Below, in pieces: positions 1-64,000 of a stretch of DNA of 64,000 nucleotides; within the stretch, counting starts at the first letter, position 1, and each line of letters begins with the position of its first letter. The stretch covers positions 1 to 64,000 of the forward strand of contig NZ_RZJR01000009.1 in NCBI RefSeq assembly GCF_003990975.1, read 5' to 3'. The notes below the pieces were generated by a model, which saw nothing but the letters and a program-made list of their open reading frames with translations, was not told where the DNA came from and searched no databases. Source of the stretch: Cohnella sp. AR92 (lineage in GTDB: Bacteria > Bacillota > Bacilli > Paenibacillales > Paenibacillaceae). A program made the translations under genes and the position numbers.

Positions 1-418
1 TCAAGGAATGCGCTTGACAAGCTCCCGCTCGAGCATTAGGCCCAGGAGCAAATGGAAGGTTTCAGGAGAGAATTCGCGTTTTCCGTTTGCACTAGACGAG
101 GATTCGTCGAACGTGCGTTTCTAGCTAGCGCTTGCTCTCCCTGACGAAGGCATAAAATGTGGTAACCAACCCACGGATAGCAGCGTGCCAACCGTCGCTC
201 GCATATTTGCTCCTGTGCCTAGTGCTTGAGTAAAAACAGAACAAATACGAAGGGCTTGACTAAAACGTTCATAGCAACGGAACGGAGAGACCTTATTTTA
301 GACGAATACCCCCTACTTCAGGTCTTTGACCAAAAATAACGGCCTTCCGTTCCGTTACAATTCGATATGGCCATAAATGCGAGAAATAGCGGCTCTGAGT
401 TCCGTTAGAATCCGTCCA
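1..418. other. No confident gene; inverted repeat and possible gene remnant
   Basis: No convincing complete gene is present. Read on the minus strand, bases 120 down to 1 stay open for 39 codons ending in TGA and encode a plausible protein tail (ending LLLGLMLERELVKRIP), but the frame is closed just upstream at 121-123, so this is at best a decayed 3' fragment. Bases 276-356 carry a perfect 11-bp inverted repeat, listed separately. This stretch lies downstream of the SnoaL-like gene that ends at 419. Confidence 0.4.
276..356. repeat. Perfect 11-bp inverted repeat around a nested hairpin
   Basis: AACGGAACGGA at 276-286 is exactly complemented by TCCGTTCCGTT at 346-356. Inside it, AGACC (288-292) faces GGTCT (321-325). 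The segment AGACCTTATTTT (288-299) also occurs, reversed, in the DEAD-box gene terminator at 54609-54622. It could be the terminator of the minus-strand gene ending at 419 or a small MITE-like element; the sequence alone does not decide. Confidence 0.5.
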
Positions 419-793
419 TCAGAACACGCCGTACTCATTGGGCGAGTTCGCCGGAATGGGCTGCCCCACATCCCAGAGTTCGACGATAAGGTCGTTCTGG
501 AAGCGGAAAATATGGACCACCGCTCCCCCGATATCCTCCTGATTCTGGCGAACGTGAGAGTGAACCGCAACGGTATCTCCTTCTTCGATGACCCTTTTAA
601 CCTCCAGGATTTTACCGGGATTGTTGGCGGCGTTCTCTTCCATTGCGAGCATTAGCGAGTGGGCGTCCCCTTGGAAATAAGGATTATGGTGCCGAAATTC
701 TGGACCCACATGCTTCCGGTACGCTTCACGCACTTCTCCCGATGCCACCATCTCCAAGAACGATACTGCCTTTTCTTTATGGGAATCCCCCAT
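419..793 (-). CDS. SnoaL-like / NTF2-fold protein
   Basis: A 124-residue cytoplasmic protein of the SnoaL-like (polyketide-cyclase-like, NTF2 fold) superfamily. The length is typical. The N-terminal helix KAVSFLEMVASGEVREAYRK, the central PEFRHHNPYFQGD segment and the C-terminal strand pattern (GDTVAVHSHV, VVHIFRFQNDLIVELWDVGQ) fit the family. Members of this group are mostly uncharacterised stand-alone proteins, some of them small-molecule isomerases or hydrolases, so no reaction can be assigned. It follows the GNAT gene on the same strand with a 22-bp gap and may be co-transcribed with it. Confidence 0.8.
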   Translation of the reverse strand: MGDSHKEKAVSFLEMVASGEVREAYRKHVGPEFRHHNPYFQGDAHSLMLAMEENAANNPGKILEVKRVIEEGDTVAVHSHVRQNQEDIGGAVVHIFRFQNDLIVELWDVGQPIPANSPNEYGVF

Positions 794-815
794 AGCTGCT
801 GCTCATCCTTCCCAT

Positions 816-1250
816 TTATAAATGCTTCCGAAACCCCTCGACCTGCTCGTCCTTGAATCCCAGCTTCTCGTAGAAGGCATGGGCTTCTTTTCTCTGGCCG
901 CCTGACACGAAGATGATGTAGTAACAGTCTCTTTCCTTGGCGACTCCTTCAATGGCTTCCATCAACCTCCGCCCAACTCCCTGCCTTCGAGCGCGGTTCG
1001 AGACGATGACATTCTCGATCACCATAAATGGCTTGCATTCTCCCACAAGATCCTGACATTCGATTCCCATTAAGGAACCGACCAATTCATTCTCAAGATA
1101 AGCCCCTAAGAGATGATAACCGGGGTTCTCGACTATTTTTCCGAAAATCTCGGCCATTTTCCCAAAGTTCGTTTTTCTCCCGATCAGTTCATCGTACAGT
1201 TCGCACAGTTCCTTCAGCTTCTCTCTTGTAATCGGTTTGATCTCTAGCAT
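816..1250 (-). CDS. GNAT family N-acetyltransferase
   Basis: A 144-residue member of the GCN5-related acetyltransferase family, which moves an acetyl group from acetyl-CoA to an amine. The acetyl-CoA pyrophosphate-binding motif A is visible as ARRQGVGRRLME at about residues 91-102, after the usual strand (FMVIENVIVSNRA). The AHAFYEKLGFKDE motif B sits near the C-terminus. The substrate cannot be told. The start is the ATG at 1250, with GGGAGG upstream. It overlaps the end of the upstream PyrD-like gene by 62 bp, an unusually long overlap that suggests coupled translation. Confidence 0.85.
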   Translation of the reverse strand: MLEIKPITREKLKELCELYDELIGRKTNFGKMAEIFGKIVENPGYHLLGAYLENELVGSLMGIECQDLVGECKPFMVIENVIVSNRARRQGVGRRLMEAIEGVAKERDCYYIIFVSGGQRKEAHAFYEKLGFKDEQVEGFRKHL

Positions 1251-3192
1251 AGGCAGTTGGCCTCCCCCTCATAAGAAACGGATATAACAGAATCAGTCCG
1301 GCGACATAGACGGCAAGCGCAAAATAAGCAGGCAGTAGATGAACGAAGTCGGTGTAACCGATCGCCAAGTGAACGCTGAACGCGCCCCAGAAGCCCGGAA
1401 CTCCGCCGATGAGGAACAACCACCAGACCCACCGTTCGTTCTGCCGGATCCCCCACAGGGCGGTGCCCAGAATGGCGATGGAGTCGCAGAACAATGCGCC
1501 TCCGAAGCCTGCGCGGTCGTGAGCGATCATCGGCAGGAGACGGTCGTTGATGCCCTTGAGCTCGTCGGTACCCATGCAGATATAATCCAGGTCCGTCGGG
1601 ACGAAGACACCCGTTATTCCAACGCCGGAGATAACAAGTCCGCCGATAGCGAACGCAAAGCCGAGAACGACCATCATGAGCTGCCCCCACTGGCCGAGCA
1701 GCCAGGCCCGATCGTTCTTCCGGTTAGGAGGATGGACGAGCGCTCGATCTCCCCTTGATCGGAGAGACATCAGGAACATCGGAAACAGGAGAACGGCCGC
1801 CATGGCATGCAGCGGGTCGAAATACCCGTAGCCGAGGTAGAGGAAGAAGCTCGCGAAGCCGACGGCGCAAGAGGCGACGGCGGCCGTCCTCGCCCAGTGC
1901 AGGCCCGCCCTCAAGCCGTATCTCCCCAATAGAAAATAAATGACCCCGATCGAGACCATCGTTCCCGCCAAGGTAATTCGGTCATGCGACATGAAGCGGA
2001 GCAGGCGAGGATAAAGCTGCCGAAGCTCGCTGCCCCGTATTCCTAGGTACTCCTCGTCGTAAGGAAGCAGCACGGAGGTTATCGCAACCAGCCAAGCAAG
2101 AAGGCCCCCGACGATCATGCCGATGCCGAGCAGGCACATCCATCCCCAGCTTCGCCAGAACGAAGGACGACTCTCCGGCCGTTCCTGTTCGGCGGAAGAA
2201 GCCTGCATTCGCTCGTACAGGACGGCTTCGTTCACCCGCTTCGGCAATCCCGGTCCGGAGTAGACGAGCCCGGCGTGAAGCTGGACGCAATCCGCTCCCG
2301 CTTCCATAAGATCGAGCGCGTCCTGCGGTTCGTTCACGCCGGCCTTGCAGACGATCGTTAGCCCCGGCGAGAGGCGCGGCCTTATCTGCTCAAGCAATCT
2401 CAGCGCGTGGCCTTTGCCCTCCGGACCGATCTCGAAGCCGCGCTCCGTGCGGATCGCATCGTCGATGACGACCCCGTTCCACGGCTGCTTCTTCAACTCG
2501 CCCAACAGCGGCTCCAGATGAGCTTGACTAAGCTCTAGCGGCAAACAGAGCAGGATCGGCAGCTCCGATCGGACCGCCGCAAGCCGGGAATAAATTCCCT
2601 CCAGCAGCTCGGTCGGCAACTTCTCTCCCTCCTGCCAACAGAAGGCCGGAAGCTCGACGAACCACCCTGAAGCATAAGGAGTTAAACGTATCGCGAGCGC
2701 TGCGAGCTCGTCCGGAATGGCCGAGGGAGAGGAATCGTCGGACGAACGCAGCCGAATAAAGCGAGGCTGCTTCGTGCGGCTTCGCTTCAATCTGGCTTCG
2801 ATTCGCTGAACGCCGTCGCTTGCTCCGGAATCGGAGTAGATCAGGGTCTCCCGGGAGACATCCCGATCGATCCGAAGGCAAGCCGAGCGATCCTCCAAGG
2901 TCACGGGACCGACCTCCGCATAGCCGAACCCGATCTGGGCGAGCCCGCGTTCCGCATAGCCGTGCATATCCAAGCTGCCTGACAAGCCGACCGGATATCG
3001 GATCGGCACCCCGCCAAGCTTGCCCTCCAGCAGAGGGGACAATTCCATATGGCCGAACGTCCGAATGACGAACGCCCCGAAGAGCGAGCGTCCCAAGCCG
3101 CCGAACAGCCTCAGGGTGAAGTCCCTGGCCGTCTCCGGCGGCAGCTTGAACATGAGAGGACGAAAAAAGGTGCGATATGACCAGTCCGGCAC
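1189..3192 (-). CDS. Degenerate dihydroorotate dehydrogenase (PyrD-like) fused to a duplicated membrane domain
   Basis: A 667-residue protein with a GTG start. Residues 1 to about 325 align by eye with class 2 dihydroorotate dehydrogenase: the start RTFFRPLMFKLPPETARDFT, the segment YPVGLSGSLDMHGYA where PyrD has PVGLAAGFDKN, and the FMN-phosphate end GADCVQLHAGLVYSGPGLPKR. The Lys of FDKN is lost (LDMH), NRMGFNNDG is replaced by YSDSGASDG, and the NVSSPNTPGLR catalytic segment is not recognisable, so true DHODH activity is doubtful. Residues about 345-650 hold two tandem copies of a module with a conserved HDR motif and several membrane spans. The function of the fusion is unknown. Confidence 0.75.
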   Translation of the reverse strand: MPDWSYRTFFRPLMFKLPPETARDFTLRLFGGLGRSLFGAFVIRTFGHMELSPLLEGKLGGVPIRYPVGLSGSLDMHGYAERGLAQIGFGYAEVGPVTLEDRSACLRIDRDVSRETLIYSDSGASDGVQRIEARLKRSRTKQPRFIRLRSSDDSSPSAIPDELAALAIRLTPYASGWFVELPAFCWQEGEKLPTELLEGIYSRLAAVRSELPILLCLPLELSQAHLEPLLGELKKQPWNGVVIDDAIRTERGFEIGPEGKGHALRLLEQIRPRLSPGLTIVCKAGVNEPQDALDLMEAGADCVQLHAGLVYSGPGLPKRVNEAVLYERMQASSAEQERPESRPSFWRSWGWMCLLGIGMIVGGLLAWLVAITSVLLPYDEEYLGIRGSELRQLYPRLLRFMSHDRITLAGTMVSIGVIYFLLGRYGLRAGLHWARTAAVASCAVGFASFFLYLGYGYFDPLHAMAAVLLFPMFLMSLRSRGDRALVHPPNRKNDRAWLLGQWGQLMMVVLGFAFAIGGLVISGVGITGVFVPTDLDYICMGTDELKGINDRLLPMIAHDRAGFGGALFCDSIAILGTALWGIRQNERWVWWLFLIGGVPGFWGAFSVHLAIGYTDFVHLLPAYFALAVYVAGLILLYPFLMRGRPTAYARDQTDYKREAEGTVRTVR

Positions 3193-3302
3193 TAGCGCTC
3201 ACTCTCCGATGCAGGGGTACGAGGCATTTTTCCTTATTATGGTGCCATCCTATCAAACTTCCAGGAACCCGCGCAACCGTTTTCTCGAATTCGGGAGAAC
3301 CA

Positions 3303-4217
3303 TTACCCGCGCTCCATGCCGGTCGAGGTTTGTTCCTCCGCGAACAGCTCCTTCGTGAAGCGGATCCACTCCCTCGCCGCCAAGCTCTGGTAGCCCTCTC
3401 TTCGCCAAGCCATGACCAGCTCCCATGGAATGACGGGATTGATCAAGGGAACGGCGCTCACCTTCTCCGTGCCAAGCGTCTTGCAGATCGTATCCGGAAG
3501 CATGGCGATGCCGAGGCCTTCGGCGACCATCTGTCCGATGAAATCCCATTGGGAGCTCTCATGGACGATGCGGGGCTCGAAGCCGACCGAACGGCATTCC
3601 GCGATGATGCGGTCATGAAGCGCGAATCCGCTGCCGAACAGAACGAAGCTCTCTTCCGCCAGCTCGGCCAGCTCGACATTTCGGCGGTTGGCCAGACGGT
3701 GACCCGGATGCATGATCACCCGCAGCCGTTCTTGAACGAGCGGGAACGATTCGAACGTATCCGTATCGATCGGCCAGAGCACGACTCCGACATCAAGCGC
3801 TCCGTCCGCGACGCTCGCTTCGATCCGGCTCGCGCCGTCCTCCACCAGCCTCAGCGAGATGCCGGGATAGCGCTCCTGAAACTTCTTGATGACCTTGGGG
3901 AAAAAATGCGATCCCGCCATCGGTGGAAGCCCGACCTGGATGCTGCCGCTGTTCAGATAGGTGAGGTCGCCGATCTCCGTCTTGAGCTGTCCGAACAACT
4001 GCAGGATAGGCTCGGCATAGCGTACGATCGCTTCTCCGGCGGCCGTCAGCTTCGCTTGCTTCCCGTCCCTCGCGAACACTTCGGCCCCAAGCTCATTCTC
4101 CAAGTTCCGGACCATCTTGCTGATCGTAGGCTGCGTGATATGCATGGCTTCCGCCGCCTTCGTGAAGCTGCCTTGCCTTACGATCTCCGCGACGACCTGC
4201 AGGTGCCGAATCTCCAC
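3303..4217 (-). CDS. LysR family regulator, CidR-like
   Basis: A 304-residue LysR-type regulator. I chose the GTG at 4215-4217 because GGAGGG lies just upstream and the product then begins VEIRHLQVVAEIV, the usual LysR start; a longer in-frame ATG at 4358 adds 47 residues that do not match the family. The winged helix-turn-helix covers residues 1-65 (FTKAAEAMHITQPTISKMV) and the effector domain about 90-295. It is divergent from cidA/cidB, the arrangement of CidR-type regulators (B. subtilis ywbI next to ywbHG), so it probably controls that operon, in the family in response to overflow carbon metabolism. Confidence 0.85.
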   Translation of the reverse strand: MEIRHLQVVAEIVRQGSFTKAAEAMHITQPTISKMVRNLENELGAEVFARDGKQAKLTAAGEAIVRYAEPILQLFGQLKTEIGDLTYLNSGSIQVGLPPMAGSHFFPKVIKKFQERYPGISLRLVEDGASRIEASVADGALDVGVVLWPIDTDTFESFPLVQERLRVIMHPGHRLANRRNVELAELAEESFVLFGSGFALHDRIIAECRSVGFEPRIVHESSQWDFIGQMVAEGLGIAMLPDTICKTLGTEKVSAVPLINPVIPWELVMAWRREGYQSLAAREWIRFTKELFAEEQTSTGMERG

Positions 4218-4274
4218 TTCTCTTGTCCCTCCGATATATAGCCAATTGGAATGTAAATCATTCGATATATTCAT

Positions 4275-4303
4275 TTTACCTATGAAAATACGCTCTGTAT
4301 ACT
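4275..4303 (+). promoter_or_regulatory. Promoter of cidAB
   Basis: TTTACC (4275-4280) and TATACT (4298-4303) are 17 bp apart and precede the cidA ATG at 4333. The divergent LysR gene begins at 4217, so the interval 4218-4332 is where its binding sites are expected. The sigma-A assignment is by pattern only. Confidence 0.6.
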
Positions 4304-4332
4304 TAGAAGAGTAACGAAAGGGGATCCTCATC

Positions 4333-4710
4333 ATGAATGTCAAAACGCTGCTCGCCACGGTCGCTCAGGTTGCCTTCTTCGTCCTATTGGCCAAGGGAGC
4401 GGACGCAGTCGTCGCATGGCTGCATCTGCCTATTCCGGGAACGATCCTCGGCATCCTGATCCTGTTCGCGCTGCTGGAGCTGAAGGTCGTCAAGCTGGAT
4501 TGGATCGAGCTTGGATCGAAGTGGCTGCTCGCGGAGATGCTGCTGTTCTTCATTCCGGCAACGGTGGGCATTATCAATTATAAAAGCCTGGTTATCCATC
4601 AAGGCGTCGCCATCGCCTTGGTCATTCTGTGCAGCACCTTCGCCGTCATGCTTTGTTCCGGCCTTATGGGGCAATGGTTCGCCGGCAAGCCTAAGGGGGG
4701 ACGGTCATGA
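4333..4710 (+). CDS. cidA: CidA/LrgA holin-like membrane protein
   Basis: A 125-residue membrane protein with four predicted spans, typical of the CidA/LrgA family. The family signature is present: PIPGTILGILILFALLEL at about residues 33-50, and the ELGSKWLLAEMLLFFIPATVGII segment. Members act as holin- or antiholin-like proteins in the cytoplasmic membrane and affect murein hydrolase activity, cell death and pyruvate or acetate handling. The ATG at 4333 follows AAAGGGGATC. The last four bases (ATGA) overlap the start of cidB, so the two are translated together. Confidence 0.9.
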   Translation: MNVKTLLATVAQVAFFVLLAKGADAVVAWLHLPIPGTILGILILFALLELKVVKLDWIELGSKWLLAEMLLFFIPATVGIINYKSLVIHQGVAIALVILCSTFAVMLCSGLMGQWFAGKPKGGRS

Positions 4711-5387
4711 TCGCCTCCTTCTTCTGGCTGGCCTGCACCATCGCCGTCTACCTGCTGTCCAAGAAGCTGTACCGCCTATATCCGAAGATCTATCTGACTC
4801 CGCTTATCGTCACTCCGGTTCTCCTTATCGCGGCTATCTTGCTGTTTAAGGTGCCCTACTCTTCTTACGAGGGAGGAGCGGGCCTGCTGTCCGACCTTGT
4901 CGGACCGGCCACGATCGCGCTTGCGGTTACCCTATACAAACATGTCTCCGAGATGAAACGCAACGCCGGCGCGATTCTGGTCAGCGTCTGCCTCGGGGCT
5001 GTCGCGGCAATCGTCACGACCGTTAGCCTGTCGCGACTCTTCGGCCTCTCCACTTCGATCGTCGACAGCTTGGCGCCTCGCTCCGCGACAACGCCGATCG
5101 CGATGTCCATCTCCTCGCGGATCGGCGGCCTGCCGACGATCACCGCGGTGGCGACGCTCGTGACCGGCGTCATGAGCATGATCATGGGACCTCTCGTCGT
5201 CAAAGCATTCCGGATTCGATCCCCTCTGGCCAGAGGAGTTCTGTTCGGAACAAGCTCCCACTCCTCCGGCGTCAGCAAAGCGCTCGAGTACGATGACGCC
5301 ACCGGTTCGATCGCCGCCATCGCCATGATGGTAACGGCGTTCGTCACCTTGTTCGCGACCCCGTGGGTCACTTCTTGGTTCCTGTAA
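4707..5387 (+). CDS. cidB: CidB/LrgB membrane protein
   Basis: A 226-residue protein of the LrgB/CidB family, the partner of CidA. It has about seven hydrophobic segments, and the family motifs are clear: LAPRSATTPIAMSISSRIGG at residues 122-141 and GVLFGTSSHSSGVSKALEYD at about 182-201. It sits in the cytoplasmic membrane and is implicated in export of murein hydrolases or small acids. The gene ends 20 bp before a strong bidirectional terminator. The nearby injection-system locus, which would need a release route from a Gram-positive cell, makes a holin-like pair of interest, but no direct link is shown. Confidence 0.9.
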   Translation: MIASFFWLACTIAVYLLSKKLYRLYPKIYLTPLIVTPVLLIAAILLFKVPYSSYEGGAGLLSDLVGPATIALAVTLYKHVSEMKRNAGAILVSVCLGAVAAIVTTVSLSRLFGLSTSIVDSLAPRSATTPIAMSISSRIGGLPTITAVATLVTGVMSMIMGPLVVKAFRIRSPLARGVLFGTSSHSSGVSKALEYDDATGSIAAIAMMVTAFVTLFATPWVTSWFL

Positions 5388-5407
5388 GGAAGCAGCCAAG
5401 AAATGTT

Positions 5408-5437
5408 GAACCCCCGATCTTATGGGATCGGGGGTTC
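5408..5437. terminator. Bidirectional intrinsic terminator
   Basis: GAACCCCCGATC (5408-5419) pairs perfectly with GATCGGGGGTTC (5426-5437) around a six-base loop and is followed by TTT. It lies between the convergent genes cidB and the GNAT gene ending at 5464. Confidence 0.9.
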
Positions 5438-5463
5438 TTTGCCGTTCGGCGAAAGCTTCGCGC

Positions 5464-5994
5464 TCAGCTGACAACGGCTTCCTGCAGATTCTTGATATAC
5501 AATAGCTTGCCTTCTCCCGGGTAATAATAATCGGGCAGATGGCACATGAAGGAGAAGCCGTTGCGTTCGAACATCTTGCGCGCGCTGGCGTATTCGGGCA
5601 AGTCGCAGGTAAAGGTCTCGATGTAGCGGCCATTCTGGGACCGGCAATACTCGAACATCGCTTCGATCAGCTGCCAGCCCAGCTTGCGATGGCGATAATC
5701 GCGATGAACGCCGAAGTATTCGAAGCGATAGCCGCCGCTGCGGTGCTCGTTCTCGACGAAGATAATGGCGGAGACCACTTCCCCGTGCTCTTCCGTGTAC
5801 CAGCAGTTCACGTGGGATTCCTGCAAGCTGCGCATCGGCAGCCAACGAAGCTGCTCCGTCTCGCCGGGCGTGAACCGCTGGTCGTCGAAGCAATTCTCTC
5901 CGAGCAGGAAGTCGGAGACTCGCCCCGCTTCCGTTCCGCTGTTCACTTTCTTAATCTTTAATGGGTGAGTCCCCTGCTCTACTGTGTTCAGCAT
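5464..5994 (-). CDS. GNAT family N-acetyltransferase
   Basis: A GNAT-family acetyltransferase of 176 residues from the ATG at 5994. A second ATG three codons upstream (6003) lies only one or two bases after AGGAGGA, too close to be favoured. The motif A region is HRDYRHRKLGWQLIEAMFEY (about residues 98-117), where the usual GxGxG/A is reduced to KLGWQL but the surrounding pattern holds. The C-terminal part contains ARKMFERNGFSFM, the usual motif B. Its substrate is unknown. It is transcribed after the cyclase-like gene but the two need not act together. Confidence 0.8.
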   Translation of the reverse strand: MLNTVEQGTHPLKIKKVNSGTEAGRVSDFLLGENCFDDQRFTPGETEQLRWLPMRSLQESHVNCWYTEEHGEVVSAIIFVENEHRSGGYRFEYFGVHRDYRHRKLGWQLIEAMFEYCRSQNGRYIETFTCDLPEYASARKMFERNGFSFMCHLPDYYYPGEGKLLYIKNLQEAVVS

Positions 5995-6013
5995 CGCTGC
6001 CATTCCTCCTCAA

Positions 6014-8764
6014 TCAAGAAATCTTAAGCGCATTGTTCCATTGCTCGCTGACGCCCTCCTGGAAATACCGGTCGCATTCGAAGAAGTACAGTTTCGCCGC
6101 CAAATCGTATCGGTTCTTCTTCACGACGGCCACGAAGACTTCTCTCGCGTCGTAGAAGCGTCCGCTTCGGAACAGTTCCACCGCCCGTTCGAACGACTCC
6201 TTCGTCTCCTGCTTGAGCTTGCGGATATGATCCGGATCTCCTTCATACAAGTCGAACAGCTCGATCGGCTGGCTCTCTCCGTCCAACTGGAAAGAGCCTA
6301 GCTTCCGATAGGAGCTCTGCGGCAGCTTCTTCATCGACCGCATCGAGTCTTCGGTCATCAACACTTGCACGCCCAGCTTCGCCGACAGCTTCTCCAGGCC
6401 GAGCGTCAGGTCCACGTCGGCGGAAACGACGCTGCCTTCCAGTCTCTGCTCTTCACCGATGATGCCGATCATGACATCCGCCGTATGGATGGCAATCCCG
6501 ATGTCGATCGGCTCATAGCCCGAAGTCCGCCGTCCGAGATTATAGGCTTCCAGCGTCGATCTAAGCTTCAGAGCCGCCTTCAGCGCCTCTTCCGGCTCGT
6601 TCGGGAACATCGAGAGCATGCCCGGGCCCAGATAACGGCTCGTAAATCCTCCATGCTCGCGAACGGACGGACCGAACTCCTTAAGGAAAGAATTAATGAA
6701 GCGGAAGATCTCATCCGTCGTCAACGACTTGGAGAATTCCGAGAACTGGCGCATGTTGCACACCAGCATCGTCATCCGGCGGTTGGACTGCTCGCCCAGG
6801 CTGATCTGCGTCATGTTCTTCTTGCCCAATACTTTCAGGAACTGCTGCGGCACGAAGCGGAAATACGCGTTGCTCAGCTTCGTCATCTCTTGAATGTATT
6901 GGCGGATCGAGCTGGCCATCATATTGAAGCGTTCGCCGAGCTCCTCCACTTCGTCCCGCGTTCGGATTTGCACCTTTACGTCCCATTCGCCTTTGGCGAT
7001 GAGGTTCACGCTGCGCCTCAGCTTATGGATGGAGGAGAGCAGATAAGTCGTCATGAAGGTGATGACAAGCAGGAGCACTAGAGCGATCAAAGCGATGATT
7101 TTTAACGTTTTGATGACCATCGCGTAGGTACTCTTGCTGATGCCGGTCATGTCCTTGCCCGTCTCGTAGATGCCGATAATCTCGCCTTTGGAATTGTAAA
7201 GCGGCCCGAGCGCGTACATCCATTGCCCGGTGGAATCTTCCCATTCTCCCGACACCACCACGCCTTCGCGCAGCACCGACAGGTTCTCTTCGCTGATCGG
7301 GAACGGCTGGAACATCGTGACGCTGTCGTCATCGTCCATGAGGATATACAATTGCCCGTTCATATAGCGGTAGATCGTGTTGTACAAGCCGTCGCGGCTC
7401 TCCCCGTCCTCGGAGAAGACGCCGTTCAGCCGCTGCTTGATCTCCTGGTAGTCCTCGCTCATGAAATCATGCGGCGAGTTCAGCTTCTCCAGGTTGTCCC
7501 CGTTCACGAGATACTTGCCGTTACCGGCCAGCAGCTTGAGCTGGCTTTCCGTGTTCTTCTTGATCTCGGAGGAGAAGTTGGTGTACACCGAGTAGGACAG
7601 CCCGCCCATAAACAGCAGAACCACCGGCAGGATAATGGCCAACTGCTTCAGCAGCAGGAAGAGCCTGCGGCGCAGGATATGAATATAGAAGAATCGGACA
7701 AAAATCGGGAATAACACGACGAACGCCGCGATCAGAGCCCAATAGCCGAGCTTCAGCCACATGTCCAGCCGCGGATAACGATAGCCGGTCTTGTACGAGA
7801 GAATATCCCCCTTGGGAGACATCAGAATCAGCTGATCGCCTGTCGCGATCGTGATCCTCTCGTCCGAGACCGAGAGGCTCGTGAAGTCCGACCATTCCAC
7901 CTTCGGGGATAATTTGGCGAGCTCATCGAAGCGCAGGAAGGATTCGGGCTGCGCGTCCGGGCTGACGATGCTCATTCTCTTGATCGCCGCGTCATGGTAA
8001 TCGATGAAGTACACGTAATCGGTCCCGGCAACGATGCCGACCGGGAAGTTCAACAGCGCATCCTTGCTCTGCGGGTAGATCTGGGAGGCGTCGCCGTCGT
8101 TGACCGCATACAACCGTCCGCGCTTCGTGGTAAAGAAGATGCGGTTCTCCTCATTGCCGGCCAATTCATTCAAATATCGCTTGCCGGACATCTCGACGGT
8201 CCGGAGAACCTCCGGCGTCTTCGCCGTATCTGTCGTGTCGGTAGAGAGCCTCAACAGCGATGCGGTGTTGGAATCCTTGCGGAAGAAGTAGAGGTAACCG
8301 TCCTTCGTCGAGAGGGATTGGATGTTGCCGACTCGGAGCAGGTTATCCTCCTCTGCGTAGTCTAAGGAGTAGATCGTGCTCACATCGCTGCCGTTCGAGG
8401 AGATTCGGACGATTCGTTCGCCGAATACATGCAGGCCGTACGAATCCAATATCGTCACTAGAGCATAGGCATTGCCCTCCTCATCCGCCGCGATGCTGCT
8501 GAACAGCTGGATCGTATCCGAGTCCGAGTCCTGCGTGCTCTCGACGGAGTACACCAGCTTGCCGGACGAATCCGTCTTCCGGACGACCTTCTTCGAATCT
8601 GTGATCGTATAGATGTCGCCGTCCGGATCCGTCGCTACGCGGGAGATGTTCGTGTATTCGGCGTCGTTCTTGAACGGGTTAAGGCTCCAATAGTCCCGGA
8701 ACGACACAAGCATTATGGCCGCTGCCATTACGGCAAGCAGCAATGCGGTAAATTTAACTTTCAC
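6014..8764 (-). CDS. Membrane sensor with HAMP and a degenerate class III nucleotidyl cyclase domain
   Basis: A 916-residue protein. Order: membrane anchor (5-22); a repeat-rich extracellular region resembling a beta-propeller (about 35-325); membrane spans near 338-362 and 370-395; a second extracellular sensor (400-545); a span (548-572); HAMP (573-630); cyclase homology domain (about 655-835); and a C-terminal helical, TPR-like tail. In the cyclase domain the metal-binding aspartates are missing: the first site reads LVCNMRQFS where active enzymes have an Asp, and the second reads LGPGMLSMF. The Asn/Arg helix is also altered (ADVDLTLGLEKLS). It probably binds or signals without making cAMP. 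It overlaps the stalk-protein gene by ATGA. Confidence 0.8.
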   Translation of the reverse strand: MKVKFTALLLAVMAAAIMLVSFRDYWSLNPFKNDAEYTNISRVATDPDGDIYTITDSKKVVRKTDSSGKLVYSVESTQDSDSDTIQLFSSIAADEEGNAYALVTILDSYGLHVFGERIVRISSNGSDVSTIYSLDYAEEDNLLRVGNIQSLSTKDGYLYFFRKDSNTASLLRLSTDTTDTAKTPEVLRTVEMSGKRYLNELAGNEENRIFFTTKRGRLYAVNDGDASQIYPQSKDALLNFPVGIVAGTDYVYFIDYHDAAIKRMSIVSPDAQPESFLRFDELAKLSPKVEWSDFTSLSVSDERITIATGDQLILMSPKGDILSYKTGYRYPRLDMWLKLGYWALIAAFVVLFPIFVRFFYIHILRRRLFLLLKQLAIILPVVLLFMGGLSYSVYTNFSSEIKKNTESQLKLLAGNGKYLVNGDNLEKLNSPHDFMSEDYQEIKQRLNGVFSEDGESRDGLYNTIYRYMNGQLYILMDDDDSVTMFQPFPISEENLSVLREGVVVSGEWEDSTGQWMYALGPLYNSKGEIIGIYETGKDMTGISKSTYAMVIKTLKIIALIALVLLLVITFMTTYLLSSIHKLRRSVNLIAKGEWDVKVQIRTRDEVEELGERFNMMASSIRQYIQEMTKLSNAYFRFVPQQFLKVLGKKNMTQISLGEQSNRRMTMLVCNMRQFSEFSKSLTTDEIFRFINSFLKEFGPSVREHGGFTSRYLGPGMLSMFPNEPEEALKAALKLRSTLEAYNLGRRTSGYEPIDIGIAIHTADVMIGIIGEEQRLEGSVVSADVDLTLGLEKLSAKLGVQVLMTEDSMRSMKKLPQSSYRKLGSFQLDGESQPIELFDLYEGDPDHIRKLKQETKESFERAVELFRSGRFYDAREVFVAVVKKNRYDLAAKLYFFECDRYFQEGVSEQWNNALKIS

Positions 8765-9813
8765 GGCGAACCGTCCTTCCCGATGATCGGAGATATCTTA
8801 AGCACCTTCTGATCCGCTTCGCGCCAAACGGCTTCTACGCCGAATGTTTCCAAGAAGAAGCTAAGGGGCACATAGGTCGTGTTGTTCTGTATATAAAGCT
8901 GGGAGATAAGCGGATATTCCTGGCCATTCTTGAGGAGTCGCGGCTGCTTAGGGTCGACGACGAACGAATCGGACGTTCCGTTGAATCTTATCTGACCCGT
9001 TGCCTTATCCGCGATGATCGGATAACCCAGCGCGCTCGCGTAAGGCCTCAGCGGCACGTAGATTACTCCGTTCCTTGTCAGGCAAGAAGTCGCCGTATTC
9101 GATAATACCGGAGTCATAAAAGTAGAGAGGGCGTTCATCCATTCGTCCGCCAGTTCGGCGAACGAGCCTTGCTTCAGCACGGCAAGCAAAGTCGCCGCGC
9201 GCATCGGGGAACCGTTGGCTTTGGAATATTGCGCAACGATGGATTGAAGATAGGCTTGCTTGGCGTCTGCCGTTGCCAGCCTTGCTTGCCTGTATGCTTC
9301 CTTCGGCGTTACTGCCTGAAGGGCGTCGATCATTCCCGTTCGGAGCATCCAGTCCGCCGATTCGGCTTGGCTCTTCGCCGACTTCTCGTCCAAGAGGGCT
9401 TGTCTCAACGCCGCATCCAGCTTGGAATCCGCTTGGACCGCTGCCGTTTGAACGAGCGGCGCGGCGCCGCCGCTCCAGGGATAACCGTTCGTCAATCGGG
9501 CATAGGCTTCATCTCTCTGTTGGTTCATCAGCTTGAGCTGCTCGCGCGCCTTCAGCTTCCGGTCCGTCCATGCCTTCACTTCCTCCGCGGAGAGCAGGCC
9601 GAACTTTCCTTTCACCTCGGCCGTATTGCTCGCGTTGGCCGCGGCGGTCAGATCGTCGGTCCAGATCGCGGCGCGCTGAGCGGCGTATACATAGGCGACG
9701 AACAACTCACTGCCGCCGGATGCCGGTTGCTCGGATGCCTCTTCCGCGGCAGCTAGCGATCCTCCCAGGAGCAGGCACATCACCAAACCTATTATTTTCC
9801 GAAAGGTGCCCAT
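8761..9813 (-). CDS. Exported protein with copper-amine-oxidase-like (stalk) domain
   Basis: A 350-residue protein with a Sec signal peptide (residues 1-23, ending SLAAAEE). A helical middle region (about 30-230) is followed by a copper amine oxidase N-terminal-like stalk domain (about 238-342) with the family pattern GVIYVPLRPYASALGYPI ... TTYVPLSFFLETFGVE. In Paenibacillaceae this domain is common on cell-wall-associated proteins and carries no oxidase activity. It lies directly upstream of, and overlaps by four bases, the cyclase-like sensor, suggesting that the two form one surface signalling unit. AGGAG precedes the ATG. Confidence 0.8.
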   Translation of the reverse strand: MGTFRKIIGLVMCLLLGGSLAAAEEASEQPASGGSELFVAYVYAAQRAAIWTDDLTAAANASNTAEVKGKFGLLSAEEVKAWTDRKLKAREQLKLMNQQRDEAYARLTNGYPWSGGAAPLVQTAAVQADSKLDAALRQALLDEKSAKSQAESADWMLRTGMIDALQAVTPKEAYRQARLATADAKQAYLQSIVAQYSKANGSPMRAATLLAVLKQGSFAELADEWMNALSTFMTPVLSNTATSCLTRNGVIYVPLRPYASALGYPIIADKATGQIRFNGTSDSFVVDPKQPRLLKNGQEYPLISQLYIQNNTTYVPLSFFLETFGVEAVWREADQKVLKISPIIGKDGSP

Positions 9814-9908
9814 TGCTTCGTCTCCTGCCTATGGACAATTGCCATAATCATCCTATACCTCATATACTACTATAAATCTTCAGATTTGTGTTTGCCCTCT
9901 CGTATTTA

Positions 9909-9937
9909 TTGATGGATGTTGATAGAATTAGTAGAAT
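9909..9937 (+). promoter_or_regulatory. Promoter of the DUF4280-MORN pair
   Basis: TTGATG (9909-9914) and TAGAAT (9932-9937) are exactly 17 bp apart, upstream of the start at 9972. The interval 9814-9971 is a divergent intergenic region, so the minus-strand stalk gene must also be read from here; AT-rich TATAGT/TATAGG-like boxes face that way but no clear -35 pairs with them. Confidence 0.55.
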
Positions 9938-9971
9938 AAAGTTAAATAATGTCACGGTCAAGGGAGTCTAT

Positions 9972-10358
9972 ATGGGACAATTGGTATGCGGAGGCGCAAG
10001 CCTGCAATGCAGCTTCGGAGCGGCGCCGAGCACCTTGATGGTTCTGCCCGCTAATCGGGTTATTCAAGCCATGCCATACGCCAACATCATGGATAATAAG
10101 CCCATGTTGAATATCCTTCCTTTCGGCATGTGCCAATCGCTGGCCAATCCGACGGTTGCCGCCGCGACAGCCGCCAAGTTCGGGACGCTGACACCGATGC
10201 CTTGCATTCCGGTGACCGCAGCGCCATGGGCGCCAGGCTCGCCGTCCGTCATGATCGGCAACATGCCCGCGCTTAACAACAGTTCCAAATGCATGTGCAA
10301 CTGGGGCGGCGTGATCCAGGTCGTTAACCCGGGTCAAATGACGGTTCAAGTTCCTTAA
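9972..10358 (+). CDS. DUF4280 domain protein, PAAR-like
   Basis: A 128-residue DUF4280 protein. I chose the ATG at 9972 (MGQLVCGGASLQCSFGAAP), preceded by AAGGGAG; an in-frame ATG at 9888 would add 28 unrelated residues. The family pattern is plain: an early Cys pair, NIMDNKPMLNILPFGMC, the PMPCIPVTAAPWAPG segment and the final KCMCNWGGVIQVVNPGQ. DUF4280 is regarded as PAAR-like, the fold that sharpens the spike tip of contractile injection systems and carries effectors. The locus at 12-33 kb has no PAAR gene of its own, so this is the best tip candidate (inference). A MORN-repeat gene follows 15 bp downstream. Confidence 0.85.
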   Translation: MGQLVCGGASLQCSFGAAPSTLMVLPANRVIQAMPYANIMDNKPMLNILPFGMCQSLANPTVAAATAAKFGTLTPMPCIPVTAAPWAPGSPSVMIGNMPALNNSSKCMCNWGGVIQVVNPGQMTVQVP

Positions 10359-10373
10359 AGGAGTCGACCCCTG

Positions 10374-12026
10374 TTGATCGAGAAAATCGTAAAGCCCTAC
10401 ATTACCCCCATCGTCAAGAAAATCGTCATGCCGCTCAAGAGGCTGAAGAATTGGCCGAAGCTTCTCGCCAAGTTCATCAAGAAACTCTTCAAGTCGATCC
10501 TTGGACAGAAGGAAATCACCAAAGCCAGCTACGTGAGATTCGGCAACCTCTACGTCTCCAAGAAGCTCATCGTCATCTCGATTCTAGTCCTTCTCGTACT
10601 CTACTTCTTCATCTTTATCCGACCGCCCAAGTTCATCAACAAGATGCTTCACCGTACGCCTTCGATCACGGTGTCGGCAGATGGTCAAGCAGGCGCTTAC
10701 TCCGGCGATGCGAAGCTGAAGAGCAAGGACGGGGACGTCTTGTTCGAAGGCTCCCTCGTGGACGGGCAGTATGACGGCCAGGGCAAGCTGTATTGGGAGA
10801 ACGGCAATTTGAAGGAGCAAGGCACCTATGCCGGCGGGTTGATCACCGAGGGCAGCCGCTATAACGAAGAGGGGCAATTGATCTATACCGGCGCGTTCGC
10901 CGATAACGTCTACGAAGGCCAAGGCAGGCTCTATTATCCGAACGGGAACGTCTCCTATCAAGGAGAGTTCAAAGCGGGCACTCCGAACGGGACGGGAAGC
11001 CGCTATTCGGAATCGGGAGTCCTGCTGTACGAGGGAGGCTTCGCGAACGGCGTCTATAACGGCGAAGGAACGGAGTATGCCGAGGACGGCACGATGATTT
11101 ATCAAGGCGGTTTCCTGGCTGGCAACTACGACGGCACGGGCAAAAAGCTATACGATAACGGGGTTGTCCAGTACAGCGGAGAGTTCATCAGCGGCAAGCT
11201 GTCGGGAGCCGGCTCCGAATTCTACGAGAGCGGCAGCGTCAAATACGAGGGAGCCTTCCTGGCAGGCTTGTACAGCGGCAGCGGTACGCTGTATACGACC
11301 GATGGAACGACGGTCTATGCCGGCGGTTTCCTGAACGGAAGCTATCAAGGAGAAGGAGAATTGTTCGGCAAGACCGGATTGCCGGTTTACAAAGGTTCGT
11401 TCTCCGGCGGCAAGTACCATGGCGAAGGCCAGTCGTTCGACGACCAAGGAAGGCTCCAATATCAAGGCAGCTTCGTCGACGGCAAGTTGAACGGCCTTGG
11501 AACGTGGTATAAGGAAGATGGCAGCGCGATCTACAAAGGATACTTCCGGAATGGGGAGTTGGATCCTTCCGCCTTCCTCGGGTTGTCCGCGGTTCGTCTC
11601 GAAGAGCTTCTGGGCAAGGCAACCGGGGTCGACGTGCTGAACGCGCCTCCGGTCGATCTGGGTTCGGAGCTCTCCGACGATCCGGTCGCCCTAGAGGGAT
11701 CCGCGGAGGAGCTGCCAGAAGCCGCAGCAGGCATCTCGCCTTCCCTGAAGATGAGATTCCAAGAGTTGAAGCTTTCGTTTATCGTCGAGATGGACGATTC
11801 AGGCTCGGGCGAGGCCGCCGTTCAAGAGGTTCAGATCGGCAGCGGAGCTGTCCTTGAACGGATGTACAAGGAGCTCTCCGCGCGCGCGAAGGCCGAAGGG
11901 CCCGCCCTCACGCTGGTCGCGCAATCCGCTTCCGCTTCCTTCTATGCGGAAGGGCTCACCTATCGTTTCGAGCTGGATGGCAAGAAAAACGGGCTCCCGC
12001 TCAGCGGAACGATCGTGAGAGAGTAA
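10374..12026 (+). CDS. MORN-repeat membrane protein
   Basis: A 550-residue protein starting at a TTG preceded by AAAGGAG. Residues 1-63 are basic and probably cytoplasmic, and a single membrane span lies at 65-82. About 11-12 MORN-type repeats of roughly 23 residues follow (about 105-395; pattern YxGxGxxYxxxGxxxYxGxFxxG), then a C-terminal domain (about 410-550) that I do not recognise. MORN repeats form an elongated beta sheet that binds membranes or proteins. It is the second gene of a two-gene unit with the DUF4280 protein and ends at a strong terminator. A role in placing or docking the tip protein or its cargo is inference only. Confidence 0.8.
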   Translation: MIEKIVKPYITPIVKKIVMPLKRLKNWPKLLAKFIKKLFKSILGQKEITKASYVRFGNLYVSKKLIVISILVLLVLYFFIFIRPPKFINKMLHRTPSITVSADGQAGAYSGDAKLKSKDGDVLFEGSLVDGQYDGQGKLYWENGNLKEQGTYAGGLITEGSRYNEEGQLIYTGAFADNVYEGQGRLYYPNGNVSYQGEFKAGTPNGTGSRYSESGVLLYEGGFANGVYNGEGTEYAEDGTMIYQGGFLAGNYDGTGKKLYDNGVVQYSGEFISGKLSGAGSEFYESGSVKYEGAFLAGLYSGSGTLYTTDGTTVYAGGFLNGSYQGEGELFGKTGLPVYKGSFSGGKYHGEGQSFDDQGRLQYQGSFVDGKLNGLGTWYKEDGSAIYKGYFRNGELDPSAFLGLSAVRLEELLGKATGVDVLNAPPVDLGSELSDDPVALEGSAEELPEAAAGISPSLKMRFQELKLSFIVEMDDSGSGEAAVQEVQIGSGAVLERMYKELSARAKAEGPALTLVAQSASASFYAEGLTYRFELDGKKNGLPLSGTIVRE

Positions 12027-12055
12027 CGAGGAACGAAAAACGAAGGCAGCCAATT

Positions 12056-12101
12056 AGGGGCTTGCGACCACCCTGGACTCTAGGATTGGTCGCAAGCCCC
12101 T
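12056..12101 (+). terminator. Intrinsic terminator of the MORN gene
   Basis: AGGGGCTTGCGACCA (12056-12070) pairs perfectly with TGGTCGCAAGCCCCT (12087-12101), followed by TTT. The 15-bp stem is unusually strong. Confidence 0.92.
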
Positions 12102-12112
12102 TTTGAGTCTCG

Positions 12113-12133
12113 TAACCCGACTATTTCGGGTTA
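12113..12133. repeat. TAACCCGA-N5-TCGGGTTA palindrome, copy 1
   Basis: Arms TAACCCGA (12113-12120) and TCGGGTTA (12126-12133) flank five bases. The same arms with a different spacer occur at 61904-61924. Both copies lie in intergenic DNA and both are followed by GA. Confidence 0.75.
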
Positions 12134-12191
12134 GATCTGGGAAAAGCCTTAGCTTCTTTTACGATTCCCCGTAACGCCGAGACATGAAAAA

Positions 12192-12214
12192 GGGGGATCC
12201 TATTAGGATCCCCC
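12192..12214 (-). terminator. Terminator at the end of the injection-system operon
   Basis: GGGGGATCC and GGATCCCCC form a perfect hairpin within 12192-12214. Read on the minus strand it is followed by TTTTT (12191 downward). It lies 8 bp past the stop of the 559-residue gene, so it closes the long minus-strand cluster. Confidence 0.9.
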
Positions 12215-12221
12215 CTCTGCT

Positions 12222-13901
12222 TTATGCCTTCGTCGCCGCGGCTTCTTGACGGCCTCTGGAGTGCTCGTTCAAGGTACCTTCCGCATTCGCATCTTCCGAT
12301 GCGTTATCCGCCTTGACGGCCCACCAGCGAATGCGAAGTCTCGTTCGCTCGGTCTTGCCGTGGACCTTGACACCGATGCGGAACGTCCCCTTCTTCGGAT
12401 AATAGACATAGCCGATCGAGACCTTCGGGAGATCGGATGCATGCTCGCTCTTGGCGAAGACGGATTGGTCGCCGCAGTACACCGCGTCTCGGCGGTTCCA
12501 CATCTCCGGCACGATGACCTCGGTCTCTTCCTTCTCGTCCGACAAGCCCGCGGAGATGAATACCGGCCCGCTGCCCAGGCCGTGCTTGATCTCCTCGGAA
12601 TAGAAGTTCCGCTCGCGCCTGTGATACCATTTCTTCTTCGGAGGCGGCAGGATAGAGATCTCCACGACGCCGGACTTCGCCTGCTCTTCCTTCTTCTGCT
12701 CCTCTTGTTCTCCTTCGAACAGCCGGAACTCTTCTTTCAGATCCGGGAAGACCTCCGCCGGGGCGGACACGGCCGGGATCGGCTCCCCGCTGATAACGGC
12801 TTCGATCGCTTCCCTCGTGATGCTTCCTTGAGACAACAGAATCTTGTAGAGCATCGTTGAATTGACGACGTAATCCTGCAGCGGCAACGATTCCACGCTA
12901 TCGATGACATAGGTTGCGCCCATCTGCAGCAGGTTGATCTTGGCCAGGTATACGCACGGATCGGAAGGGGACTCCAACGCGCGATCCAGCGAACGAGAAT
13001 AGAAGGAGCGAATCATCCGCTGCTCCGCGCTCTCCTCGCTGATCTCGATCGAATGCTGGACTCTCGACAGCTCGTTGATCAGCTTGTCCCCTACGATCAG
13101 GCGTGACGATCCGGACTTTGCGCCGATCGTGCGGACCACCCGATTCTCGCCGGGCTCCAAGGGAAGGGCGCGAACGCGGATCGTCCGCTTGTAGACCGTC
13201 TGCCCTCCGTCCGTAGGCTCGGTGAAGCGGATCTTGCCATCCTGGAGCTCTTCCGCAGGCTCGAAGCCGATCCATTCCGGCTCGTATTCGAATTCCACGT
13301 GCGCCGTCTGCAGCGTCTTCTCGATCGTCAGCCGCAGGTCGAATACCTGACCAGGCTCCAAATAACGCGGCACCGTCTGAAGGACGCGTACTTGCGAATC
13401 TCCATACCAGACCGACGTATCCTCGATCAGGTGATCGTATTCCTGAGCGCTTGGCGAAGGGGATTGTTCGCTAATAAACAAGCGATAGCTCTCCAGAATG
13501 CGGTTATGCTCGCTGACGTCGCCGTCGCGTCCCGCCGCGCCGGCCACCGTATGCACCGGCTCTTTGCCTTTCTCGTCGTAAGCGATGCAGAGATACACGT
13601 TCTTGGCGTACTCATTATTCGTGAAGCCGTCCAACTGGGACAGCTTGATCGTAACCGGAGACGGAACGACGATCTCGCGACCCAGTTGATCCAGCGCGGC
13701 CCCCGTCTCGATCGAGATGGATTTGTCGTCGACAGCAACGACTTGAAGCCCGGCGACGATCCCGCTGCCGTGCAGCAGGCGATTGACCAGCCTGCGCTTA
13801 TCGGAGAAGTAAGTCTGTTCCGACATAAAGTCCCGAACGGTCAACAGCTTGCCATAGAAATAACGATTGCGCTCAAATGGGATGTACCTTGATCTGTTCA
13901 T
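12222..13901 (-). CDS. Conserved injection-system protein of unknown function, distal gene of the cluster
   Basis: A 559-residue soluble protein, the last gene of the cluster. Its N-terminus holds a strongly patterned block (RNRYFYGKLLTVRDFMSEQ followed by YFSDKRRLVNRLLHGSGIV, residues 11-49) that I associate with otherwise unnamed proteins in phage-tail-like injection clusters. The middle is beta-rich (about 170-290). Residues about 395-420 form a charged Glu/Lys linker, and the C-terminal 100 residues form a beta-sandwich-like segment. There is no signal peptide or membrane span. Its place next to the gpI-like gene suggests an outer baseplate or fibre-attachment part (inference). Confidence 0.65.
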   Translation of the reverse strand: MNRSRYIPFERNRYFYGKLLTVRDFMSEQTYFSDKRRLVNRLLHGSGIVAGLQVVAVDDKSISIETGAALDQLGREIVVPSPVTIKLSQLDGFTNNEYAKNVYLCIAYDEKGKEPVHTVAGAAGRDGDVSEHNRILESYRLFISEQSPSPSAQEYDHLIEDTSVWYGDSQVRVLQTVPRYLEPGQVFDLRLTIEKTLQTAHVEFEYEPEWIGFEPAEELQDGKIRFTEPTDGGQTVYKRTIRVRALPLEPGENRVVRTIGAKSGSSRLIVGDKLINELSRVQHSIEISEESAEQRMIRSFYSRSLDRALESPSDPCVYLAKINLLQMGATYVIDSVESLPLQDYVVNSTMLYKILLSQGSITREAIEAVISGEPIPAVSAPAEVFPDLKEEFRLFEGEQEEQKKEEQAKSGVVEISILPPPKKKWYHRRERNFYSEEIKHGLGSGPVFISAGLSDEKEETEVIVPEMWNRRDAVYCGDQSVFAKSEHASDLPKVSIGYVYYPKKGTFRIGVKVHGKTERTRLRIRWWAVKADNASEDANAEGTLNEHSRGRQEAAATKA

Positions 13902-13919
13902 CCTTGATCCCCTCTCAAC

Positions 13920-15980
13920 TCATTTATCCAAACGAGAATCTAATCCGAGTCTCGTATGTTGATCCATTCGATTGTCTAGGCCCAGGTCTATCGTAATGGT
14001 ATGGTGCGGCATGGATGACTTGCCGTCCAGGGTCAGCAAGGTTGGCTCAGACAATACGGTATTCATTCCCAGATAAGAGTGCAGATCCATGTAGACCCAA
14101 GGCTGAAGCACGACCAGCTTGCAGGAGGCGAACGCCGGCTTGAAAGAGTCGATCAAGTGCAGCAGGGATACCCGCTTCATCTCCGTATCGGCGTGCTCCG
14201 ACTTGACCAGCACGTTGAACACGTGCGGATCCGCCGCGTATAACCGCTCCGCCACTTCGCCAAGCTCCGGATTCTCCTTCAACGGTTTTACCTGCTCATA
14301 CTCCAGGATGATCGGCTTCTCGCCGGTGTAGATCGAGACGAGCAGTTCCATCGCCATCTTCGTGCCGCGCAGATTATAGAGAACGTGAGCATGCTTGAGC
14401 AGTTGTCGCAATTGCTCTTCATTCCAATAATCCTCGCCTTCGATCCCCAGCCAGCCAAGCAGCCAGCGCAAGGATCGTCCATCCGTCCCCCCGGCATCGA
14501 ACACTCGCGTGACCTGAGAGATTCGCCGGTCCGTCTCGTCCATGACGGTCTGGAAGATGCTAAGGTATCGGGCGAGAAAGTCTCTGCTAGGCTCGTGCCG
14601 CTGATAGATGGAAGGCAGATGCTCCAGATAAGTGCTTCTGGGAAAATGCACTTCCAAGCTATGCACGACAGGCGCGTGGCTCTCGGAACCGATGAGCTCG
14701 ATGTAGAGCCACAAGTAACGTCCCTTAAGCTTGAACAGCAGCGCATCCTGAGGATCGGCCAGCGGCTTGGACCACAGTCTGGCGAGTTCGGTCAGTTTGG
14801 TCTCCATCGCGATGGCCGGATCCGCGATATAGCGGTCAAGATCCACTTTGCCCGGTCCGATCACCGCTTCCTTGCTGTCGGAGACATAGCAGCGGACGAT
14901 AATCTGGGTATCGTTCTCCTGCGTGCTGTCCATGACGATCTTGTGCCATTCCGTCTCCTCGAATCCGCTGTCCAGGGCTTCGCTGATCCAGATGCCCAGC
15001 CTTCTGTTCAGCGGTTCCCAGACCGCCGTCTCCGAAACGGGACGAATCAAGTGGATGCAGAGTTGCTCCGAATCCAGCAGGTAGAGGCAGCCTTGACCGG
15101 CATACAGCTTCTTCCCGCCTTCGTTCCCCGCGTATCCTCGCTCTATTATCGTTCCATCGATGCGGAAGCGAATAAGAGAATGCGTGCCTTTCGTCTGCTT
15201 CGGATCCAGCAGCCCCCACAGCGTATCATCGCCGTCGCTGCAGATGGATAGCAGCCTGCCCGCATCTTCGGGAATCGGCACCGCATGCGCCGCATTCTCC
15301 TGAAGCCGAATTTGGATGAGCGAGTTCGTTTCCTTGTCCAGGAGCCAGCATTGGCCGTTCCTTCCCAACGTCAGCTCGAATCGTTCGATTGGAACGGACG
15401 ACAAGTCCAACCCTTCAGTCAAAGGAATCGGAATCGAGCCGACAGCCTCCCCCGAGCCGTTAAAGCGTAACAGCCAAACTTCGCTGCGGCCGCTTAAGTT
15501 GGCGAGCACGAGGAAGCCTCCTTCTCCGTCGGTTGCCATCGTCTCCCCGTAGAACGGTTCTCCGTTCCAATTCGAGACCGTCCACCGGATCTGGGAATTC
15601 TCGCTAGACACCGACTGCAAGGTCGTCTCCAGATCCGGCAGCATGACGATTACCGAATCGCGAGTGATGGCGAAGCGCGCCCGACGGCCGGACTTGGAGA
15701 GGTCCGTCGAGACGATCCTCTCGATGTGGCTGCTGGCCAGGTCCGTTCGCCAAACGACTCCGTCCCCGTCGAGCAGGAACCATCGTCCGTCGACGTCCGC
15801 CGCAGCCGCCGCTTCAATCGGAGGAACAAGCTCCGGGAAGCGAAGCATATGCCGACGGACATGCCGGTACACGAACTCGCTCTCTATCGTCACGCCATTC
15901 TTGACCATCGCAAGCTGGCTGCCGGTGCCGCGCCTCCAATCGGGAGGCTGACGGAAAGAGAAATATTTAGGATCATTCAC
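13920..15980 (-). CDS. Phage tail protein I-like baseplate protein (TIGR02242 type) with N-terminal repeat domain
   Basis: A 686-residue protein. Residues about 455-590 match the tail-protein domain found in contractile injection clusters: EHLPSIYQRHEPSRDFLARY, then LRWLLGWLGIEGEDYWNEEQ and LYNLRGTKMAMELLVSIYTG. In phage P2 and related systems gpI-like proteins sit at the baseplate wedge. The N-terminal 330 residues have recurring WFLLDGDGVVW-, CWLLDKETNSLI- and LYLLDSEQLCI-like strands suggesting a beta-propeller, not found in short gpI proteins and possibly facing outward. It lies 19 bp upstream of the 559-residue gene and 18 bp downstream of the baseplate-J gene, in one operon. Confidence 0.85.
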   Translation of the reverse strand: MNDPKYFSFRQPPDWRRGTGSQLAMVKNGVTIESEFVYRHVRRHMLRFPELVPPIEAAAAADVDGRWFLLDGDGVVWRTDLASSHIERIVSTDLSKSGRRARFAITRDSVIVMLPDLETTLQSVSSENSQIRWTVSNWNGEPFYGETMATDGEGGFLVLANLSGRSEVWLLRFNGSGEAVGSIPIPLTEGLDLSSVPIERFELTLGRNGQCWLLDKETNSLIQIRLQENAAHAVPIPEDAGRLLSICSDGDDTLWGLLDPKQTKGTHSLIRFRIDGTIIERGYAGNEGGKKLYAGQGCLYLLDSEQLCIHLIRPVSETAVWEPLNRRLGIWISEALDSGFEETEWHKIVMDSTQENDTQIIVRCYVSDSKEAVIGPGKVDLDRYIADPAIAMETKLTELARLWSKPLADPQDALLFKLKGRYLWLYIELIGSESHAPVVHSLEVHFPRSTYLEHLPSIYQRHEPSRDFLARYLSIFQTVMDETDRRISQVTRVFDAGGTDGRSLRWLLGWLGIEGEDYWNEEQLRQLLKHAHVLYNLRGTKMAMELLVSIYTGEKPIILEYEQVKPLKENPELGEVAERLYAADPHVFNVLVKSEHADTEMKRVSLLHLIDSFKPAFASCKLVVLQPWVYMDLHSYLGMNTVLSEPTLLTLDGKSSMPHHTITIDLGLDNRMDQHTRLGLDSRLDK

Positions 15981-15998
15981 CGTTAGCGCTCCTCCTTG

Positions 15999-18155
15999 TC
16001 AGAATGACGTAATATATTCAATCTCGTGATCGCCGGAGACGACCAGACCGTTCGGCGGAATGCGAACGTCGCCGCCTTCCTCGCGATAGACGCCCCTGCC
16101 GTCCGCCATCAGCCACACATCCTGGATGTACCGGATGCCCGGCACCCGATGGATCACGTCATAGACATCGCTCTTGTAGATCGGCTTGCCGAATTCCCAG
16201 CCGTTCAGCGTGTCTTGCCCGTAAGGCTGAAGCCATTCGGACAACTTGGCTTTCACTTCATTCTCTCTTCCCTCATAGCGAGGTTCGACGACAATAACCG
16301 CTCGCACGGTTACCCTGACGTATTCCGGCGGAATAATGTGCAGCTTGGTGGTGAGCAGGCGGTAAGGCTCGAGATGCCTGCGCACGGTTTCTATCATGCC
16401 TTCGGTCGGTTTGGGCAAGGATCGCTTGCTGTAAGGCACGATGACGATCGAGGTATCGCTGAAGGAGCGTTCCGCCGGATAATTCGACAGCGACGTCTTG
16501 TACCCGGGAATCGCCTTCACCCTCGCGATTCGCAAGCCAGGGATCTCCTGCACCCGTCTCTCCAAGTCTTCGGCCGTAACGCCGCATTTCGGCTCCAGCA
16601 CCGCCATTCTTGCCCGCTGCATCGCTTCCTTCAGCGACTCGGGCTCCGCACCGCCATAAGCGGGATACAGGTTCGTCACCTGCAAGGCGGGGGCAAAGTC
16701 GATCTCATTGATGGCGACAGCCTTGATGTTGCCAGCTTCGCCTACGCCTGTTCGATAGCCCGTTATTCGGATGTTGGGAACCGCGGACGAGGGAGGAACC
16801 GCTCCATACAATCCGTCGGAGAAGCGGATGACTCCCTCTTCTTCATCGATAACGTAGTGGAAGCTTCCCGAATGGGATTCGTCAAAGTCTTGCACTCTCT
16901 CCCAATCGTACCAGATCACCCGGTTGCTGCTTGCCTCTACCCATCCGACCTGCAAGCTGAATTGATCGGGAAGCATCGGCTGGAGGGGAATCGGATAGGC
17001 TTGTCCGGAGATTCCGGTGCCGATTCCTAGGTAAGCCAGATCCTCGAACTCCGCCGTCGCGGCGATCACCCTTATGCCACGCTCTCCGGCCGGAAGAAGA
17101 ACACCCTCGTTAAAGAGAATGGATGCCTGCCCGTCGCCGCGATGGACGCTGTACGCCTCTTCGCTTACGTCGATCCATCCTCCATCTTCCCGGAGGAATT
17201 GAACCGAGATCCAGCCGGTCTGGAACAAAGCATGATCAAGCCGCAGAGGTCGACCGTCAGCCTCCGATCGGTCGAAGCGTTCCGTCAGGATCATGGTTTG
17301 TCCCTGCTTCGCGAACACTTCGTTCCACATTAATCTTCGTATGTAGGGAGGATCGCTGTATTCCCCTCGGATAAGCTCCGCCTTCATTCGGTGCACCTTG
17401 CCGGCGCCGGAAGGGATCTGGAACAGAATCGGGCCGCTCTGATGGAAGCCATAAGATTCGTCGCGCTCCAGATCGATCGGCTCCCAACGTCCGCCGGTCT
17501 CCGCGGTTTCTCCGTTCTCCCCGCTTTCCCTCCAATAGCTCCATTCCACCTGCCCGGAAGGCGTGAAATGCTTGTACCGGGCGGGAATGCGGTGATCCGA
17601 ATCCTGATCGTGCAACTGGAACCAAAGCGACAAAGGCGTTGCTTCCGGCAAAGACTCATTAAATTCAATCACCATGCTCGATCCGGCCTTGCTGTCCTTA
17701 CCGAAGGGATAGAACGGCGCGCTGCCGGACTCGAAATCGTCCGTCACTTCCGCGGTTCCTTCTTCCGTATGGATGAATATCTTTCTCTGCGTATCCGGCA
17801 GGATGGTAAGCGGACGTACCGTCTCGAAGGGAAGATCCCCGACTCGAAGCAGCGTTCCATACGGGATGAGAAGCTGCTTGGACGCCTTGGAGAAACTGAC
17901 CGAGGTCGTCGCCGGCGAGCGATCCCGCGGCGCCTCCCCTAACAGCTTGAGGAATTTGCGTTCGTGGCTGGCCGTCACTCGATCCAGCTGGAACTGCTGC
18001 ATCTCGAGGTGCCAAGCCAGCAGCTCCAACAAGGTGATTCCGGGATCGTGCTCGTTCTCGTCCGTCCATGCCGGGAATAAGCGGGGAATCAAATCTCTTG
18101 CTTCGCGGACAAGCTCTTCGAAAGTGCGATCATCCAGATTCGGCAGTGGCAACAT
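15999..18155 (-). CDS. Baseplate J-like assembly protein (TIGR02243 type)
   Basis: A 718-residue baseplate protein of the J-like family (Afp12/Pvc12-like). Its N-terminus has the usual pattern FPAWTDENEHDPGITLLELL then MQQFQLDRVTASHERKFLKL. The J domain covers roughly residues 460-560, with GVGEAGNIKAVAINEIDFAP and MAVLEPKCGVTAEDLERRVQ. It forms the wedge ring around the hub and spike that triggers sheath contraction. The ATG follows GGGGGAAG and the gap to the longer J-like gene upstream is 12 bp. It is a full-length, intact copy. Confidence 0.88.
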   Translation of the reverse strand: MLPLPNLDDRTFEELVREARDLIPRLFPAWTDENEHDPGITLLELLAWHLEMQQFQLDRVTASHERKFLKLLGEAPRDRSPATTSVSFSKASKQLLIPYGTLLRVGDLPFETVRPLTILPDTQRKIFIHTEEGTAEVTDDFESGSAPFYPFGKDSKAGSSMVIEFNESLPEATPLSLWFQLHDQDSDHRIPARYKHFTPSGQVEWSYWRESGENGETAETGGRWEPIDLERDESYGFHQSGPILFQIPSGAGKVHRMKAELIRGEYSDPPYIRRLMWNEVFAKQGQTMILTERFDRSEADGRPLRLDHALFQTGWISVQFLREDGGWIDVSEEAYSVHRGDGQASILFNEGVLLPAGERGIRVIAATAEFEDLAYLGIGTGISGQAYPIPLQPMLPDQFSLQVGWVEASSNRVIWYDWERVQDFDESHSGSFHYVIDEEEGVIRFSDGLYGAVPPSSAVPNIRITGYRTGVGEAGNIKAVAINEIDFAPALQVTNLYPAYGGAEPESLKEAMQRARMAVLEPKCGVTAEDLERRVQEIPGLRIARVKAIPGYKTSLSNYPAERSFSDTSIVIVPYSKRSLPKPTEGMIETVRRHLEPYRLLTTKLHIIPPEYVRVTVRAVIVVEPRYEGRENEVKAKLSEWLQPYGQDTLNGWEFGKPIYKSDVYDVIHRVPGIRYIQDVWLMADGRGVYREEGGDVRIPPNGLVVSGDHEIEYITSF

Positions 18156-18167
18156 GCGGCTTCCCCC

Positions 18168-21100
18168 TTATTTCTTCACTTCCACCGTAATTCGATGGGT
18201 TCCCGGCACGAAGATGCCGTGCGGAATTTCGGAGATCCGCTCCGCATTCCATTCCGTTCTTTCTCCGCTCTCCAGCTTGTAAACTTCAAGCGCGAGCAGC
18301 GGAATATGCATAACCGGACCGACCGCCTTCAATAGCGCGTAGAACATAGAATGATGGATGATCCTTCCGATCTCCCAACCTCTTCCGTCCGCATTGCCCG
18401 CGATCGGATCGAGGAAACTATCCAGCTTGCGCAGAATCTCGCGTTCGACCGGAACGACATCGTCCATGCTATTCACCCATACGGTCGCTTGCACGCCAAT
18501 CTCAAGCAAGGCCGGCTCGATGATCTGAAGATTGCTCGGAAATGCGATTCCGGATGCCGCTCTAGCCAATAAGCTGGCCTCTATCGTTCGCTTCATCTCC
18601 TGGAAGTTCGCCCCGCTTCCGATTCCGGACTTCGGGTAGACGACGATGGTCACCGCTCCCGGCTCCTTCTCGAGCTTGGCATTTCGATTCGGCAGGCACT
18701 TCACCTTGGCCACGTTCGGATGGGCTTCGCGCGTCAACCATTCGAAGTCCTCCGCCGTCACCGCCCGGTTGCGATGGCTGAACAGCTTGGGTCCGCGCAC
18801 GGACGCTTCCTCCACCGTTCCCAGATCGCATCCTCCCGATGCGGGGAAAGGATTCGAGACCCGCTCCACGTAAGCAATCGCTTCCTGCAGCACGCTGATC
18901 GAGCCCGCCGGCACATTGCCGCGCTTGCCTCCTCCCGCCGCATAAGTAACGCGGACGGAATCGTCGCCAAGCTGCTGCGGCCGTTTGCCTTCGTTGCCGT
19001 TGCCGAAGGCGATGGTGCCGGTCGCGCGGTCGATGCGGTAATGCCGATCCTTCGGACCGGATCGCAGGAACTGCTCCACGGGGCGATAGCGCACCCATAC
19101 CCGCAGCACTTCCTTCTCCGAATCGCGCACGATATCGACGGAGCCTTCCTCCCGCTCCAGCGCTTCCAGCTCATCCTTCGAAATCTCCCCGGTCTCGTCG
19201 ACCCAGACTTCCTCGGACAGCACCGGCTTCTCCGCCAGCACGTAATACTCGCTGACCTGCTCTTCCGCGGAATCATATGCTTCGACCCGTTGCGGAAGCT
19301 CGCCTCGTATCGTCTCCTGCTGCACGGCGAGCACCGTATTGAGCGCGAAGTTCATTGCCCTGGGAACATTCCTCGCTTCGGATGGCCTATCGTATCGCCC
19401 ATCGCGATTGACGGCGCGAATCCAATATTTGGCCCTTCCGAAGAATTCGCCCAGGGCGAAATCCCGAGGGCCAACGAATTGCAGGTCCCCGCTCCTCGTG
19501 AATCCATTGCTGTCATCGGCTGCCGCCAGCGGAGCCCAACCGGCCGAGGAGCCGTTCTTCTTGAGGTACTCCCATTCGATGAACGGAATATCGCCTTCGG
19601 AGACTCGCCTCTCGATCAGCTGCATGTAGAGATGAATCGGTCCTCGCTCCGGCGGCTGGTCGAATCCGAACCATAATGCCGGATAACGCCCCTCCAGCGC
19701 AAGGAATGGCCGGAACACGTCGCTGCCGGTTCGGACTTCCTTCGTGCGTTCCTTCAATTCCATATTGTTCTGGATAAACAAGCGCTGCGGAGGGCGATCC
19801 GGCCGTTCATATCCGAACCTCAGCCTCATGTTCGCGATAACCGGCGAATAGTAGTTCGCTTTGGGAGAATAGGCGTTCAGAATCTGGACGATGCGGCCGC
19901 GGATCCAATAGTTCTCTTCCGCGTTCACGGAGATCGGAGCCAGGTCCTCGGGACAGACAAACGTCACCTCTTTGGCCTGCTCACCTTCCCAGGGAACGCT
20001 GAACAGCCTCTGAGCATCGGCGTCGATCGGCAGCATGACCCAGGCGGAGCCGTTCCAATATTCCCATTGGATCGTCGCAACCGTCACCGGATCGTAGGAA
20101 TCCGCCTTCTCGATCTCATGCCGCTTCATGATCAGCTTCCAGTTGATCTGCGGAGGCTGCTCCGGAATGAGCGTGTGCTGGCGGATCTCGGCATCGAACC
20201 GCAAGGTCACCGTCGCCCCGCGCTTGGACAGCACCTCTTCGCTAGAGATATAGAAGAGCCCGAACAACGCGAAGAAATCGCCGAACGGCAAGCAGCCTTC
20301 TTCGTCATTCAGCTGAACATCGTTAAAGTACAGCCGGTCGGGCCGAATCCCGTCATCGTCTCGCGGCGATGCATACTCGCTCTTCACGAGAAGTCGATCC
20401 AACTGAACCTTGCTAAGCGCGATGGTGCCGGTCCGTTCTTCCATCGAAGCCGCACGGCAGCGAATCCAGTGTCCGATGTCTCCGTTATAGTCATAGGGAT
20501 CGATCGGTTGAGGAGTCAGCTTGAGTAAGCGAATCGTCGAGCCTGCCCCATGCGCCCGATTGAACTCGAACCAACGCCCGGCGCTGTAATACTCCCATTT
20601 CACCATTTTCGAATCGGTCAGCAGCTGAACGGACTCCTCGATGGCATGCTCGTTCTTGCCATGGTGAACCGTGAACTCCAGATATGCGGGGTGACGAAGC
20701 AGAAAAAGATAATCGTGCTTCATGTACATGGCATGCTCTTGAAGGTTGTCTCCTTCCGGCCCATACAGTGCCGTACCTCGCCCTCCCCCCGCAAGCCGCT
20801 CCATGGATCCGTCCTGGACGAGCTGGACGATCCTGTCGAGACGCGGACTGATCGTCAGTACGTCCGTCAACCGCGCAGGCGTTAGCAGCGTCGCGCTCGC
20901 CGTCTCGAATAGGATCGGCCGCGTTTCGCCGGGCATGGAAGCCGCAAGCTGAACGCCGCTGTCGATAAACACCGGCTCCGGAGTTCCTTCCGTCAGTTGG
21001 AAAGTAATCTGCGCAAGCGCCGGCTTCGCCTGGGCCAATTCCACATGGAATCGGTTGAGGAAAGCCAGAAAGCTCTTCGCCGGAACTTGGTTCAGCCGCT

Positions 21101-21296
21101 CGATATTGCCCGAGAGCAAATGCGCGAACAAGAGGGAGAGCGCCGTCCCCGAATCGGGATCGTCCGTGCGGAATCTCCACTCTGGCGTATAATGAGGCGC
21201 CAATCGCCCGATTTGCTCGATCAGCTGCTCGATATTTCGTTCATCAATCGTCGGAGGGTTCGTAAGCGGCCCTCTGCCCGAGCTTAACTTGGTCAT
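18168..21296 (-). CDS. Large baseplate J-like protein
   Basis: A 1042-residue protein homologous in plan to the following gene: an N-terminal APHYTPEWRFRTDDPDSGTA block (residues 33-52) typical of injection-system baseplate proteins, a long beta-rich middle, and a J domain at about 770-890 (AAGGGKRGNVPAGSISVLQE, then LFSHRNRAVTAEDFEWLTRE). It corresponds to Afp11/Pvc11, the inner wedge protein. Two consecutive J-like genes after gp25 is the standard order in these clusters. It lies 18 bp after the gp25 gene. There are no frameshifts. Confidence 0.88.
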   Translation of the reverse strand: MTKLSSGRGPLTNPPTIDERNIEQLIEQIGRLAPHYTPEWRFRTDDPDSGTALSLLFAHLLSGNIERLNQVPAKSFLAFLNRFHVELAQAKPALAQITFQLTEGTPEPVFIDSGVQLAASMPGETRPILFETASATLLTPARLTDVLTISPRLDRIVQLVQDGSMERLAGGGRGTALYGPEGDNLQEHAMYMKHDYLFLLRHPAYLEFTVHHGKNEHAIEESVQLLTDSKMVKWEYYSAGRWFEFNRAHGAGSTIRLLKLTPQPIDPYDYNGDIGHWIRCRAASMEERTGTIALSKVQLDRLLVKSEYASPRDDDGIRPDRLYFNDVQLNDEEGCLPFGDFFALFGLFYISSEEVLSKRGATVTLRFDAEIRQHTLIPEQPPQINWKLIMKRHEIEKADSYDPVTVATIQWEYWNGSAWVMLPIDADAQRLFSVPWEGEQAKEVTFVCPEDLAPISVNAEENYWIRGRIVQILNAYSPKANYYSPVIANMRLRFGYERPDRPPQRLFIQNNMELKERTKEVRTGSDVFRPFLALEGRYPALWFGFDQPPERGPIHLYMQLIERRVSEGDIPFIEWEYLKKNGSSAGWAPLAAADDSNGFTRSGDLQFVGPRDFALGEFFGRAKYWIRAVNRDGRYDRPSEARNVPRAMNFALNTVLAVQQETIRGELPQRVEAYDSAEEQVSEYYVLAEKPVLSEEVWVDETGEISKDELEALEREEGSVDIVRDSEKEVLRVWVRYRPVEQFLRSGPKDRHYRIDRATGTIAFGNGNEGKRPQQLGDDSVRVTYAAGGGKRGNVPAGSISVLQEAIAYVERVSNPFPASGGCDLGTVEEASVRGPKLFSHRNRAVTAEDFEWLTREAHPNVAKVKCLPNRNAKLEKEPGAVTIVVYPKSGIGSGANFQEMKRTIEASLLARAASGIAFPSNLQIIEPALLEIGVQATVWVNSMDDVVPVEREILRKLDSFLDPIAGNADGRGWEIGRIIHHSMFYALLKAVGPVMHIPLLALEVYKLESGERTEWNAERISEIPHGIFVPGTHRITVEVKK

Positions 21297-21314
21297 ACGA
21301 CTCTCTCCGATGGT

Positions 21315-21716
21315 TTAGTTTGATCCCTCGTAAAGATAGAAAGGATATACCTGATTGAACAAATTGTTCGTGCTTCGGACTTCGTACTTCACGTGTATCA
21401 ACAGCTTCTCTTCGTCGTTCGCGTCTCTCTCCGCCTGCACTTCGATCTCGTGCACCCGCGGCTCCCACATGCGAATCGCTTCTTCCACTTCGGCTTCGAT
21501 CAATCGCAGCGTCGTATCGTCGTTGCTCTCGAACAGGTACCGGTCGATTCCGCATCCGAAGTCGGGCCGCATCAGGCGTTCGCCTTTGCCCGTCCAGATA
21601 ATGATTCGAATGGCCTCGGCAATGTCGTCCTCATGCTCGCTTTGCTTGATCCGGCCCGTCGACTCGTCGACCTCGATCGGAAACTTCCATCCTCGTCCCA
21701 AAAATTCCTTCGACAT
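21315..21716 (-). CDS. GPW/gp25 baseplate wedge protein
   Basis: A 133-residue gp25-like protein (Afp9/Pvc9). The start FLGRGWKFPIEVDESTGRIK, the central IRIIIWTGKGERLMRPDFGC and the IDRYLFESNDDTTLRLIEAE segment are classic for the family, including the EGERxMRPxFG-like core. In T4 the homologue carries a lysozyme-like fold and ties the sheath to the baseplate. It lies between the spike gene (23 bp upstream) and the large J-like gene. In Afp/PVC a PAAR gene usually follows gp25; here it is absent. Confidence 0.92.
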   Translation of the reverse strand: MSKEFLGRGWKFPIEVDESTGRIKQSEHEDDIAEAIRIIIWTGKGERLMRPDFGCGIDRYLFESNDDTTLRLIEAEVEEAIRMWEPRVHEIEVQAERDANDEEKLLIHVKYEVRSTNNLFNQVYPFYLYEGSN

Positions 21717-21739
21717 ATTACCCTCCCGACCGAACCGGA

Positions 21740-22474
21740 TCAGTTGATTTTGACCATCGAGCCTTTGAGCGTCAGCATGCCGTCCGTCTTGATGTTCAGC
21801 GCGGCTCCCGCCTTGATGTCCATCGTCGCGCTAGCCTCTATCGAGACTTGCGTCGACTTCAGGGTCATGCTCTTGGGGCTGCTGATCTCGATGTCCCCTT
21901 TGTTGTTCAGGGTGATCTTCGTCTCGCCGCTTTTGACCGTGATTTCATTGCTTGAGCCGCCCTTGATCGTAATCGCGTTCTGGCCGTTCGCTTCCTTGAT
22001 CGTGACGGTATCCGACTTCTCCAGCATTTCGAGCGAATGGCCCTTCTTTGTCTTCACCGTGATCTTGCCGTCCCCGTCCGTGTCGTCGAAGACGAGCTCG
22101 TGTCCGCCGCGGGTGTGGATCTTGCGGATATTGTTCTTTTCGTCCTTGCCGGCGGGCGGCTTGCTCTTGCTATTCCACAGGCTGCCGATAACGATCGGAT
22201 GCCGGAGATCGCCGAGTTGGAATGCGACCACCACTTCGTCTCCTACCTCGGGGATGAACAAGGAACCGCGATCCTTGCCGCCCATCAGCGTCGCCACCCG
22301 CGCCCAGCCCGTCGTCGTTTTCTCGTCGAACACCGGAAGGGTCAGCTTGACCCGCCCGAGATTCTCCGGATCCTTGTTTTCCGCCACGATCCCGATATAA
22401 ACTCCGTTCACGAGGCCGAGCATCGCATCGTTCATTTTGTTTAAGGAATCGAACATCATCTCATTCATCCTCAC
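21740..22474 (-). CDS. gpV/gp5-like baseplate spike protein
   Basis: A 244-residue spike protein. Residues about 20-105 form the OB-fold of gpV/gp5/VgrG (VYIGIVAENKDPENLGRVKL, then PEVGDEVVVAFQLGDLRHPI and VIGSLWNSKSKPP). The remainder is a run of short strands (VTIKEANGQNAITIKGGSSN and similar) that would trimerise into the beta-helical needle. Together with the gpD-like gene it equals the single Afp8/Pvc8 VgrG-like protein. Its start overlaps the gpD-like stop by ATGA (22471-22474), so hub and spike are made in fixed ratio. No enzymatic extension is attached. Confidence 0.9.
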   Translation of the reverse strand: MRMNEMMFDSLNKMNDAMLGLVNGVYIGIVAENKDPENLGRVKLTLPVFDEKTTTGWARVATLMGGKDRGSLFIPEVGDEVVVAFQLGDLRHPIVIGSLWNSKSKPPAGKDEKNNIRKIHTRGGHELVFDDTDGDGKITVKTKKGHSLEMLEKSDTVTIKEANGQNAITIKGGSSNEITVKSGETKITLNNKGDIEISSPKSMTLKSTQVSIEASATMDIKAGAALNIKTDGMLTLKGSMVKIN

Positions 22475-23574
22475 ACCGCATTTCCTTCAACCTGGAATTG
22501 AGTGATAAACCCGTCTTCGTTAATCGTATGGGTAGCGCTGACGATGTAATAGGGCTGATTAAGCCGGCTTCCCAGTCCGTCCAAGGAGATGTAACGGCCC
22601 GCGCGAATCTCCGGTAGCCCGATGCATTCCCCGTCGCCGGTCACCAGCTTCATCGCTCTTTCCGTCATGGCGGCATCCGCTTTGATCTGCGCATCCTGCT
22701 TGTCCACCGCATTCACGTAAAGGTTCTCCTCGAACGTGCTGCCCATCGTGCTCAGGACGTCCGGTCCCGTTATCGTATTCGAGCCGAGCTTGCTGATCGT
22801 GCCCGACTTCGCGGTGTTCACCTCTCCGGTCTTCGCATCCCAGCTCCGGACGTTAACCTGGGACACCTGCTCGGAGAGGTTCATCTCGACGTTGAACGAG
22901 ATTAGCGTTTTCCCCCACGAGAGCGTCATGAGCGGCGTCTTGTTCTTGTTCTTCTCGCGAAAATATAGCGTCTTGCCGACGATGAAGAAGTCGTAACCCA
23001 GCATGCGCGCGAGCTCTTGGAGGAACTGGTAATCGTTGTCCGGCCTCTTGTGGAAGCTCGGATACTTCACCTTCGTTTCGTCGACCACGAAGCTGACGGC
23101 TCCGTATTCCTTCCCGACTTGCTTGACGATATCCGAGATTTTCATCTCGACGTAGTTCCTTACTCCGCGCCCCCGCATCATCTTGAAGGAGAGGTCCATG
23201 CCCGTAATCTGAAGCTGAGGCGTGCCTTCTCTCGGGAACTTGACGTTGATCGCCGTTATGTAGCCGAAGAAGACCGGCGTCAGTTGGTCGGTATAGCCTA
23301 ACTGGATCTCCAGCGTACTGCCCAGCTTAACGTTCTTGTTGATCCATTCGAAGTCTCGTTTCACGAGATCGTAGGCGTTATTGATCGTAAACTGGACGAC
23401 ATCCGACTTATCCGAGGTCGTCGTCTCGACGGATATGTCCGTGATCGCCATCCCTTCCCGGCCCAAGTCGAGGCCGTCCACCTGTATCTTGAAGGCCGGC
23501 GCGATGAAGTCCCGGTACTTCTTCTCCAGCGCTTCGAACTTAAATTGTTCGGTTCCTAATTTGATGTTGGACAT
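22471..23574 (-). CDS. gpD-like baseplate hub protein (phage late control D family)
   Basis: A 367-residue hub protein equivalent to T4 gp27 / P2 gpD / the N-terminal part of VgrG. Family features include FKIQVDGLDLGREGMAITDI, the LEIQLGYTDQLTPVFFGYIT segment, and KYPSFHKRPDNDYQFLQELA with LGYDFFIVGKTLYFRE, the usual phage late control D core. It forms the trimeric hub onto which the tube is built. A LysM gene precedes it by 17 bp and the spike gene overlaps its end. Split hub and spike genes, rather than a fused VgrG, resemble the P2-like and many Gram-positive arrangements. Confidence 0.9.
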   Translation of the reverse strand: MSNIKLGTEQFKFEALEKKYRDFIAPAFKIQVDGLDLGREGMAITDISVETTTSDKSDVVQFTINNAYDLVKRDFEWINKNVKLGSTLEIQLGYTDQLTPVFFGYITAINVKFPREGTPQLQITGMDLSFKMMRGRGVRNYVEMKISDIVKQVGKEYGAVSFVVDETKVKYPSFHKRPDNDYQFLQELARMLGYDFFIVGKTLYFREKNKNKTPLMTLSWGKTLISFNVEMNLSEQVSQVNVRSWDAKTGEVNTAKSGTISKLGSNTITGPDVLSTMGSTFEENLYVNAVDKQDAQIKADAAMTERAMKLVTGDGECIGLPEIRAGRYISLDGLGSRLNQPYYIVSATHTINEDGFITQFQVEGNAV

Positions 23575-23591
23575 CGCCGCTTATCCTCGCT

Positions 23592-24221
23592 TTATCCGTA
23601 CAGCCGCGGAATCTTGATGACCGAGCCGGGTTCCAGCTTCTTGGGATTGACGATCCCGTTGGCGCGCGCGATCTCTCGCCATAGTCCCGGATCCTCGTAT
23701 TCCTCCGCCGCGATCTGCCACAGCTGGTCGCCTTGCTTGATCGTCCTCTGCTTCGTGCGGTCCGCGGATTGGCGGGGGATATGCTTGTATTGCTCCTTCA
23801 CGCTCTGAACCTCGCGGAAGGTGACGGTCAGCGTAGCCCGAACCGGCAGGCCCGAATCGAGAAACATCGTGTATTTCTGAGCGACTTTCTCGACGACGCC
23901 CTTAAATTGGAGGGAGCCCCACACGAACTTGCATAACGGCGGAGCGTGCAGGTCCTTGTCCACGTCGAGCAGGCCGACGATCTTCATCGTGTGCTTGCGC
24001 ACGTCGGTCTTCGCTTCGTAGGAATCGAAGAACAGATCCATCGTCAGCGTCGTCGCCTCTCCGCTGACAAAGTGCGGAATCGGCTGGGACAAGCCGGGAA
24101 TCGTCTTCCACGAGTACTGATTCGAGGAATCCAGCGAATATTCGCTGGGGTTAAACAAGACGTCCACGCGGTCGGTTACCGGACCGCGGTGAACGAGGAT
24201 CATGGCTTTCTTGAGTGCCAA
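23592..24221 (-). CDS. LysM-domain baseplate hub protein (Afp7/gp53-like)
   Basis: A 209-residue protein with a TTG start placed nine bases after a perfect GGAGGTGA. Residues 1-145 are the injection-system hub-extension domain (VDVLFNPSEYSLDSSNQYSW, FFDSYEAKTDVRKHTMKIVG). Residues about 160-207 are a LysM domain (IKQGDQLWQIAAEEYEDPGL, ANGIVNPKKLEPGSVIKIP). In this setting LysM is structural and bridges tube and hub, as in Afp7 and phage gpX-like proteins, rather than binding peptidoglycan. It lies 17 bp upstream of the gpD gene and 17 bp downstream of the 1056-residue gene. Confidence 0.9.
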   Translation of the reverse strand: MALKKAMILVHRGPVTDRVDVLFNPSEYSLDSSNQYSWKTIPGLSQPIPHFVSGEATTLTMDLFFDSYEAKTDVRKHTMKIVGLLDVDKDLHAPPLCKFVWGSLQFKGVVEKVAQKYTMFLDSGLPVRATLTVTFREVQSVKEQYKHIPRQSADRTKQRTIKQGDQLWQIAAEEYEDPGLWREIARANGIVNPKKLEPGSVIKIPRLYG

Positions 24222-24238
24222 CCCGCATCACCTCCGAG

Positions 24239-27200
24239 TTAAATGCCGCGTCGCTGCCGCTCCTGCCGCATTCGCTTGCTAATCTCTTTATACATCTGGT
24301 CGGCGAGCCGGTTCGCGTCGATCTTCGGCTTCGCCCACTCTTCTTTGACTTGATTCAGGTCTTGCTCGATCGTCTTGACGGCGACCTCCAGGGAACGGAG
24401 TACCGGCTCATGGTCGGTCTGCTGGACCGACTCCCGAACCGGCACGTCCAATCGAACGAGCGGTTGATTGCCCGCCGTGCGGGTTGCCGCGGCGGGTACT
24501 CCGGAAGTTGGCCGAGCCGCCGGTGCAGACGGCACGATCAACGCCGGATTGCCGGTTTGCCCCCGGTTGGCAGCACCCGGAACGAGCTCCTCGCTCGTTC
24601 GTTCCGCAAGCGGCCTGCTCGCATGCTCGATAGCCGGCGCGAGGAGACTCGTTTGAAGCCTCGCGGGAAGATTCGTCATCGCGGCGCCGCTTCGAGCAAC
24701 GTTAGGGAGCCGAGGCGTCACGACCCGGTTCTGGGTCATCCGATTTTGCGCCATCCGATTCGTGCCGGTTCTCGTCTCCAGCCTCGCCATTCTCGAGACG
24801 GCTTGTGCTCCGAGCTCAGGCGTTATCGGGTTAGGGTTCGCAGTTTGGCTCTCTGCCTCGATGCGCGGCGTTAGATGCTGTTGCTGGGCAACGCGGGTCT
24901 TGGCCAGACTGCTCTTCCGGCTCGCGATCGTCTGTTGATTGGTCTGGTTCCGCATCGTTTGATTGTTGATCGTTTGGCGCCTCGCGAATCGAGGCAACGC
25001 GTTTCCGCCTCCCGTCGGATGGTCCTGAGCCGCGGGAGCAAGAACGACCCTACGAGTCCTGGAACCCCCCGACGGTACCGCCGGATTAGCCAGAGCCGGA
25101 GCGATCGACGCTTCCCGCTCTTCCGCCCGCTCGGACACCCTTGCCCTCTGAACTTGCCGTTGCTCCCTTGCCGTAGCCGGGGAAGGCTGGTTGGCGATGG
25201 AAGTCAGGCTGGCTGCAGATGGGCTCGGAACCGCAGTCTGAGGCGTGAGCATAGGCGCAACAAGGCCAGTTCTTGCGACCGGCACCTGGCTCCGAGCTTC
25301 CGTCTGGCTTGGCTGCGCCATAGGCCGAATAGACGATAGGATAGCAGCTGTCGCCAATGGATTCGGCGTATCGGCGTTCTCTCGGGTTCGGTCTATCCTA
25401 TCCGTTCGGGCAGCGGCGCTGCTTCCCTCCGCGGTCGACCGTTTGGCGCGAAGCAAGGGAAATTGCCGTATCGCCGACTGCCTCTGAATCGGAAGGCTTT
25501 GCGTCGGATGCGGATTACGTTCAAGTCTCTGTCGAACCTCCAGATGCTTCAGCAAACGATCGGTCAAATGGACATCCTTGCGAATTAGAATCCGAACGGC
25601 AATCTGTGCTTGTGCCGCTTCCGCCTCTTGCAAGTCCGCTTGACGGGCAAACCCGTCCGGGCTTCGCATTCCTGCGGAATTTCTGATGTCGGCGGTTCTT
25701 GCAGGTTCGGAGATTCCAGCAACGTCGTTTGTTCTTGCCGAATCATTGACCCTTGCACGGTCAGGGATTCTTGCAGGATCAGAGTCTCTTGCTGCGACGG
25801 AAGACGATTCGCGCCTTACGGTCGCTTCTGCCGAGGTGCTCTCCCTTGCGACAGCCTGACTCGGAAGACTCGGAATGGAGATCGCCGGGTTCTCCCGATG
25901 GATCTGACCCGGAGCGGGTAACGTCTCTCTTCTTCCTCTTACGAGGATCGGATTGCCGAGCGGATCGCGAAGAGTCGTCTCCGTCGCCTGTTGGTTACCG
26001 GAACGGCTCAAGTGCTGTACTAACCTGTTGCTCCGTTGGATAGCGCGTTCGAACGATTCGTGGATCCACAGGCTCGGACTCGTCAAGATCGCGGATTGCG
26101 CCGTCGCGGGCAGCAACTGTTGGATCATGGCATGAACCGGGTGCCTTGGGATCTGGCTGGCCCTGCTGCCGGATTGATGGGAAGGCATCGCTTCCATGGC
26201 AATCTTCTGAGGGTTTCTCTCCGGCTGGCGCCGCGCGGACGAAGCGGATACGACGGGAGGATGATCGCCGCGGCGCTTCTCCGGTTCCGTAATGGCGGCA
26301 AGCCGCTGCCGAACCTGTTCGACTGCCGTCCCTCTGCGAACCAAAGTCTCCTGCAGGTATGGCAGCTTGCGATGGGAGAAAAGGAGTGCTGGCAAAGCTT
26401 TATATTCAGGGGGACCCAGCCGCGGTGTCGCGGGCCGGCTCCGCCATGCTTGATTTCGAATCCAGTGGTTGACCTCTTGAAGCGTAATCGCCAGCTCGCG
26501 GTGAACGACGAACGACCTCGTCAACGAGGATGGGGCGAAAGCTTCGATGTAATCGGAATGCAGGTTGCGATCGCGAACGGCCGGAAGCCAATGCCCGACA
26601 GCTCTTCCGCGAATTTGCGCGGGGAGAAGCGAAGGGGCCGCTTCTGGGCGGCTAACCTCTTGCACGGTCGGCCGTGCCTCTGGTCGTTGTCCCGAAGGCT
26701 GCGCTGCCTGCTGTTCCAGCAGTTGTTCGATTCTTTGCTCGACTTGCCGTTCAACTATCTTCTGTACTTGTTTTTCCGTATGCTGTTCCTGATGCTCCAC
26801 TTGCTTCTGCACGTACTTTTCCGTATGCCGTTCTATCCGTCGTTCGACTTGCTTCTGCGTTTGTTTCTCTGTATGCCTTTCAACCTGATGCTCGACCTGT
26901 TGCTCCACGCTCCGCTCAACTTGCCGCTGAATGTGCCGTTCCATGTGAAGCTGCTCAACATGCCGCTCAACTTGCCGTTCGACTCGTTGCTCAATCTCGC
27001 TTTGGACTTGCTCCGCTTGCTTGTCGATCAGCCGTTCCGCCAGCCGATCCGCCAGTTGTTCCGCATGCCGATCGGTTGTCCGGTCCGTTCCTCGCTGAAC
27101 GAGAAACTCTTTGCTTGCCGAAGCGATCTCCCTGATCTCCCGTACAAGTTGGCGCTCCGCGATGCGGCTCTCCGCATGCACGTGCTTCTCGATCGTATGC

Positions 27201-27409
27201 TGAACGTTCAAGTTGACCATCTGCAGCATGGAGCGAATCTGACGAATATGAACGTCCAGATGAAGGGGAGCGGAAGCGGAGGCCCGAAGCTTAGGCTCCG
27301 TTCGATACACCATTAAGCCGCGCCGATTAGAGGATTGGCCGACGGACCATCCGTACTTCCCTATTAAGTTGTTCGCGAACTGCGCATCGGTCAGCCGAAT
27401 GGATCGCAC
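24239..27409 (-). CDS. 1056-residue low-complexity protein with a four-residue helical repeat
   Basis: I do not recognise the whole protein. Residues 1-65 look globular. Residues about 133-235 are a run of four-residue units of the kind VERQ/VERH/TEKQ with a branched hydrophobic residue at every fourth position, encoded by a 12-base period. Residues about 240-970 are rich in Ala, Arg, Pro, Gln and Ser and probably disordered. The last 80 residues are helical and end LADQMYKEISKRMRQERQRR, a tail resembling shorter proteins at this place in other injection clusters. No signal peptide, span or enzyme motif. It lies between tube protein 2 and the LysM hub gene. Tape measure or outward-facing scaffold are possibilities. 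Confidence 0.7.
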   Translation of the reverse strand: MRSIRLTDAQFANNLIGKYGWSVGQSSNRRGLMVYRTEPKLRASASAPLHLDVHIRQIRSMLQMVNLNVQHTIEKHVHAESRIAERQLVREIREIASASKEFLVQRGTDRTTDRHAEQLADRLAERLIDKQAEQVQSEIEQRVERQVERHVEQLHMERHIQRQVERSVEQQVEHQVERHTEKQTQKQVERRIERHTEKYVQKQVEHQEQHTEKQVQKIVERQVEQRIEQLLEQQAAQPSGQRPEARPTVQEVSRPEAAPSLLPAQIRGRAVGHWLPAVRDRNLHSDYIEAFAPSSLTRSFVVHRELAITLQEVNHWIRNQAWRSRPATPRLGPPEYKALPALLFSHRKLPYLQETLVRRGTAVEQVRQRLAAITEPEKRRGDHPPVVSASSARRQPERNPQKIAMEAMPSHQSGSRASQIPRHPVHAMIQQLLPATAQSAILTSPSLWIHESFERAIQRSNRLVQHLSRSGNQQATETTLRDPLGNPILVRGRRETLPAPGQIHRENPAISIPSLPSQAVARESTSAEATVRRESSSVAARDSDPARIPDRARVNDSARTNDVAGISEPARTADIRNSAGMRSPDGFARQADLQEAEAAQAQIAVRILIRKDVHLTDRLLKHLEVRQRLERNPHPTQSLPIQRQSAIRQFPLLRAKRSTAEGSSAAARTDRIDRTRENADTPNPLATAAILSSIRPMAQPSQTEARSQVPVARTGLVAPMLTPQTAVPSPSAASLTSIANQPSPATAREQRQVQRARVSERAEEREASIAPALANPAVPSGGSRTRRVVLAPAAQDHPTGGGNALPRFARRQTINNQTMRNQTNQQTIASRKSSLAKTRVAQQQHLTPRIEAESQTANPNPITPELGAQAVSRMARLETRTGTNRMAQNRMTQNRVVTPRLPNVARSGAAMTNLPARLQTSLLAPAIEHASRPLAERTSEELVPGAANRGQTGNPALIVPSAPAARPTSGVPAAATRTAGNQPLVRLDVPVRESVQQTDHEPVLRSLEVAVKTIEQDLNQVKEEWAKPKIDANRLADQMYKEISKRMRQERQRRGI

Positions 27410-27437
27410 AAGCTATCCCTCCTTTCCAAGCTGCAAG

Positions 27438-27881
27438 CTATCTGGCTTTGAATCCGTTATGGACGAGCTCGATCGATTCGAACGCCACTTCGCTGCTCGC
27501 CGCATTCAGCGTCGGACCGATCCACTTCGTCGGGTAGGCGTCGTAGAAATTCCAGCGGCGAAACTCTTCATCGTACTCGTCGTAGAGGATAATCGACCCG
27601 CTCTTGCGTTCGATCGAGCCTCTCATGACGTTGGCGTACCAATACCACAGCTCGTTCGTCAGCGTCATGCCTCGTTTGAGCACCAGCGGCTGGAACCTCA
27701 CCCGCCCGGGCAGCCGGTGCACGAATTGGTTCTGTCCGCCCTCCGCGAATTCCTCCAGCACGATCTCCGACTCCAGTCCCGTGACCTCCGAGAAGCCGGC
27801 GACATGCATCCCTTGCAGTTCTACCATAAAGCGATAGCCGCCAACGACGTAGGCTCTTGAGGATTCCTGTTTCTGAGCCAA
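27438..27881 (-). CDS. Second tail tube protein, gp19-like (Afp5-like)
   Basis: A 147-residue T4 gp19-type tube protein. The TTG at 27879-27881 is favoured because AGGTGA, which overlaps the stop codon of the DUF6760 gene, sits six bases upstream; a TTG at 27887 directly abuts that site. Family features are YRFMVELQGMHVAGFSEVTG, VLKRGMTLTNELWYWY and SSEVAFESIELVHNGF. Such second tube proteins (Afp5/Pvc5) form the first tube ring on the baseplate, and its position beside LysM and hub genes agrees. Confidence 0.88.
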   Translation of the reverse strand: MAQKQESSRAYVVGGYRFMVELQGMHVAGFSEVTGLESEIVLEEFAEGGQNQFVHRLPGRVRFQPLVLKRGMTLTNELWYWYANVMRGSIERKSGSIILYDEYDEEFRRWNFYDAYPTKWIGPTLNAASSEVAFESIELVHNGFKAR

Positions 27882-27887
27882 GGCCAA

Positions 27888-28082
27888 TCACCTCTTCTTA
27901 AACACATCGAAAGGATTGTTTTTCTTATCCGGGTCGTCGTTCATCTTGCGGTTGATCCTCGAGATCTCCTCGCACCACTTGCGCCGTTCCTTATGCTCCA
28001 TGTTCATGATCTCGTCGTGCGTCCAATGGAAGTAGTAAGCGATGAATCCCGCCTCCTCATAGAGCCGTTCCTCAGGATACAC
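27888..28082 (-). CDS. DUF6760-type small injection-system protein
   Basis: A 64-residue protein that starts at a GTG (28080-28082), with AAGGGG just upstream and only two bases after the stop of the preceding gene. The sequence VYPEERLYEEAGFIAYYFHW, then HDEIMNMEHKERRKWCEEIS, is the pattern of the small protein that sits between tube genes in eCIS clusters (DUF6760; Afp6 region). It resembles the small downstream member of a tail-assembly chaperone pair. Its stop codon overlaps the ribosome site of the second tube gene. The reading frame continues upstream as an antisense-free overlap of the previous gene, but nothing supports a longer form. Confidence 0.8.
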   Translation of the reverse strand: MYPEERLYEEAGFIAYYFHWTHDEIMNMEHKERRKWCEEISRINRKMNDDPDKKNNPFDVFKKR

Positions 28083-28084
28083 GC

Positions 28085-28462
28085 TTAAGCCCCTTCCACC
28101 TCGGACAAAAAAGAAATATCCACCTCGTGCTCGTGTTCGCACTTCGGGCAGATCGCCTTCACGCTGAGCTTCTCGGTCTCGTTGATCTCGCGGTACAGGT
28201 TCTGAAGATACGCCAGATCCGCCGTGAACAGCCTCTCGATCGTCTTCGTGTCGACCGCGCGAAGATCGCCAAGCTTCGTAACGACCCGGGCAAGCAGAAT
28301 AATCGTCAGGTATCCCGGATTCTGCTGAACCCTCTGGTCCCTCATCGGCAGAATCTCGTCGGCCGCCGTCGCTAGGCGCATCGTTCCCCTGCGGTGCAGA
28401 TTGCCGTTCTCGTCTACGTAACCTCTGGGCAGTTCGAACTCGTACTCCGTCTTGAAAGACAT
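28085..28462 (-). CDS. Small injection-system protein with CPxC zinc-type motif
   Basis: A 125-residue protein with GGAGGAGG before its ATG. It is a recognisable small component between tube genes in these clusters: MSFKTEYEFELPRGYVDENG, then MRLATAADEILPMRDQRVQQ, and a C-terminal AICPKCEHEHEVDISF, a possible one-knuckle zinc site. The N-terminal half resembles phage tail assembly chaperones that act on tube or tape-measure proteins. With the DUF6760 gene it could form the two-part chaperone typical of long-tailed phages (inference). The gene is separated from the main tube gene by 104 bp carrying a stem-loop. Confidence 0.75.
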   Translation of the reverse strand: MSFKTEYEFELPRGYVDENGNLHRRGTMRLATAADEILPMRDQRVQQNPGYLTIILLARVVTKLGDLRAVDTKTIERLFTADLAYLQNLYREINETEKLSVKAICPKCEHEHEVDISFLSEVEGA

Positions 28463-28523
28463 AATGCTCCTCCTCCATGGCTGTGCTAATCGTCTGTGCT
28501 ATTCCGATTAAGAAGAACGACTA

Positions 28524-28550
28524 AGGAACAACAAAAAAACTGTTGTTCCT
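28524..28550. promoter_or_regulatory. Intercistronic stem-loop after the major tube gene
   Basis: AGGAACAACA (28524-28533) and TGTTGTTCCT (28541-28550) pair perfectly around a seven-base A-rich loop. It lies between the major tube gene (stop at 28567) and the CPxC gene. On the minus strand the T-run falls in the loop rather than after the stem, so it looks more like an mRNA-stabilising or attenuating structure than a full terminator. Confidence 0.6.
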
Positions 28551-28566
28551 CAGCCCAAGGTTCCTA

Positions 28567-29004
28567 TTATTGTGTTCTCAGCATACCTTCGTGCGCCAGC
28601 TCAAGCAGCTCGATCGCCACTTCGGATGCCGTCGCGCTGAAGTCGGGCGCCGTGTATTTGGTCGGCCAAGCTTCGATGACCTGCCAGGTTGCCACGTCTT
28701 CGCCTTCTTCGTCAATGGCGATAATGGTAACCGTCTTGCGTTCCACCGTGCCTTCGACGATGCATTCCTGGATCCATTCGAACAGGTCCATGGATTCCGT
28801 CGCGCCCCACTTCAAGCTGATATTGCCGTACTTCGCGAGGCCGGGCAGCTTGCGCGGAGTAATGACGTCCGTTCCTTCCCGATACTCGATGACATCCAGG
28901 GATGCGTCGAAGCCGGACACTTCGCTGAAGCCGGCCTGCTCAATGCCTTCTACCTCTACACGAAATCGAAACTTGCGATAGGGATCGTTGCGTTCGCCTG
29001 CCAT
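28567..29004 (-). CDS. Major tail tube protein, gp19-like (Afp1-like)
   Basis: A 145-residue tube protein. The pattern YRKFRFRVEVEGIEQAGFSE, ISLKWGATESMDLFEWIQEC and SEVAIELLELAHEGMLRTQ is the standard gp19/Hcp-like tube subunit of contractile systems. Hexamers stack to form the inner tube pushed through the target envelope. It is placed directly after the sheath, which makes it the main tube subunit. The 104-bp downstream gap with a stem-loop suggests that sheath and tube are made in excess over downstream baseplate genes. Confidence 0.92.
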   Translation of the reverse strand: MAGERNDPYRKFRFRVEVEGIEQAGFSEVSGFDASLDVIEYREGTDVITPRKLPGLAKYGNISLKWGATESMDLFEWIQECIVEGTVERKTVTIIAIDEEGEDVATWQVIEAWPTKYTAPDFSATASEVAIELLELAHEGMLRTQ

Positions 29005-29058
29005 CTTTTATTCTTCCTTTCCGGTCTTTGATAGATTAAGAGAAATGCGGACAGTGCC

Positions 29059-30744
29059 TTATTGCTCGTTCGTCTTCTGGGTAATGCGGAAGATGACGAA
29101 TTCGGCAGGCTTGACCGGCGCAATGCCGATCACGCAGATCAGTCGGCCGTTATCGATATCGTCTTGCGTCATCGTGTTGGTGCTGATATCGATGAAGAAC
29201 GCCTCCGAAGGAGAAGAGCCCATCAGGGCGCCGCCCCGCCATACGCGAGTCAGGAAGGCGTCGATCGTGCGATGCACGCGGGCCCACAGGCGCTCGTCGT
29301 TCGGCTCGAAGACAACCCAGTTGGTTCCGGCCTTGATCGATTCTTCTACGAAAATAAACAAGCGGCGGATGTTGATGTACTTCCACAGCGTATTGGAAGA
29401 GGTCGTTCTTGCTCCCCAGATCCGGATGCCTTGGCCGGAGAAGCTGCGGATCAGGTTGACGCCCTTCGGGTTAAGGATGTCCTGTTCGCCCTTGTTGTAC
29501 TGAACGTCGAGTCCGGTTACCCCGCGCACCACTTCGTTCGCCGGAGCCTTCTCCACGCCGCGCGTGCTGTCGCTGCGAGCATAGACGCCCGCAACCGAGC
29601 CGGACGGAGGAACGAAAATATTGCGCTTCTCGAGCGGATCGAACACTTGCAGCCAAGGGTTGTACATCGCCGCGTAGCTGGAATCGAAGAAGTCGCGGTG
29701 CGCGAGCACGTCCTGCACCTTGGTCTTCTCTCTCGGGATGTCCAAGATGGCGAAGCGGCTGCCCAGGTTCTCGCAATGAGCGACCAGCGACAACTGAACG
29801 ACCGGATCGGTTACGCCCGGAACGGACATGATGCTCACTTGATCGTTATCGACGAAGGCTTGGATGCCCGTACGCTTGCCCGGTCCTTTGTCTTCCCCTA
29901 CATAATCGGACGCGCTGATTCCGCCTTGCGTGCCGTCGGAACCGCCGGAGAGCGAGATCGTATACTTGCCGCCTTCTCCGAACAGAGCGGCGACGGAGGC
30001 GTCCTTGCCGGCTTGAATCGTCACGAGCGAAGAACGGGAAGAAGCCTTGTCCACGTAATTGGCCGCATTGGCGTTGAACGAGCAGTTCTCGTAGGTCTCT
30101 GCTTCATCGCCGTACACGACGTGCACCGTGAACTCGGAAGTCGTCAGCACCTTGACGGGAAGCAGTCCGTTATCGACGACGTCTCCGCCAAGCGCTTCGG
30201 ACAGCTCGATCACGTTGTCCTTGATCTGAACGACGGTGCTGCCGATTCGGCTGTCCCCGTCGACGAAAGCAACGGTATCGCCTTCATGGAAGCCGGAAGC
30301 GTTCTTGACCCGGTACTTGGCGCCGCCGAGGTCCTCGTAGATTTGCGTCTTGGCCTTGCTCGAAGGCTCGATGTGGATCTCGACCGAGTTGCCCCATGCT
30401 CCAGGATTCTTCGCGTTTACCGAGAAGAGTGCGTCATTGCTTGCCGCTACGGCCGCATCGGAAGGCGCGACGCGCATGATGTAAGCGCGCGAGCCGCCGT
30501 TAACGAAGAATTGATCAACCGCGTAGGCCAAGTACCGATAGGAGCCGAATTGGTTATCCGAAAGGTACCCGCCGTAGTTTCTCTTGAAGTCGTTCGTGCT
30601 GGTAACCAGCACCGGCAAGCCTTCGATTGGACCGCGTTCCGCGAGTCCGATGAAGCCCGCCGTGCTCGTGCTTACGCCGGAGAGAGGCTGTCCCGCGCTG
30701 TCGAACTCCTCCACGTAAACACCTGGTGAGAGATATTCCGCCAT
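29059..30744 (-). CDS. Contractile tail sheath protein
   Basis: A 561-residue sheath protein from the ATG at 30744 (AEYLSPGVYVEEFDS), the universal sheath start. An in-frame ATG at 30774 adds ten residues without a ribosome site. The C-terminal sheath core is clear: NLIRSFSGQGIRIWGARTTS, WKYINIRRLFIFVEESIKAG and FVIFRITQKTNEQ. Only one sheath gene is present, where Afp and PVC have three. The middle part (about 130-330) is an inserted outer domain. A short leader reading frame with the only good ribosome site overlaps the start region. Sheath contraction drives the tube outward. Confidence 0.93.
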   Translation of the reverse strand: MAEYLSPGVYVEEFDSAGQPLSGVSTSTAGFIGLAERGPIEGLPVLVTSTNDFKRNYGGYLSDNQFGSYRYLAYAVDQFFVNGGSRAYIMRVAPSDAAVAASNDALFSVNAKNPGAWGNSVEIHIEPSSKAKTQIYEDLGGAKYRVKNASGFHEGDTVAFVDGDSRIGSTVVQIKDNVIELSEALGGDVVDNGLLPVKVLTTSEFTVHVVYGDEAETYENCSFNANAANYVDKASSRSSLVTIQAGKDASVAALFGEGGKYTISLSGGSDGTQGGISASDYVGEDKGPGKRTGIQAFVDNDQVSIMSVPGVTDPVVQLSLVAHCENLGSRFAILDIPREKTKVQDVLAHRDFFDSSYAAMYNPWLQVFDPLEKRNIFVPPSGSVAGVYARSDSTRGVEKAPANEVVRGVTGLDVQYNKGEQDILNPKGVNLIRSFSGQGIRIWGARTTSSNTLWKYINIRRLFIFVEESIKAGTNWVVFEPNDERLWARVHRTIDAFLTRVWRGGALMGSSPSEAFFIDISTNTMTQDDIDNGRLICVIGIAPVKPAEFVIFRITQKTNEQ

Positions 30745-30761
30745 TTTGATTGCCCGATGTC

Positions 30762-30797
30762 CTAGCAGCGGCATGCATCATGCCGATCTGCCGACAT
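30762..30797 (-). promoter_or_regulatory. Possible 11-codon leader ORF upstream of the sheath start
   Basis: AAAGGAGG (30803-30810 on the minus strand) is followed six bases later by ATG at 30797 and an 11-codon frame (MSADRHDACRC) ending in TAG at 30762. The sheath ATG at 30744 begins 17 bases after that stop and has no good site of its own. This suggests reinitiation or coupled translation. It could instead be a chance frame. Confidence 0.4.
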
Positions 30798-30867
30798 CGG
30801 ATCCTCCTTTCGGGTTTTGAAATATGCAAGACCGTCTCGCCTGTTGCGATCGATCGCTGCGACATTC

Positions 30868-31443
30868 TCATTGCTTCTGATTCAGTTTGACTTGGCGTTC
30901 GCGAACGCGAACGGCAGGCTTCAGGCGGTTTGAATCCACATAGATGGGCCCAACCCTATAATTCAGAGAGAGCTTGTACGGCACATCGGGAAAAAGGCTG
31001 ATCGCCGTATCCAGGGGAATCTCCTCCTTCACGATGCGAAAGGCCCCGTCCGTGCCTGCCAGGGATCCTACCAAATCCGTTCCTCTTAAGGTGTTGTGAT
31101 CATGAAGCGTCTGTAATGTCTTCCCGATAATCCGATGCTCGTCAATGGCTCGGGTCAGAACATCGGAAGCGGAGTGCGCGGTTATCAAATAGGACAAATC
31201 CAGCGCAATCGGCGGATATCGGAGCGCCCCTCCTTGATCGATGAGGTCGCTGCTGCGAAAATCAGGGTTTTCCATGATTTGATATAGATACAGACTTAGG
31301 TTCATATCGCCTTTGTCGTGCGGGTGGGCAAGTCCCACTCCGTCCGGGTGCGCGATAAGCTCTGGAACCAGAGCCTCTCGAAGCACCTTGACCAGGGATA
31401 GTCCTACGTCTGAGATCACCGTGTAATCAGCCGTCGTCTTCAC
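30868..31443 (-). CDS. DUF4255 tail terminator protein (Pvc16/Afp16 N-terminal family)
   Basis: A 191-residue DUF4255 (Pvc16_N) protein starting at a GTG that overlaps the AAA+ stop codon (GTGA, 31440-31443). It has the family pattern of short strands SLYLYQIMENPDFRSSDLID, then PPIALDLSYLITAHSASDVL and GKTLQTLHDHNTLRGTDLVG. In Afp and PVC this protein caps the tube and sheath at the far end and fixes the particle length. It is shorter than Afp16, as in many non-gamma-proteobacterial clusters. AAA+ and terminator genes are usually at the 3' end in Afp; here they lead the structural genes. Confidence 0.88.
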   Translation of the reverse strand: MKTTADYTVISDVGLSLVKVLREALVPELIAHPDGVGLAHPHDKGDMNLSLYLYQIMENPDFRSSDLIDQGGALRYPPIALDLSYLITAHSASDVLTRAIDEHRIIGKTLQTLHDHNTLRGTDLVGSLAGTDGAFRIVKEEIPLDTAISLFPDVPYKLSLNYRVGPIYVDSNRLKPAVRVRERQVKLNQKQ

Positions 31444-33443
31444 CCCTTCCAGAAGTCGGCGTAAGCGCCCAATCGGTCCTTGAGCAGTACTTTCCCCGTC
31501 TTTTTGTACTCTTGGACGACTCCTTCGATCACTTGCTTCATCGAGACCGGAACTCCTTCTTTGGCCGCGAGGAACGCCGCCGTCACGACGATGTTCTTGA
31601 TCGGGCCTCCCGCCAGCTCGAAAGCCTGAGAGAGAAAGGCGTAATCGATAAATTCAACCGGCAGCTTCTTGGGAAAAGTCGCCCGCCACAGCTGTTCTCT
31701 CTGGACGGCGTCGGGGAAAGGGTACTTGACGATGAAGGGAATTCGCCTTGTGAAAGCGTCATCCAGATTCTGGGCGAAGTTCGTCGCCAGAATCGTCAGG
31801 CCGTCGTACTCCTCCATCTTCTGAAGCAGGTAAGAGGTCTCCATGTTGGCGTGCTTGTCGTGCGAATCCTTCACTTCCGAGCGCTTTCCGAACAGGGCGT
31901 CCGCCTCGTCGAAGAATAGGATGGCACCGCTGAGCTTCGCTTGGTCGAAGATCTCGCTCAGGTTCTTCTCCGTCTCGCCGATGTACTTGCTGACGACTCT
32001 GGACAAGTCTACGCGATACAGCTCCGCGTCCATCTCCTTGGCCATGACCATCGCAGACATCGTCTTGCCCGTTCCCGGCGGACCGGTAAACAGCATGCTG
32101 ATGCCCTTGCCGTACGGCAGCTTGCCTTCGAATCCCCATTCATGAAGCACTTTATGGCGAAGCTTCACCCGGTCGCACGCCTGTCGGAGCAGCTGCGTCG
32201 TCTCGGGAGGCAGGATGAGATCCTCCCAGCCGAATCGAGGCTCCATCTTCACGGCCTTCTCCTTCAAGTGGTGGCTGATCAGCCGATAGGCCGCCTTATG
32301 AAGAAGCTTCGATGAATTATCCGAGTCGTCATTGCGCGCTTCGGATAGCCGTCTCCAGTCAGCCGACTTGAGCACCTCTTCGACGGTTGCCTTGATCTTG
32401 CCCGGCGTGAACTGGAACTTGGCGGCCAGCGCCCCCGCTTCCTCTTGCGTCAAGCTCAGCGGGCCGGTCGCCATCGTCTGCCACAACTTCACACGTTCTC
32501 CAAGGTCGGGTGTCTCGAGCGGAATAGGGATGTCGACCATAGAGCCTGGCGGAATTCCGAGTTTTATTTCCTCCTCGCTAGTTAGAAAGATAAGCTGACC
32601 GCAAGCGTCAAGACGTTCCAACAACCATTCCAATCTTCGGTCTCGGCCTGTTGATTCGGTTTGGGGGCGTTGCAATGTATGCAAATGATCGAATGCCGGG
32701 ATCGCGTCCTGAAGCTTGGCTTCGAACAGCAATCGATCAACCGCTTCAATAAAGGGGGATTCCTCTTCGGGAGCGTTGCGCAAGTCCCATTCCAGAAGAG
32801 CCGATCCGAGGGCTTCGGCCGTTCTTCTGGCCAGGTGCGTCTTCCCGCTTCCGGACGGTCCGTAAACGAACATGACCGTAGAGGAGGCTTGGCCTCTTCT
32901 CTGCCGGGCAAATTCGATCGCGCGCCGCTCCAGATCCTCGTTGAGCAAGGAAGGACCAAGCCCTTCGCCGGGATCCGGATACCATCGCGCGCGCTTCAGC
33001 GGGCCATGCTCTCGCCACTCGAGTCCCAGGAAGAAGTGCACCATCCGGTCCTGCAGACGAAACTCGCGGGAAGGAAGAGAAGGGGTTGAAGCGGAGCCCA
33101 ACGGGAACCTCGCCAACCAGAAATCCCGGACAAAGGGGGAATCGGCCGTCATCCGCTCGAGAATCTCTCTTCGCTCGAATTCGTCCTCTCCGCCTATCTG
33201 GAGCAACAAGTCTATCGATAGATACGGACTTGTGTAGTCATCTTGCAAATAAGAATACAGCTTGTCGTACTCGCGGCTGATGTGCGGACCGATCGCCGCC
33301 AGCAGACACCGGACCTCAAGTTCGCTTAGTCCAAACCTCATTCTGAGCGCGTTCAGCGGTGTCTCCAGACGGATATCCAAACGCATGAGCTCATCGGAAA
33401 GACGTTCTGCAGAGTCCGCATGCGCATCCAATGAATCTGTCAT
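31440..33443 (-). CDS. Double AAA+ ATPase of the injection system (Afp15-like)
   Basis: A 667-residue ATPase. It has two nucleotide sites: Walker A YGPSGSGKTHLA at about residues 192-203 in a degenerate N-terminal module, and FTGPPGTGKTMSAM at about 450-463 with Walker B AILFFDEADALFGKRSE near 505-521 and the arginine-finger region DDAFTRRIPFIVKYPF. It resembles the ATPase (Afp15/Pvc15) found in almost every eCIS cluster and needed for assembly. AAGGAG precedes the ATG. The 124 bp before it probably hold a promoter separating it from the signalling genes upstream. Confidence 0.92.
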   Translation of the reverse strand: MTDSLDAHADSAERLSDELMRLDIRLETPLNALRMRFGLSELEVRCLLAAIGPHISREYDKLYSYLQDDYTSPYLSIDLLLQIGGEDEFERREILERMTADSPFVRDFWLARFPLGSASTPSLPSREFRLQDRMVHFFLGLEWREHGPLKRARWYPDPGEGLGPSLLNEDLERRAIEFARQRRGQASSTVMFVYGPSGSGKTHLARRTAEALGSALLEWDLRNAPEEESPFIEAVDRLLFEAKLQDAIPAFDHLHTLQRPQTESTGRDRRLEWLLERLDACGQLIFLTSEEEIKLGIPPGSMVDIPIPLETPDLGERVKLWQTMATGPLSLTQEEAGALAAKFQFTPGKIKATVEEVLKSADWRRLSEARNDDSDNSSKLLHKAAYRLISHHLKEKAVKMEPRFGWEDLILPPETTQLLRQACDRVKLRHKVLHEWGFEGKLPYGKGISMLFTGPPGTGKTMSAMVMAKEMDAELYRVDLSRVVSKYIGETEKNLSEIFDQAKLSGAILFFDEADALFGKRSEVKDSHDKHANMETSYLLQKMEEYDGLTILATNFAQNLDDAFTRRIPFIVKYPFPDAVQREQLWRATFPKKLPVEFIDYAFLSQAFELAGGPIKNIVVTAAFLAAKEGVPVSMKQVIEGVVQEYKKTGKVLLKDRLGAYADFWKG

Positions 33444-33567
33444 CCTGTCACTCCTTGAACTCGGGCGGATCCTGCGGTCTGATTATGTATAAAAATGGTT
33501 TTGGTTTGCACCCTAATAATCACACGTTCTTGCCTAAAGATCAACTAAAATTCGGGATATTTTCGGT
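33444..33567 (-). promoter_or_regulatory. AT-rich gap before the structural genes
   Basis: This is the largest gap in the cluster between the PP2C gene and the ATPase gene, and the only AT-rich one. Read on the minus strand it contains TTTTTATACATAATC close to the ATPase start and TTGATC further up, but no pair of boxes has good spacing and both hexamers. A dedicated promoter, possibly for an alternative sigma factor, is likely but not proven. Confidence 0.35.
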
Positions 33568-34923
33568 TTAGTCGACATGTTTCACCGCCATGACGGCAAT
33601 ATCGTCGGATTGCGCGTATCCATTGGCGAATCGGCTCACGGCGCCGAGCAGCGACTCGGTTACTTCGAGCGGAGTCTTACCGCCGCAATCAGCCAGTTCC
33701 TCCCGCAATCTTCCCATGCCATACCATTCGCCTTGCTTGTTCTCCGCTTCGGTGATCCCATCCGTATACAGCACGAGAGTCTCGCCCGGCGCTAGAGTCG
33801 TCTCGCGATCCTCGTATTCCGCGTCTTCGAAGATTCCGATCGGAAGGTGCTTCTCGGTTGCAAGCTCCCGAACTCCGTCTTCGGTCAGAATAAGAGGCGT
33901 GCAATGCCCTCCGTCGCAATATCTGACCGTTCCCGATTGCGTGTCTACGATCGCAAGGAAGATCGTCGCGAACATCGTCGAATCCTCCGTGCTGACCTCG
34001 CGGTTGATCCCCATGAGGATCTCGGCCGGCGTCAGGCTTGCTTTGGCTTTGGCTTTAATCCAGATCATCAAGCCGGACATGAAGAGAGCCGCAGGCATCC
34101 CTTTGTCCGACACGTCCCCCAGGCAGACGAGCAGCTTGCCGTCCCCGAGTTCCATGAAATGATAGAAGTCGCCGCCTACTTCCCTTGCGGGGATCAAGCT
34201 CGCGTGCAGATCGACCCGTCCCGATCGAATGGCCTCTCCCGGGAGGAAATTCATCTGGATGTCCTTGGCGATCTTCAGCTCGCTCTCCATTCTCTCCTTG
34301 GCAGCCGTCGTCAGCCGCAGGTTCTCCATCGACTCGGCAAGCGCTTCATAGAGAAGCATGTTCTCCAGCGCGATGGCGGTCGGAGAAGCGATCATCTCGA
34401 GCAGCCGTTGGTCTTGTTTATGGAAGGATCTCCCGCCTCGCTTGTTGATGACCTGCAGCACGCCCAGCATTTTGCCGCCGGATACGACCGGGACGCACAG
34501 CATGCTGCGCGTCTGAATCTTGGTCTTCACGGCCACCTTGTTGGACCAACGGGAGTCCTTGGCCGCGTCGGCGATAAGAACGGGCTGCCCCGTACTGGCC
34601 ACCCATCCGGCGATCCCTTCTCCCGCCTGCAGGCGGACCTCCTTCACCTTTTCCGTCTTGTCGCCGGTCGCTACCTCGAAGTAGAGCTCGCCGGTCTTCT
34701 CGTCGACGAGAATGATAGATGAGCCTTCCGCCTGCATCTCCCGGGAGGCGGTCTCCATGATAATCTCCAACAGATCCTTTCTCTTGATCGTGGAGTTGAG
34801 CCTAAGGCCGATATTGAAAAGCTTGGTCGTGCGGAGCTGCTCCCTGCGGATGATTCCGAGAATTCCGAGAACCGCCAGAAGAACTGCCGCCAGAATCCAG
34901 AAGGCAATTACGGATGCCGCCAC
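33568..34923 (-). CDS. GAF-domain PP2C phosphatase (RsbU/SpoIIE-type)
   Basis: A 451-residue protein starting at a GTG six bases after GGAGGGG. A membrane helix (1-24) is followed by a GAF domain (about 45-190) and a SpoIIE-type PP2C phosphatase domain (about 235-450) with the metal aspartates in VGGDFYHFMELGDGKLLVCL and GDVSDKG and the late VLYTDGITEAENKQGEW. Such phosphatases dephosphorylate a STAS antagonist, which then binds the kinase and frees its sigma factor or other partner. STAS and HATPase genes lie directly upstream, so the complete switch is here. The GAF domain should sense the signal. Confidence 0.9.
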   Translation of the reverse strand: MAASVIAFWILAAVLLAVLGILGIIRREQLRTTKLFNIGLRLNSTIKRKDLLEIIMETASREMQAEGSSIILVDEKTGELYFEVATGDKTEKVKEVRLQAGEGIAGWVASTGQPVLIADAAKDSRWSNKVAVKTKIQTRSMLCVPVVSGGKMLGVLQVINKRGGRSFHKQDQRLLEMIASPTAIALENMLLYEALAESMENLRLTTAAKERMESELKIAKDIQMNFLPGEAIRSGRVDLHASLIPAREVGGDFYHFMELGDGKLLVCLGDVSDKGMPAALFMSGLMIWIKAKAKASLTPAEILMGINREVSTEDSTMFATIFLAIVDTQSGTVRYCDGGHCTPLILTEDGVRELATEKHLPIGIFEDAEYEDRETTLAPGETLVLYTDGITEAENKQGEWYGMGRLREELADCGGKTPLEVTESLLGAVSRFANGYAQSDDIAVMAVKHVD

Positions 34924-34944
34924 TCCATGCCCCTCCGCTCTCGA

Positions 34945-35280
34945 TTAGGATACGAATGCCAGCGCTTCTTCTTCCGACCGGAACAAGGAGAAGATGGTCG
35001 TAAAGCCCGATATGCGAAAAATCTCGTTGACGTTGTCGTTCAGTCCGAACAGGGCCAGCTTGCCCCCCGCCGCTTTCGTTTTCTTCACGGCCAGCAGCAT
35101 GACCCTAAGCCCCGCGCTGCTGATGTAATCCAACTGGCTCAGATCGAAGACAAATCTATTGAAGCCTCCGTCCGCAAGCTGCAGGAATTGTTCCTCGAGC
35201 TGCCGCATCGTCGTTCCGTCAAGCCTGCCGCCGATTCTTACCGTACGGACGTCCCCTTGCCCTTCGATCGTAATTTCCAT
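34945..35280 (-). CDS. STAS-domain anti-sigma factor antagonist (RsbV-like)
   Basis: A 111-residue STAS protein. The phosphorylation loop LDYISSAGLRVML (about residues 50-62) has the canonical Ser pair, and the N-terminal strands GQGDVRTVRIGGRLDGTTMR match the family. In unphosphorylated form it would bind the HATPase kinase encoded 14 bp upstream; the PP2C encoded 22 bp downstream would reset it. No sigma factor gene lies in the window, so the final target of this switch is unknown. Confidence 0.9.
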   Translation of the reverse strand: MEITIEGQGDVRTVRIGGRLDGTTMRQLEEQFLQLADGGFNRFVFDLSQLDYISSAGLRVMLLAVKKTKAAGGKLALFGLNDNVNEIFRISGFTTIFSLFRSEEEALAFVS

Positions 35281-35293
35281 GGTTCCTCGCTCC

Positions 35294-35734
35294 CTACTCC
35301 GTACGCCTCTGCGCTTTTTTTCTCATCGTGAACTCATTCCCGGCTTCCGTCCGCAGATAGGAACACGAATCCATCTTGCTCTTGATCAGATAGATTCCGA
35401 GCCCGCCGATCGATCGCTCCTCCGCGGTTAGCCCAACATCCGGCTCCTCCTGTTCCAGGGGATTAAAGGCCCTCGCTCCATCCCGGAACGTCGCGACGAC
35501 ATTCGGGCCTTCGATGCGCAATTCCGCCTGAATCGGCGGCGCATGCCCCGGCTGGATTCCGCCTTCCTCGTAGCCGTGCACGACGATGTTGATAAACCAT
35601 TCCTCGCACGCAAGCTGCAGATCCATCCTCAATCCATCCGCTAGCCGATGATGCCCGCAGAACGAATCGATCTCCTCGCTAAGCGTTGCCCATTCCTGCA
35701 GCGAAGGGGACAGTCGAACGTTTATCTCCCGCAT
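35294..35734 (-). CDS. HATPase serine kinase, anti-sigma factor (RsbW-like)
   Basis: A 146-residue GHKL-fold kinase. The N box is CEEWFINIVVHGYEEG (about residues 44-59), the G1 region is FRDGARAFNPLEQEEPDVGL and the G2 box is RSIGGLGIYLIKSKMDS. The family phosphorylates the STAS antagonist and binds a sigma factor or another partner. The order kinase, STAS, phosphatase is compact (gaps of 13 and 21 bp), so the trio is one unit. It lies 18 bp after the MFS-like/cNMP gene, linking it to that membrane protein. Confidence 0.88.
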   Translation of the reverse strand: MREINVRLSPSLQEWATLSEEIDSFCGHHRLADGLRMDLQLACEEWFINIVVHGYEEGGIQPGHAPPIQAELRIEGPNVVATFRDGARAFNPLEQEEPDVGLTAEERSIGGLGIYLIKSKMDSCSYLRTEAGNEFTMRKKAQRRTE

Positions 35735-35752
35735 GGCCGATTCCCTCCCGCT

Positions 35753-38700
35753 TTAACCGAGCTTCAGCACCATATCTTCCATCATGCGAAGGCGATTGCC
35801 GATCGAACGAAGCAAGCCGACTCCGACGTCCGGATACAGCCGCACGAGCCTCGCCGCCTCTTTGCCTTCGATCTCCAGAACCCGAACCTGATCGAAGATC
35901 ACCTGCGCGGATACGTTGGACGGGCGTTCGTCGAACAGCCCTCCTTCCCCGATCGATTGCTTCGTCCCGATAATGCCGATCGTGCCGACGGTTCCGCCTT
36001 CGTTCTCTCCGCCTATCTCCACGTGCCCGTCCACGACGACGAACATGGAGGACGCCCGCTCGCCCTGCTTCATCAGGAAATCTCCTTCCGAGTAGACGCG
36101 CTCATGCGCAATGCTGGCGATGCGTCCCAATTCCTCGATCGAGATGTCTTGGAAAAGCGGCACTTGCTTCAGGAACACGATTTTGTCGAGTGCGCTAAGA
36201 AATTCCCAATTGCTCAATGCGGTCGCCCCTTCCGCTGCTCCGGCTTTAATGGCGATAGCCTGCAGCCATGGATCGGTCACTGCCTCCATCAAATTCTCTT
36301 GCTCGGCCGAAGGCTGTGCCGCCGTTCGATTCGGCTTCTTGCCGGATTCCGGCTGGCCTTGCTTCTGGTAGAAGGCCAACAAAGCGGCTGACAGCTTCGC
36401 GTTGCCAAGGCCCTCCGACAGAATCTCCAGCCCGTTGTCGCGAGTCTCTTCGTCGTCTCCTTCGAGAGCGCGCCGCAATTGCGGAATCGAACGTTCATCC
36501 CCGAAGCGAAGCATGACCGTCCAGATCGTATCGAGCAGAAGTTGCGTCAGCTCCTTGCTTCGCAACCGCGCGAGCTCCGTCCACTCCTCTTGCCCCGCCT
36601 CCCGGATTCGTTCCACGTACGCCCGGTTGGCGCGAAGCTCGCGAAGCTTCTGGATGCAGGAAGGCACGATCGTCTCGTGAATGTCTTTGTCCGTGCCGAA
36701 CTCGTTGATAACGGATACCGCCGCCCTCCACACCTCATCGTTAGGAGAGGACAAGAAGCGATGATAGACGGGCATGCCCGCCGTTCCGATATGGATAAAG
36801 GATTGCTCGATCGCCGCGCGAAGCTCCAGATCCGCACCGATCAACAGCTCCCCAAGGTTGGTCGCCGTCTCTTCGTCCCCGATGCGGCCGAGAGTCTTCA
36901 CGGCGGCGTTCCTCACGAACGGAATCGGCTCCAGCAGGCACATCATGACATCGAAGTAGAACTCCTTAAGCTGGCGCTCCCCGATAATGTCGCATGCCAG
37001 CACGGACGAAGCGTTTCTCTCGCCTAGCCAAGCCCGGAGCTCTCGGGCAAGCGACTCCGAAGGAGGAATCACCCGAAGCGCTTCCGCTTGAACCAGACGG
37101 CTCTCGTCGTATCGGGCTTTGCGGATCCACCGTTCCCGTTCGCTCACCCATCCGCTCGATGCGAACAGTCTGCGATATACGATCGCTCGCACCTCTTCGT
37201 CCGGATCGCGGATGAGCGCCTCCAGGCGCTCCCCCTTGAACGAATTCCAACTGCTTGCCGGAATGGCGGACAACGCCTCCGGCCTCGACCGCCCTCCGCG
37301 CCGCTCCGCGTATTGCAGCAGCTCATCGGCGGCAGCGGCGTCCGGGTTGCTGGCGAACAGCTCGATCGTCAGCTGCTGTACCGTCTCGTTCGGGTGTCTC
37401 AACTGATCGAGGAGAGTCTTCTTAACCCGGTCGTTCTTCATCGACTCGAGGAACTCGCTCATGAAGTCCTTGACGGACGTCGTGCCGATCTGGATGTAAC
37501 GGACCAGCTCTTTGATATAGAGATGGCGGTCCACCCAGGCCAGCAGGAACAGGACGGCAGCCATGATCGTTCCGATGATCGCCTGCCAGGTAAGCGACAC
37601 CCCCAGGGCCGTATGCAGCATGGAAGCTCCCGAGCCGAGCAGAACCCCCGCCGACGCCGCAACGCCCTGCGCGATATACCGGAAGCCGTCCCGATGCTTG
37701 AGCGGCAGCATTTTGAAGAAAAACTGATAGCTCGGTTCCGCGAAATAATAGAGAAGCAAATAAGAGAGGCAATAGCCGGTCGAGACGGCGGCTAGCGCCC
37801 AGCTCGAGTCGATAAAGAGGCTGACGAAGCCGAAGCTGCCTAGGAAGACGATCGCGATCGCGAAGATCGTATTGCTGGCGCCAAGCCAATCGATCAGCCG
37901 GGCTGCGAACAGCTGCAGCAGGAAGGCGGCGCAGAAGAGGACGATAACCATGAGACCGTAGAAGGATGCAAGCTCCGCTTCATCGGTATAGACGGCCTGC
38001 GCCGACGTGAAGTATTGGTATTCGATGAGAAAATAAACGGCCGGCATCAGCGTCATGATTCCGATAACCGTCATCAGGAAAGGCGAACGAAGCGATTGCT
38101 TCAAATAGTAGGAAGTAGAAGGCCTCTCCTCTTGATCCTCTTCTTCGGCTTCCCGCTTGAAGGTAAGCGGCAGCAGATATTGCTTGATCGACTTGAGGAA
38201 ATTAGGCAGTCCTGCCAGCAAGAAGCCGGCGGCAATAAGATAGAGGAACTCCGGGCCGATCAGCGGCGCAAGCAGCTTGGTCAACACGCCTGCCGCGATC
38301 CCGCCAAGAATGGCGGACAACACGAACACGGGCATCACGCGCTTGGCCTGTTGGGTAGGGCACAAATCGAACGCCGTGCTCCACATGAGCAGCGTCTGCT
38401 GGCGGATGACGAAGTTCGAGCAGAGGAACAGGATGACATAGAAGCCGAGCCAAGAGAGATCCAACATCCGGTATAGAAGCAGGACGGCTCCGTTCACGAC
38501 CCCTATCGATATGAAAAAGGCGTACATCGATACCATGAAGCGAGGCTTCGACAGTCGCTGCGACAAGAACGAGAACGCCCAGCCTTCAAGCGGCATCAGG
38601 ACCGCTTCGGCAAGGTACATCCAAGGCAAGTACTGCGTACCGACCCGGCTGTTGAACAGCGCCATGAAGGACGTATAGTTGACCATCTCGGACAACCCCG

Positions 38701-38809
38701 CCAGAAAGAAGACGGAGCCCATGATCCAGACCTTGTGACGGTCCTCGTATCGGAGATTGAATAACGCCTGAAGCTTCGCAAGCACGCGCGGTTCCACCTT
38801 ATCTAGCAA
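35753..38809 (-). CDS. MFS/nucleotide-translocase-like membrane protein with HEAT repeats and a cyclic-nucleotide-binding domain
   Basis: A 1018-residue protein starting at a TTG nine bases after GGAG. Residues 1 to about 440 hold about 12 membrane spans resembling the MFS or ATP/ADP translocase fold. Residues about 450-810 are helical HEAT-like repeats (VRAIVYRRLFASS, FVRNAAVKTLGRIGDEETA). Residues about 870-1005 form a cyclic-nucleotide-binding domain (LFQDISIEELGRIASIAHER, GEGGLFDERPSNVSAQV, the latter at the phosphate-binding cassette with its Arg). It begins the operon that includes the partner switch, so it may be a membrane sensor. Which nucleotide it binds is unknown. Confidence 0.82.
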   Translation of the reverse strand: MLDKVEPRVLAKLQALFNLRYEDRHKVWIMGSVFFLAGLSEMVNYTSFMALFNSRVGTQYLPWMYLAEAVLMPLEGWAFSFLSQRLSKPRFMVSMYAFFISIGVVNGAVLLLYRMLDLSWLGFYVILFLCSNFVIRQQTLLMWSTAFDLCPTQQAKRVMPVFVLSAILGGIAAGVLTKLLAPLIGPEFLYLIAAGFLLAGLPNFLKSIKQYLLPLTFKREAEEEDQEERPSTSYYLKQSLRSPFLMTVIGIMTLMPAVYFLIEYQYFTSAQAVYTDEAELASFYGLMVIVLFCAAFLLQLFAARLIDWLGASNTIFAIAIVFLGSFGFVSLFIDSSWALAAVSTGYCLSYLLLYYFAEPSYQFFFKMLPLKHRDGFRYIAQGVAASAGVLLGSGASMLHTALGVSLTWQAIIGTIMAAVLFLLAWVDRHLYIKELVRYIQIGTTSVKDFMSEFLESMKNDRVKKTLLDQLRHPNETVQQLTIELFASNPDAAAADELLQYAERRGGRSRPEALSAIPASSWNSFKGERLEALIRDPDEEVRAIVYRRLFASSGWVSERERWIRKARYDESRLVQAEALRVIPPSESLARELRAWLGERNASSVLACDIIGERQLKEFYFDVMMCLLEPIPFVRNAAVKTLGRIGDEETATNLGELLIGADLELRAAIEQSFIHIGTAGMPVYHRFLSSPNDEVWRAAVSVINEFGTDKDIHETIVPSCIQKLRELRANRAYVERIREAGQEEWTELARLRSKELTQLLLDTIWTVMLRFGDERSIPQLRRALEGDDEETRDNGLEILSEGLGNAKLSAALLAFYQKQGQPESGKKPNRTAAQPSAEQENLMEAVTDPWLQAIAIKAGAAEGATALSNWEFLSALDKIVFLKQVPLFQDISIEELGRIASIAHERVYSEGDFLMKQGERASSMFVVVDGHVEIGGENEGGTVGTIGIIGTKQSIGEGGLFDERPSNVSAQVIFDQVRVLEIEGKEAARLVRLYPDVGVGLLRSIGNRLRMMEDMVLKLG

Positions 38810-38911
38810 ATCATGTTACTCCTTACTCCATAATACTACATTACTAAGGGAACTTTCGATGTTCTTCCACTTTTTCCTATGAATTTCGAGCGTTTCTCTC
38901 TCCCCGTCATG

Positions 38912-38917
38912 TATAAT
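38912..38917 (+). promoter_or_regulatory. -10 box before the 942-residue gene
   Basis: TATAAT at 38912-38917 lies 34 bp before the GTG start at 38951 in the divergent 141-bp gap between the MFS-like gene and the 942-residue gene. No good -35 box sits at the right distance. Confidence 0.45.
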
Positions 38918-38950
38918 AGATTCCATATTTGGTTATAGGGGGATTCTGCT

Positions 38951-41779
38951 GTGTTCGACAGGATATTCAAGAGGAATTCGAAGCCGCCTCAAAGCAATCA
39001 ACCGCAGCCGCAACCGAGCGGACCATCCGGCAAGCAGTCGAAGCAGCAGAATCAGCCACCGCTCGCGCCGGCGCGGAAGAGTCCCGAAGATCAGCGCAAG
39101 GACGATCTCGCCGCCGAAGGGAAGACCCAGATCCCTTTAATCGCCGATAATATCTATAAAGCGATGCTCGCCAAAGCCGGCGAGCAAACCTCGCAATTCC
39201 TCCTGACCAACAAAGAAGCGCAAGCGTTGCGCGAATCGATCAAGAAAGCGGCCAACAAGAAGGTAGAAGACGAAATCAAGGGCATGGATCCGAGTTCGGG
39301 GTATTCCGAATCCCAGAAATCCGATGCCAAGAAGCATGCCCTGGAGCAGGTTCAGAAGGCGAAGTTCCTGGAGGGAACTTTGAAGAAAGCGGCGCTGGAT
39401 ACGGTGAAAGCGACCATAAAAGAGGACAACAAGGAGAAGCTTGAGAAAAAAGCGCAGCCCGTCTACGATAATGCCCAGCCTAAACTCAAGATGCCGCTGG
39501 ACAAACAGAAAGACGAAGTCAAGGAACAAGCGGAGAAGGAAGGACAGACCGAGTCCAACAGCTTGCTCGCCGGATTCGTCACGCAGATCAAGAAGGATCT
39601 GGCGGGCAAGATCAAGACGAATGCCGCATTCCTTAACGGCGACATAGAAGCAGACGCCATCGATACGGTGGGCAAGGAATTAACGGAACGCAAGCGGCTG
39701 GATGGCAAATTGACCGTCGATAACCAGTTTATTGATTCCCTTTACGATAACAAGCTGCTGGCGCCGATCAAACAGGCCGTGGTGATGAAGCTCGGCTACG
39801 ATCGCGGCTTCTTCAGCAGAACCTCGGACGAGACCAAGAAGTTCGTCAAAGAGATGTCCGACGCGGCCGTGAACAAGGTAGGCGCGGAGATCGACACTGC
39901 GGTGGCCAACGACAATCGAACGAAGTCCAGCGAGGTCAGCAAGAAATACTACGGGATGATGGCGAGGGTCCAGGCGAGCTCGCTCACGAAGGGTTCGATC
40001 CAAGCCGGCATCGAGGAGAAAGCGGATGAGATTGCCAAGAAAGTCCTGCTCGACGCCAAGGCCAAGGACGGATTGACGGCTGCCGCCCAATCGTCCGCCT
40101 ACGATGCGGCCAGAGTCAACGAAGGCGATGGCGAGAAGATCAGTGCCGCCTCCAAAAAAGGGGCTCAAATAAAAGCAATCGAGCTGCTGAAGGCCAACCA
40201 GTCGATCGCCGTGCTGGAAGCGCGGAAGATCACCAAAGGCGTAAAAGAGGACAAAGACAAGAACATCGCGGCGGCCCCTAAGGATCAAACGAAACGGGAC
40301 GAAATCGCGAAGAAGATCGAGTCGAAGATCGACGAGAAAGACGTCGCGGGCAAGGCCGTCAATCAAACCCTCGAAGCGGATACGCTTGACGGCGGCTTCG
40401 CCAAGGTCGGCAAGATTATCGACCTCGCGGTGCCGAATCGCGGCGATTCCGCCGCGTTCGAATTCGAGCTCAAGATTCCGGTCGAACAGAGCGGCTCCGC
40501 CTACATTCTGTTCGGCTTGGCCGCGGAAGCGGAGCGAGACGAGAAAGATCTGACCGTGAACTCCCAGTTTACGTTCGGCGCCGGCTTCCAGACGTTCGGC
40601 TTGGATGCCAACTTCCGGGCAGGGTTGTTCTTGGAGAGCAAAGCGAAGGATTCCGTCGCCGTTATGAAGCTGTTCTCCTACGGCATGTACAGACAGATGC
40701 GCAATATCTCCACGACCGCCGCCGAATACTTCTGGGGCCAAGGCGGCAAGTCCGGCATGTCGAAGACGGAAGAAGCCGAATTGTGGGCGGCCATGATCGA
40801 ACAGAAGCATATGAAGCAAGGCAATTACGTCGACGTCGGCCTGATGGGCAAGCTGCAGGGAGACATCAACGCGGGCGTCGCCAAGATGGGCGGCGAGATT
40901 GGCTATAAGCGGCTGAACCATTATGATAAAGAGACGATCCTCGACAAGATGGGCGGCGCCTCCAATACCACGGTCGGCTTCGGAGACGGTACCGACTCCA
41001 CCGCGGCCGGCCTCAAGAATAAAGCCGACAAGATGGCTTTCGGCGTTCTCAAAAACGCGAACAAGCACGTCATCGAAGCCGGCGCGACAACCGAGGTCAA
41101 ACTGGGCAATACGAGCGTCGGGTTCGGCCTAGAGGGCTCCCTTGCCTTCGTTAACGGCAAGATGAGAGCGCTGGAGATCGCCGCCAAAGGCTCGATTCCG
41201 TTCGCCTACGGAGAAGACGTCGCCGAATGGGCCAAGATTGCCTCCAAGTGGGTCACGCCGATCGTCGGAGGGGTCAAGAACGTCGTCGGCTTGCTGCATA
41301 GCAAGGTAGGAAACAAACCGGCAGCCGGCTCGCCGGTCAAAAAGAACGAGAACAAAGGTTTGAGAGGCGCGGGTTCCGTGCTCGACACCGGCTCGGACGT
41401 GCTGTTCACCGTACCGCAATTCGACACGCTAGGCAAGGGGTTAGCCGAGAAAATCCAAGGCGACGAGACGATCAACGACACCGTGCGCGGCTGGCTCACC
41501 GGAGAGAAGACCACGAGCGCTACCGAGAAAGCGAACAAGGTTCTGCTCTCCAGCACGCTCGACCTGTCGCTTAACTTCGAGAAGGAATGGAACAAAGGCG
41601 GCATCTCCAAGGGCTGGGAGATCGCGCTCGAAGCCGCGGAGACGAAGACGTTCGAGGTGGATGCGGAAGTGGTCAAGGTATCCGTCGAGAAATCCAAGAG
41701 CCTGGGCAAGCTGGGCTTCGGCATGAACGATAAAGGCGAACTGGAGTTCAAGGGCGGCTTGCTGGGATTCGAGAATTAA
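38951..41779 (+). CDS. 942-residue protein, candidate injection-system cargo
   Basis: No family is recognised. It starts at GTG after AGGGGGA. Residues 1-60 are rich in Gln, Pro, Ser and Lys and look disordered. Residues about 60-500 are Lys/Ala/Glu-rich helix. Residues about 500-830 are a Gly-rich beta region (AEAERDEKDLTVNSQFTFGA and similar), and about 840-942 a further beta segment. There is no signal peptide or membrane span, and no DUF4157 HExxH motif. It is transcribed away from the injection operon, with the YbjN-like gene 28 bp behind. Disordered N-termini mark known Afp/PVC cargo, so cargo is a reasonable guess, but a structural role is also possible. Confidence 0.6.
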   Translation: MFDRIFKRNSKPPQSNQPQPQPSGPSGKQSKQQNQPPLAPARKSPEDQRKDDLAAEGKTQIPLIADNIYKAMLAKAGEQTSQFLLTNKEAQALRESIKKAANKKVEDEIKGMDPSSGYSESQKSDAKKHALEQVQKAKFLEGTLKKAALDTVKATIKEDNKEKLEKKAQPVYDNAQPKLKMPLDKQKDEVKEQAEKEGQTESNSLLAGFVTQIKKDLAGKIKTNAAFLNGDIEADAIDTVGKELTERKRLDGKLTVDNQFIDSLYDNKLLAPIKQAVVMKLGYDRGFFSRTSDETKKFVKEMSDAAVNKVGAEIDTAVANDNRTKSSEVSKKYYGMMARVQASSLTKGSIQAGIEEKADEIAKKVLLDAKAKDGLTAAAQSSAYDAARVNEGDGEKISAASKKGAQIKAIELLKANQSIAVLEARKITKGVKEDKDKNIAAAPKDQTKRDEIAKKIESKIDEKDVAGKAVNQTLEADTLDGGFAKVGKIIDLAVPNRGDSAAFEFELKIPVEQSGSAYILFGLAAEAERDEKDLTVNSQFTFGAGFQTFGLDANFRAGLFLESKAKDSVAVMKLFSYGMYRQMRNISTTAAEYFWGQGGKSGMSKTEEAELWAAMIEQKHMKQGNYVDVGLMGKLQGDINAGVAKMGGEIGYKRLNHYDKETILDKMGGASNTTVGFGDGTDSTAAGLKNKADKMAFGVLKNANKHVIEAGATTEVKLGNTSVGFGLEGSLAFVNGKMRALEIAAKGSIPFAYGEDVAEWAKIASKWVTPIVGGVKNVVGLLHSKVGNKPAAGSPVKKNENKGLRGAGSVLDTGSDVLFTVPQFDTLGKGLAEKIQGDETINDTVRGWLTGEKTTSATEKANKVLLSSTLDLSLNFEKEWNKGGISKGWEIALEAAETKTFEVDAEVVKVSVEKSKSLGKLGFGMNDKGELEFKGGLLGFEN

Positions 41780-41807
41780 AAGTTTGAACCGATAAGGAGA
41801 ACGATCC

Positions 41808-42758
41808 GTGATGGCGAACCAACGATCTACTCTGAATACGAAGCTTCCCGTTCAGCTTCTGGCGCTTGACGGCACGTCGATTCCCGCTACGGCGATCCAT
41901 ATCGCGTTGCAATATCAAGATTCCGTAGGAAGCTGCGAGATGACGCTGGAAGTCGGAGGCGCGACCGCTCAAGCCATTCTGGAACAGGAATGGTTCCACC
42001 TCTTCGCCAGCGCCAGGCTGGATCAGGCTTCCTTCGAGCCCGATCGACCCGTGCGATTGCTTGTCTCCCTGCGCCCGGCCATCGTTCGGAAGCTCGCTGC
42101 CCAAGGCTTGGACGCGGAGGACGTCTTCAACGCCTTGCTTCCGAACGCGGATGCTGCGGCTCTCCCCCTCTCGGTCCCGCTTAAACAGGCTGAGAGCTGG
42201 CTGGCGATCGAGCTGAAGCAAGAGCTCGCGCTGCCGGAGGAACTCACGAACGAGGGGACGATAAGCATCGGCTTGCGCACGAATTGGCGCGAGAAGCTGG
42301 CCGTTGGACCGGGTTTACGGGAAGGGAGCGGCACGAAGTCTTCCGTTTCCTTATACGCGCAGATGGAAAGCTACTTATCGAGCAAAGGCCTGAAGGCCGA
42401 GCCGATCAACGAAGAACTGATGAAGCTTCGATTCCATGCGGAAGAAGCCGAATGGGGCTGCGTCGTTCAGGTCGACGAGGACGCAAGGCTTCTTGTTCTC
42501 TACTCGGTCTTCCCGCACGCGATTCCGGCTCCCCTTCGCGAGGAGACCGCGCTGGCGTTCATGGGCGAGAATTACGGCAGCCTGCTGGGCAACTACGAGA
42601 TGGACACGGAAGACGGCGAGCTGCGCTACCGTTCGACGATCCCCGCCGGACCCGAGCTGGACTATGGGATCCTATCGGCGGTATTGGCGGAGCATCTCAA
42701 CGTCATGAGACACTTTATTCCGATTATCGCCGACGTCAGCGAGCAGAACGGGCTGTAA
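41808..42758 (+). CDS. YbjN-like domain protein, candidate chaperone of the preceding gene
   Basis: A 316-residue protein starting at GTG or at the ATG one codon later; AAGGAG precedes both. The N-terminal 160 residues are not recognised. Residues about 185-310 resemble the YbjN family (SLYAQMESYLSSKGLKAEPI, then WGCVVQVDEDARLLVLYSVF and EHLNVMRHFIPIIADV). YbjN domains share a fold with type III secretion chaperones. Paired with the 942-residue protein in one two-gene unit that ends at a strong terminator, it could keep that protein in a loadable state (inference). There are no catalytic motifs. Confidence 0.65.
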   Translation: MMANQRSTLNTKLPVQLLALDGTSIPATAIHIALQYQDSVGSCEMTLEVGGATAQAILEQEWFHLFASARLDQASFEPDRPVRLLVSLRPAIVRKLAAQGLDAEDVFNALLPNADAAALPLSVPLKQAESWLAIELKQELALPEELTNEGTISIGLRTNWREKLAVGPGLREGSGTKSSVSLYAQMESYLSSKGLKAEPINEELMKLRFHAEEAEWGCVVQVDEDARLLVLYSVFPHAIPAPLREETALAFMGENYGSLLGNYEMDTEDGELRYRSTIPAGPELDYGILSAVLAEHLNVMRHFIPIIADVSEQNGL

Positions 42759-42762
42759 ATAG

Positions 42763-42808
42763 AAGAAGCTGCCGCGAAGGTCTTTAAAACCTTTCGCGGC
42801 AGCTTCTT
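42763..42808. terminator. Bidirectional terminator
   Basis: AAGAAGCTGCCGCGAA (42763-42778) pairs perfectly with TTCGCGGCAGCTTCTT (42793-42808). It is a 16-bp stem between the convergent YbjN-like and SDR genes, with T-rich or A-rich flanks on both sides. Confidence 0.9.
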
Positions 42809-42821
42809 TCATACTAATAGC

Positions 42822-43538
42822 TTACGGATTCGTCGACCAGAGGCCGGCTTGCTTCAAGACGACTCTCGGATGCAGCTTCAGCTGCATGACCATGAATTCG
42901 GCGAGGTCCTCCGGCTGCATGACCTTCTCCGGATTGCCGTCCGTCAGCTTCAGCTCGACGGCCATGTCCGTTGCGATCGTGCTCGGCGTCAGCGTGGCCA
43001 CGCGGATGTTCTTCTTGCGAACCTCAAGCATCAAGGATTCGCTTAGTCCGATAACCGCGGCCTTCGAAGCCGAATAGGCGCTTGTGGCCGGGGCGCCTCT
43101 CTGGCCGGCGGTCGAGGAGATATTGATGATGTCGCCCGTGTTGCGTTCCATCATCTCCGGCAATACCGCGCGAGTCGTGTAATACACGCCCTTGACGTTT
43201 ACGTCGATGATCTTCGTCCATTCTTCGGGCGTCAGGTCCATGAAGCCGCCGAATTTGGAGATGGCGGCGTTGTTCACGAGAATATCGATGGGGCCGAGCT
43301 CTCCGCGAATGGATTCGACCGCAGCCGTGATGGATGCCAGATCCGCAACATCCCCCGCCGCAACGGCTACCTTGACGTCGTAGGACTTCAATTCCTCCGC
43401 TACCTTTTCTAGATTATCCAGCGTTCGTCCGACGAGACCGACGTGAATGCCTTCCTGCGCGAATGCGATTGCCGTAGCGCGCCCGATTCCTCGTCCCGCT
43501 CCCGTGATCAAAGCTACTTTTCCTGCGATTGCTTGCAT
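42822..43538 (-). CDS. SDR family oxidoreductase, FabG-like
   Basis: A 238-residue short-chain dehydrogenase/reductase. The NAD(P) motif TGAGRGIG is at residues 12-19, NNA at 89-91, catalytic Ser at 141-142 and the YxxxK pair at Tyr155 and Lys159. The length and sequence are close to B. subtilis YoxD/FabG-type proteins. It probably reduces a ketone or oxidises an alcohol; the substrate is unknown and no fatty-acid synthesis genes are nearby. AAAAGGAG precedes the ATG. The gene is transcribed alone towards a shared terminator. Confidence 0.9.
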
Positions 43539-43734
43539 GATTTCTAACCGCTCCTTTTGTGTTTATAAATCGTGATCAGTCTTGCCTACGCCCTTGCCTA
43601 CGCCGCGAGAAAGCAGACATCTGCTTTAAGTTCACCCGATTCGAGTCTAAGGCATGGACGATTGTTCCGCAACAGAGTCCTCCTGAGGGCTCAGAGAGGC
43701 AGCTGCTTAGAAAATCGAAAGAACGGCATCACCC

Positions 43735-44994
43735 TCAATCTTCATCCTCTTCGAAGCCCTTCATGACCCGGCGAGGGAGCAACCAACCCGTCCACAGCAA
43801 AGCAGCGGCGAGCGCGGGGAACCAGAGAGCCGGATTGAACGGCAGGTTCGGCAGGCAAGCGACGAGCCAAGTTAGCGTCACCATGACGATTCCGCACGTT
43901 CGGGCGACGGAAGCGATGCTGCTCCCCCTCTCCTCCTGGGCCAGAGGGACGACCGAAGCGTTCTCGGCGAACCGTACCCGGCCGAGCTCGGTGATCTGCA
44001 AGCCGCCGACCAAGAACGCGATAACGAAAGCGATCAAGTCGATGACCGGCTTCTGGGCGAACGCCGTGACGAGCATCAAGAGGACGCTCCAGCGCCATAG
44101 AGCGCCGAAAGTCTCGCTGCGAAGCATGGTCTTGGCGTACAGGTACCGCCATGCGTTCTTCCTCTTCCAGCCCAGCCGATCCGCCGTCCAGACGACCCAT
44201 AGGCGCCGAGCCGGCCTTGCGAATTCGGTCGGCAGATCGACAAACCAGCCTAAGAATCGGTTCCATCGGCGCTTCGCCGCCCCTTCTTCGGCGATCAGGC
44301 GATCCCAAGGCAGGGTGAGCTTGGGCGACAGCCGCGATAACGAATACCAGACGGCGACGGCGAGCACGGAGAAAAGGAGAGCCAAGCCGAACGACTTCAG
44401 CAGCAGAGCCGAGACGATGGCCGCAACGATGGCCCATCTTCCCAGCAGCAGCCCGATCCGCCACGCGGAGTCCGCCATCCGCCTCTCCAGCCATGCCGCG
44501 TGCACGTTCCATACGGCGAGCAGCGCGAGTGCGGCGGCAAGCGCCCATAAGGAACGGCCATCGGCCGCCGCCTCGGTAGCCGGAGCGCGGGTATAGATCG
44601 GCACGAAGATGCCGAAAGCGAGCAGCACCCGAATCGCGCTGGAGACCATCGATTGGCGAATCTGAGGCTTGAGCATGCCGTTTAGCATCTCCGACTCCAG
44701 CGGAAGCACGAAGACCGTATCCGAAGGCTGAAAATAAGTGCGAAACGGAGTCCATAAACAGAGCAGCGCCAGAACGATCCAGCCGACCCAAGCGGACGGC
44801 CACTGTTCGGGCATGTTCTTGACAATGCGGATGTACCCCATCACCAGCGTGATCAGGATACCCGAAACGACCAGGCCGAAGCCGCTTTGGAAAACATATC
44901 GGAAGTGCGGATAGATCTCCCGGCGGAACGCCTCCGCTCTGGAGGCTCTCAGCTTGCGAAGCTCGCCGAGCCTCTCCTCTCGGTTAGCGCCCAA
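43735..44994 (-). CDS. ecsB: ABC transporter permease, EcsB type
   Basis: A 419-residue membrane protein with about ten spans. The TTG at 44992-44994 is preferred because GGAGGGGG is just upstream and the product begins LGANREERLGELRKLRASRA, close to the usual EcsB N-terminus and length. The longer ATG at 45045 lies inside ecsA. The start overlaps the end of ecsA by 11 bp, so the ATPase and permease are coupled. EcsAB acts in secretion and intramembrane-protease control in Bacillus and in peptide export in other Firmicutes. Confidence 0.85.
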   Translation of the reverse strand: MGANREERLGELRKLRASRAEAFRREIYPHFRYVFQSGFGLVVSGILITLVMGYIRIVKNMPEQWPSAWVGWIVLALLCLWTPFRTYFQPSDTVFVLPLESEMLNGMLKPQIRQSMVSSAIRVLLAFGIFVPIYTRAPATEAAADGRSLWALAAALALLAVWNVHAAWLERRMADSAWRIGLLLGRWAIVAAIVSALLLKSFGLALLFSVLAVAVWYSLSRLSPKLTLPWDRLIAEEGAAKRRWNRFLGWFVDLPTEFARPARRLWVVWTADRLGWKRKNAWRYLYAKTMLRSETFGALWRWSVLLMLVTAFAQKPVIDLIAFVIAFLVGGLQITELGRVRFAENASVVPLAQEERGSSIASVARTCGIVMVTLTWLVACLPNLPFNPALWFPALAAALLWTGWLLPRRVMKGFEEDED

Positions 44995-45748
44995 GCTTCG
45001 TTCCCCCTCCTTGCTCCGCTTCAAGCACAAGCGCCTCGAACGCATCGTCGAGAGACGGCGCGTTTCCCGCTGCCCTCTTCACGTTCTCTGGAGTGCCTGA
45101 AGCGATGATTCTCCCTTGGTGGAGGACGATCAGATGATCCGCCCTTCTCTCCAGCGCGGGCAGAATGTGGGAGCTGAGCAGGATGGCGGAGCCCTGCGAG
45201 CGCGCTTCGTCCAGCGCGCCCGTCAACGCTCTCGTCGCGAGCGGGTCGAGCCCGAGGAACGGTTCGTCGATGATGAGCAGAGGCGGCGAGACGAGCAGCG
45301 CGTTCATCAGCATGACCTTCTGCTTCATCCCTTTGGACAGGGTATCGGGCAGATTGCCCATCGCCTTGTCCATGCGGAACGTCTCCGCCAGCTTGGCCGT
45401 TCGGCGCTCCGCCTCCTGCTCGTCCAGCCCGTAAGCCATGGCCGTCCAGCGCAGATGCTCCGCGACCGTCAGGTTCGGGAACAGCGAAGGCTGCTCCGGA
45501 ACGTAGGCGCACGAGGAACGGAAGCGGTCGCGATCTTCCTCCAGCTTCACTCCGGCCACCCGGACCTCGCCCGAATGCGGAAGCATCAGCCCGAGGATAT
45601 GCTTGATCGTCGTGCTTTTGCCCGCCCCGTTCAAGCCGATCAGCCCCGTCATCTGACCGGGGCCTATGGCGAAGCTGATTCCGTGCAGAACGGGCCTTCG
45701 CTGGCTGTATCCGCCCGTCAGTTCCTTGATCTCCAATGCCGGCGTCAT
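44984..45748 (-). CDS. ecsA: ABC transporter ATP-binding protein, EcsA type
   Basis: A 254-residue ATPase. I chose the ATG at 45748 (MTPALEIKELTGGYSQ), the usual EcsA start; an upstream ATG at 45817 adds 23 residues. Walker A is GLNGAGKSTTIKHI, the signature motif is LSKGMKQKVMLMNALL (LSKGM replaces LSGGQ, as is usual for EcsA), and Walker B is LLIIDEPFLGLDPLA. It sits at the inner membrane face and powers EcsB. The pair stands alone without a third gene (ecsC). Confidence 0.88.
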   Translation of the reverse strand: MTPALEIKELTGGYSQRRPVLHGISFAIGPGQMTGLIGLNGAGKSTTIKHILGLMLPHSGEVRVAGVKLEEDRDRFRSSCAYVPEQPSLFPNLTVAEHLRWTAMAYGLDEQEAERRTAKLAETFRMDKAMGNLPDTLSKGMKQKVMLMNALLVSPPLLIIDEPFLGLDPLATRALTGALDEARSQGSAILLSSHILPALERRADHLIVLHQGRIIASGTPENVKRAAGNAPSLDDAFEALVLEAEQGGGTKLGR

Positions 45749-45834
45749 CGCTATCTCCACTCCTCGCCTCGTTCTTCCATATGCTTTCATTATAAACGAG
45801 AGGAGACCAACGTTCAAAAAACGAGGCTATACGC

Positions 45835-47586
45835 TTAAGCTCCAAGCGATTTCGGCATGCGTTTCGGGAACCGAATCGTCGCCACGGTCCCTTCGCCGAT
45901 CGAGCTCTGGATGGAGACTCCGTACGTTTTGCCGAATTGCAGCTTGATCCGCTGATCGACGTTGCGAATGCCGTAGCCGATCCCCTTCTCCGTAGGATCC
46001 AGCACCCGTCCGATCATCTCCTCCTTCATGCCGAGGCCGTTGTCCTCCACTTGAAGAACGATATCGCTTCCCTCCAGAGACGCCCGAATGACCAGATGGA
46101 TCTCGTCGTCGTACCACGCGTGCTCGATGGCATTTTCCACGAACGGTTGAAGAATGAACTTCACGGTCTCGTAAGGAAGCGCCGCTTCGTCGATCTCGTA
46201 CCGCACTTGAATCCGTTCGGCGTATTTGATGCGCTGAATGTCCAGGTACGAACGGATAATCTGCAGCTCCTTCTCCACCGAGATGATCGTCTCCCCTTTG
46301 CTCAGGGTAAGGCGATAGAACTTGGCGAGCTCGCGGATCATCTCCTGCATCGTCTCGATCTCGCCCAGCTTCGCCATCCGGCTGATGGAGGAGAACGTGT
46401 TGTATAGAAAATGAGGGTTCATCTGCGAATGAAGCACCTGCAGCTCGACGTCCTTTTTCTCCAGCTTGCTGACGTAGACCTCGTCGATCAATCGCTCCAT
46501 GTTGGAGGCCATGTCGTTGAACGCCTCGCCGATCTGGGAGAATTCGTCCTTGCCCGGCACCGGCATCCGCTTGTTGAATTCGCCGTCCTTGAACGCCTTC
46601 ATCAAACGTATCAGCTTCATGATCCTCTTGGAGAAGAACCGCGTCATCATCCAGCTGATGATCGCCAGAACGAGAATGCTGGCCAGACAGATAAGGATGG
46701 TCAGGATCCCGACCCTGCGGGAGCTCTCCTGGAAGGATGACTTCGGAATCCAGGCGACCAGGCTGGCGTCCATGTTCTCGATCGGGTGCACGATCTGCAG
46801 GTAGCTCTCGGGATGATCGAAGCCGTTCCCGCTTGGAACGGGCCTGGCGGACGGCTCCGTCTTGGAGCTGGAATACAACACCTGCTTATTGCCGTCCATG
46901 ACGAACAGCAGGCTATCGCTGCCCAGCTTCGTATAATCGACGTCATAGAAAATATCTTCAAGCTTGACGCTGAGCCGAATCAAGCCGATGGTCGAGAGCG
47001 TATCGTAATTGATAATGGGACGCAGCAGCGAGATGCGGCCGATCGCGGCATCCCCCTCCACCTGCCGCCAGACGTTCGATTGATAAGTGAGATGCAGGGT
47101 TCTATACCAACCGGCGTTCTCGATCCGATCCAGATGATAGATGGAATATTGCCTTCTTTCGCCTGCCTTGGGGTCGCGATCCAGGTAATAATATTCGCTG
47201 ATATTGTTGTTCTGCAGATAGATGGACAGCTTCGTATCGATATTCGGCAGATTCACCGCCGACTCGATCTTCGGAAGAATGTATTGCGTCATGATCGTGT
47301 ATTTCTCGTAATCCAGATAATAGCCCGAAAGAATGCGCGACAGGGCTTGATCGGCGAAGATCGCCTCGGAGCCCCGGTACACGTCCGCCAGGCGGTAATC
47401 CGCGTTGCTTCCGGTCTGTCTGACGGCCACTTCCAGGTTGCTGCGGGCATGCTCTTCGCTAGAGTTAACGGAGGAAACATACGAATAACTCCCGATCACG
47501 ATGACGGGAGTCAGAACGAGCACGAGATACGAGATCAGGAGCTTATATCGAATGGGAATGTAGTCGTTCTTTCGTTTGAAGGCCAC
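45835..47586 (-). CDS. YesM-type sensor histidine kinase
   Basis: A 583-residue kinase. Residues 14-36 and about 298-320 are membrane spans around an extracellular sensor. HAMP is at about 320-372. The His-box QMNPHFLYNTFSSISRM is near residue 395, and the HATPase at about 470-580 has NAIEHAWYDDE and DNGLGMKEE. It is of the YesM/LytS-like His kinase group that pairs with an AraC-type response regulator. The regulator gene lies six bases upstream. In Paenibacillus such pairs sense extracellular sugars and regulate the adjacent ABC transporter. Confidence 0.9.
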   Translation of the reverse strand: MAFKRKNDYIPIRYKLLISYLVLVLTPVIVIGSYSYVSSVNSSEEHARSNLEVAVRQTGSNADYRLADVYRGSEAIFADQALSRILSGYYLDYEKYTIMTQYILPKIESAVNLPNIDTKLSIYLQNNNISEYYYLDRDPKAGERRQYSIYHLDRIENAGWYRTLHLTYQSNVWRQVEGDAAIGRISLLRPIINYDTLSTIGLIRLSVKLEDIFYDVDYTKLGSDSLLFVMDGNKQVLYSSSKTEPSARPVPSGNGFDHPESYLQIVHPIENMDASLVAWIPKSSFQESSRRVGILTILICLASILVLAIISWMMTRFFSKRIMKLIRLMKAFKDGEFNKRMPVPGKDEFSQIGEAFNDMASNMERLIDEVYVSKLEKKDVELQVLHSQMNPHFLYNTFSSISRMAKLGEIETMQEMIRELAKFYRLTLSKGETIISVEKELQIIRSYLDIQRIKYAERIQVRYEIDEAALPYETVKFILQPFVENAIEHAWYDDEIHLVIRASLEGSDIVLQVEDNGLGMKEEMIGRVLDPTEKGIGYGIRNVDQRIKLQFGKTYGVSIQSSIGEGTVATIRFPKRMPKSLGA

Positions 47587-47592
47587 TTCGGA

Positions 47593-49164
47593 TCAACCCT
47601 GCTTTCGATAGTCTCCCGGCGTGATGCCGAATTGGTCGCGGAATAACCGGCTGAAGTAGGCGAGGCTCTTGTAGCCGACCCTGTCCGCGATCTCGTAGAC
47701 CTTCAACCGCGAATCCAGCAGAAGCGCCTTCGCCCGCTCCATGCGATGCCGAACCAGATAATCGTTGAAGCTCTCTCCCATGTGGTCCTTGAACAGAAGA
47801 CCCATGTGATTCGCCGAGTAAGAGAAGCGGTTCGCCAGCTCGCGCAGCGTCAATTCTTCCTCCAGGTGCTCCTGGACGTATTGCTCGATCGGCTCCATCA
47901 GCCGGCGGTTCTTGCCCTGCTTCTTGAAGAACAGCCGCTCGGAGATCTCGAACAGCGCCCGTCGCAGCCACGACTTGATGTCCTCCGCCGTCTCGAACTG
48001 CCGAACCGCGTCCAAGTGCTCGAATCCCCATCCGAGCAGGCTATGGAACGTCTCCCCCGCCGTTCGCAAGTAGGCTTCCAGCTTGGAGGCGACGTGGATC
48101 GAGAAGCTGTGGACTTTCTCCGGATGGTCGAAGGAACGGACGTTGTCGAACAGCTCTTCCATGCAATCGCAGATCTTGAGCAGATCGTATTGAGCCATCG
48201 CCGCGAAGATCTCGTCGAGAATCGCGTTCAAGTCCGTCGCATCCCTGGCGACTTGAAGCTTGGCGTGCGCGGGGGAGATGACCCGGTTCTTCCCGATGAA
48301 CATCTTGTTGCCGATCAGTTCCTTGGCTTGAGCGAACGAGCGCGAGATCTCGTAAGGGAACGGCATCGGTTCTCCATAGCTGGAGGTCAGGGTAAAAGGA
48401 GTAGCGGCGCGCACCCGATCATTCAGCTCGTTCAAGGAATTCTCCAGCTCCCAGGCGTCGCCGGTATGGATAAAGGCGACCTGCGTTGCCGACAGCGAGC
48501 ACCAAGGCCCGAAAGCGCCGCCCTCCATCGTTCGGATCACGAAGGCCATCGCCGCCTGCAGAGGGTTCTCCCGGTCGTCGCTCTCCGGCTTGCTCCGCCA
48601 CATCACATCGTCCAGCTCGACGATCCCGGCGCGGGACACCCCTGCGGAATGCCCGAGCTTGAACCTTTCCATAAGGGGAGGGATCGCTTCCTTCGCGAGG
48701 CTCCCTTCCAGCAGATGCTGAAGAAAGTCGCCTTTGATATAGGCGAACGACTCGTCCAGCCGGGTCTGATCCTGCTTCCTCTTGATCGAATCGTCCAGGT
48801 CGGAGACGACCTTCTTCAGCAGGGCTTCGATCTCATCGTCGTCGATCGGCTTCAGTACGTATCCGTCCGCCTTTAAGTGAAGGGCTTGCTTGGCGTATTC
48901 GAAGTCCTGGTAGCCGCTGATGAAGATCGTGCGCAGGTCCGGGTTCTTCTCCATCGCCTTGCGCGAAAGCTCGAGTCCGGTCAGGACCGGCATCTTGATA
49001 TCGGTTACAAGAATGTCGATAGGATACTCTTCCATATAGCTCAAAGCAGCGAGAGGCTTATTCTCGCTGCAGACAACCTCTATACCCAGCTTCGCCCAAG
49101 GAATCAGACGGCGAAGCCCTTCCAGATCGTACTTCTCGTCATCCACGACCACGGCTCTATACAT
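47593..49164 (-). CDS. YesN-type response regulator with AraC HTH domain
   Basis: A 523-residue regulator from the ATG at 49164 (MYRAVVVDDEKYDLEGLRRL), preceded by AAAGGAG; an ATG at 49218 adds 18 residues of no known fold. The receiver domain (1-125) has the Asp in ILVTDIKMPVLTG. A long middle region leads to an AraC-type double helix-turn-helix at about 420-523 (LTLRELANRFSYSANHMGLL, VYEIADRVGYKSLAYFSRLF). Together with the kinase it should control the sugar ABC transporter genes just upstream. Confidence 0.9.
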   Translation of the reverse strand: MYRAVVVDDEKYDLEGLRRLIPWAKLGIEVVCSENKPLAALSYMEEYPIDILVTDIKMPVLTGLELSRKAMEKNPDLRTIFISGYQDFEYAKQALHLKADGYVLKPIDDDEIEALLKKVVSDLDDSIKRKQDQTRLDESFAYIKGDFLQHLLEGSLAKEAIPPLMERFKLGHSAGVSRAGIVELDDVMWRSKPESDDRENPLQAAMAFVIRTMEGGAFGPWCSLSATQVAFIHTGDAWELENSLNELNDRVRAATPFTLTSSYGEPMPFPYEISRSFAQAKELIGNKMFIGKNRVISPAHAKLQVARDATDLNAILDEIFAAMAQYDLLKICDCMEELFDNVRSFDHPEKVHSFSIHVASKLEAYLRTAGETFHSLLGWGFEHLDAVRQFETAEDIKSWLRRALFEISERLFFKKQGKNRRLMEPIEQYVQEHLEEELTLRELANRFSYSANHMGLLFKDHMGESFNDYLVRHRMERAKALLLDSRLKVYEIADRVGYKSLAYFSRLFRDQFGITPGDYRKQG

Positions 49165-49240
49165 GGCTCTGCGCTCCTTTATGGATAAAGAGAGGGTATG
49201 TAAATTATACCCTCTCACCGCTTGCTGATATAGTTGATTT

Positions 49241-49261
49241 TCTTAAGGAGTTCCCTTAAGA
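49241..49261. promoter_or_regulatory. Inverted repeat between solute-binding protein and regulator genes
   Basis: TCTTAAGG (49241-49248) and CCTTAAGA (49254-49261) form an 8-bp stem with a five-base loop. It sits in the 109-bp gap between the solute-binding protein gene (ends at 49274) and the YesN-type gene. It could be a partial terminator, an mRNA end stabiliser or a binding site. Confidence 0.5.
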
Positions 49262-49273
49262 GATTCCCCTCTC

Positions 49274-51001
49274 TTACTGCCCGGCCAGCTTCTTCACGTT
49301 CGCCTGCCAGACGTTCGTCTTCCAAGCAAGCACCTTGTCGTAACCGATCTTCGCCGCTTCCTTGTCGGCCTTGTCGATCAGGCTAAGCACCTCTTCGTCG
49401 GACTTCGCGAAGATGATCTTCGGAATGAGCGCCTTGTATTGGTCTCTCAGGCGCTGCATGATAATGCCTTCCTCCGTATTCGGAGCCGGATCCAGGTTCG
49501 AGAATTGCGTGACGTCCATGGACGTCTTGAACGAGTAGTTCGCTTGCGCGACGGTCGTCCAGTCCTGCGCTTCTTCCGGCAGCAGCTTCTCGCGCTTCGC
49601 CTTGGTCGAGTCGACGTAGGACGTGTTGCCGTTCCAGTTGAACTCGCCGATCTTCAGCTCGTCGTACTTCTTCGGATCGCGGTTGATGTATGCGTCGTTC
49701 GGAATCGGGACGCCGTCTTCGACCTTGTCGTAGAACAGCCCCTCCGGGCCGAAGAAGATGACCTGCTGTCCTTCGGGACTCGATGCCCAATTCATATAAG
49801 AGAAGATCGCTTCCGGGTCTTTCGCGTTCGTCGTAATGACGTTGACGTTCCAGCCAAGCGTATTGTAGCCGCCCGGGAACACCTTGTTCTTGTCGACGCC
49901 CGCTTTGTGCACCGGCCAGATCGGCATGTAGCCGTCTTCCGGATCCTTCGCCTTGAGCAGGTTGTTCGCTTCGCGGCCGATGCCTTCGACGACGGCGTCG
50001 TAAGCGCCGAATACGGCGATCTTGCCGGTCTTCAGCTTCTCGAGGATCTGGTCGCGGGTCTCCGTGAACATGTCGTCGGAGGTGAGGCCTTGGCGGAACA
50101 GCTTGCTGCTGTAGAGCGCCGTGTCCTTGAAGCCTTGGTCTTGATAGATGGACGTCAGCTTGTCTCCGCTCGGGATGCCGAACGTGCTGCCCGGCGTAAT
50201 GAACCCGTTATTGAGGTTCTCTCCGGAGCCGGTATAGAGCATGCCCATCATCTGCACGTCCGAGCCGTCGCGTATCTCGCCGAAGTCCAGCGGAACGACG
50301 TCCGGGTACTTCTGCTTGACGAGCTTCAGGTATGCCTCCAGATCCTCCCATGTCTCCAGCGGAGGAGAGCCGAGATCCTTGTATATCTTCTTCTCGACGA
50401 TGTAAGCCGCGTTGCCGTTGCCGTTCTCGCCGCTAATGAACCAGTTCGGCAGCTGGTACAGCTTGCCGTCGCTGGAGCGAAGCATGTTCAGCGTCTGCTC
50501 GCCGACCGTCTTCACGTACTCCGGATACTTCTCCAGGTACGGATCAAGCGCGACCAGCTTGCCCGCCTGCTGCAGGCGTTCCACGTCTTTGCCCCGGTCG
50601 AGGACGATAACGTCCGGCAATTGGTTCGAGACGATCATCGTATTGAGCTTCTGCGCCGCCGCTCCGTTGGATTGGACCGGCTCGAGCGTAACCCCCAGGT
50701 TATCGGTGATCCATTTGCCTTGAGGGCGTTCCTCCCAAGTAGGCGCCGTATACCAATCATAGTTGACGAAAAGCGAGAATTTAACCGGCTTCACCTTAGC
50801 GGCCAAGCTTCCGGAATCCGTTGCCGGCGATTCCGAGGCCGAACCGCTCGGTGAAGCGGAAGGGCTCTCTTGGGCGGGACTTGCCGAACCGGATGGGCTC
50901 GGGGAGGACGCGTTATTGCCATTGCCGGAGCAAGCGGACAAGAGCATTGCTAGGCTCAAGACGCCGGCCGTTGCCAGACTTGCGCTCTTCTTTGCGGACA
51001 T
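49274..51001 (-). CDS. ABC transporter solute-binding lipoprotein
   Basis: A 575-residue exported lipoprotein. The signal peptide ends in the lipobox LLSAC (Cys at about residue 24), followed by a Ser/Pro/Ala-rich linker to residue 70. The body is an extracellular solute-binding protein of the large LplA/YtcQ type (WYTAPTWEERPQGKWITDNL and DVIVLDRGKDVERLQQAGKL), usually for oligosaccharides. It is the third gene of an operon with two permeases and precedes the YesN/YesM pair, in a single direction. Confidence 0.9.
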   Translation of the reverse strand: MSAKKSASLATAGVLSLAMLLSACSGNGNNASSPSPSGSASPAQESPSASPSGSASESPATDSGSLAAKVKPVKFSLFVNYDWYTAPTWEERPQGKWITDNLGVTLEPVQSNGAAAQKLNTMIVSNQLPDVIVLDRGKDVERLQQAGKLVALDPYLEKYPEYVKTVGEQTLNMLRSSDGKLYQLPNWFISGENGNGNAAYIVEKKIYKDLGSPPLETWEDLEAYLKLVKQKYPDVVPLDFGEIRDGSDVQMMGMLYTGSGENLNNGFITPGSTFGIPSGDKLTSIYQDQGFKDTALYSSKLFRQGLTSDDMFTETRDQILEKLKTGKIAVFGAYDAVVEGIGREANNLLKAKDPEDGYMPIWPVHKAGVDKNKVFPGGYNTLGWNVNVITTNAKDPEAIFSYMNWASSPEGQQVIFFGPEGLFYDKVEDGVPIPNDAYINRDPKKYDELKIGEFNWNGNTSYVDSTKAKREKLLPEEAQDWTTVAQANYSFKTSMDVTQFSNLDPAPNTEEGIIMQRLRDQYKALIPKIIFAKSDEEVLSLIDKADKEAAKIGYDKVLAWKTNVWQANVKKLAGQ

Positions 51002-51087
51002 GTCGTTCTTTTCCCCTCTCTGATAGCTTCATTATATATGTCATCAGCGAAAGCCGCATGCAGGCTTCGCGAATAACCGCCGGAATG

Positions 51088-51975
51088 CTACTCTTTCATG
51101 GAGCCTACCATCGCGCCCTTCACGAAATACTTCTGAAGGAACGGATAGATGAGAAGGATCGGAAGAGTGGCCACCATCATCGTCGCCATCTGGATCGACT
51201 TGACCGTTACCGAGCCTTGAACCGCGCTCTGGGCGTAGGTGCTCAGGTTCGCGATCATCGTCGACGTCGTCCCGGAATTGACGATCTGGACGAGCTGCGT
51301 CTGCAGCGGAATGAGGCTCTGATCGCTGATGAACACCGCCGGAGTAAACCAGTCGTTCCACAGCGTGACCGCCGTGAACAGGCCGAGCGTCGCCATGACC
51401 GGCCCCGAGATCGGAAGCACGATCCGGAAGAACACCCCGAAGTTCGAGCAGCCGTCGATCCGGGCCGATTCCTCCAGGCCTTCGGGCAGCTCCTGGAAGA
51501 ACGTGCGGAAGATGATCATGTTGTAGACGTTGACCATTCCGTGAATGATGAGGAAGGTAAACGTGTTATAGAGATGAAGGTTGTAAACGAGAACGAAATA
51601 AGGAATCAGGCCGCCGGAGAAGTACATCGTGACGACGCACAGGATCATGTACGTTTTCTTGAAGACGATGCCCTTCTTGGACAAGGCGTACGCGAACAGC
51701 GACGTGAAGAACATGGCGGCGAACGTGCCTAGAAGGGTGCGTGCGATCGTGATGAAGTAGGCGTTGTAGATGTTCTTCTCCTTGAACACGATCTGGTAAT
51801 TCTCCAAGGTGAATTTTCTCGGCCAGAAGGTGATTCCGCCCGTTGCCGTGTCGCTGCCGACGTTGAAGGAGATCGCGAGAGAATTCCAGAACGGGTAGAA
51901 CGTGATCAAGGCCAGCAAGATCAGAAAGACGTAGATGAAGGCATGCAGCCATTTATCGGATCGAGTAAGTCTCAT
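51088..51975 (-). CDS. Sugar ABC transporter permease, LplC type
   Basis: A 295-residue inner-membrane permease with six spans. The conserved EAA loop reads FFQELPEGLEESARIDGCSN (about residues 190-209), and the C-terminus MVGSMKE is typical of LplC/YtcP permeases. It would pair with the LplB-type permease encoded upstream and accept substrate from the lipoprotein encoded downstream. No ATPase gene is nearby, as is usual for these systems, which share an MsmX-like ATPase. Confidence 0.9.
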   Translation of the reverse strand: MRLTRSDKWLHAFIYVFLILLALITFYPFWNSLAISFNVGSDTATGGITFWPRKFTLENYQIVFKEKNIYNAYFITIARTLLGTFAAMFFTSLFAYALSKKGIVFKKTYMILCVVTMYFSGGLIPYFVLVYNLHLYNTFTFLIIHGMVNVYNMIIFRTFFQELPEGLEESARIDGCSNFGVFFRIVLPISGPVMATLGLFTAVTLWNDWFTPAVFISDQSLIPLQTQLVQIVNSGTTSTMIANLSTYAQSAVQGSVTVKSIQMATMMVATLPILLIYPFLQKYFVKGAMVGSMKE

Positions 51976-52010
51976 TGGATCGCTTCCATTTCCTCAAGAT
52001 GGTCTTGACC

Positions 52011-52985
52011 TTACCACAAGCTGGCCTTGCCCAGGCGCCTGGCGATTCCGTTGGCGATGAACAGCAGGAGGACGCTCAGGACGGACTTGAACAATCCCGC
52101 GGCCGTGGCGTAAGAGAATCTCTGATTGAGGATTCCCATCTGGTAGACGTAGGTGTCGATGACTTCCGCGTACGGCAATACGATCCCGTTGCTCAGGTTC
52201 TTGGTCATCAGGAGGATATCCTCGAAGCCCGCGTTCAGGGTGTTGCCGACGCCTAGAATCAGGAAGATGATAATGACGGGCGAGATGCCGGGAATCGTAA
52301 TGAGAAAAATCTGCTTGATCTTGCTTGCCCCGTCCAAGGATGCGGCTTCATATAGGGCCGGATCGATTCCCGCGATGGCCGCCAGGTAGACGATCGAGCC
52401 GAAGCCGATCTCCTTCCAGACGTTGACCGATACAAGGATCCCCCAGAAGTATTCCGGGATCGACAGCCAGTTGATCGGCTCCTTGATCAGGTTAAACTGC
52501 ACCAGCACGTCGTTCACGGGGCCGTTGTCGACGGCAAGCATGGAGAAAACAAGCCCGGAAACGACCACCCAAGAGATAAAGTGCGGAATGTACGTAACCG
52601 TCTGAATGACTCGCTTGAACGCCATCCGGCGAACTTCGTTAAGCATAAGCGCCAGAATAATAGGAGCCGGGAAGCCGATCGCCAGCTTCAGCAAGCTGAT
52701 GCAGATCGTGTTCCGCATGATGTTCCAGAACTCCGGCGACTCGAAGAAAATCCGGAAGTGCTCGAAGCCGACCCAAGGACTCGCGTTAAATCCGGTGAAC
52801 AGGTTGTACTCCTTGAAGGCGATCAGCACGCCCCACATCGGGATGTAGCTGAAGATCATGATGAAAGCCAGAGAAGGGAGAATCATCAGTTGATAGTCCC
52901 ATTGACGTATAAAGCGCTTCCATAACCCTGCTTCCCCTGGAGCAAGCTCCCGCCCTGCGTTACGGGCAGATAAGTTGCTTCTCAT
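52011..52985 (-). CDS. Sugar ABC transporter permease, LplB type
   Basis: A 324-residue permease. The segment FRIFFESPEFWNIMRNTICI and the EAA loop AAIAGIDPALYEAASLDGAS are typical of the LplB/YteP family, with about six spans. It is the first gene of the transporter operon. The ATG is preceded by GAGAGTGATGGC, a weak site. The gap 52986-53198 upstream holds a hairpin (53115-53162) belonging to the SLH gene. Confidence 0.9.
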   Translation of the reverse strand: MRSNLSARNAGRELAPGEAGLWKRFIRQWDYQLMILPSLAFIMIFSYIPMWGVLIAFKEYNLFTGFNASPWVGFEHFRIFFESPEFWNIMRNTICISLLKLAIGFPAPIILALMLNEVRRMAFKRVIQTVTYIPHFISWVVVSGLVFSMLAVDNGPVNDVLVQFNLIKEPINWLSIPEYFWGILVSVNVWKEIGFGSIVYLAAIAGIDPALYEAASLDGASKIKQIFLITIPGISPVIIIFLILGVGNTLNAGFEDILLMTKNLSNGIVLPYAEVIDTYVYQMGILNQRFSYATAAGLFKSVLSVLLLFIANGIARRLGKASLW

Positions 52986-53114
52986 GCCATCACTCTCTTC
53001 GAATTTGTTTTTGTCTTATGCTTTTATGCTAAAGGATGAGTCCCGGGAGAACTACTTCACGGATCAACGATTGTTTGACTAAATCAATGACGTTGAGATT
53101 GCCAATAAACGAAA

Positions 53115-53162
53115 CGGCCGGCAACCTGCCGATTCCATAAGGAACGGGCGGGTTGCCGGCCG
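53115..53162 (-). terminator. Hairpin after the SLH protein gene
   Basis: CGGCCGGCAACC (53115-53126) pairs perfectly with GGTTGCCGGCCG (53151-53162). On the minus strand it is followed by TTTCGTTTATT, a weak T-tract. It lies 37 bp past the SLH stop. Confidence 0.75.
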
Positions 53163-53198
53163 AAACGCGAAGCGCGCAGGGTCAAGCGCTGGGTTGAA

Positions 53199-54434
53199 TT
53201 AGTCGACGATCTTGATCTCGGTGACGACGTTGTTCACGAGCTTCAGGTTAACCGTCTGGTTAGGAGACAGGGTTCCTTCTCCTCCCGTGATCTTCACGTC
53301 GCCGGATACGTTGTAGACGATCGTGCTCGTCGTCGAGTCAACGGTCTTCTGAACGGACAGAGTGGCGATCTTGCCGCTCGCGTTCAGCGTGAACATGATG
53401 ATCTTGCCCGAATCCGCGGTCACGACGTCCTCTTTGACGGACTCCTTCACGTCGATGAAGACGACTTTATTCTCATAAGTGCGGAGGAACAGCTGGTCGC
53501 CTTCCTTCAGGTCGGACACCGCAACTTTCTTGTCGTTTCGGAAGATGAAGACGTCGCTGGCAAGCGTCAGGCTGACCGACGTTCCGTCCGCCTTCTTCAC
53601 CGTCAGAGTCGATCCCTTGATGCCGGTGAGCGATCCGCTGATCGCTTGGGCGCTTTCTTCCTCCGGAAGCTGCTCGTCGGCGCGGTCCAGCAGAGCCGCC
53701 AGCTCGGCGCGGGTAACCGTCTGGTTCGGACGGAACGTGTTGTCGTTATAACCCGTGATGAGTCCCTTCTCGACCGCGACCGCTACGTAACCGACCGATG
53801 CTGCCGGAATCTGCTTCGCGTCCTTGAAGGTGAGCGCCGTGCTCATCTTTGCCTTCGCTTCCTCTTCAAGGCCGAGCGCCTTGACCAGCAGAATGGCCGA
53901 CCACAGGCGGTCCGCCGGCTTCTCGGGCTGGAACGTCTTCGTGGATTCGTCGAAGAGGTCGTTCTTCAGCGCGACCGCGATGTAGCCGACGGCCCACGAA
54001 TACTTCTTCTCGATCTTATCGGCGTCCGTGAAGTTGAGCTCCGCGTTCATGTTCTCGTCCTTCTCGGCTTCTTCCTTCAGGCCGAGCAGACGGACCGCCG
54101 CAACGATCGCTTCCACGCGGGTAATCGTGTTGCCCGGCTTGAAGCTGCCGTCTTCATAGCCGTTGAACACTTGCTTGGAGGCCAGACGGATAATGTGGGA
54201 ATAGGCCCACTTCATGTCCTTCTCCGACACGTCCTTGAAGTCCAGGTTGTACTCGACCTTGGACTTGTTTTTATGATTGGAATTCGAATTCTTGTTCTTG
54301 TTGTCGTCGTTCCCATGCGCGAAGGCTCCGGAGGCGCTTCCTACCAGCATTCCGATGGCCAGCGTTCCAACAACGCTCTTTCTTAGGATAGGGCTCGTCA
54401 GAAAAGGACCTTTGTTCTCGTTTACAGGCGTCAT
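53199..54434 (-). CDS. S-layer homology (SLH) domain protein
   Basis: A 411-residue exported protein. A signal peptide (residues 1-39, ending SGAFAHG) is followed by an Asn/Lys-rich linker and three SLH domains (about 63-125, 130-190 and 193-255). Signature pieces are FKDVSEKDMKWAYSHIIRLA, FNGYEDGSFKPGNTITRVEA and GLITGYNDNTFRPNQTVTRA. The C-terminal 150 residues are a beta-rich region (GSLTGIKGSTLTVKKADGTS) without a known enzyme motif. SLH domains bind pyruvylated wall polymer, so it is a cell-wall protein. A long leader region precedes it. Confidence 0.92.
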   Translation of the reverse strand: MTPVNENKGPFLTSPILRKSVVGTLAIGMLVGSASGAFAHGNDDNKNKNSNSNHKNKSKVEYNLDFKDVSEKDMKWAYSHIIRLASKQVFNGYEDGSFKPGNTITRVEAIVAAVRLLGLKEEAEKDENMNAELNFTDADKIEKKYSWAVGYIAVALKNDLFDESTKTFQPEKPADRLWSAILLVKALGLEEEAKAKMSTALTFKDAKQIPAASVGYVAVAVEKGLITGYNDNTFRPNQTVTRAELAALLDRADEQLPEEESAQAISGSLTGIKGSTLTVKKADGTSVSLTLASDVFIFRNDKKVAVSDLKEGDQLFLRTYENKVVFIDVKESVKEDVVTADSGKIIMFTLNASGKIATLSVQKTVDSTTSTIVYNVSGDVKITGGEGTLSPNQTVNLKLVNNVVTEIKIVD

Positions 54435-54584
54435 TTAAGCAACACTCCCTTAGGTATTTATCATTCGGCGTCAAGTCCTCCCGCTTGCGAGGATCCCGTT
54501 GTCGCCATGCCCTGATAACCTTCGGGCCCGCCGCTCGAAGTCGTGGGGTAACCCTCCCAAAATAATCCTAAAGTCGCATAAAAA
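54435..54584 (-). promoter_or_regulatory. Long 5' leader of the SLH protein gene
   Basis: About 150 bases between the SLH start and the helicase terminator contain several GC-rich short inverted repeats on the minus strand (for example GGGTTACCCC, CGGGCCCG and ATCCTCGCAAGCGGGAGGA) but no riboswitch consensus that I recognise. AAGGGAG lies just before the ATG. A structured, possibly regulatory leader is plausible. Confidence 0.35.
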
Positions 54585-54622
54585 AGACCCTATTTCCAGG
54601 GAAAATCCGGAAAATAAGGTCT
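54585..54622 (-). terminator. Intrinsic terminator of the DEAD-box gene
   Basis: AGACCCTATTTCC (54585-54597) pairs with GGAAAATAAGGTCT (54609-54622) with one mismatch and one bulge. On the minus strand a run of T follows. It lies 23 bp after the helicase stop. Confidence 0.85.
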
Positions 54623-54644
54623 ATAGTCCTCGTTAGCGATTCAT

Positions 54645-56207
54645 TTAAGAAGGTTCTACCGTGTTCGCTGCGTTTCTCTTCTCTTTGAGCCAGCGCGGCG
54701 CTCCTTTGTTCTTGCTGTCCTTCTTGCGGTCCGCCTTCCCTTTGGACGCCTTCGGCGCCTGTCCGGCAGGCGGAGCCTTCTTCGCGGACGGCTCCGGTTT
54801 GGCCGGAGCTGGAACCGCTGCCGGAGTTCCCCGGCGACCGGAGGGCTCCTGCGGCCGCGCCTGCGATTGCGAGGCCGGCTTGCGAGCCCCCGTCTGCTCC
54901 GCCTTGAATTGCGGCCGATCCGCCTTGGCTGCCGGCCGTTCCGTTCCCTTAGCGACCGCTCTAGCCCTCGGCTCAGCCGGTACGGCCCGCGCTCCTCTCG
55001 CCTCGCTCGCGGGCAGAAGCTTGCCTTCCCTTAGCCGCAGCTCTTGGAACTCGATGCCGAGCTGCTTGCCGAGCTTGTTCGCGATGAAAGTCTCCTGCGG
55101 AGTCATCAGCATGATCGATTGCCCTTCGCGGCCCATGCGCCCGGTACGGCCCGCCCGGTGCACGTAATGGTCGGCATCCAGCGCCGGTTCATACTGAATG
55201 ACCAGCGGAAGCCCGGGCACGTCCAAGCCGCGGGCGGCGACGTCGGATGCGATCAGCAGCTTCGTCCGGCCTTCCCGGAACCTCCTCATGACCTCGCCGC
55301 GTTCCTTGCCCGGCGTGTCGCCGTAGAGAGCATCCACGGAGAAGCCTTCGTAGCGAAGCTTGCTCAGCAGCTCGCCGATCCGCTCGATATCGTTGACGAA
55401 GATCAGCGCGCCGGTCGGCTTCAGATTCCTTGCGATCCGGCGAATCAGGTCGACTTTCTCCCGCTTGTCGCAGATCATGTAGCCGTGCTTGATCGTCTTC
55501 GGCAGGCCGAGCTCCGCTTCCTCGCTCGCCGGCTCCGCTTCCCACGGATTCCGAAGCCAGCGGCTCTCCGCCTCCTTCATCGCGTCCGTGCGGGTAGCCG
55601 AGACGAACACGGTCTGCCGGTCCTTGGCCATGCTTCTCAGCATCGATTCGACGTCGCTCTTGCCTCCCAGGGAGAAGACGCGGTCCGTCTCGTCGACGAC
55701 CGCCAATCTCACCTGATGAAGCGGCAGCTTGCGCAGCGATACGACTTCGCGAACCCGCCCCGGGGTTCCGACGACAAGCTGAGGCTTGGACTTCATTCGA
55801 TCCAACTGGCGGGACAACGCGGCGCCGCCGATCAAAGCGACGGTGCGGATGCCGAGCGGACCGCCATAAGTCTCCGCTACGCGGACGATCTGCATCGCCA
55901 GCTCCTGCGTAGGGGCCATTACGACCGCTTGCGTCTCTTTCTTGGCAGGATCGATCCGCTGCAGGATCGGCAGCAGGTAGGCCAGCGTCTTCCCCGAGCC
56001 CGTCGGCGAACGGAGAATGCCGTCGCGACCGGTCAGCAGCGCCGGAATCGCGCCGGCCTGAACCGTCGTCGGCTCCGCAATCCCTTCTTCCGCCAGCTTG
56101 AGAGCCAGCGCCTCGTTCAGCCCAAGCGCCGCGAATGCCGCCGTCGCAGCTGCGCGGCTCGGCTTCTCGTCTCCGGGGGGATTCAGATGTTCACTCATAT
56201 CCTTCAA
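54645..56207 (-). CDS. DEAD-box RNA helicase with DETD motif II
   Basis: A 520-residue helicase. Motif I SPTGSGKT is at residues 67-74, motif II reads DETD (172-175) in place of DEAD, motif III is SATR, and motif VI is YVHRAGRTGRMGREG. The Q-motif region is FAALGLNEALALKLAEEGIA. Residues about 390-520 form an Ala/Lys/Pro-rich basic tail, probably disordered and RNA-binding. Such helicases help ribosome assembly and RNA turnover, often at low temperature. DETD variants are known in some DEAD-box proteins, so activity is not excluded. Confidence 0.9.
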   Translation of the reverse strand: MKDMSEHLNPPGDEKPSRAAATAAFAALGLNEALALKLAEEGIAEPTTVQAGAIPALLTGRDGILRSPTGSGKTLAYLLPILQRIDPAKKETQAVVMAPTQELAMQIVRVAETYGGPLGIRTVALIGGAALSRQLDRMKSKPQLVVGTPGRVREVVSLRKLPLHQVRLAVVDETDRVFSLGGKSDVESMLRSMAKDRQTVFVSATRTDAMKEAESRWLRNPWEAEPASEEAELGLPKTIKHGYMICDKREKVDLIRRIARNLKPTGALIFVNDIERIGELLSKLRYEGFSVDALYGDTPGKERGEVMRRFREGRTKLLIASDVAARGLDVPGLPLVIQYEPALDADHYVHRAGRTGRMGREGQSIMLMTPQETFIANKLGKQLGIEFQELRLREGKLLPASEARGARAVPAEPRARAVAKGTERPAAKADRPQFKAEQTGARKPASQSQARPQEPSGRRGTPAAVPAPAKPEPSAKKAPPAGQAPKASKGKADRKKDSKNKGAPRWLKEKRNAANTVEPS

Positions 56208-56244
56208 ACTCCTCTCGATTCGGAGCTAATCGCTTCCCAATCCA

Positions 56245-57027
56245 TCATTTCTTATTCAGAATGCCCGACAGCAGCTTGTCCGCCAGTCTCGGGAACAGCT
56301 GGAACAGCTTCGCCCCGGCTTGGGATAGGAAGGGCATGTCCTTCTCCGGCGTGCCGCGCTCGATCACCTTCACGATGGCTTCGGCGACCTGCTCGGGCTT
56401 CAGCATGAAGCTTCCCAGATTGCGCACGTAGGTCCCGTCCGGATCGGCCCGATCGAAGAACGGCGTATCGATCGGACCCGGGTTGACCGCGGATACCCGA
56501 ATGCCGAACCCGCGGATATCCTGGCGAAGCGCGTTCGTGAAGCCAAGCAGAGCGTGCTTCGATGCGGTATAGGCCGTAGACTTCGATGTGGCTAGCTTGC
56601 CCGCAATCGAAGCCACATTCACGATGTGGCCGGATCCCGCTTCCCGCATGGAAGGGAAGACGGCTTGGCAGCACCGCACGACTCCCAGGTAATTGACATC
56701 GATCATCTCTTGGAACTGCGATAGTTTGGCGTCCGGGAATGCAATAAACTCCCCGAAGCCGGCATTGTTGACGAGCACGTCAATGCGTCCGTATCGCTGA
56801 AGGATGGCGCGCATCGTCTCTTGAACCTGATCTTCATCCGTCACGTCAAGCGGATAGACGGCATGCTCGTTCGTCAGCTCTGCCGCCACCTTGCCCAGCT
56901 TGTCCAGCGATCGGGCCGCCAGCACGACAATGGCGCCCTTCCCGGACAAGAGTCTCGCCGCCGCCGCTCCGACCCCGCTGGACGCTCCGGTCAGCACGAC
57001 CACTTTATTCTTAACGGAACTTCTCAT
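56245..57027 (-). CDS. SDR family oxidoreductase
   Basis: A 260-residue classical short-chain dehydrogenase. The cofactor motif TGASSGVG is at residues 13-20, NNAG at 87-90, catalytic Ser140, and Tyr153/Lys157. The C-terminal extension after residue 200 (FMLKPEQVAEAIVKVIERGT) is typical of the DltE/YqjQ-like group. The substrate is unknown. Its start overlaps the stop of the phosphoesterase gene by ATGA (57024-57027), so the two are co-translated. Confidence 0.88.
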   Translation of the reverse strand: MRSSVKNKVVVLTGASSGVGAAAARLLSGKGAIVVLAARSLDKLGKVAAELTNEHAVYPLDVTDEDQVQETMRAILQRYGRIDVLVNNAGFGEFIAFPDAKLSQFQEMIDVNYLGVVRCCQAVFPSMREAGSGHIVNVASIAGKLATSKSTAYTASKHALLGFTNALRQDIRGFGIRVSAVNPGPIDTPFFDRADPDGTYVRNLGSFMLKPEQVAEAIVKVIERGTPEKDMPFLSQAGAKLFQLFPRLADKLLSGILNKK

Positions 57028-57809
57028 TCCTCGTTACCCCTCGCTTCGTTCTTCGCCGCCGGGCGCGCCCGTCCGGTCAAGAGAGCATAAGCATAATCCT
57101 CGCGCCCGCTCGCGCTTGCCCATCGGCTTGCCTGCTCCCAGTCATACTCGACCTGAATCGGCTCGACCGTCCATTCGCCGTTCTCGGCTCTGTCAGCCAC
57201 GCAATAGCGGGCATGCGGCGATCCCGCTTCCATTGCATGCGGATAGGGCTCCTCGTCCTCATAAGCCGGCAGGCCGACGCTCCCTGGATTGACGATGGTT
57301 TGCCCGTTAGGCAGCTTCACCATTCGCGGAACATGGCTGTGCCCGCAGAAAATATACGTTGCCGTGACGCCGGCAAGTTCGCTAAACAGCTCTTCCGCGC
57401 TTTTAACCCCTGCGCCGTCACGGCTTATTTTCTCCAGCAGATAATCGCGGTTGGAGAACGGAGTTCCATGGCAGAACAACAAATCTTCGACCTGCCAGGT
57501 CTCCCGGAATCCACGGATCCAATCGATCGTCCGATCATCCAGGAGAGGCTTCACGAAGCCGTAGGTACCGGCAAGCGGCCTCTCCTCCAACAGAATATCG
57601 TCGCAATTGCCCATTATGGATACAATAGAAGGATGCCTTGCGAGCAAATCCGCCGTACCCATAGGGTCCAATGGACCGAAGAGGCTGTCTCCCAGATTGA
57701 CGATTCTCGGAATGCCGCGCGCTTCGATATCCTTCAGCACGGCTTCAAGCGCCAAGCGATTGCCATGCACGTCCGATATCACGGCGATGGCGCCGCTCCG
57801 ATTCCCCAT
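57024..57809 (-). CDS. Metallophosphoesterase, YfcE/MPE type
   Basis: A 261-residue calcineurin-like phosphoesterase from the ATG at 57809 (MGNRSGAIAVISDVHGNRLA), with GAGGAAG directly upstream; an in-frame ATG at 57845 is possible. Metal-binding motifs are SDVHGN, NLGDSLFGPLD, MGNCDD, FCHGTPFSN and CGHSHVPRM. It hydrolyses a phosphodiester or phosphomonoester in the cytoplasm; the substrate is unknown. The SDR gene overlaps its end. Confidence 0.88.
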   Translation of the reverse strand: MGNRSGAIAVISDVHGNRLALEAVLKDIEARGIPRIVNLGDSLFGPLDPMGTADLLARHPSIVSIMGNCDDILLEERPLAGTYGFVKPLLDDRTIDWIRGFRETWQVEDLLFCHGTPFSNRDYLLEKISRDGAGVKSAEELFSELAGVTATYIFCGHSHVPRMVKLPNGQTIVNPGSVGLPAYEDEEPYPHAMEAGSPHARYCVADRAENGEWTVEPIQVEYDWEQASRWASASGREDYAYALLTGRARPAAKNEARGNEE

Positions 57810-57862
57810 CTTCCTCAACCCCCGTCGACAAGAAGTCGATAACATTCCATAAGGGCAACAAA

Positions 57863-57879
57863 AGCCCCTTAACGGGGCT
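57863..57879 (-). terminator. Terminator-like hairpin upstream of the phosphoesterase
   Basis: AGCCCC (57863-57868) and GGGGCT (57874-57879) form a short stem; on the minus strand TTTTGTT follows. It lies past the cheX stop (57935) and before the phosphoesterase gene, so it would end cheX transcription. Confidence 0.8.
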
Positions 57880-57934
57880 CTAAAATCTAAGTATACGATT
57901 AGGCAGGGGCATTGCGCAAACTCGAATCCGATCT

Positions 57935-58393
57935 TTAAGCGATCATGACCTGGATCTCCAGCTCTCCGATTCCGTCCATGATGAGAGGCACGGCTAACGC
58001 GCGGCTGGCGGCCAGCGAATCGAACCGTTCCGAGTGGAAAATACGAGGCGGAGTGATGTCGACCTTGACGCCTTGATTGAACAGCATCGTGCTGGCGTTG
58101 CCGCTGATCATGTTGCTCAGCTCCGAGATCGCGCTCTTGCCCATCTCGTCGATCTCCGTAATCGCGAAACCGCCCATCATGGCGGAGATGATCTTAAGCG
58201 CGACGGATTCGCTTAAGCCGAAGACAATGTTGCCGCTCATTTGCCCGGTTAGCCCTATCTGTATCCAAACGTGGTGATCGACGAATTGAATATCCTTCAC
58301 GGTGAGCTGTCCTGTGCTGGGCCGGATCTGGACCATCTGTTCGATGACATTGCGCGCGGATTCCAAGAACGGGTTGATGAACTCTGCCTTCAA
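57935..58393 (-). CDS. cheX: CheX-type chemotaxis phosphatase
   Basis: A CheC/CheX-family protein that removes phosphate from CheY-P. The family helix SAISELSNMISGNA carries the ExxN active pair, and the pattern SGNIVFGLSESVALKIISAM is typical. I favour the TTG at 58391-58393 (LKAEFINPFLESARN), preceded by AAGGGGG, as CheX proteins start at this point (152 residues); an ATG at 58426 with AAAGGAA adds 11 residues. It stands alone here, away from other chemotaxis genes. Confidence 0.85.
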   Translation of the reverse strand: MKAEFINPFLESARNVIEQMVQIRPSTGQLTVKDIQFVDHHVWIQIGLTGQMSGNIVFGLSESVALKIISAMMGGFAITEIDEMGKSAISELSNMISGNASTMLFNQGVKVDITPPRIFHSERFDSLAASRALAVPLIMDGIGELEIQVMIA

Positions 58394-58586
58394 AGCTTGC
58401 TCGCCCCCTTGCCATATTCCGACCATGAATTTCCTTTATTATACTTAAAGGTGAGGAACAAGTACACTTCTTTTTCTAGTAAAAGGGACTGCCAGCAGGG
58501 AAACATGTCGATAATTAGCGGTTTTTGCCTTCAAAATAGTTCTTGATACCCATCCTTCTAGAAGCGACGCCAGAAGCCGATCCGAA

Positions 58587-59177
58587 CTATTCCGAAGCCC
58601 CCTTCCAGCCGTGCTCTCCCCCTTCGAACGACGGCTCCCAGAACCGCCCTTCCCTGGCGTCCGCCAGCGTATCGAGCAGCCACTTCTCCTCCGTCCGACC
58701 GAAATCGATCATTCCTTGGATCATCCTCGCGGAGCTTCTCGGGATGGCCGTCCCTTTGACGGCCAGAACCTGCTCCAGACGCTCGACCCGCTTCCGGCAC
58801 TCTTCCAATTGAAGCTCGACGATCCCGATGACTTTGTCCGGATCCGCGTGGCGAAGGAAGGGCATCGCCATCATCATCGGGTGCTTGGGATACGCCGTCT
58901 TCTCCAATTGGGGGTAGAGAAGCGCCAGAAGCTCGTCCTTGCCCTCTGCGGTAATTTGATAGACCGTCTTGTCGTGACGAGGCTCCCCTTCGCTTGGAAC
59001 GGCATCGATCGTCTCGATCATGCCGCTCTCGCGAAGCTGGTCCACCGCATAATAGAGGGAGCCGTCCTGCAGCCGGAACGCGTTGTTCCAATTGCGCTGC
59101 TTCATCGTCTGGCGAATGTCGTAGGGATGCCTGGGCTTCTCCATCAGAAGCCCCAGCACCATCAGCTTCATCGACAT
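58587..59177 (-). CDS. PadR family transcriptional regulator
   Basis: A 196-residue regulator. The winged helix-turn-helix covers residues 1-95 (MSMKLMVLGLLMEKPRHPYD, DGSLYYAVDQLRESGMIET), followed by a C-terminal dimerisation helix (Vir_act_alpha_C-like, about 100-185). It lies 5 bp downstream of the MFS efflux gene in the same direction, so it probably represses that operon, including itself, and is relieved by the pump's substrates. A perfect palindrome in the shared promoter (60764-60773) is a candidate operator. Confidence 0.88.
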   Translation of the reverse strand: MSMKLMVLGLLMEKPRHPYDIRQTMKQRNWNNAFRLQDGSLYYAVDQLRESGMIETIDAVPSEGEPRHDKTVYQITAEGKDELLALLYPQLEKTAYPKHPMMMAMPFLRHADPDKVIGIVELQLEECRKRVERLEQVLAVKGTAIPRSSARMIQGMIDFGRTEEKWLLDTLADAREGRFWEPSFEGGEHGWKGASE

Positions 59178-59182
59178 TCTTC

Positions 59183-60742
59183 CTAGCCTCTATGCGCGGA
59201 CGCTTCGCCCGGCGCTTTCCGTTCCGCGGGTTCGCCGTCCGGCTTAGCCGCGAAGGTCAGACGAGCGTTGCCCATGAGCAAGGCGAACAGCAGAGCCGCT
59301 GCGGGCAGTACGATCGACCATTGGAAAATAAACAGGATCGAGTGGCCCAGCTTATCGAGCAGAGACTGCAGCACGTCGGCCGGAATCTTCATTCTCGCCT
59401 GAGTCTCCGGATCCAGCAGCGCTTGGCCTCCTTTGATCTTATCCGCCATCTGCGAAGCGCCCGGAAGCTCGCTGACGCTGGAATGGAAATACTGCTTCTG
59501 CATGGCGCCGAACACCGTCACCCCAAGCGCCGAACCGATCGTTCGGAAGAAGGTGATGAGCGAGGAGGCGGAGCCCTTGTATTGCGGCGGAATCGAGTTA
59601 AGCGTCGAGATGTTCAAGAGAGAGAACGAGATGCCGATGCCGAGACCGACCACGATCATGTACAGGATGATCTCGAGTCGGGACGAATCCAGGTTCATGG
59701 CGTAGCCGAGCAGCGAGCACCCGATCAGCAGGGTAAGCGCCGACGCCAGCATGGAATTGCGGTAAGGGAACTTGGAGGCGACCCGGCCGCCGATCTGGCT
59801 GCTCGCGACGACCCCCAGCATCATCGGGGTAAGAAGGGAGCTCGTCTCGGTTGCCGTCTTGTGGAAGACGCCTTGATAGAACAGCGGAATATAAGTAGCC
59901 GCCGCGATCATCACGCCCCCGTAGAGCATGCTGATCATCATGCTGCTGGTGAATACGCGCCCCTTGAACAAGCGGAGGGCGATAATCGGCTCCTTCGCCG
60001 CCCGTTCCACTCCCAGGAACGCGATCAGAAGAATGCCGGAGGCGACGAAGAACGCGATCGTTCTCCAAGAACCCCATCCCCAGCTGTCCGAGCCCAGCTC
60101 GAGAGCGAACATAAGGAACAGGACGGAACCCGCGAGCAGAACGGCGCCGGGCCAGTCGATGCTGACCTTCCGGGTATTCTTCGTCTCCTTGTAGCCTTTG
60201 AGGATGAACAAGAACGACAGAAGCCCGATCGGCACGTTAATGTAGAAGATCCACCGCCAGCTGATATTGTCGGTAATCAGGGCGCCCAGAATCGGGCCGA
60301 ATACGCTGGATAAGCCGAAGACGGCGCCGAACAGCCCCATCATCTTGCCGCGCTTCTCCTGCGAGAACAGGTCGAAAATAATGGTGAACACGATCGGGGT
60401 CAGCGAGCCGGCGCCAATCCCCTGAATCGCCCGGTAAATAATCAGTTCCTCCATGTTCGTGGCCGTGCCGCACAGGATGGAGCCGAGAATGAACAATGCG
60501 ATTCCCGAGAGGAAGAACCGCTTCCTTCCGTACATGTCGGACATCTTCCCGAGGATCGGGGTCGAGACGACCATCGCGATCATGTAAGCGGAGTACACCC
60601 AGGTGAACTTGTCGAGCCCGCCGAGCTTGCCGATGATCACCTTCATGGCCGTGGAGACGATCGTCTGGTCAAGCGCCGACATGAACAATCCAAGCAGCAG
60701 CCCGGCGATGACGAGCTTCGTGCTGCTTTGTTTCTTATCCAT
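59183..60742 (-). CDS. MFS efflux transporter, DHA2 (EmrB/QacA) family
   Basis: A 519-residue drug:H+ antiporter with 14 predicted spans. Family motifs are LDQTIVSTAMKVIIGKLGGL (motif D1 region, about 24-43), GKMSDMYGRKRFFLSGIALF (motif A) and AIQGIGAGSLTPIVFTIIFD (motif C region). It exports amphipathic or toxic compounds using the proton gradient. A PadR regulator follows in the operon. The N-terminus is the ATG at 60742. Confidence 0.92.
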   Translation of the reverse strand: MDKKQSSTKLVIAGLLLGLFMSALDQTIVSTAMKVIIGKLGGLDKFTWVYSAYMIAMVVSTPILGKMSDMYGRKRFFLSGIALFILGSILCGTATNMEELIIYRAIQGIGAGSLTPIVFTIIFDLFSQEKRGKMMGLFGAVFGLSSVFGPILGALITDNISWRWIFYINVPIGLLSFLFILKGYKETKNTRKVSIDWPGAVLLAGSVLFLMFALELGSDSWGWGSWRTIAFFVASGILLIAFLGVERAAKEPIIALRLFKGRVFTSSMMISMLYGGVMIAAATYIPLFYQGVFHKTATETSSLLTPMMLGVVASSQIGGRVASKFPYRNSMLASALTLLIGCSLLGYAMNLDSSRLEIILYMIVVGLGIGISFSLLNISTLNSIPPQYKGSASSLITFFRTIGSALGVTVFGAMQKQYFHSSVSELPGASQMADKIKGGQALLDPETQARMKIPADVLQSLLDKLGHSILFIFQWSIVLPAAALLFALLMGNARLTFAAKPDGEPAERKAPGEASAHRG

Positions 60743-60763
60743 CCTTTATCCGCCCCATTTTAC

Positions 60764-60773
60764 TCAAATTTGA
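60764..60773. promoter_or_regulatory. Palindromic operator candidate before the MFS gene
   Basis: TCAAATTTGA (60764-60773) is a perfect 10-bp palindrome between the -10 box of the MFS promoter and its start codon, the usual place for a repressor such as the PadR protein encoded in the same operon. Confidence 0.5.
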
Positions 60774-60787
60774 ATGATTCCCCTGCT

Positions 60788-60815
60788 ATTATAGCTATTT
60801 TCTGGAAGGCTGCAA
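60788..60815 (-). promoter_or_regulatory. Promoter of the MFS-PadR operon
   Basis: On the minus strand TTGCAG (60810-60815) and TATAAT (60788-60793) are 16 bp apart. Confidence 0.65.
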
Positions 60816-60826
60816 CGAATATTTTT

Positions 60827-60855
60827 TTGCTCCCCTTCCCCAAATCGCCTATAAT
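60827..60855 (+). promoter_or_regulatory. Promoter of the LysR gene
   Basis: TTGCTC (60827-60832) and TATAAT (60850-60855) are 17 bp apart, with the LysR start at 60931. It is divergent from the MFS promoter. Confidence 0.6.
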
Positions 60856-60930
60856 GTACATGAGCGCAAAAACGTTTTTTATTGCACGGACGGTAACGAT
60901 AAATTTATTTTGGTAGAAGGAGGCGGTTCA

Positions 60931-61833
60931 TTGAACATCAGTCAGCTGGAAACACTGCTTACGATCTCCAAGACGCTAAGTTTCCGCAAAGCCGGCGAGC
61001 TGCTCAATCTGACACAGCCTGCCGTATCTGCCCAGATCAAGAGCCTGGAGGATGAATTCCGCGTCACGCTCGTCGACCGCAACCATCCCGTGACCCTGAC
61101 GGATCGGGGCAAGGTATTTCTCGAGCATGCCGAACGCATGCTGACGATCGTCGAAGAGCTCAAACAGAAGCTGTCCGACCTCGAGCAGATCCCGCAAGGG
61201 CATATCGTCCTCGGAACCACGACTTCCATCGCCATTCAGATTCTCCCGCGGGTCTTGTCTTATTTTCAGAACCAGTTCCCGCTTATCAAGACTTCCATTC
61301 AGTCCATGTCTTCCTCGCAGGTCATGGTCAGCGTCGAGAACGGGTCCGTGGACATCGGCATCGGCTACCTGAATGAGAAGCATCCGCAGATCGAGACCTC
61401 GGTGCTGTATTACGACACGTTCGAGCTGGTCGTCTCTCCCAAGCATCCGCTCGCCAAGTTCCAACACGTCACGATCGACATGCTGAAGGATGTGCCGTTG
61501 ATCCTCCTCTCGCCGGACACGCAGGGCAGGCGCTTCGCGGACCGCGTTTTCCTGCAGCATCAGCTGCAGCCGAACATCGCGATGGAGCTTGGAAGCAGCG
61601 AAGAGGTGAAGAGAATGGCGGAGCTGAATCTGGGAGCCGCCATCGTATCCAAGCTTTCGATCTCGAACGAGGTTCGGAACGGAACGCTCAAGATGATTCC
61701 CGTGACGGAGCTGGAAGTCACGCATCCGGTCGGGGTCATCACGAAGGCCGGCCGTTACAAGAACAGCGCGATGCGCCAATTCCTGAACGACCTCAAGGGA
61801 ATGCCGGAGGATCAGTTCATCGGAAGCGAGTAA
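60931..61833 (+). CDS. LysR family transcriptional regulator
   Basis: A 300-residue LysR regulator. I chose the TTG at 60931, directly after AGAAGGAGGCGGTTCA, giving the usual start LNISQLETLLTISKTLSFRK; a TTG at 60910 lies before that ribosome site. The HTH is FRKAGELLNLTQPAVSAQIK and the effector domain spans about 90-290. It resembles the CysL/CbbR-like branch. The divergent MFS/PadR operon has its own regulator, so the target of this protein is unclear. No gene in the same direction is close enough to be its obvious target. Confidence 0.88.
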   Translation: MNISQLETLLTISKTLSFRKAGELLNLTQPAVSAQIKSLEDEFRVTLVDRNHPVTLTDRGKVFLEHAERMLTIVEELKQKLSDLEQIPQGHIVLGTTTSIAIQILPRVLSYFQNQFPLIKTSIQSMSSSQVMVSVENGSVDIGIGYLNEKHPQIETSVLYYDTFELVVSPKHPLAKFQHVTIDMLKDVPLILLSPDTQGRRFADRVFLQHQLQPNIAMELGSSEEVKRMAELNLGAAIVSKLSISNEVRNGTLKMIPVTELEVTHPVGVITKAGRYKNSAMRQFLNDLKGMPEDQFIGSE

Positions 61834-61903
61834 CGATACAGGTTGAATGAGGGTAAGCGGTTATGATGGGTTACAGTGCCGGATCTTGAGCTTATGCCTG
61901 CCC

Positions 61904-61924
61904 TAACCCGATATTGTCGGGTTA
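61904..61924. repeat. TAACCCGA-N5-TCGGGTTA palindrome, copy 2
   Basis: Arms TAACCCGA (61904-61911) and TCGGGTTA (61917-61924). It has the same arms as the copy at 12113-12133. It lies between the LysR and PHP genes and could act as a weak terminator for LysR, but no T-run follows. Confidence 0.75.
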
Positions 61925-61991
61925 GAGAAAGTTGTATCTGCTTATCGCTCAACCACATCATCATCGGGAGACCGGCTAGGAGGAATGAATC

Positions 61992-62807
61992 ATGGCTAAA
62001 TTCGATCTTCACACTCACCACGACCGCTGCGGTCACGCGGACGGCGTTATCGAGGACTACATCCGCTCGGCGATCGACGCGGGACTCGCCGTCATCGGCA
62101 TCTCCGACCATTCGCCGTACTTCGCGCACGAAGCGGATCAGCCGTTCCCGGGCATCGCGATGGCCCGAAGCGAATTCCCGAACTATATCGCCCAGGTACT
62201 TGAGCTTAAAGAGCGCTATAAGGGCAAGATCGACGTGCTGTTGGGCGTGGAATCCGATTACTTCCCCGATCATATCGAGCTGTACCGTTCGATCTATGCC
62301 AAGTATCCGTTCGATTACGTCATCGGCTCCGTCCATCAGACGAGAGGGGTCAGCATCTTCAATCGCAATCGTTGGAAAGGCCTGGCGGACGACGTGCAGA
62401 CCGAGGAGAAAAAGCACTACTACGAGTTGATCCGAGACTCCGCGAACTCCGGCGTGTTCCAGGTGCTCGGCCACATCGACGCCATGAAGGGTTACTATCC
62501 GGCCTTCTCGGACATCAAGGGGGCCGAGGCCGAGGTCGACGAAGCGCTTAAGGCCGTCGCCGCCAATGACATCTCGCTGGAGATCAACACGAGCGGCAAG
62601 ACCAAATACGTCGGCGGCTGGTATCCGTCGGACGAGATTCTGGAACGGGCGCTCCACTTCAACGCGGACGTTACTTTCGGCTCCGATGCCCACCTCCCTG
62701 CCCGAGTCGGCGACGAGTGGGAAGAGGTAAGCAAGAGACTGAAGGAGATCGGCTTCACGCGGTGGGTCTACTTCAAGCAGAAGCAGAAGGTCGTTGTTCC
62801 TCTATAA
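61992..62807 (+). CDS. PHP domain histidinol-phosphatase-like protein
   Basis: A 271-residue PHP phosphatase. Metal ligands appear in the expected places: FDLHTHHDRCGH (residues 4-15), ISDHSPYF, GVESDYFPDH, GSVHQTRG, LGHIDAMK and FGSDAHLPAR. The closest family is HisK/HisJ-type histidinol phosphatase, the penultimate step of histidine synthesis, and the length fits. No his genes are nearby, so another phosphate ester is possible. GGAGGAATGAATC precedes the ATG. Confidence 0.88.
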   Translation: MAKFDLHTHHDRCGHADGVIEDYIRSAIDAGLAVIGISDHSPYFAHEADQPFPGIAMARSEFPNYIAQVLELKERYKGKIDVLLGVESDYFPDHIELYRSIYAKYPFDYVIGSVHQTRGVSIFNRNRWKGLADDVQTEEKKHYYELIRDSANSGVFQVLGHIDAMKGYYPAFSDIKGAEAEVDEALKAVAANDISLEINTSGKTKYVGGWYPSDEILERALHFNADVTFGSDAHLPARVGDEWEEVSKRLKEIGFTRWVYFKQKQKVVVPL

Positions 62808-62815
62808 AGGCCAAA

Positions 62816-62841
62816 CAAGTCCGCCGGCTTCGGCGGACTTG
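62816..62841 (+). terminator. Terminator of the PHP gene
   Basis: CAAGTCCGCCG (62816-62826) and CGGCGGACTTG (62831-62841) form a perfect 11-bp stem with a four-base loop, followed by AGCTTTT. Confidence 0.9.
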
Positions 62842-62875
62842 AGCTTTTCCCCCGTGCTTATGAAGCCAAAAAAAG

Positions 62876-62901
62876 AGGACCCTTCACCGCTGAAGGGTCC
62901 T
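62876..62901. terminator. Second hairpin downstream of the PHP gene
   Basis: AGGACCCTTCA (62876-62886) and TGAAGGGTCCT (62891-62901) form a perfect 11-bp stem with a four-base loop, preceded by a run of A. It may be a second terminator or one facing the minus strand. The rest of 62902-63032 shows no clear gene. Confidence 0.7.
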
Positions 62902-63032
62902 TCAATAATATGAAAAGGGGGTCTTGGTTTCTATTCTAGCCAAGGAGTGCGACAACGGAATGACAGCGATATTTCAATTGTGTAACAAATTCAACCTATT
63001 GGAAGAGGATTAATGAGGAGAGTGTTTTCCCT

Positions 63033-63947
63033 TTGATATGGTTTCTCTCCGCGATAAGCAGCGCCCTCGTGTTCGGACTTGCCGGCCTGTTTATGAAGAT
63101 CAGCCAGATGCGAGGCGGCGCATCGAATTCCCTTCTCCTGGGACTCTATGCGGCGGGAACTTGCGGCTTCTGGGGACAAGCCCTGCTGGCTCATAGCTGG
63201 GACCCGCTGGACGTTCGCGTCTGGGTCGCCGGGGCGATCATCGGCCTCGGCTCCGCCTGGGGCAATCTTCTTTTCATGAAGGCCCTCGATTACGGACCGG
63301 CCAGCTTGACTTCGCCGCTCACGAACGCCAATATCCTGCTCGTCATCCTGATGGGAGCCCTCTGGTTCGACGAGCCGCTTCACCCCGTCGCCATCCTAGG
63401 AGTCTCGTGCCTGCTGATCGCCGTCCTGCTGCTGACCGTACGTCGCGGCAGTACCTTCTCCGTCAAAGACAATCGGTGGTATGCCTTCGTCTTCTTCGCG
63501 ATGCTACTGTTCTTCTTCCGCAACGGCGGGCTGAAGGTGACGGAGGCCATGGACCTTGATAATACCAGCGTTCTCTGGTCAGGCTATCTATTATCCTGGA
63601 TCTGGTTCGCGGTCGCTTCCCGCAAGGAGGCATCGGGTCCTGAAGCCGGAAAGGCTGAACCTGGCGAGAGGACTGACAAGGCTAGCAAACCCGGCAAAAT
63701 CGCCAAGTCCTCCCTCCGCATCGGCTATTTATGGGGGCTAGCCGCGGGAATCTGCTCGTACGGGGGCCTCCAGCTGTACTCGGCTGCGCTCGGCGAAGGG
63801 CCATCCCATCTCGTCGCTCCTATCTTCGCGACCAACGGCCTCGTCGTGGCGCTGGGATCCGTCCTTCTGTTCCGCGAGAAGCTGTCGATCCTCCAGTGGG
63901 GAGCCTTCGCTTTCTTGATGTTGGGGTTGGTCCTGGTTCGGATTTGA
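63033..63947 (+). CDS. EamA/DMT family membrane transporter
   Basis: A 304-residue ten-span transporter of the drug/metabolite (EamA) superfamily with two halves. N-terminal half: LSAISSALVFGLAGLFMKIS and YGPASLTSPLTNANILLVIL. C-terminal half: GLAAGICSYGGLQLYSAALG and APIFATNGLVVALGSVLLFR. A hydrophilic linker (about 200-225) separates them. The start is a TTG with a weak, distant GAGGAG. The substrate is unknown; relatives export amino acids or metabolites. Only 53 bases of non-coding DNA follow to the window end. Confidence 0.85.
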   Translation: MIWFLSAISSALVFGLAGLFMKISQMRGGASNSLLLGLYAAGTCGFWGQALLAHSWDPLDVRVWVAGAIIGLGSAWGNLLFMKALDYGPASLTSPLTNANILLVILMGALWFDEPLHPVAILGVSCLLIAVLLLTVRRGSTFSVKDNRWYAFVFFAMLLFFFRNGGLKVTEAMDLDNTSVLWSGYLLSWIWFAVASRKEASGPEAGKAEPGERTDKASKPGKIAKSSLRIGYLWGLAAGICSYGGLQLYSAALGEGPSHLVAPIFATNGLVVALGSVLLFREKLSILQWGAFAFLMLGLVLVRI

Positions 63948-64000
63948 TCGGGCTCCGGATTTTTGAACGGGCCTGATAACTGACTATATTTTTTATAGTA

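Follow-up and report, generated by a model that had tools for sequence, protein, structure and literature searches.

Introduction

Does the contractile injection locus of Cohnella sp. AR92 represent a divergent Gram-positive lineage with an atypical gene order and parts list, as a preliminary description of its DNA proposed? We addressed this question in a window of 64,000 nucleotides (contig NZ_RZJR01000009.1, positions 1 to 64,000). In Afp/PVC systems, the AAA+ ATPase and terminator genes come last, and classical Afp13 and Afp14 are present. Sarris 2014 describes a single sheath in most organisms and a variable position of the AAA+ gene, as well as two J genes and a split hub and spike for Firmicutes among others (PMC4122934).

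Results

As read from its genes, the locus holds a full extracellular contractile injection system (eCIS) of the Bacillota type. Machines of this kind, which resemble phage tails and inject proteins, have been described before in Paenibacillus-type bacteria. The core parts of the locus are given in order of transcription, with E-values in brackets.

31440..33443, minus strand: AAA+ ATPase with winged-helix domain (Pfam 4.7e-35 and 1.2e-22)
30868..31443, minus strand: Pvc16_N (DUF4255) tube terminator (Pfam 9.5e-24)
29059..30774, minus strand: single contractile sheath (Pfam 7.3e-21; PDB 9ezm 2.8e-124)
28567..29004, minus strand: tube 1, gp19-like (Pfam 1.1e-44)
27438..27887, minus strand: tube 2, gp19-like (Pfam 1.5e-41)
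23592..24221, minus strand: CIS_tube and LysM tube initiator (Pfam 8.7e-34 and 9.4e-8)
22471..23574, minus strand: baseplate hub, YQBQ/GPD (Pfam 9.1e-12 and 1.8e-9)
21740..22474, minus strand: spike, Phage_base_V (Pfam 6.6e-27)
21315..21716, minus strand: gp25 baseplate wedge (Pfam 7.2e-26)
18168..21296, minus strand: baseplate J-like protein 1 (Pfam 1.9e-10)
15999..18155, minus strand: baseplate J-like protein 2 (Pfam 8.9e-12)
13920..15980, minus strand: Tail_P2_I / CIS12-type baseplate protein (Pfam 2.2e-6; CIS12_fam 2.4e-51, below cut-off)

Pfam thus confirmed every part in the preliminary list, from the AAA+ and DUF4255 proteins to Tail_P2_I, all on the minus strand. The sheath with gp19-type tubes, the LysM, hub, spike, gp25 and J proteins, and the AAA+ and Pvc16_N pair that marks eCIS regions off from phage tails (PMC10020575) together place the locus among eCISs. 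Capsid, terminase, portal and integrase, said to be missing, were indeed unmatched as families in the 50 window translations scanned (the window lists 194 ORFs of at least 90 aa). PDB searches with the Tail_P2_I protein and with a 559-aa protein (12222..13901) gave no match. The extent first proposed, 9888..42758, takes in plus-strand genes on either side of the minus-strand operon, and two genes within it had been overlooked, namely a STAS gene (34945..35280) and a chaperone ORF (28085..28462) that a longer frame overlaps and hides.

The AAA+ and terminator genes do come first in transcription order. As a novelty, this order must be rejected, because both genes lie upstream of the sheath in 65 of 72 testable relatives (those of 80 loci that extend at least 8 kb beyond the sheath on its upstream side; eight fall short) and the order features were printed in 2014; the single sheath, two J genes, split hub and spike and variable AAA+ position that made the parts list seem atypical were published there too (PMC4122934). 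The best-matching genomes (best 80 of 354 relatives) belong to Paenibacillus, Cohnella and Ammoniphilus. In the sheath tree, the window sheath falls inside a fully supported nine-row Bacillota clade, which upholds an eCIS in a Gram-positive; the shared order and the features published earlier leave a divergent lineage unsupported as a novelty. The outcome named in the preliminary description as refuting an eCIS, close matches to an intact tailed prophage, did not appear: the window sheath matches eCIS loci better than phage sheaths, the 15 phage sheaths listed are at most 33.1% identical to it, none among 1593 records reaches 60%, and the flanks scanned gave no match to a head gene.

The locus shares the core machine, AAA+ ATPase and terminator with Afp/PVC but lies outside that subtype, having one sheath with the AAA+ and terminator genes upstream of it; Afp/PVC have three sheath genes and join hub and spike in one vgrG-like protein (PMC4122934), compared with one sheath and two separate proteins here. 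The Firmicutes PLTS/eCIS clusters, with Brevibacillus brevis as representative, resemble the window in having one sheath, as most organisms do, two J proteins, a hub separate from the spike, and an AAA+ protein alongside DUF4255. The Fig. 1 legend of that paper mentions Mu-gp41-like ORFs in some genomes, whereas the first part of its section 4 does not describe a frameshift, tape measure or regulatory module such as those proposed below (PMC4122934). Streptomyces CIS (subtype IId, CIS-Sc) likewise combine two tubes with a Cis2 sheath, and the NCBIfam baseplate families CIS12 and CIS13, a likeness to Streptomyces CIS, match the window below cut-off; Streptomyces plasmid sheaths among the matches listed are 30-45% identical to the window sheath. 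The nearest solved sheath, 9ezm, probably comes from the clade IIa CIS of Halogeometricum borinquense (PMC11566945).

Between tube 1 and the tube initiator, three further features bear on tube length.

28085..28462, minus strand: tail assembly chaperone, zero-frame product of 125 aa (PHROG 508 'tail assembly chaperone' 1.1e-7)
27888..28112, minus strand: DUF6760, proposed to be reached by a -1 frameshift (PF20546 1.1e-19)
24239..27409, minus strand: 1056-aa tape-measure candidate, no family match, conserved ends and length-variable middle

New in this analysis is the chaperone ORF, a hidden member of a phage tail-assembly-chaperone family with a conserved -1 overlap. All 41 members of the chaperone alignment matched PHROG 508 at E<=0.1 (best 3.6e-9); Pfam Gp41_Mu reached 0.059, below cut-off, and a PDB search with the chaperone profile gave no match. 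DUF6760 matched mainly PHROGs without known function. Because of the overlap, a program that calls the longest ORF misses the chaperone and reports here a 196-aa protein, the first two thirds of which are read in the wrong frame. Viral scans returned one relative each, that of the chaperone at 32% over 68 residues; by eye, this viral relative adjoins an apparent gp25 gene.

A slippery heptamer, TTTTTTG, lies at 28106..28112. DUF6760 overlaps the chaperone in the -1 frame in 79 of 79 loci, and in all of them the -1 read runs into DUF6760 without a stop (two of 80 loci, in which no usable tube1/tube2 pair was available, do not enter this count). An in-phase heptamer occurs within the last 45 nt of the chaperone ORF in 69/79 loci, counts that are not independent as the loci are related; the other two phases give 0/79 and 1/79, and 53 of the 63 distinct tails carry it. 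Elsewhere in the chaperone ORF, the heptamer occupies about 0.3% of codons in every phase (27-29 of 8611), and 200 synonymous resamplings placed it in a mean of 8.4 and a maximum of 16 loci. No ATG, GTG or TTG stands in the DUF6760 frame within 30 nt of the chaperone stop in 65/79 loci; the heptamer is absent from ten loci, eight of which also lack a nearby start. Taken together, the overlap, the heptamer and the missing starts suggest programmed -1 frameshifting of the chaperone gene in eCIS, a phenomenon unreported for eCIS among the literature matches listed.

In a wider Bacillota sample, which includes the window itself and perhaps species near those of the first set, the -1 frame holds in 11/12 loci (the exception has a disturbed chaperone frame) and a TTT-type heptamer in 7/12. 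In a sister eCIS type of Paenibacillaceae, all loci (10/10) show the -1 overlap and none (0/10) the heptamer. Loci from other phyla have ATGA, GTGA or CTGA-type overlaps, some with no explained arrangement. Downstream RNA structure is weakly indicated (mean z -0.64 vs +0.10; z below -2 in 10/69 vs 0/69), and this comparison of 69 loci does not convincingly show a stimulatory structure.

The preliminary description saw no classic tape measure, yet 24239..27409 has the position and architecture of a candidate: a long ORF of variable length adjoining the LysM tube initiator, with conserved ends. Among 67 related loci reaching LysM (median 1420 aa), a C-terminal pattern of our own definition was present in 63 and an N-terminal one in 45; of the four without the C-terminal pattern, three are short fragments. 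The window protein matched no family in Pfam or NCBIfam scans.

Downstream of the baseplate genes lie three candidates for the tip and attachment of the machine.

9888..10358, plus strand: DUF4280 PAAR-like protein, candidate spike tip (PF14107 5.4e-37)
10374..12026, plus strand: MORN-repeat protein, candidate membrane anchor or partner (MORN 2.3e-24)
12222..13901, minus strand: CIS13-type protein, candidate fibre or baseplate anchor (CIS13_fam 1.3e-33, below cut-off; no Pfam)

The claim that no PAAR protein is present was not confirmed, as DUF4280 is a PAAR-like family (PMC8651086). Its ortholog occurs in 15/15 genomes with the window's sheath type and in one of the other 133; fold prediction gave a mean pLDDT of 33 (four sequences), and the single PDB match was SalCis10 (E 0.71). 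The MORN gene adjoins DUF4280 in 20/20 regions (20 of 23 genomes were covered), and the window copy has one N-terminal TM-like hydropathy segment at residue 56. The absence of a fibre is uncertain, in that residues 9-154 of the 12222..13901 product match NCBIfam CIS13 below the curated cut-off.

The flanks hold candidate regulators and cargo.

6014..8764, minus strand: HAMP sensor with degenerate class III cyclase-like domain, 916 aa (HAMP 2.2e-8; Guanylate_cyc 0.0022, below cut-off)
33568..34923, minus strand: GAF-SpoIIE (RsbU-like) phosphatase (Pfam 4.1e-49)
34945..35280, minus strand: STAS (RsbV-like) protein (Pfam 7e-21)
35294..35734, minus strand: HATPase_c_2 (RsbW-like) kinase (Pfam 7.1e-20)
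35753..38809, minus strand: MFS-HEAT-cNMP membrane protein (HEAT_2 4e-14; cNMP_binding 3.3e-12; MFS_1 4.6e-7, below cut-off)
38951..41779, plus strand: 942-aa orphan, candidate cargo (no Pfam; NCBIfam 0.0063, below cut-off)
41808..42758, plus strand: YbjN-like protein, candidate partner of the 942-aa protein (Pfam 0.0012, below cut-off)

The HAMP sensor (as a full-length match) and the MFS-HEAT-cNMP protein are co-inherited with the eCIS, each occurring in 14/15 genomes with the window's sheath type and in one of the other 133. Cyclic-nucleotide production by the sensor was rejected because both Asp positions of the metal-binding motif are lost in 12/12 aligned sequences. The RsbU-, RsbV- and RsbW-like genes are adjacent, as a partner-switching module would be, in 31/72 loci; no sigma-factor family was found among the 50 window translations scanned. 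The 942-aa orphan occurs in 3/148 genomes, all carrying this eCIS.

Discussion

We consider it likely that the locus is a complete Bacillota-type eCIS in the usual gene order, with PAAR-like and tape-measure-like proteins, length control by a frameshifted chaperone, and co-inherited regulation; slippage, chaperone binding, length control and regulation are what we infer. While the 125-aa chaperone is being translated, some ribosomes would shift back by one base at T_TTT_TTG and read on into DUF6760, so that the gene would yield both a G-like chaperone and a GT-like fusion. If lambda gpG/gpGT is a guide, the chaperone would cover the 1056-aa tape measure and its DUF6760 extension would bring in tube subunits, so that tube length would be set before the sheath and terminator are added. 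Envelope or energy stress may be linked to production or firing of the machine through the HAMP sensor, the MFS-HEAT-cNMP protein and the RsbU/V/W-like module. In lambda, P2 and Mu, the tail assembly chaperone gains an extension by frameshifting and acts on both tape measure and tube, the Mu shift being -2 rather than the -1 proposed here (PMC5009743). The window differs from these phages in its eCIS setting and in the second tube gene between the chaperone and the tape-measure candidate.

That the locus is instead an R-type tailocin or degenerate prophage is highly improbable and was rejected. The chaperone is of a phage family and the gene order resembles PBSX-type tails, but no head gene was matched in the 50 translations scanned, AAA+ and Pvc16_N are both there, and eCIS loci match the sheath better than phage sheaths do. 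It is unlikely, too, that DUF6760 is translated on its own, through termination-reinitiation at a weak start close to the chaperone stop, with the T-rich heptamer reflecting amino-acid constraint rather than recoding. The Haloferax locus has chaperone and DUF6760 homologs like the window's, yet there DUF6760 starts at an ATGA overlap, as in Rhizobium, with GTGA in Streptantibioticus; many loci show by eye a G-rich Shine-Dalgarno-like stretch before the chaperone stop, and a GTG 5 nt past the stop makes separate initiation possible in the window itself. Most loci nevertheless lack a canonical start there, and resampling, which keeps the amino acids, rarely recreates the heptamer.

Two further alternatives are possible, though less likely than not. 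The 1056-aa protein might, like Tme of S. davawensis, be a tape-measure relative that serves as cargo instead of as a ruler, or it might do both: Tme, the largest ORF of its cluster, sits in a similar place directly upstream of the baseplate genes (PMC11126660), and the middle region varies greatly in length. DUF4157 and toxin families were unmatched in the window protein, however, and tail assembly chaperone genes are present. The other alternative, which we hold no more probable, follows the haloarchaeal T6SS-like or Streptomyces CIS mode, in which the machine would stay in the producer cell, docked to the cytoplasmic membrane and perhaps anchored by the MORN protein, instead of being released. 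The code of the best solved sheath match, 9ezm, is mentioned once in the haloarchaeal paper, which describes a membrane-bound CIS with Bacillota as the closest Cis11 relatives (PMC11566945), and the TM-like segment of the MORN protein and its constant pairing with DUF4280 would fit; eBAP3 fibres reported in Bacillota argue for outside targets (PMC12923769).

Returning to the proposed frameshift, we tentatively suggest, at somewhat less than even confidence, that Bacillota eCISs keep phage length control through a chaperone that a conserved programmed -1 frameshift yields in two forms and a long tape-measure protein overlooked so far, with the machine gated by a co-inherited stress-sensing set (pseudo-cyclase sensor, MFS-HEAT-cNMP protein and RsbU/V/W-like switch) and possibly attached to the membrane through the MORN protein that accompanies the PAAR-like tip. 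The Streptomyces paper states that a conventional fibre and a typical tape measure were not found, and the haloarchaeal paper found no tape measure (PMC11566945). In the window, the chaperone gene, with its conserved slip site, and the long, length-variable ORF beside it are concrete candidates for length control, and the apparent frameshift could be part of the answer to how the length of these machines is determined. To our knowledge, no trigger is known for these systems in Paenibacillaceae, and the co-inherited sensor set gives a starting point for finding what sets eCISs off in this family.

Results and discussion

The window lies in a genome of 6.02 Mb in 36 contigs. Pfam and NCBIfam profile matches reveal a minus-strand row of genes that, judged by its layout, we call a predicted operon, flanked by plus-strand genes:

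~38.8 -> 12.2 kb, minus strand: in transcription order, MFS-HEAT-cNMP membrane protein, HATPase_c_2, STAS, GAF-SpoIIE and AAA+ ATPase; then Pvc16_N terminator, sheath, tube 1, 125-aa ORF overlapping DUF6760, tube 2 and 1056-aa ORF; at the end, CIS_tube-LysM, hub, spike, gp25, two Baseplate_J, Tail_P2_I and a CIS13-type protein
28085..28462, minus strand: 125-aa ORF (candidate chaperone)
27888..28112, minus strand: DUF6760
24239..27409, minus strand: 1056-aa ORF
9.9-12.0 kb, plus strand: DUF4280 and MORN genes, flanking the row
39.0-42.8 kb, plus strand: 942-aa orphan and YbjN-like gene, flanking the row

An LrgA-LrgB holin-like pair is located near this island (4333-5387), and the genes for a sensor kinase, an AraC-type response regulator and an ABC transporter at 45835-52985 are apparently unrelated neighbours.

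By gene content the locus is almost certainly an extracellular contractile injection system (eCIS), because it holds both AAA+ and Pvc16_N, which set eCIS regions apart from phage tails in the available part of PMC10020575. The 50 window translations scanned gave no match to a capsid, portal, terminase or integrase family, and the preliminary description of an eCIS in a Gram-positive, free of head genes, is borne out. It had also proposed phylogenetic placement of the sheath: in a tree of 27 sequences, the window falls in a fully supported clade of nine Bacillota rows that includes Heliobacterium, Desulfocucumis and Syntrophomonas; phages sit on very long branches in this tree, and one of them does not separate from the eCIS rows. 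A tenth Bacillota row, Paenibacillus cellulosilyticus, groups instead with Rhizobium and Haloferax, and its locus resembles a second, sister eCIS type of the Paenibacillaceae. Among the matches listed, sheath identity is at most 33.1% with phages (15 rows) and ranges over 30-51% with plasmid sequences (50 rows), many of which are eCIS loci. The closest relatives by sheath among the genomes compared (best 80 of 354 relatives) are Paenibacillus sacheonensis, Cohnella fermenti and other Paenibacillaceae. The best solved structure match is 9ezm (2.8e-124), a code that appears once in the accessible text of a haloarchaeal CIS paper whose authors name Bacillota as the closest Cis11 relatives (PMC11566945).

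In order and parts, the locus does not stand out from other Bacillota eCIS, and the earlier impression of an atypical arrangement does not hold. AAA+ and Pvc16 lie upstream of the sheath on the same strand in 65 of the 72 loci with enough upstream sequence; gene strings were drawn for 80 loci, a few of which show the ATPase in inverted orientation or lack a visible one. The portions available of Sarris et al. 2014 (PMC4122934) already describe a variable ATPase position, the sheath as one ORF in most organisms, two J genes with separate hub and spike in Firmicutes and some other groups, and groups without PAAR. The supposed absence of a PAAR protein is likewise put in doubt by DUF4280, a PAAR-like family named PAAR_H, whose subtype H3 is >80% eCIS-linked (PMC8651086, in part). 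DUF4280 flanks the predicted operon, and its ortholog (>=68% identity) occurs in 15/15 family genomes with this sheath type vs 1/133 others among 148 (Fisher 1.2e-19, not corrected for relatedness). In 20/23 relatives it shares a contig with the Tail_P2_I gene and lies <=25 kb from it; of the remaining copies, two are on another contig and one is ~64 kb off. A MORN protein is paired with it in all 20 regions retrieved around DUF4280.

In one genome without a matching sheath found (G082), the DUF4280 ortholog adjoins a degenerate-cyclase gene, representing an eCIS remnant or an assembly gap. On an IMG/VR contig (L156:2459-4228), a DUF4280-like stretch forms the C-terminus of an ORF that, judged by eye, resembles a tail fibre protein, and this ORF stands behind gp25-, J- and I-like ORFs.

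A classic tape measure had also been reported missing, which the 1056-aa ORF between tube 2 and LysM calls into question. The longest ORF at this position has a median length of 1420 aa and a maximum of 2481 aa across 67 loci; using patterns devised in this analysis, the C-terminal pattern is common to 63/67 and the N-terminal pattern to 45/67. The 1056-aa protein is a candidate tape measure, for which a ruler role is somewhat more likely than not. Ruler and cargo roles are both possible, because Tme of S. davawensis, a tape-measure-related effector, is encoded directly upstream of its baseplate genes (PMC11126660, in part).

Further regulatory and accessory genes accompany the system. A full-length HAMP protein with a degenerate cyclase-like domain (window 6014-8764) and the MFS-HEAT-cNMP protein each occur in 14/15 genomes with this sheath type vs 1/133 others (Fisher 1.5e-17 each, uncorrected). 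Homologs of the HAMP protein are present in 17/20 DUF4280 regions, and both metal-binding Asp positions are lost in 12/12 aligned sequences; in a Brevibacillus locus (L014), a homolog sits directly upstream of AAA+. A set of SpoIIE, STAS and HATPase genes occurs upstream of the sheath gene in 31/72 loci, and no literature joining CIS with partner-switch regulation was found among the matches listed (15 of 125 and 40 of 334). The 942-aa orphan would suit a variable cargo, because it is restricted to 3/148 genomes, all with this eCIS. Sensor, regulator or cargo roles are what we infer for the HAMP, MFS-HEAT-cNMP, SpoIIE/STAS/HATPase and 942-aa genes.

The chaperone is hidden by gene calling: the ORF caller gives a 196-aa protein whose DUF6760 match begins at residue 132 and whose first part is out of frame, over another gene. 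The 125-aa ORF and 40 relatives match PHROG 508 'tail assembly chaperone' (41/41 at E<=0.1; window 1.1e-7, best 3.6e-9). Relative to this ORF, DUF6760 occupies the -1 frame in all 79 regions (78 of 80 loci plus the window), and a -1 read from the slip codon gets to DUF6760 in every one. An in-phase X_XXY_YYZ heptamer occurs in the last 45 nt of the chaperone ORF in 69/79, most commonly T_TTT_TTG or T_TTT_TTA, vs 0/79 and 1/79 in the other two phases and a background of 27-29 of 8611 positions in each phase over the rest of the ORF. Under synonymous-codon resampling (200 trials), 8.4 loci on average and never more than 16 had a heptamer, vs the 69 observed; 53 of 63 distinct chaperone tails carry one. 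The window heptamer, TTTTTTG, is at 28112-28106 on the minus strand.

A programmed -1 frameshift from chaperone into DUF6760 is, on this sequence pattern, likely in eCIS of this type. Such frameshifts in phage tails yield chaperone and chaperone-extension forms (PMC5009743), and a genome survey includes a phage-derived tail assembly chaperone cluster with ~7% frameshifting (PMC3711429); T4-like phages make tail assembly chaperones by another mechanism, according to a title cited in PMC13222765 (all three sources in part). It is possible that DUF6760 is instead translated by reinitiation near the chaperone stop: in the window a GTG follows that stop by 5 nt, and in a nine-locus comparison Haloferax and Rhizobium show ATGA overlaps and Streptantibioticus a GTGA. 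In 65/79 loci there is no ATG, GTG or TTG in the DUF6760 frame <=30 nt from the stop.

The slip site seems to belong to a single branch of the Bacillota. In the sister type (L158-L167) the -1 overlap is found in 10/10 and the heptamer in 0/10; these loci are mostly without a near start codon, and GGGGA(A/G) stands just 5' of the chaperone stop in 10/10. In the nine-locus comparison, both Paenibacillaceae loci of this sheath type carry the T-type heptamer; heptamer and near start are both missing from a divergent Paenibacillus and from one cyanobacterium, and in a second cyanobacterium DUF6760 lies outside the -1 frame. Haloferax has two in-phase heptamers of other composition, and the annotated start in Streptomyces cadmiisoli, one base ahead of the stop, is a CTG. 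A wider Bacillota sample shows the -1 frame in 11/12 loci and a TTT-type heptamer in 7/12. Eight of 17 loci, the multi-sheath ones of S. clavuligerus, Cereibacter and Roseomonas among them, yielded no chaperone; in two of these eight the only DUF6760 matches are weak (E 0.018 and 0.36). In cyanobacterial loci L093 and L094, the chaperone ORF stands in tandem copies.

No report of programmed frameshifting in eCIS was found among the matches listed (25 of 430, 25 of 77 and 10 of 50), in a search mostly outside the subscription literature, and no paper on DUF6760 was found in the literature search; the putative recoding signal is strongly conserved and apparently unreported. The locus is an ordinary Bacillota eCIS that carries, besides the usual order and parts, the predicted recoding signal and a pair formed by the hidden chaperone and the candidate tape measure.
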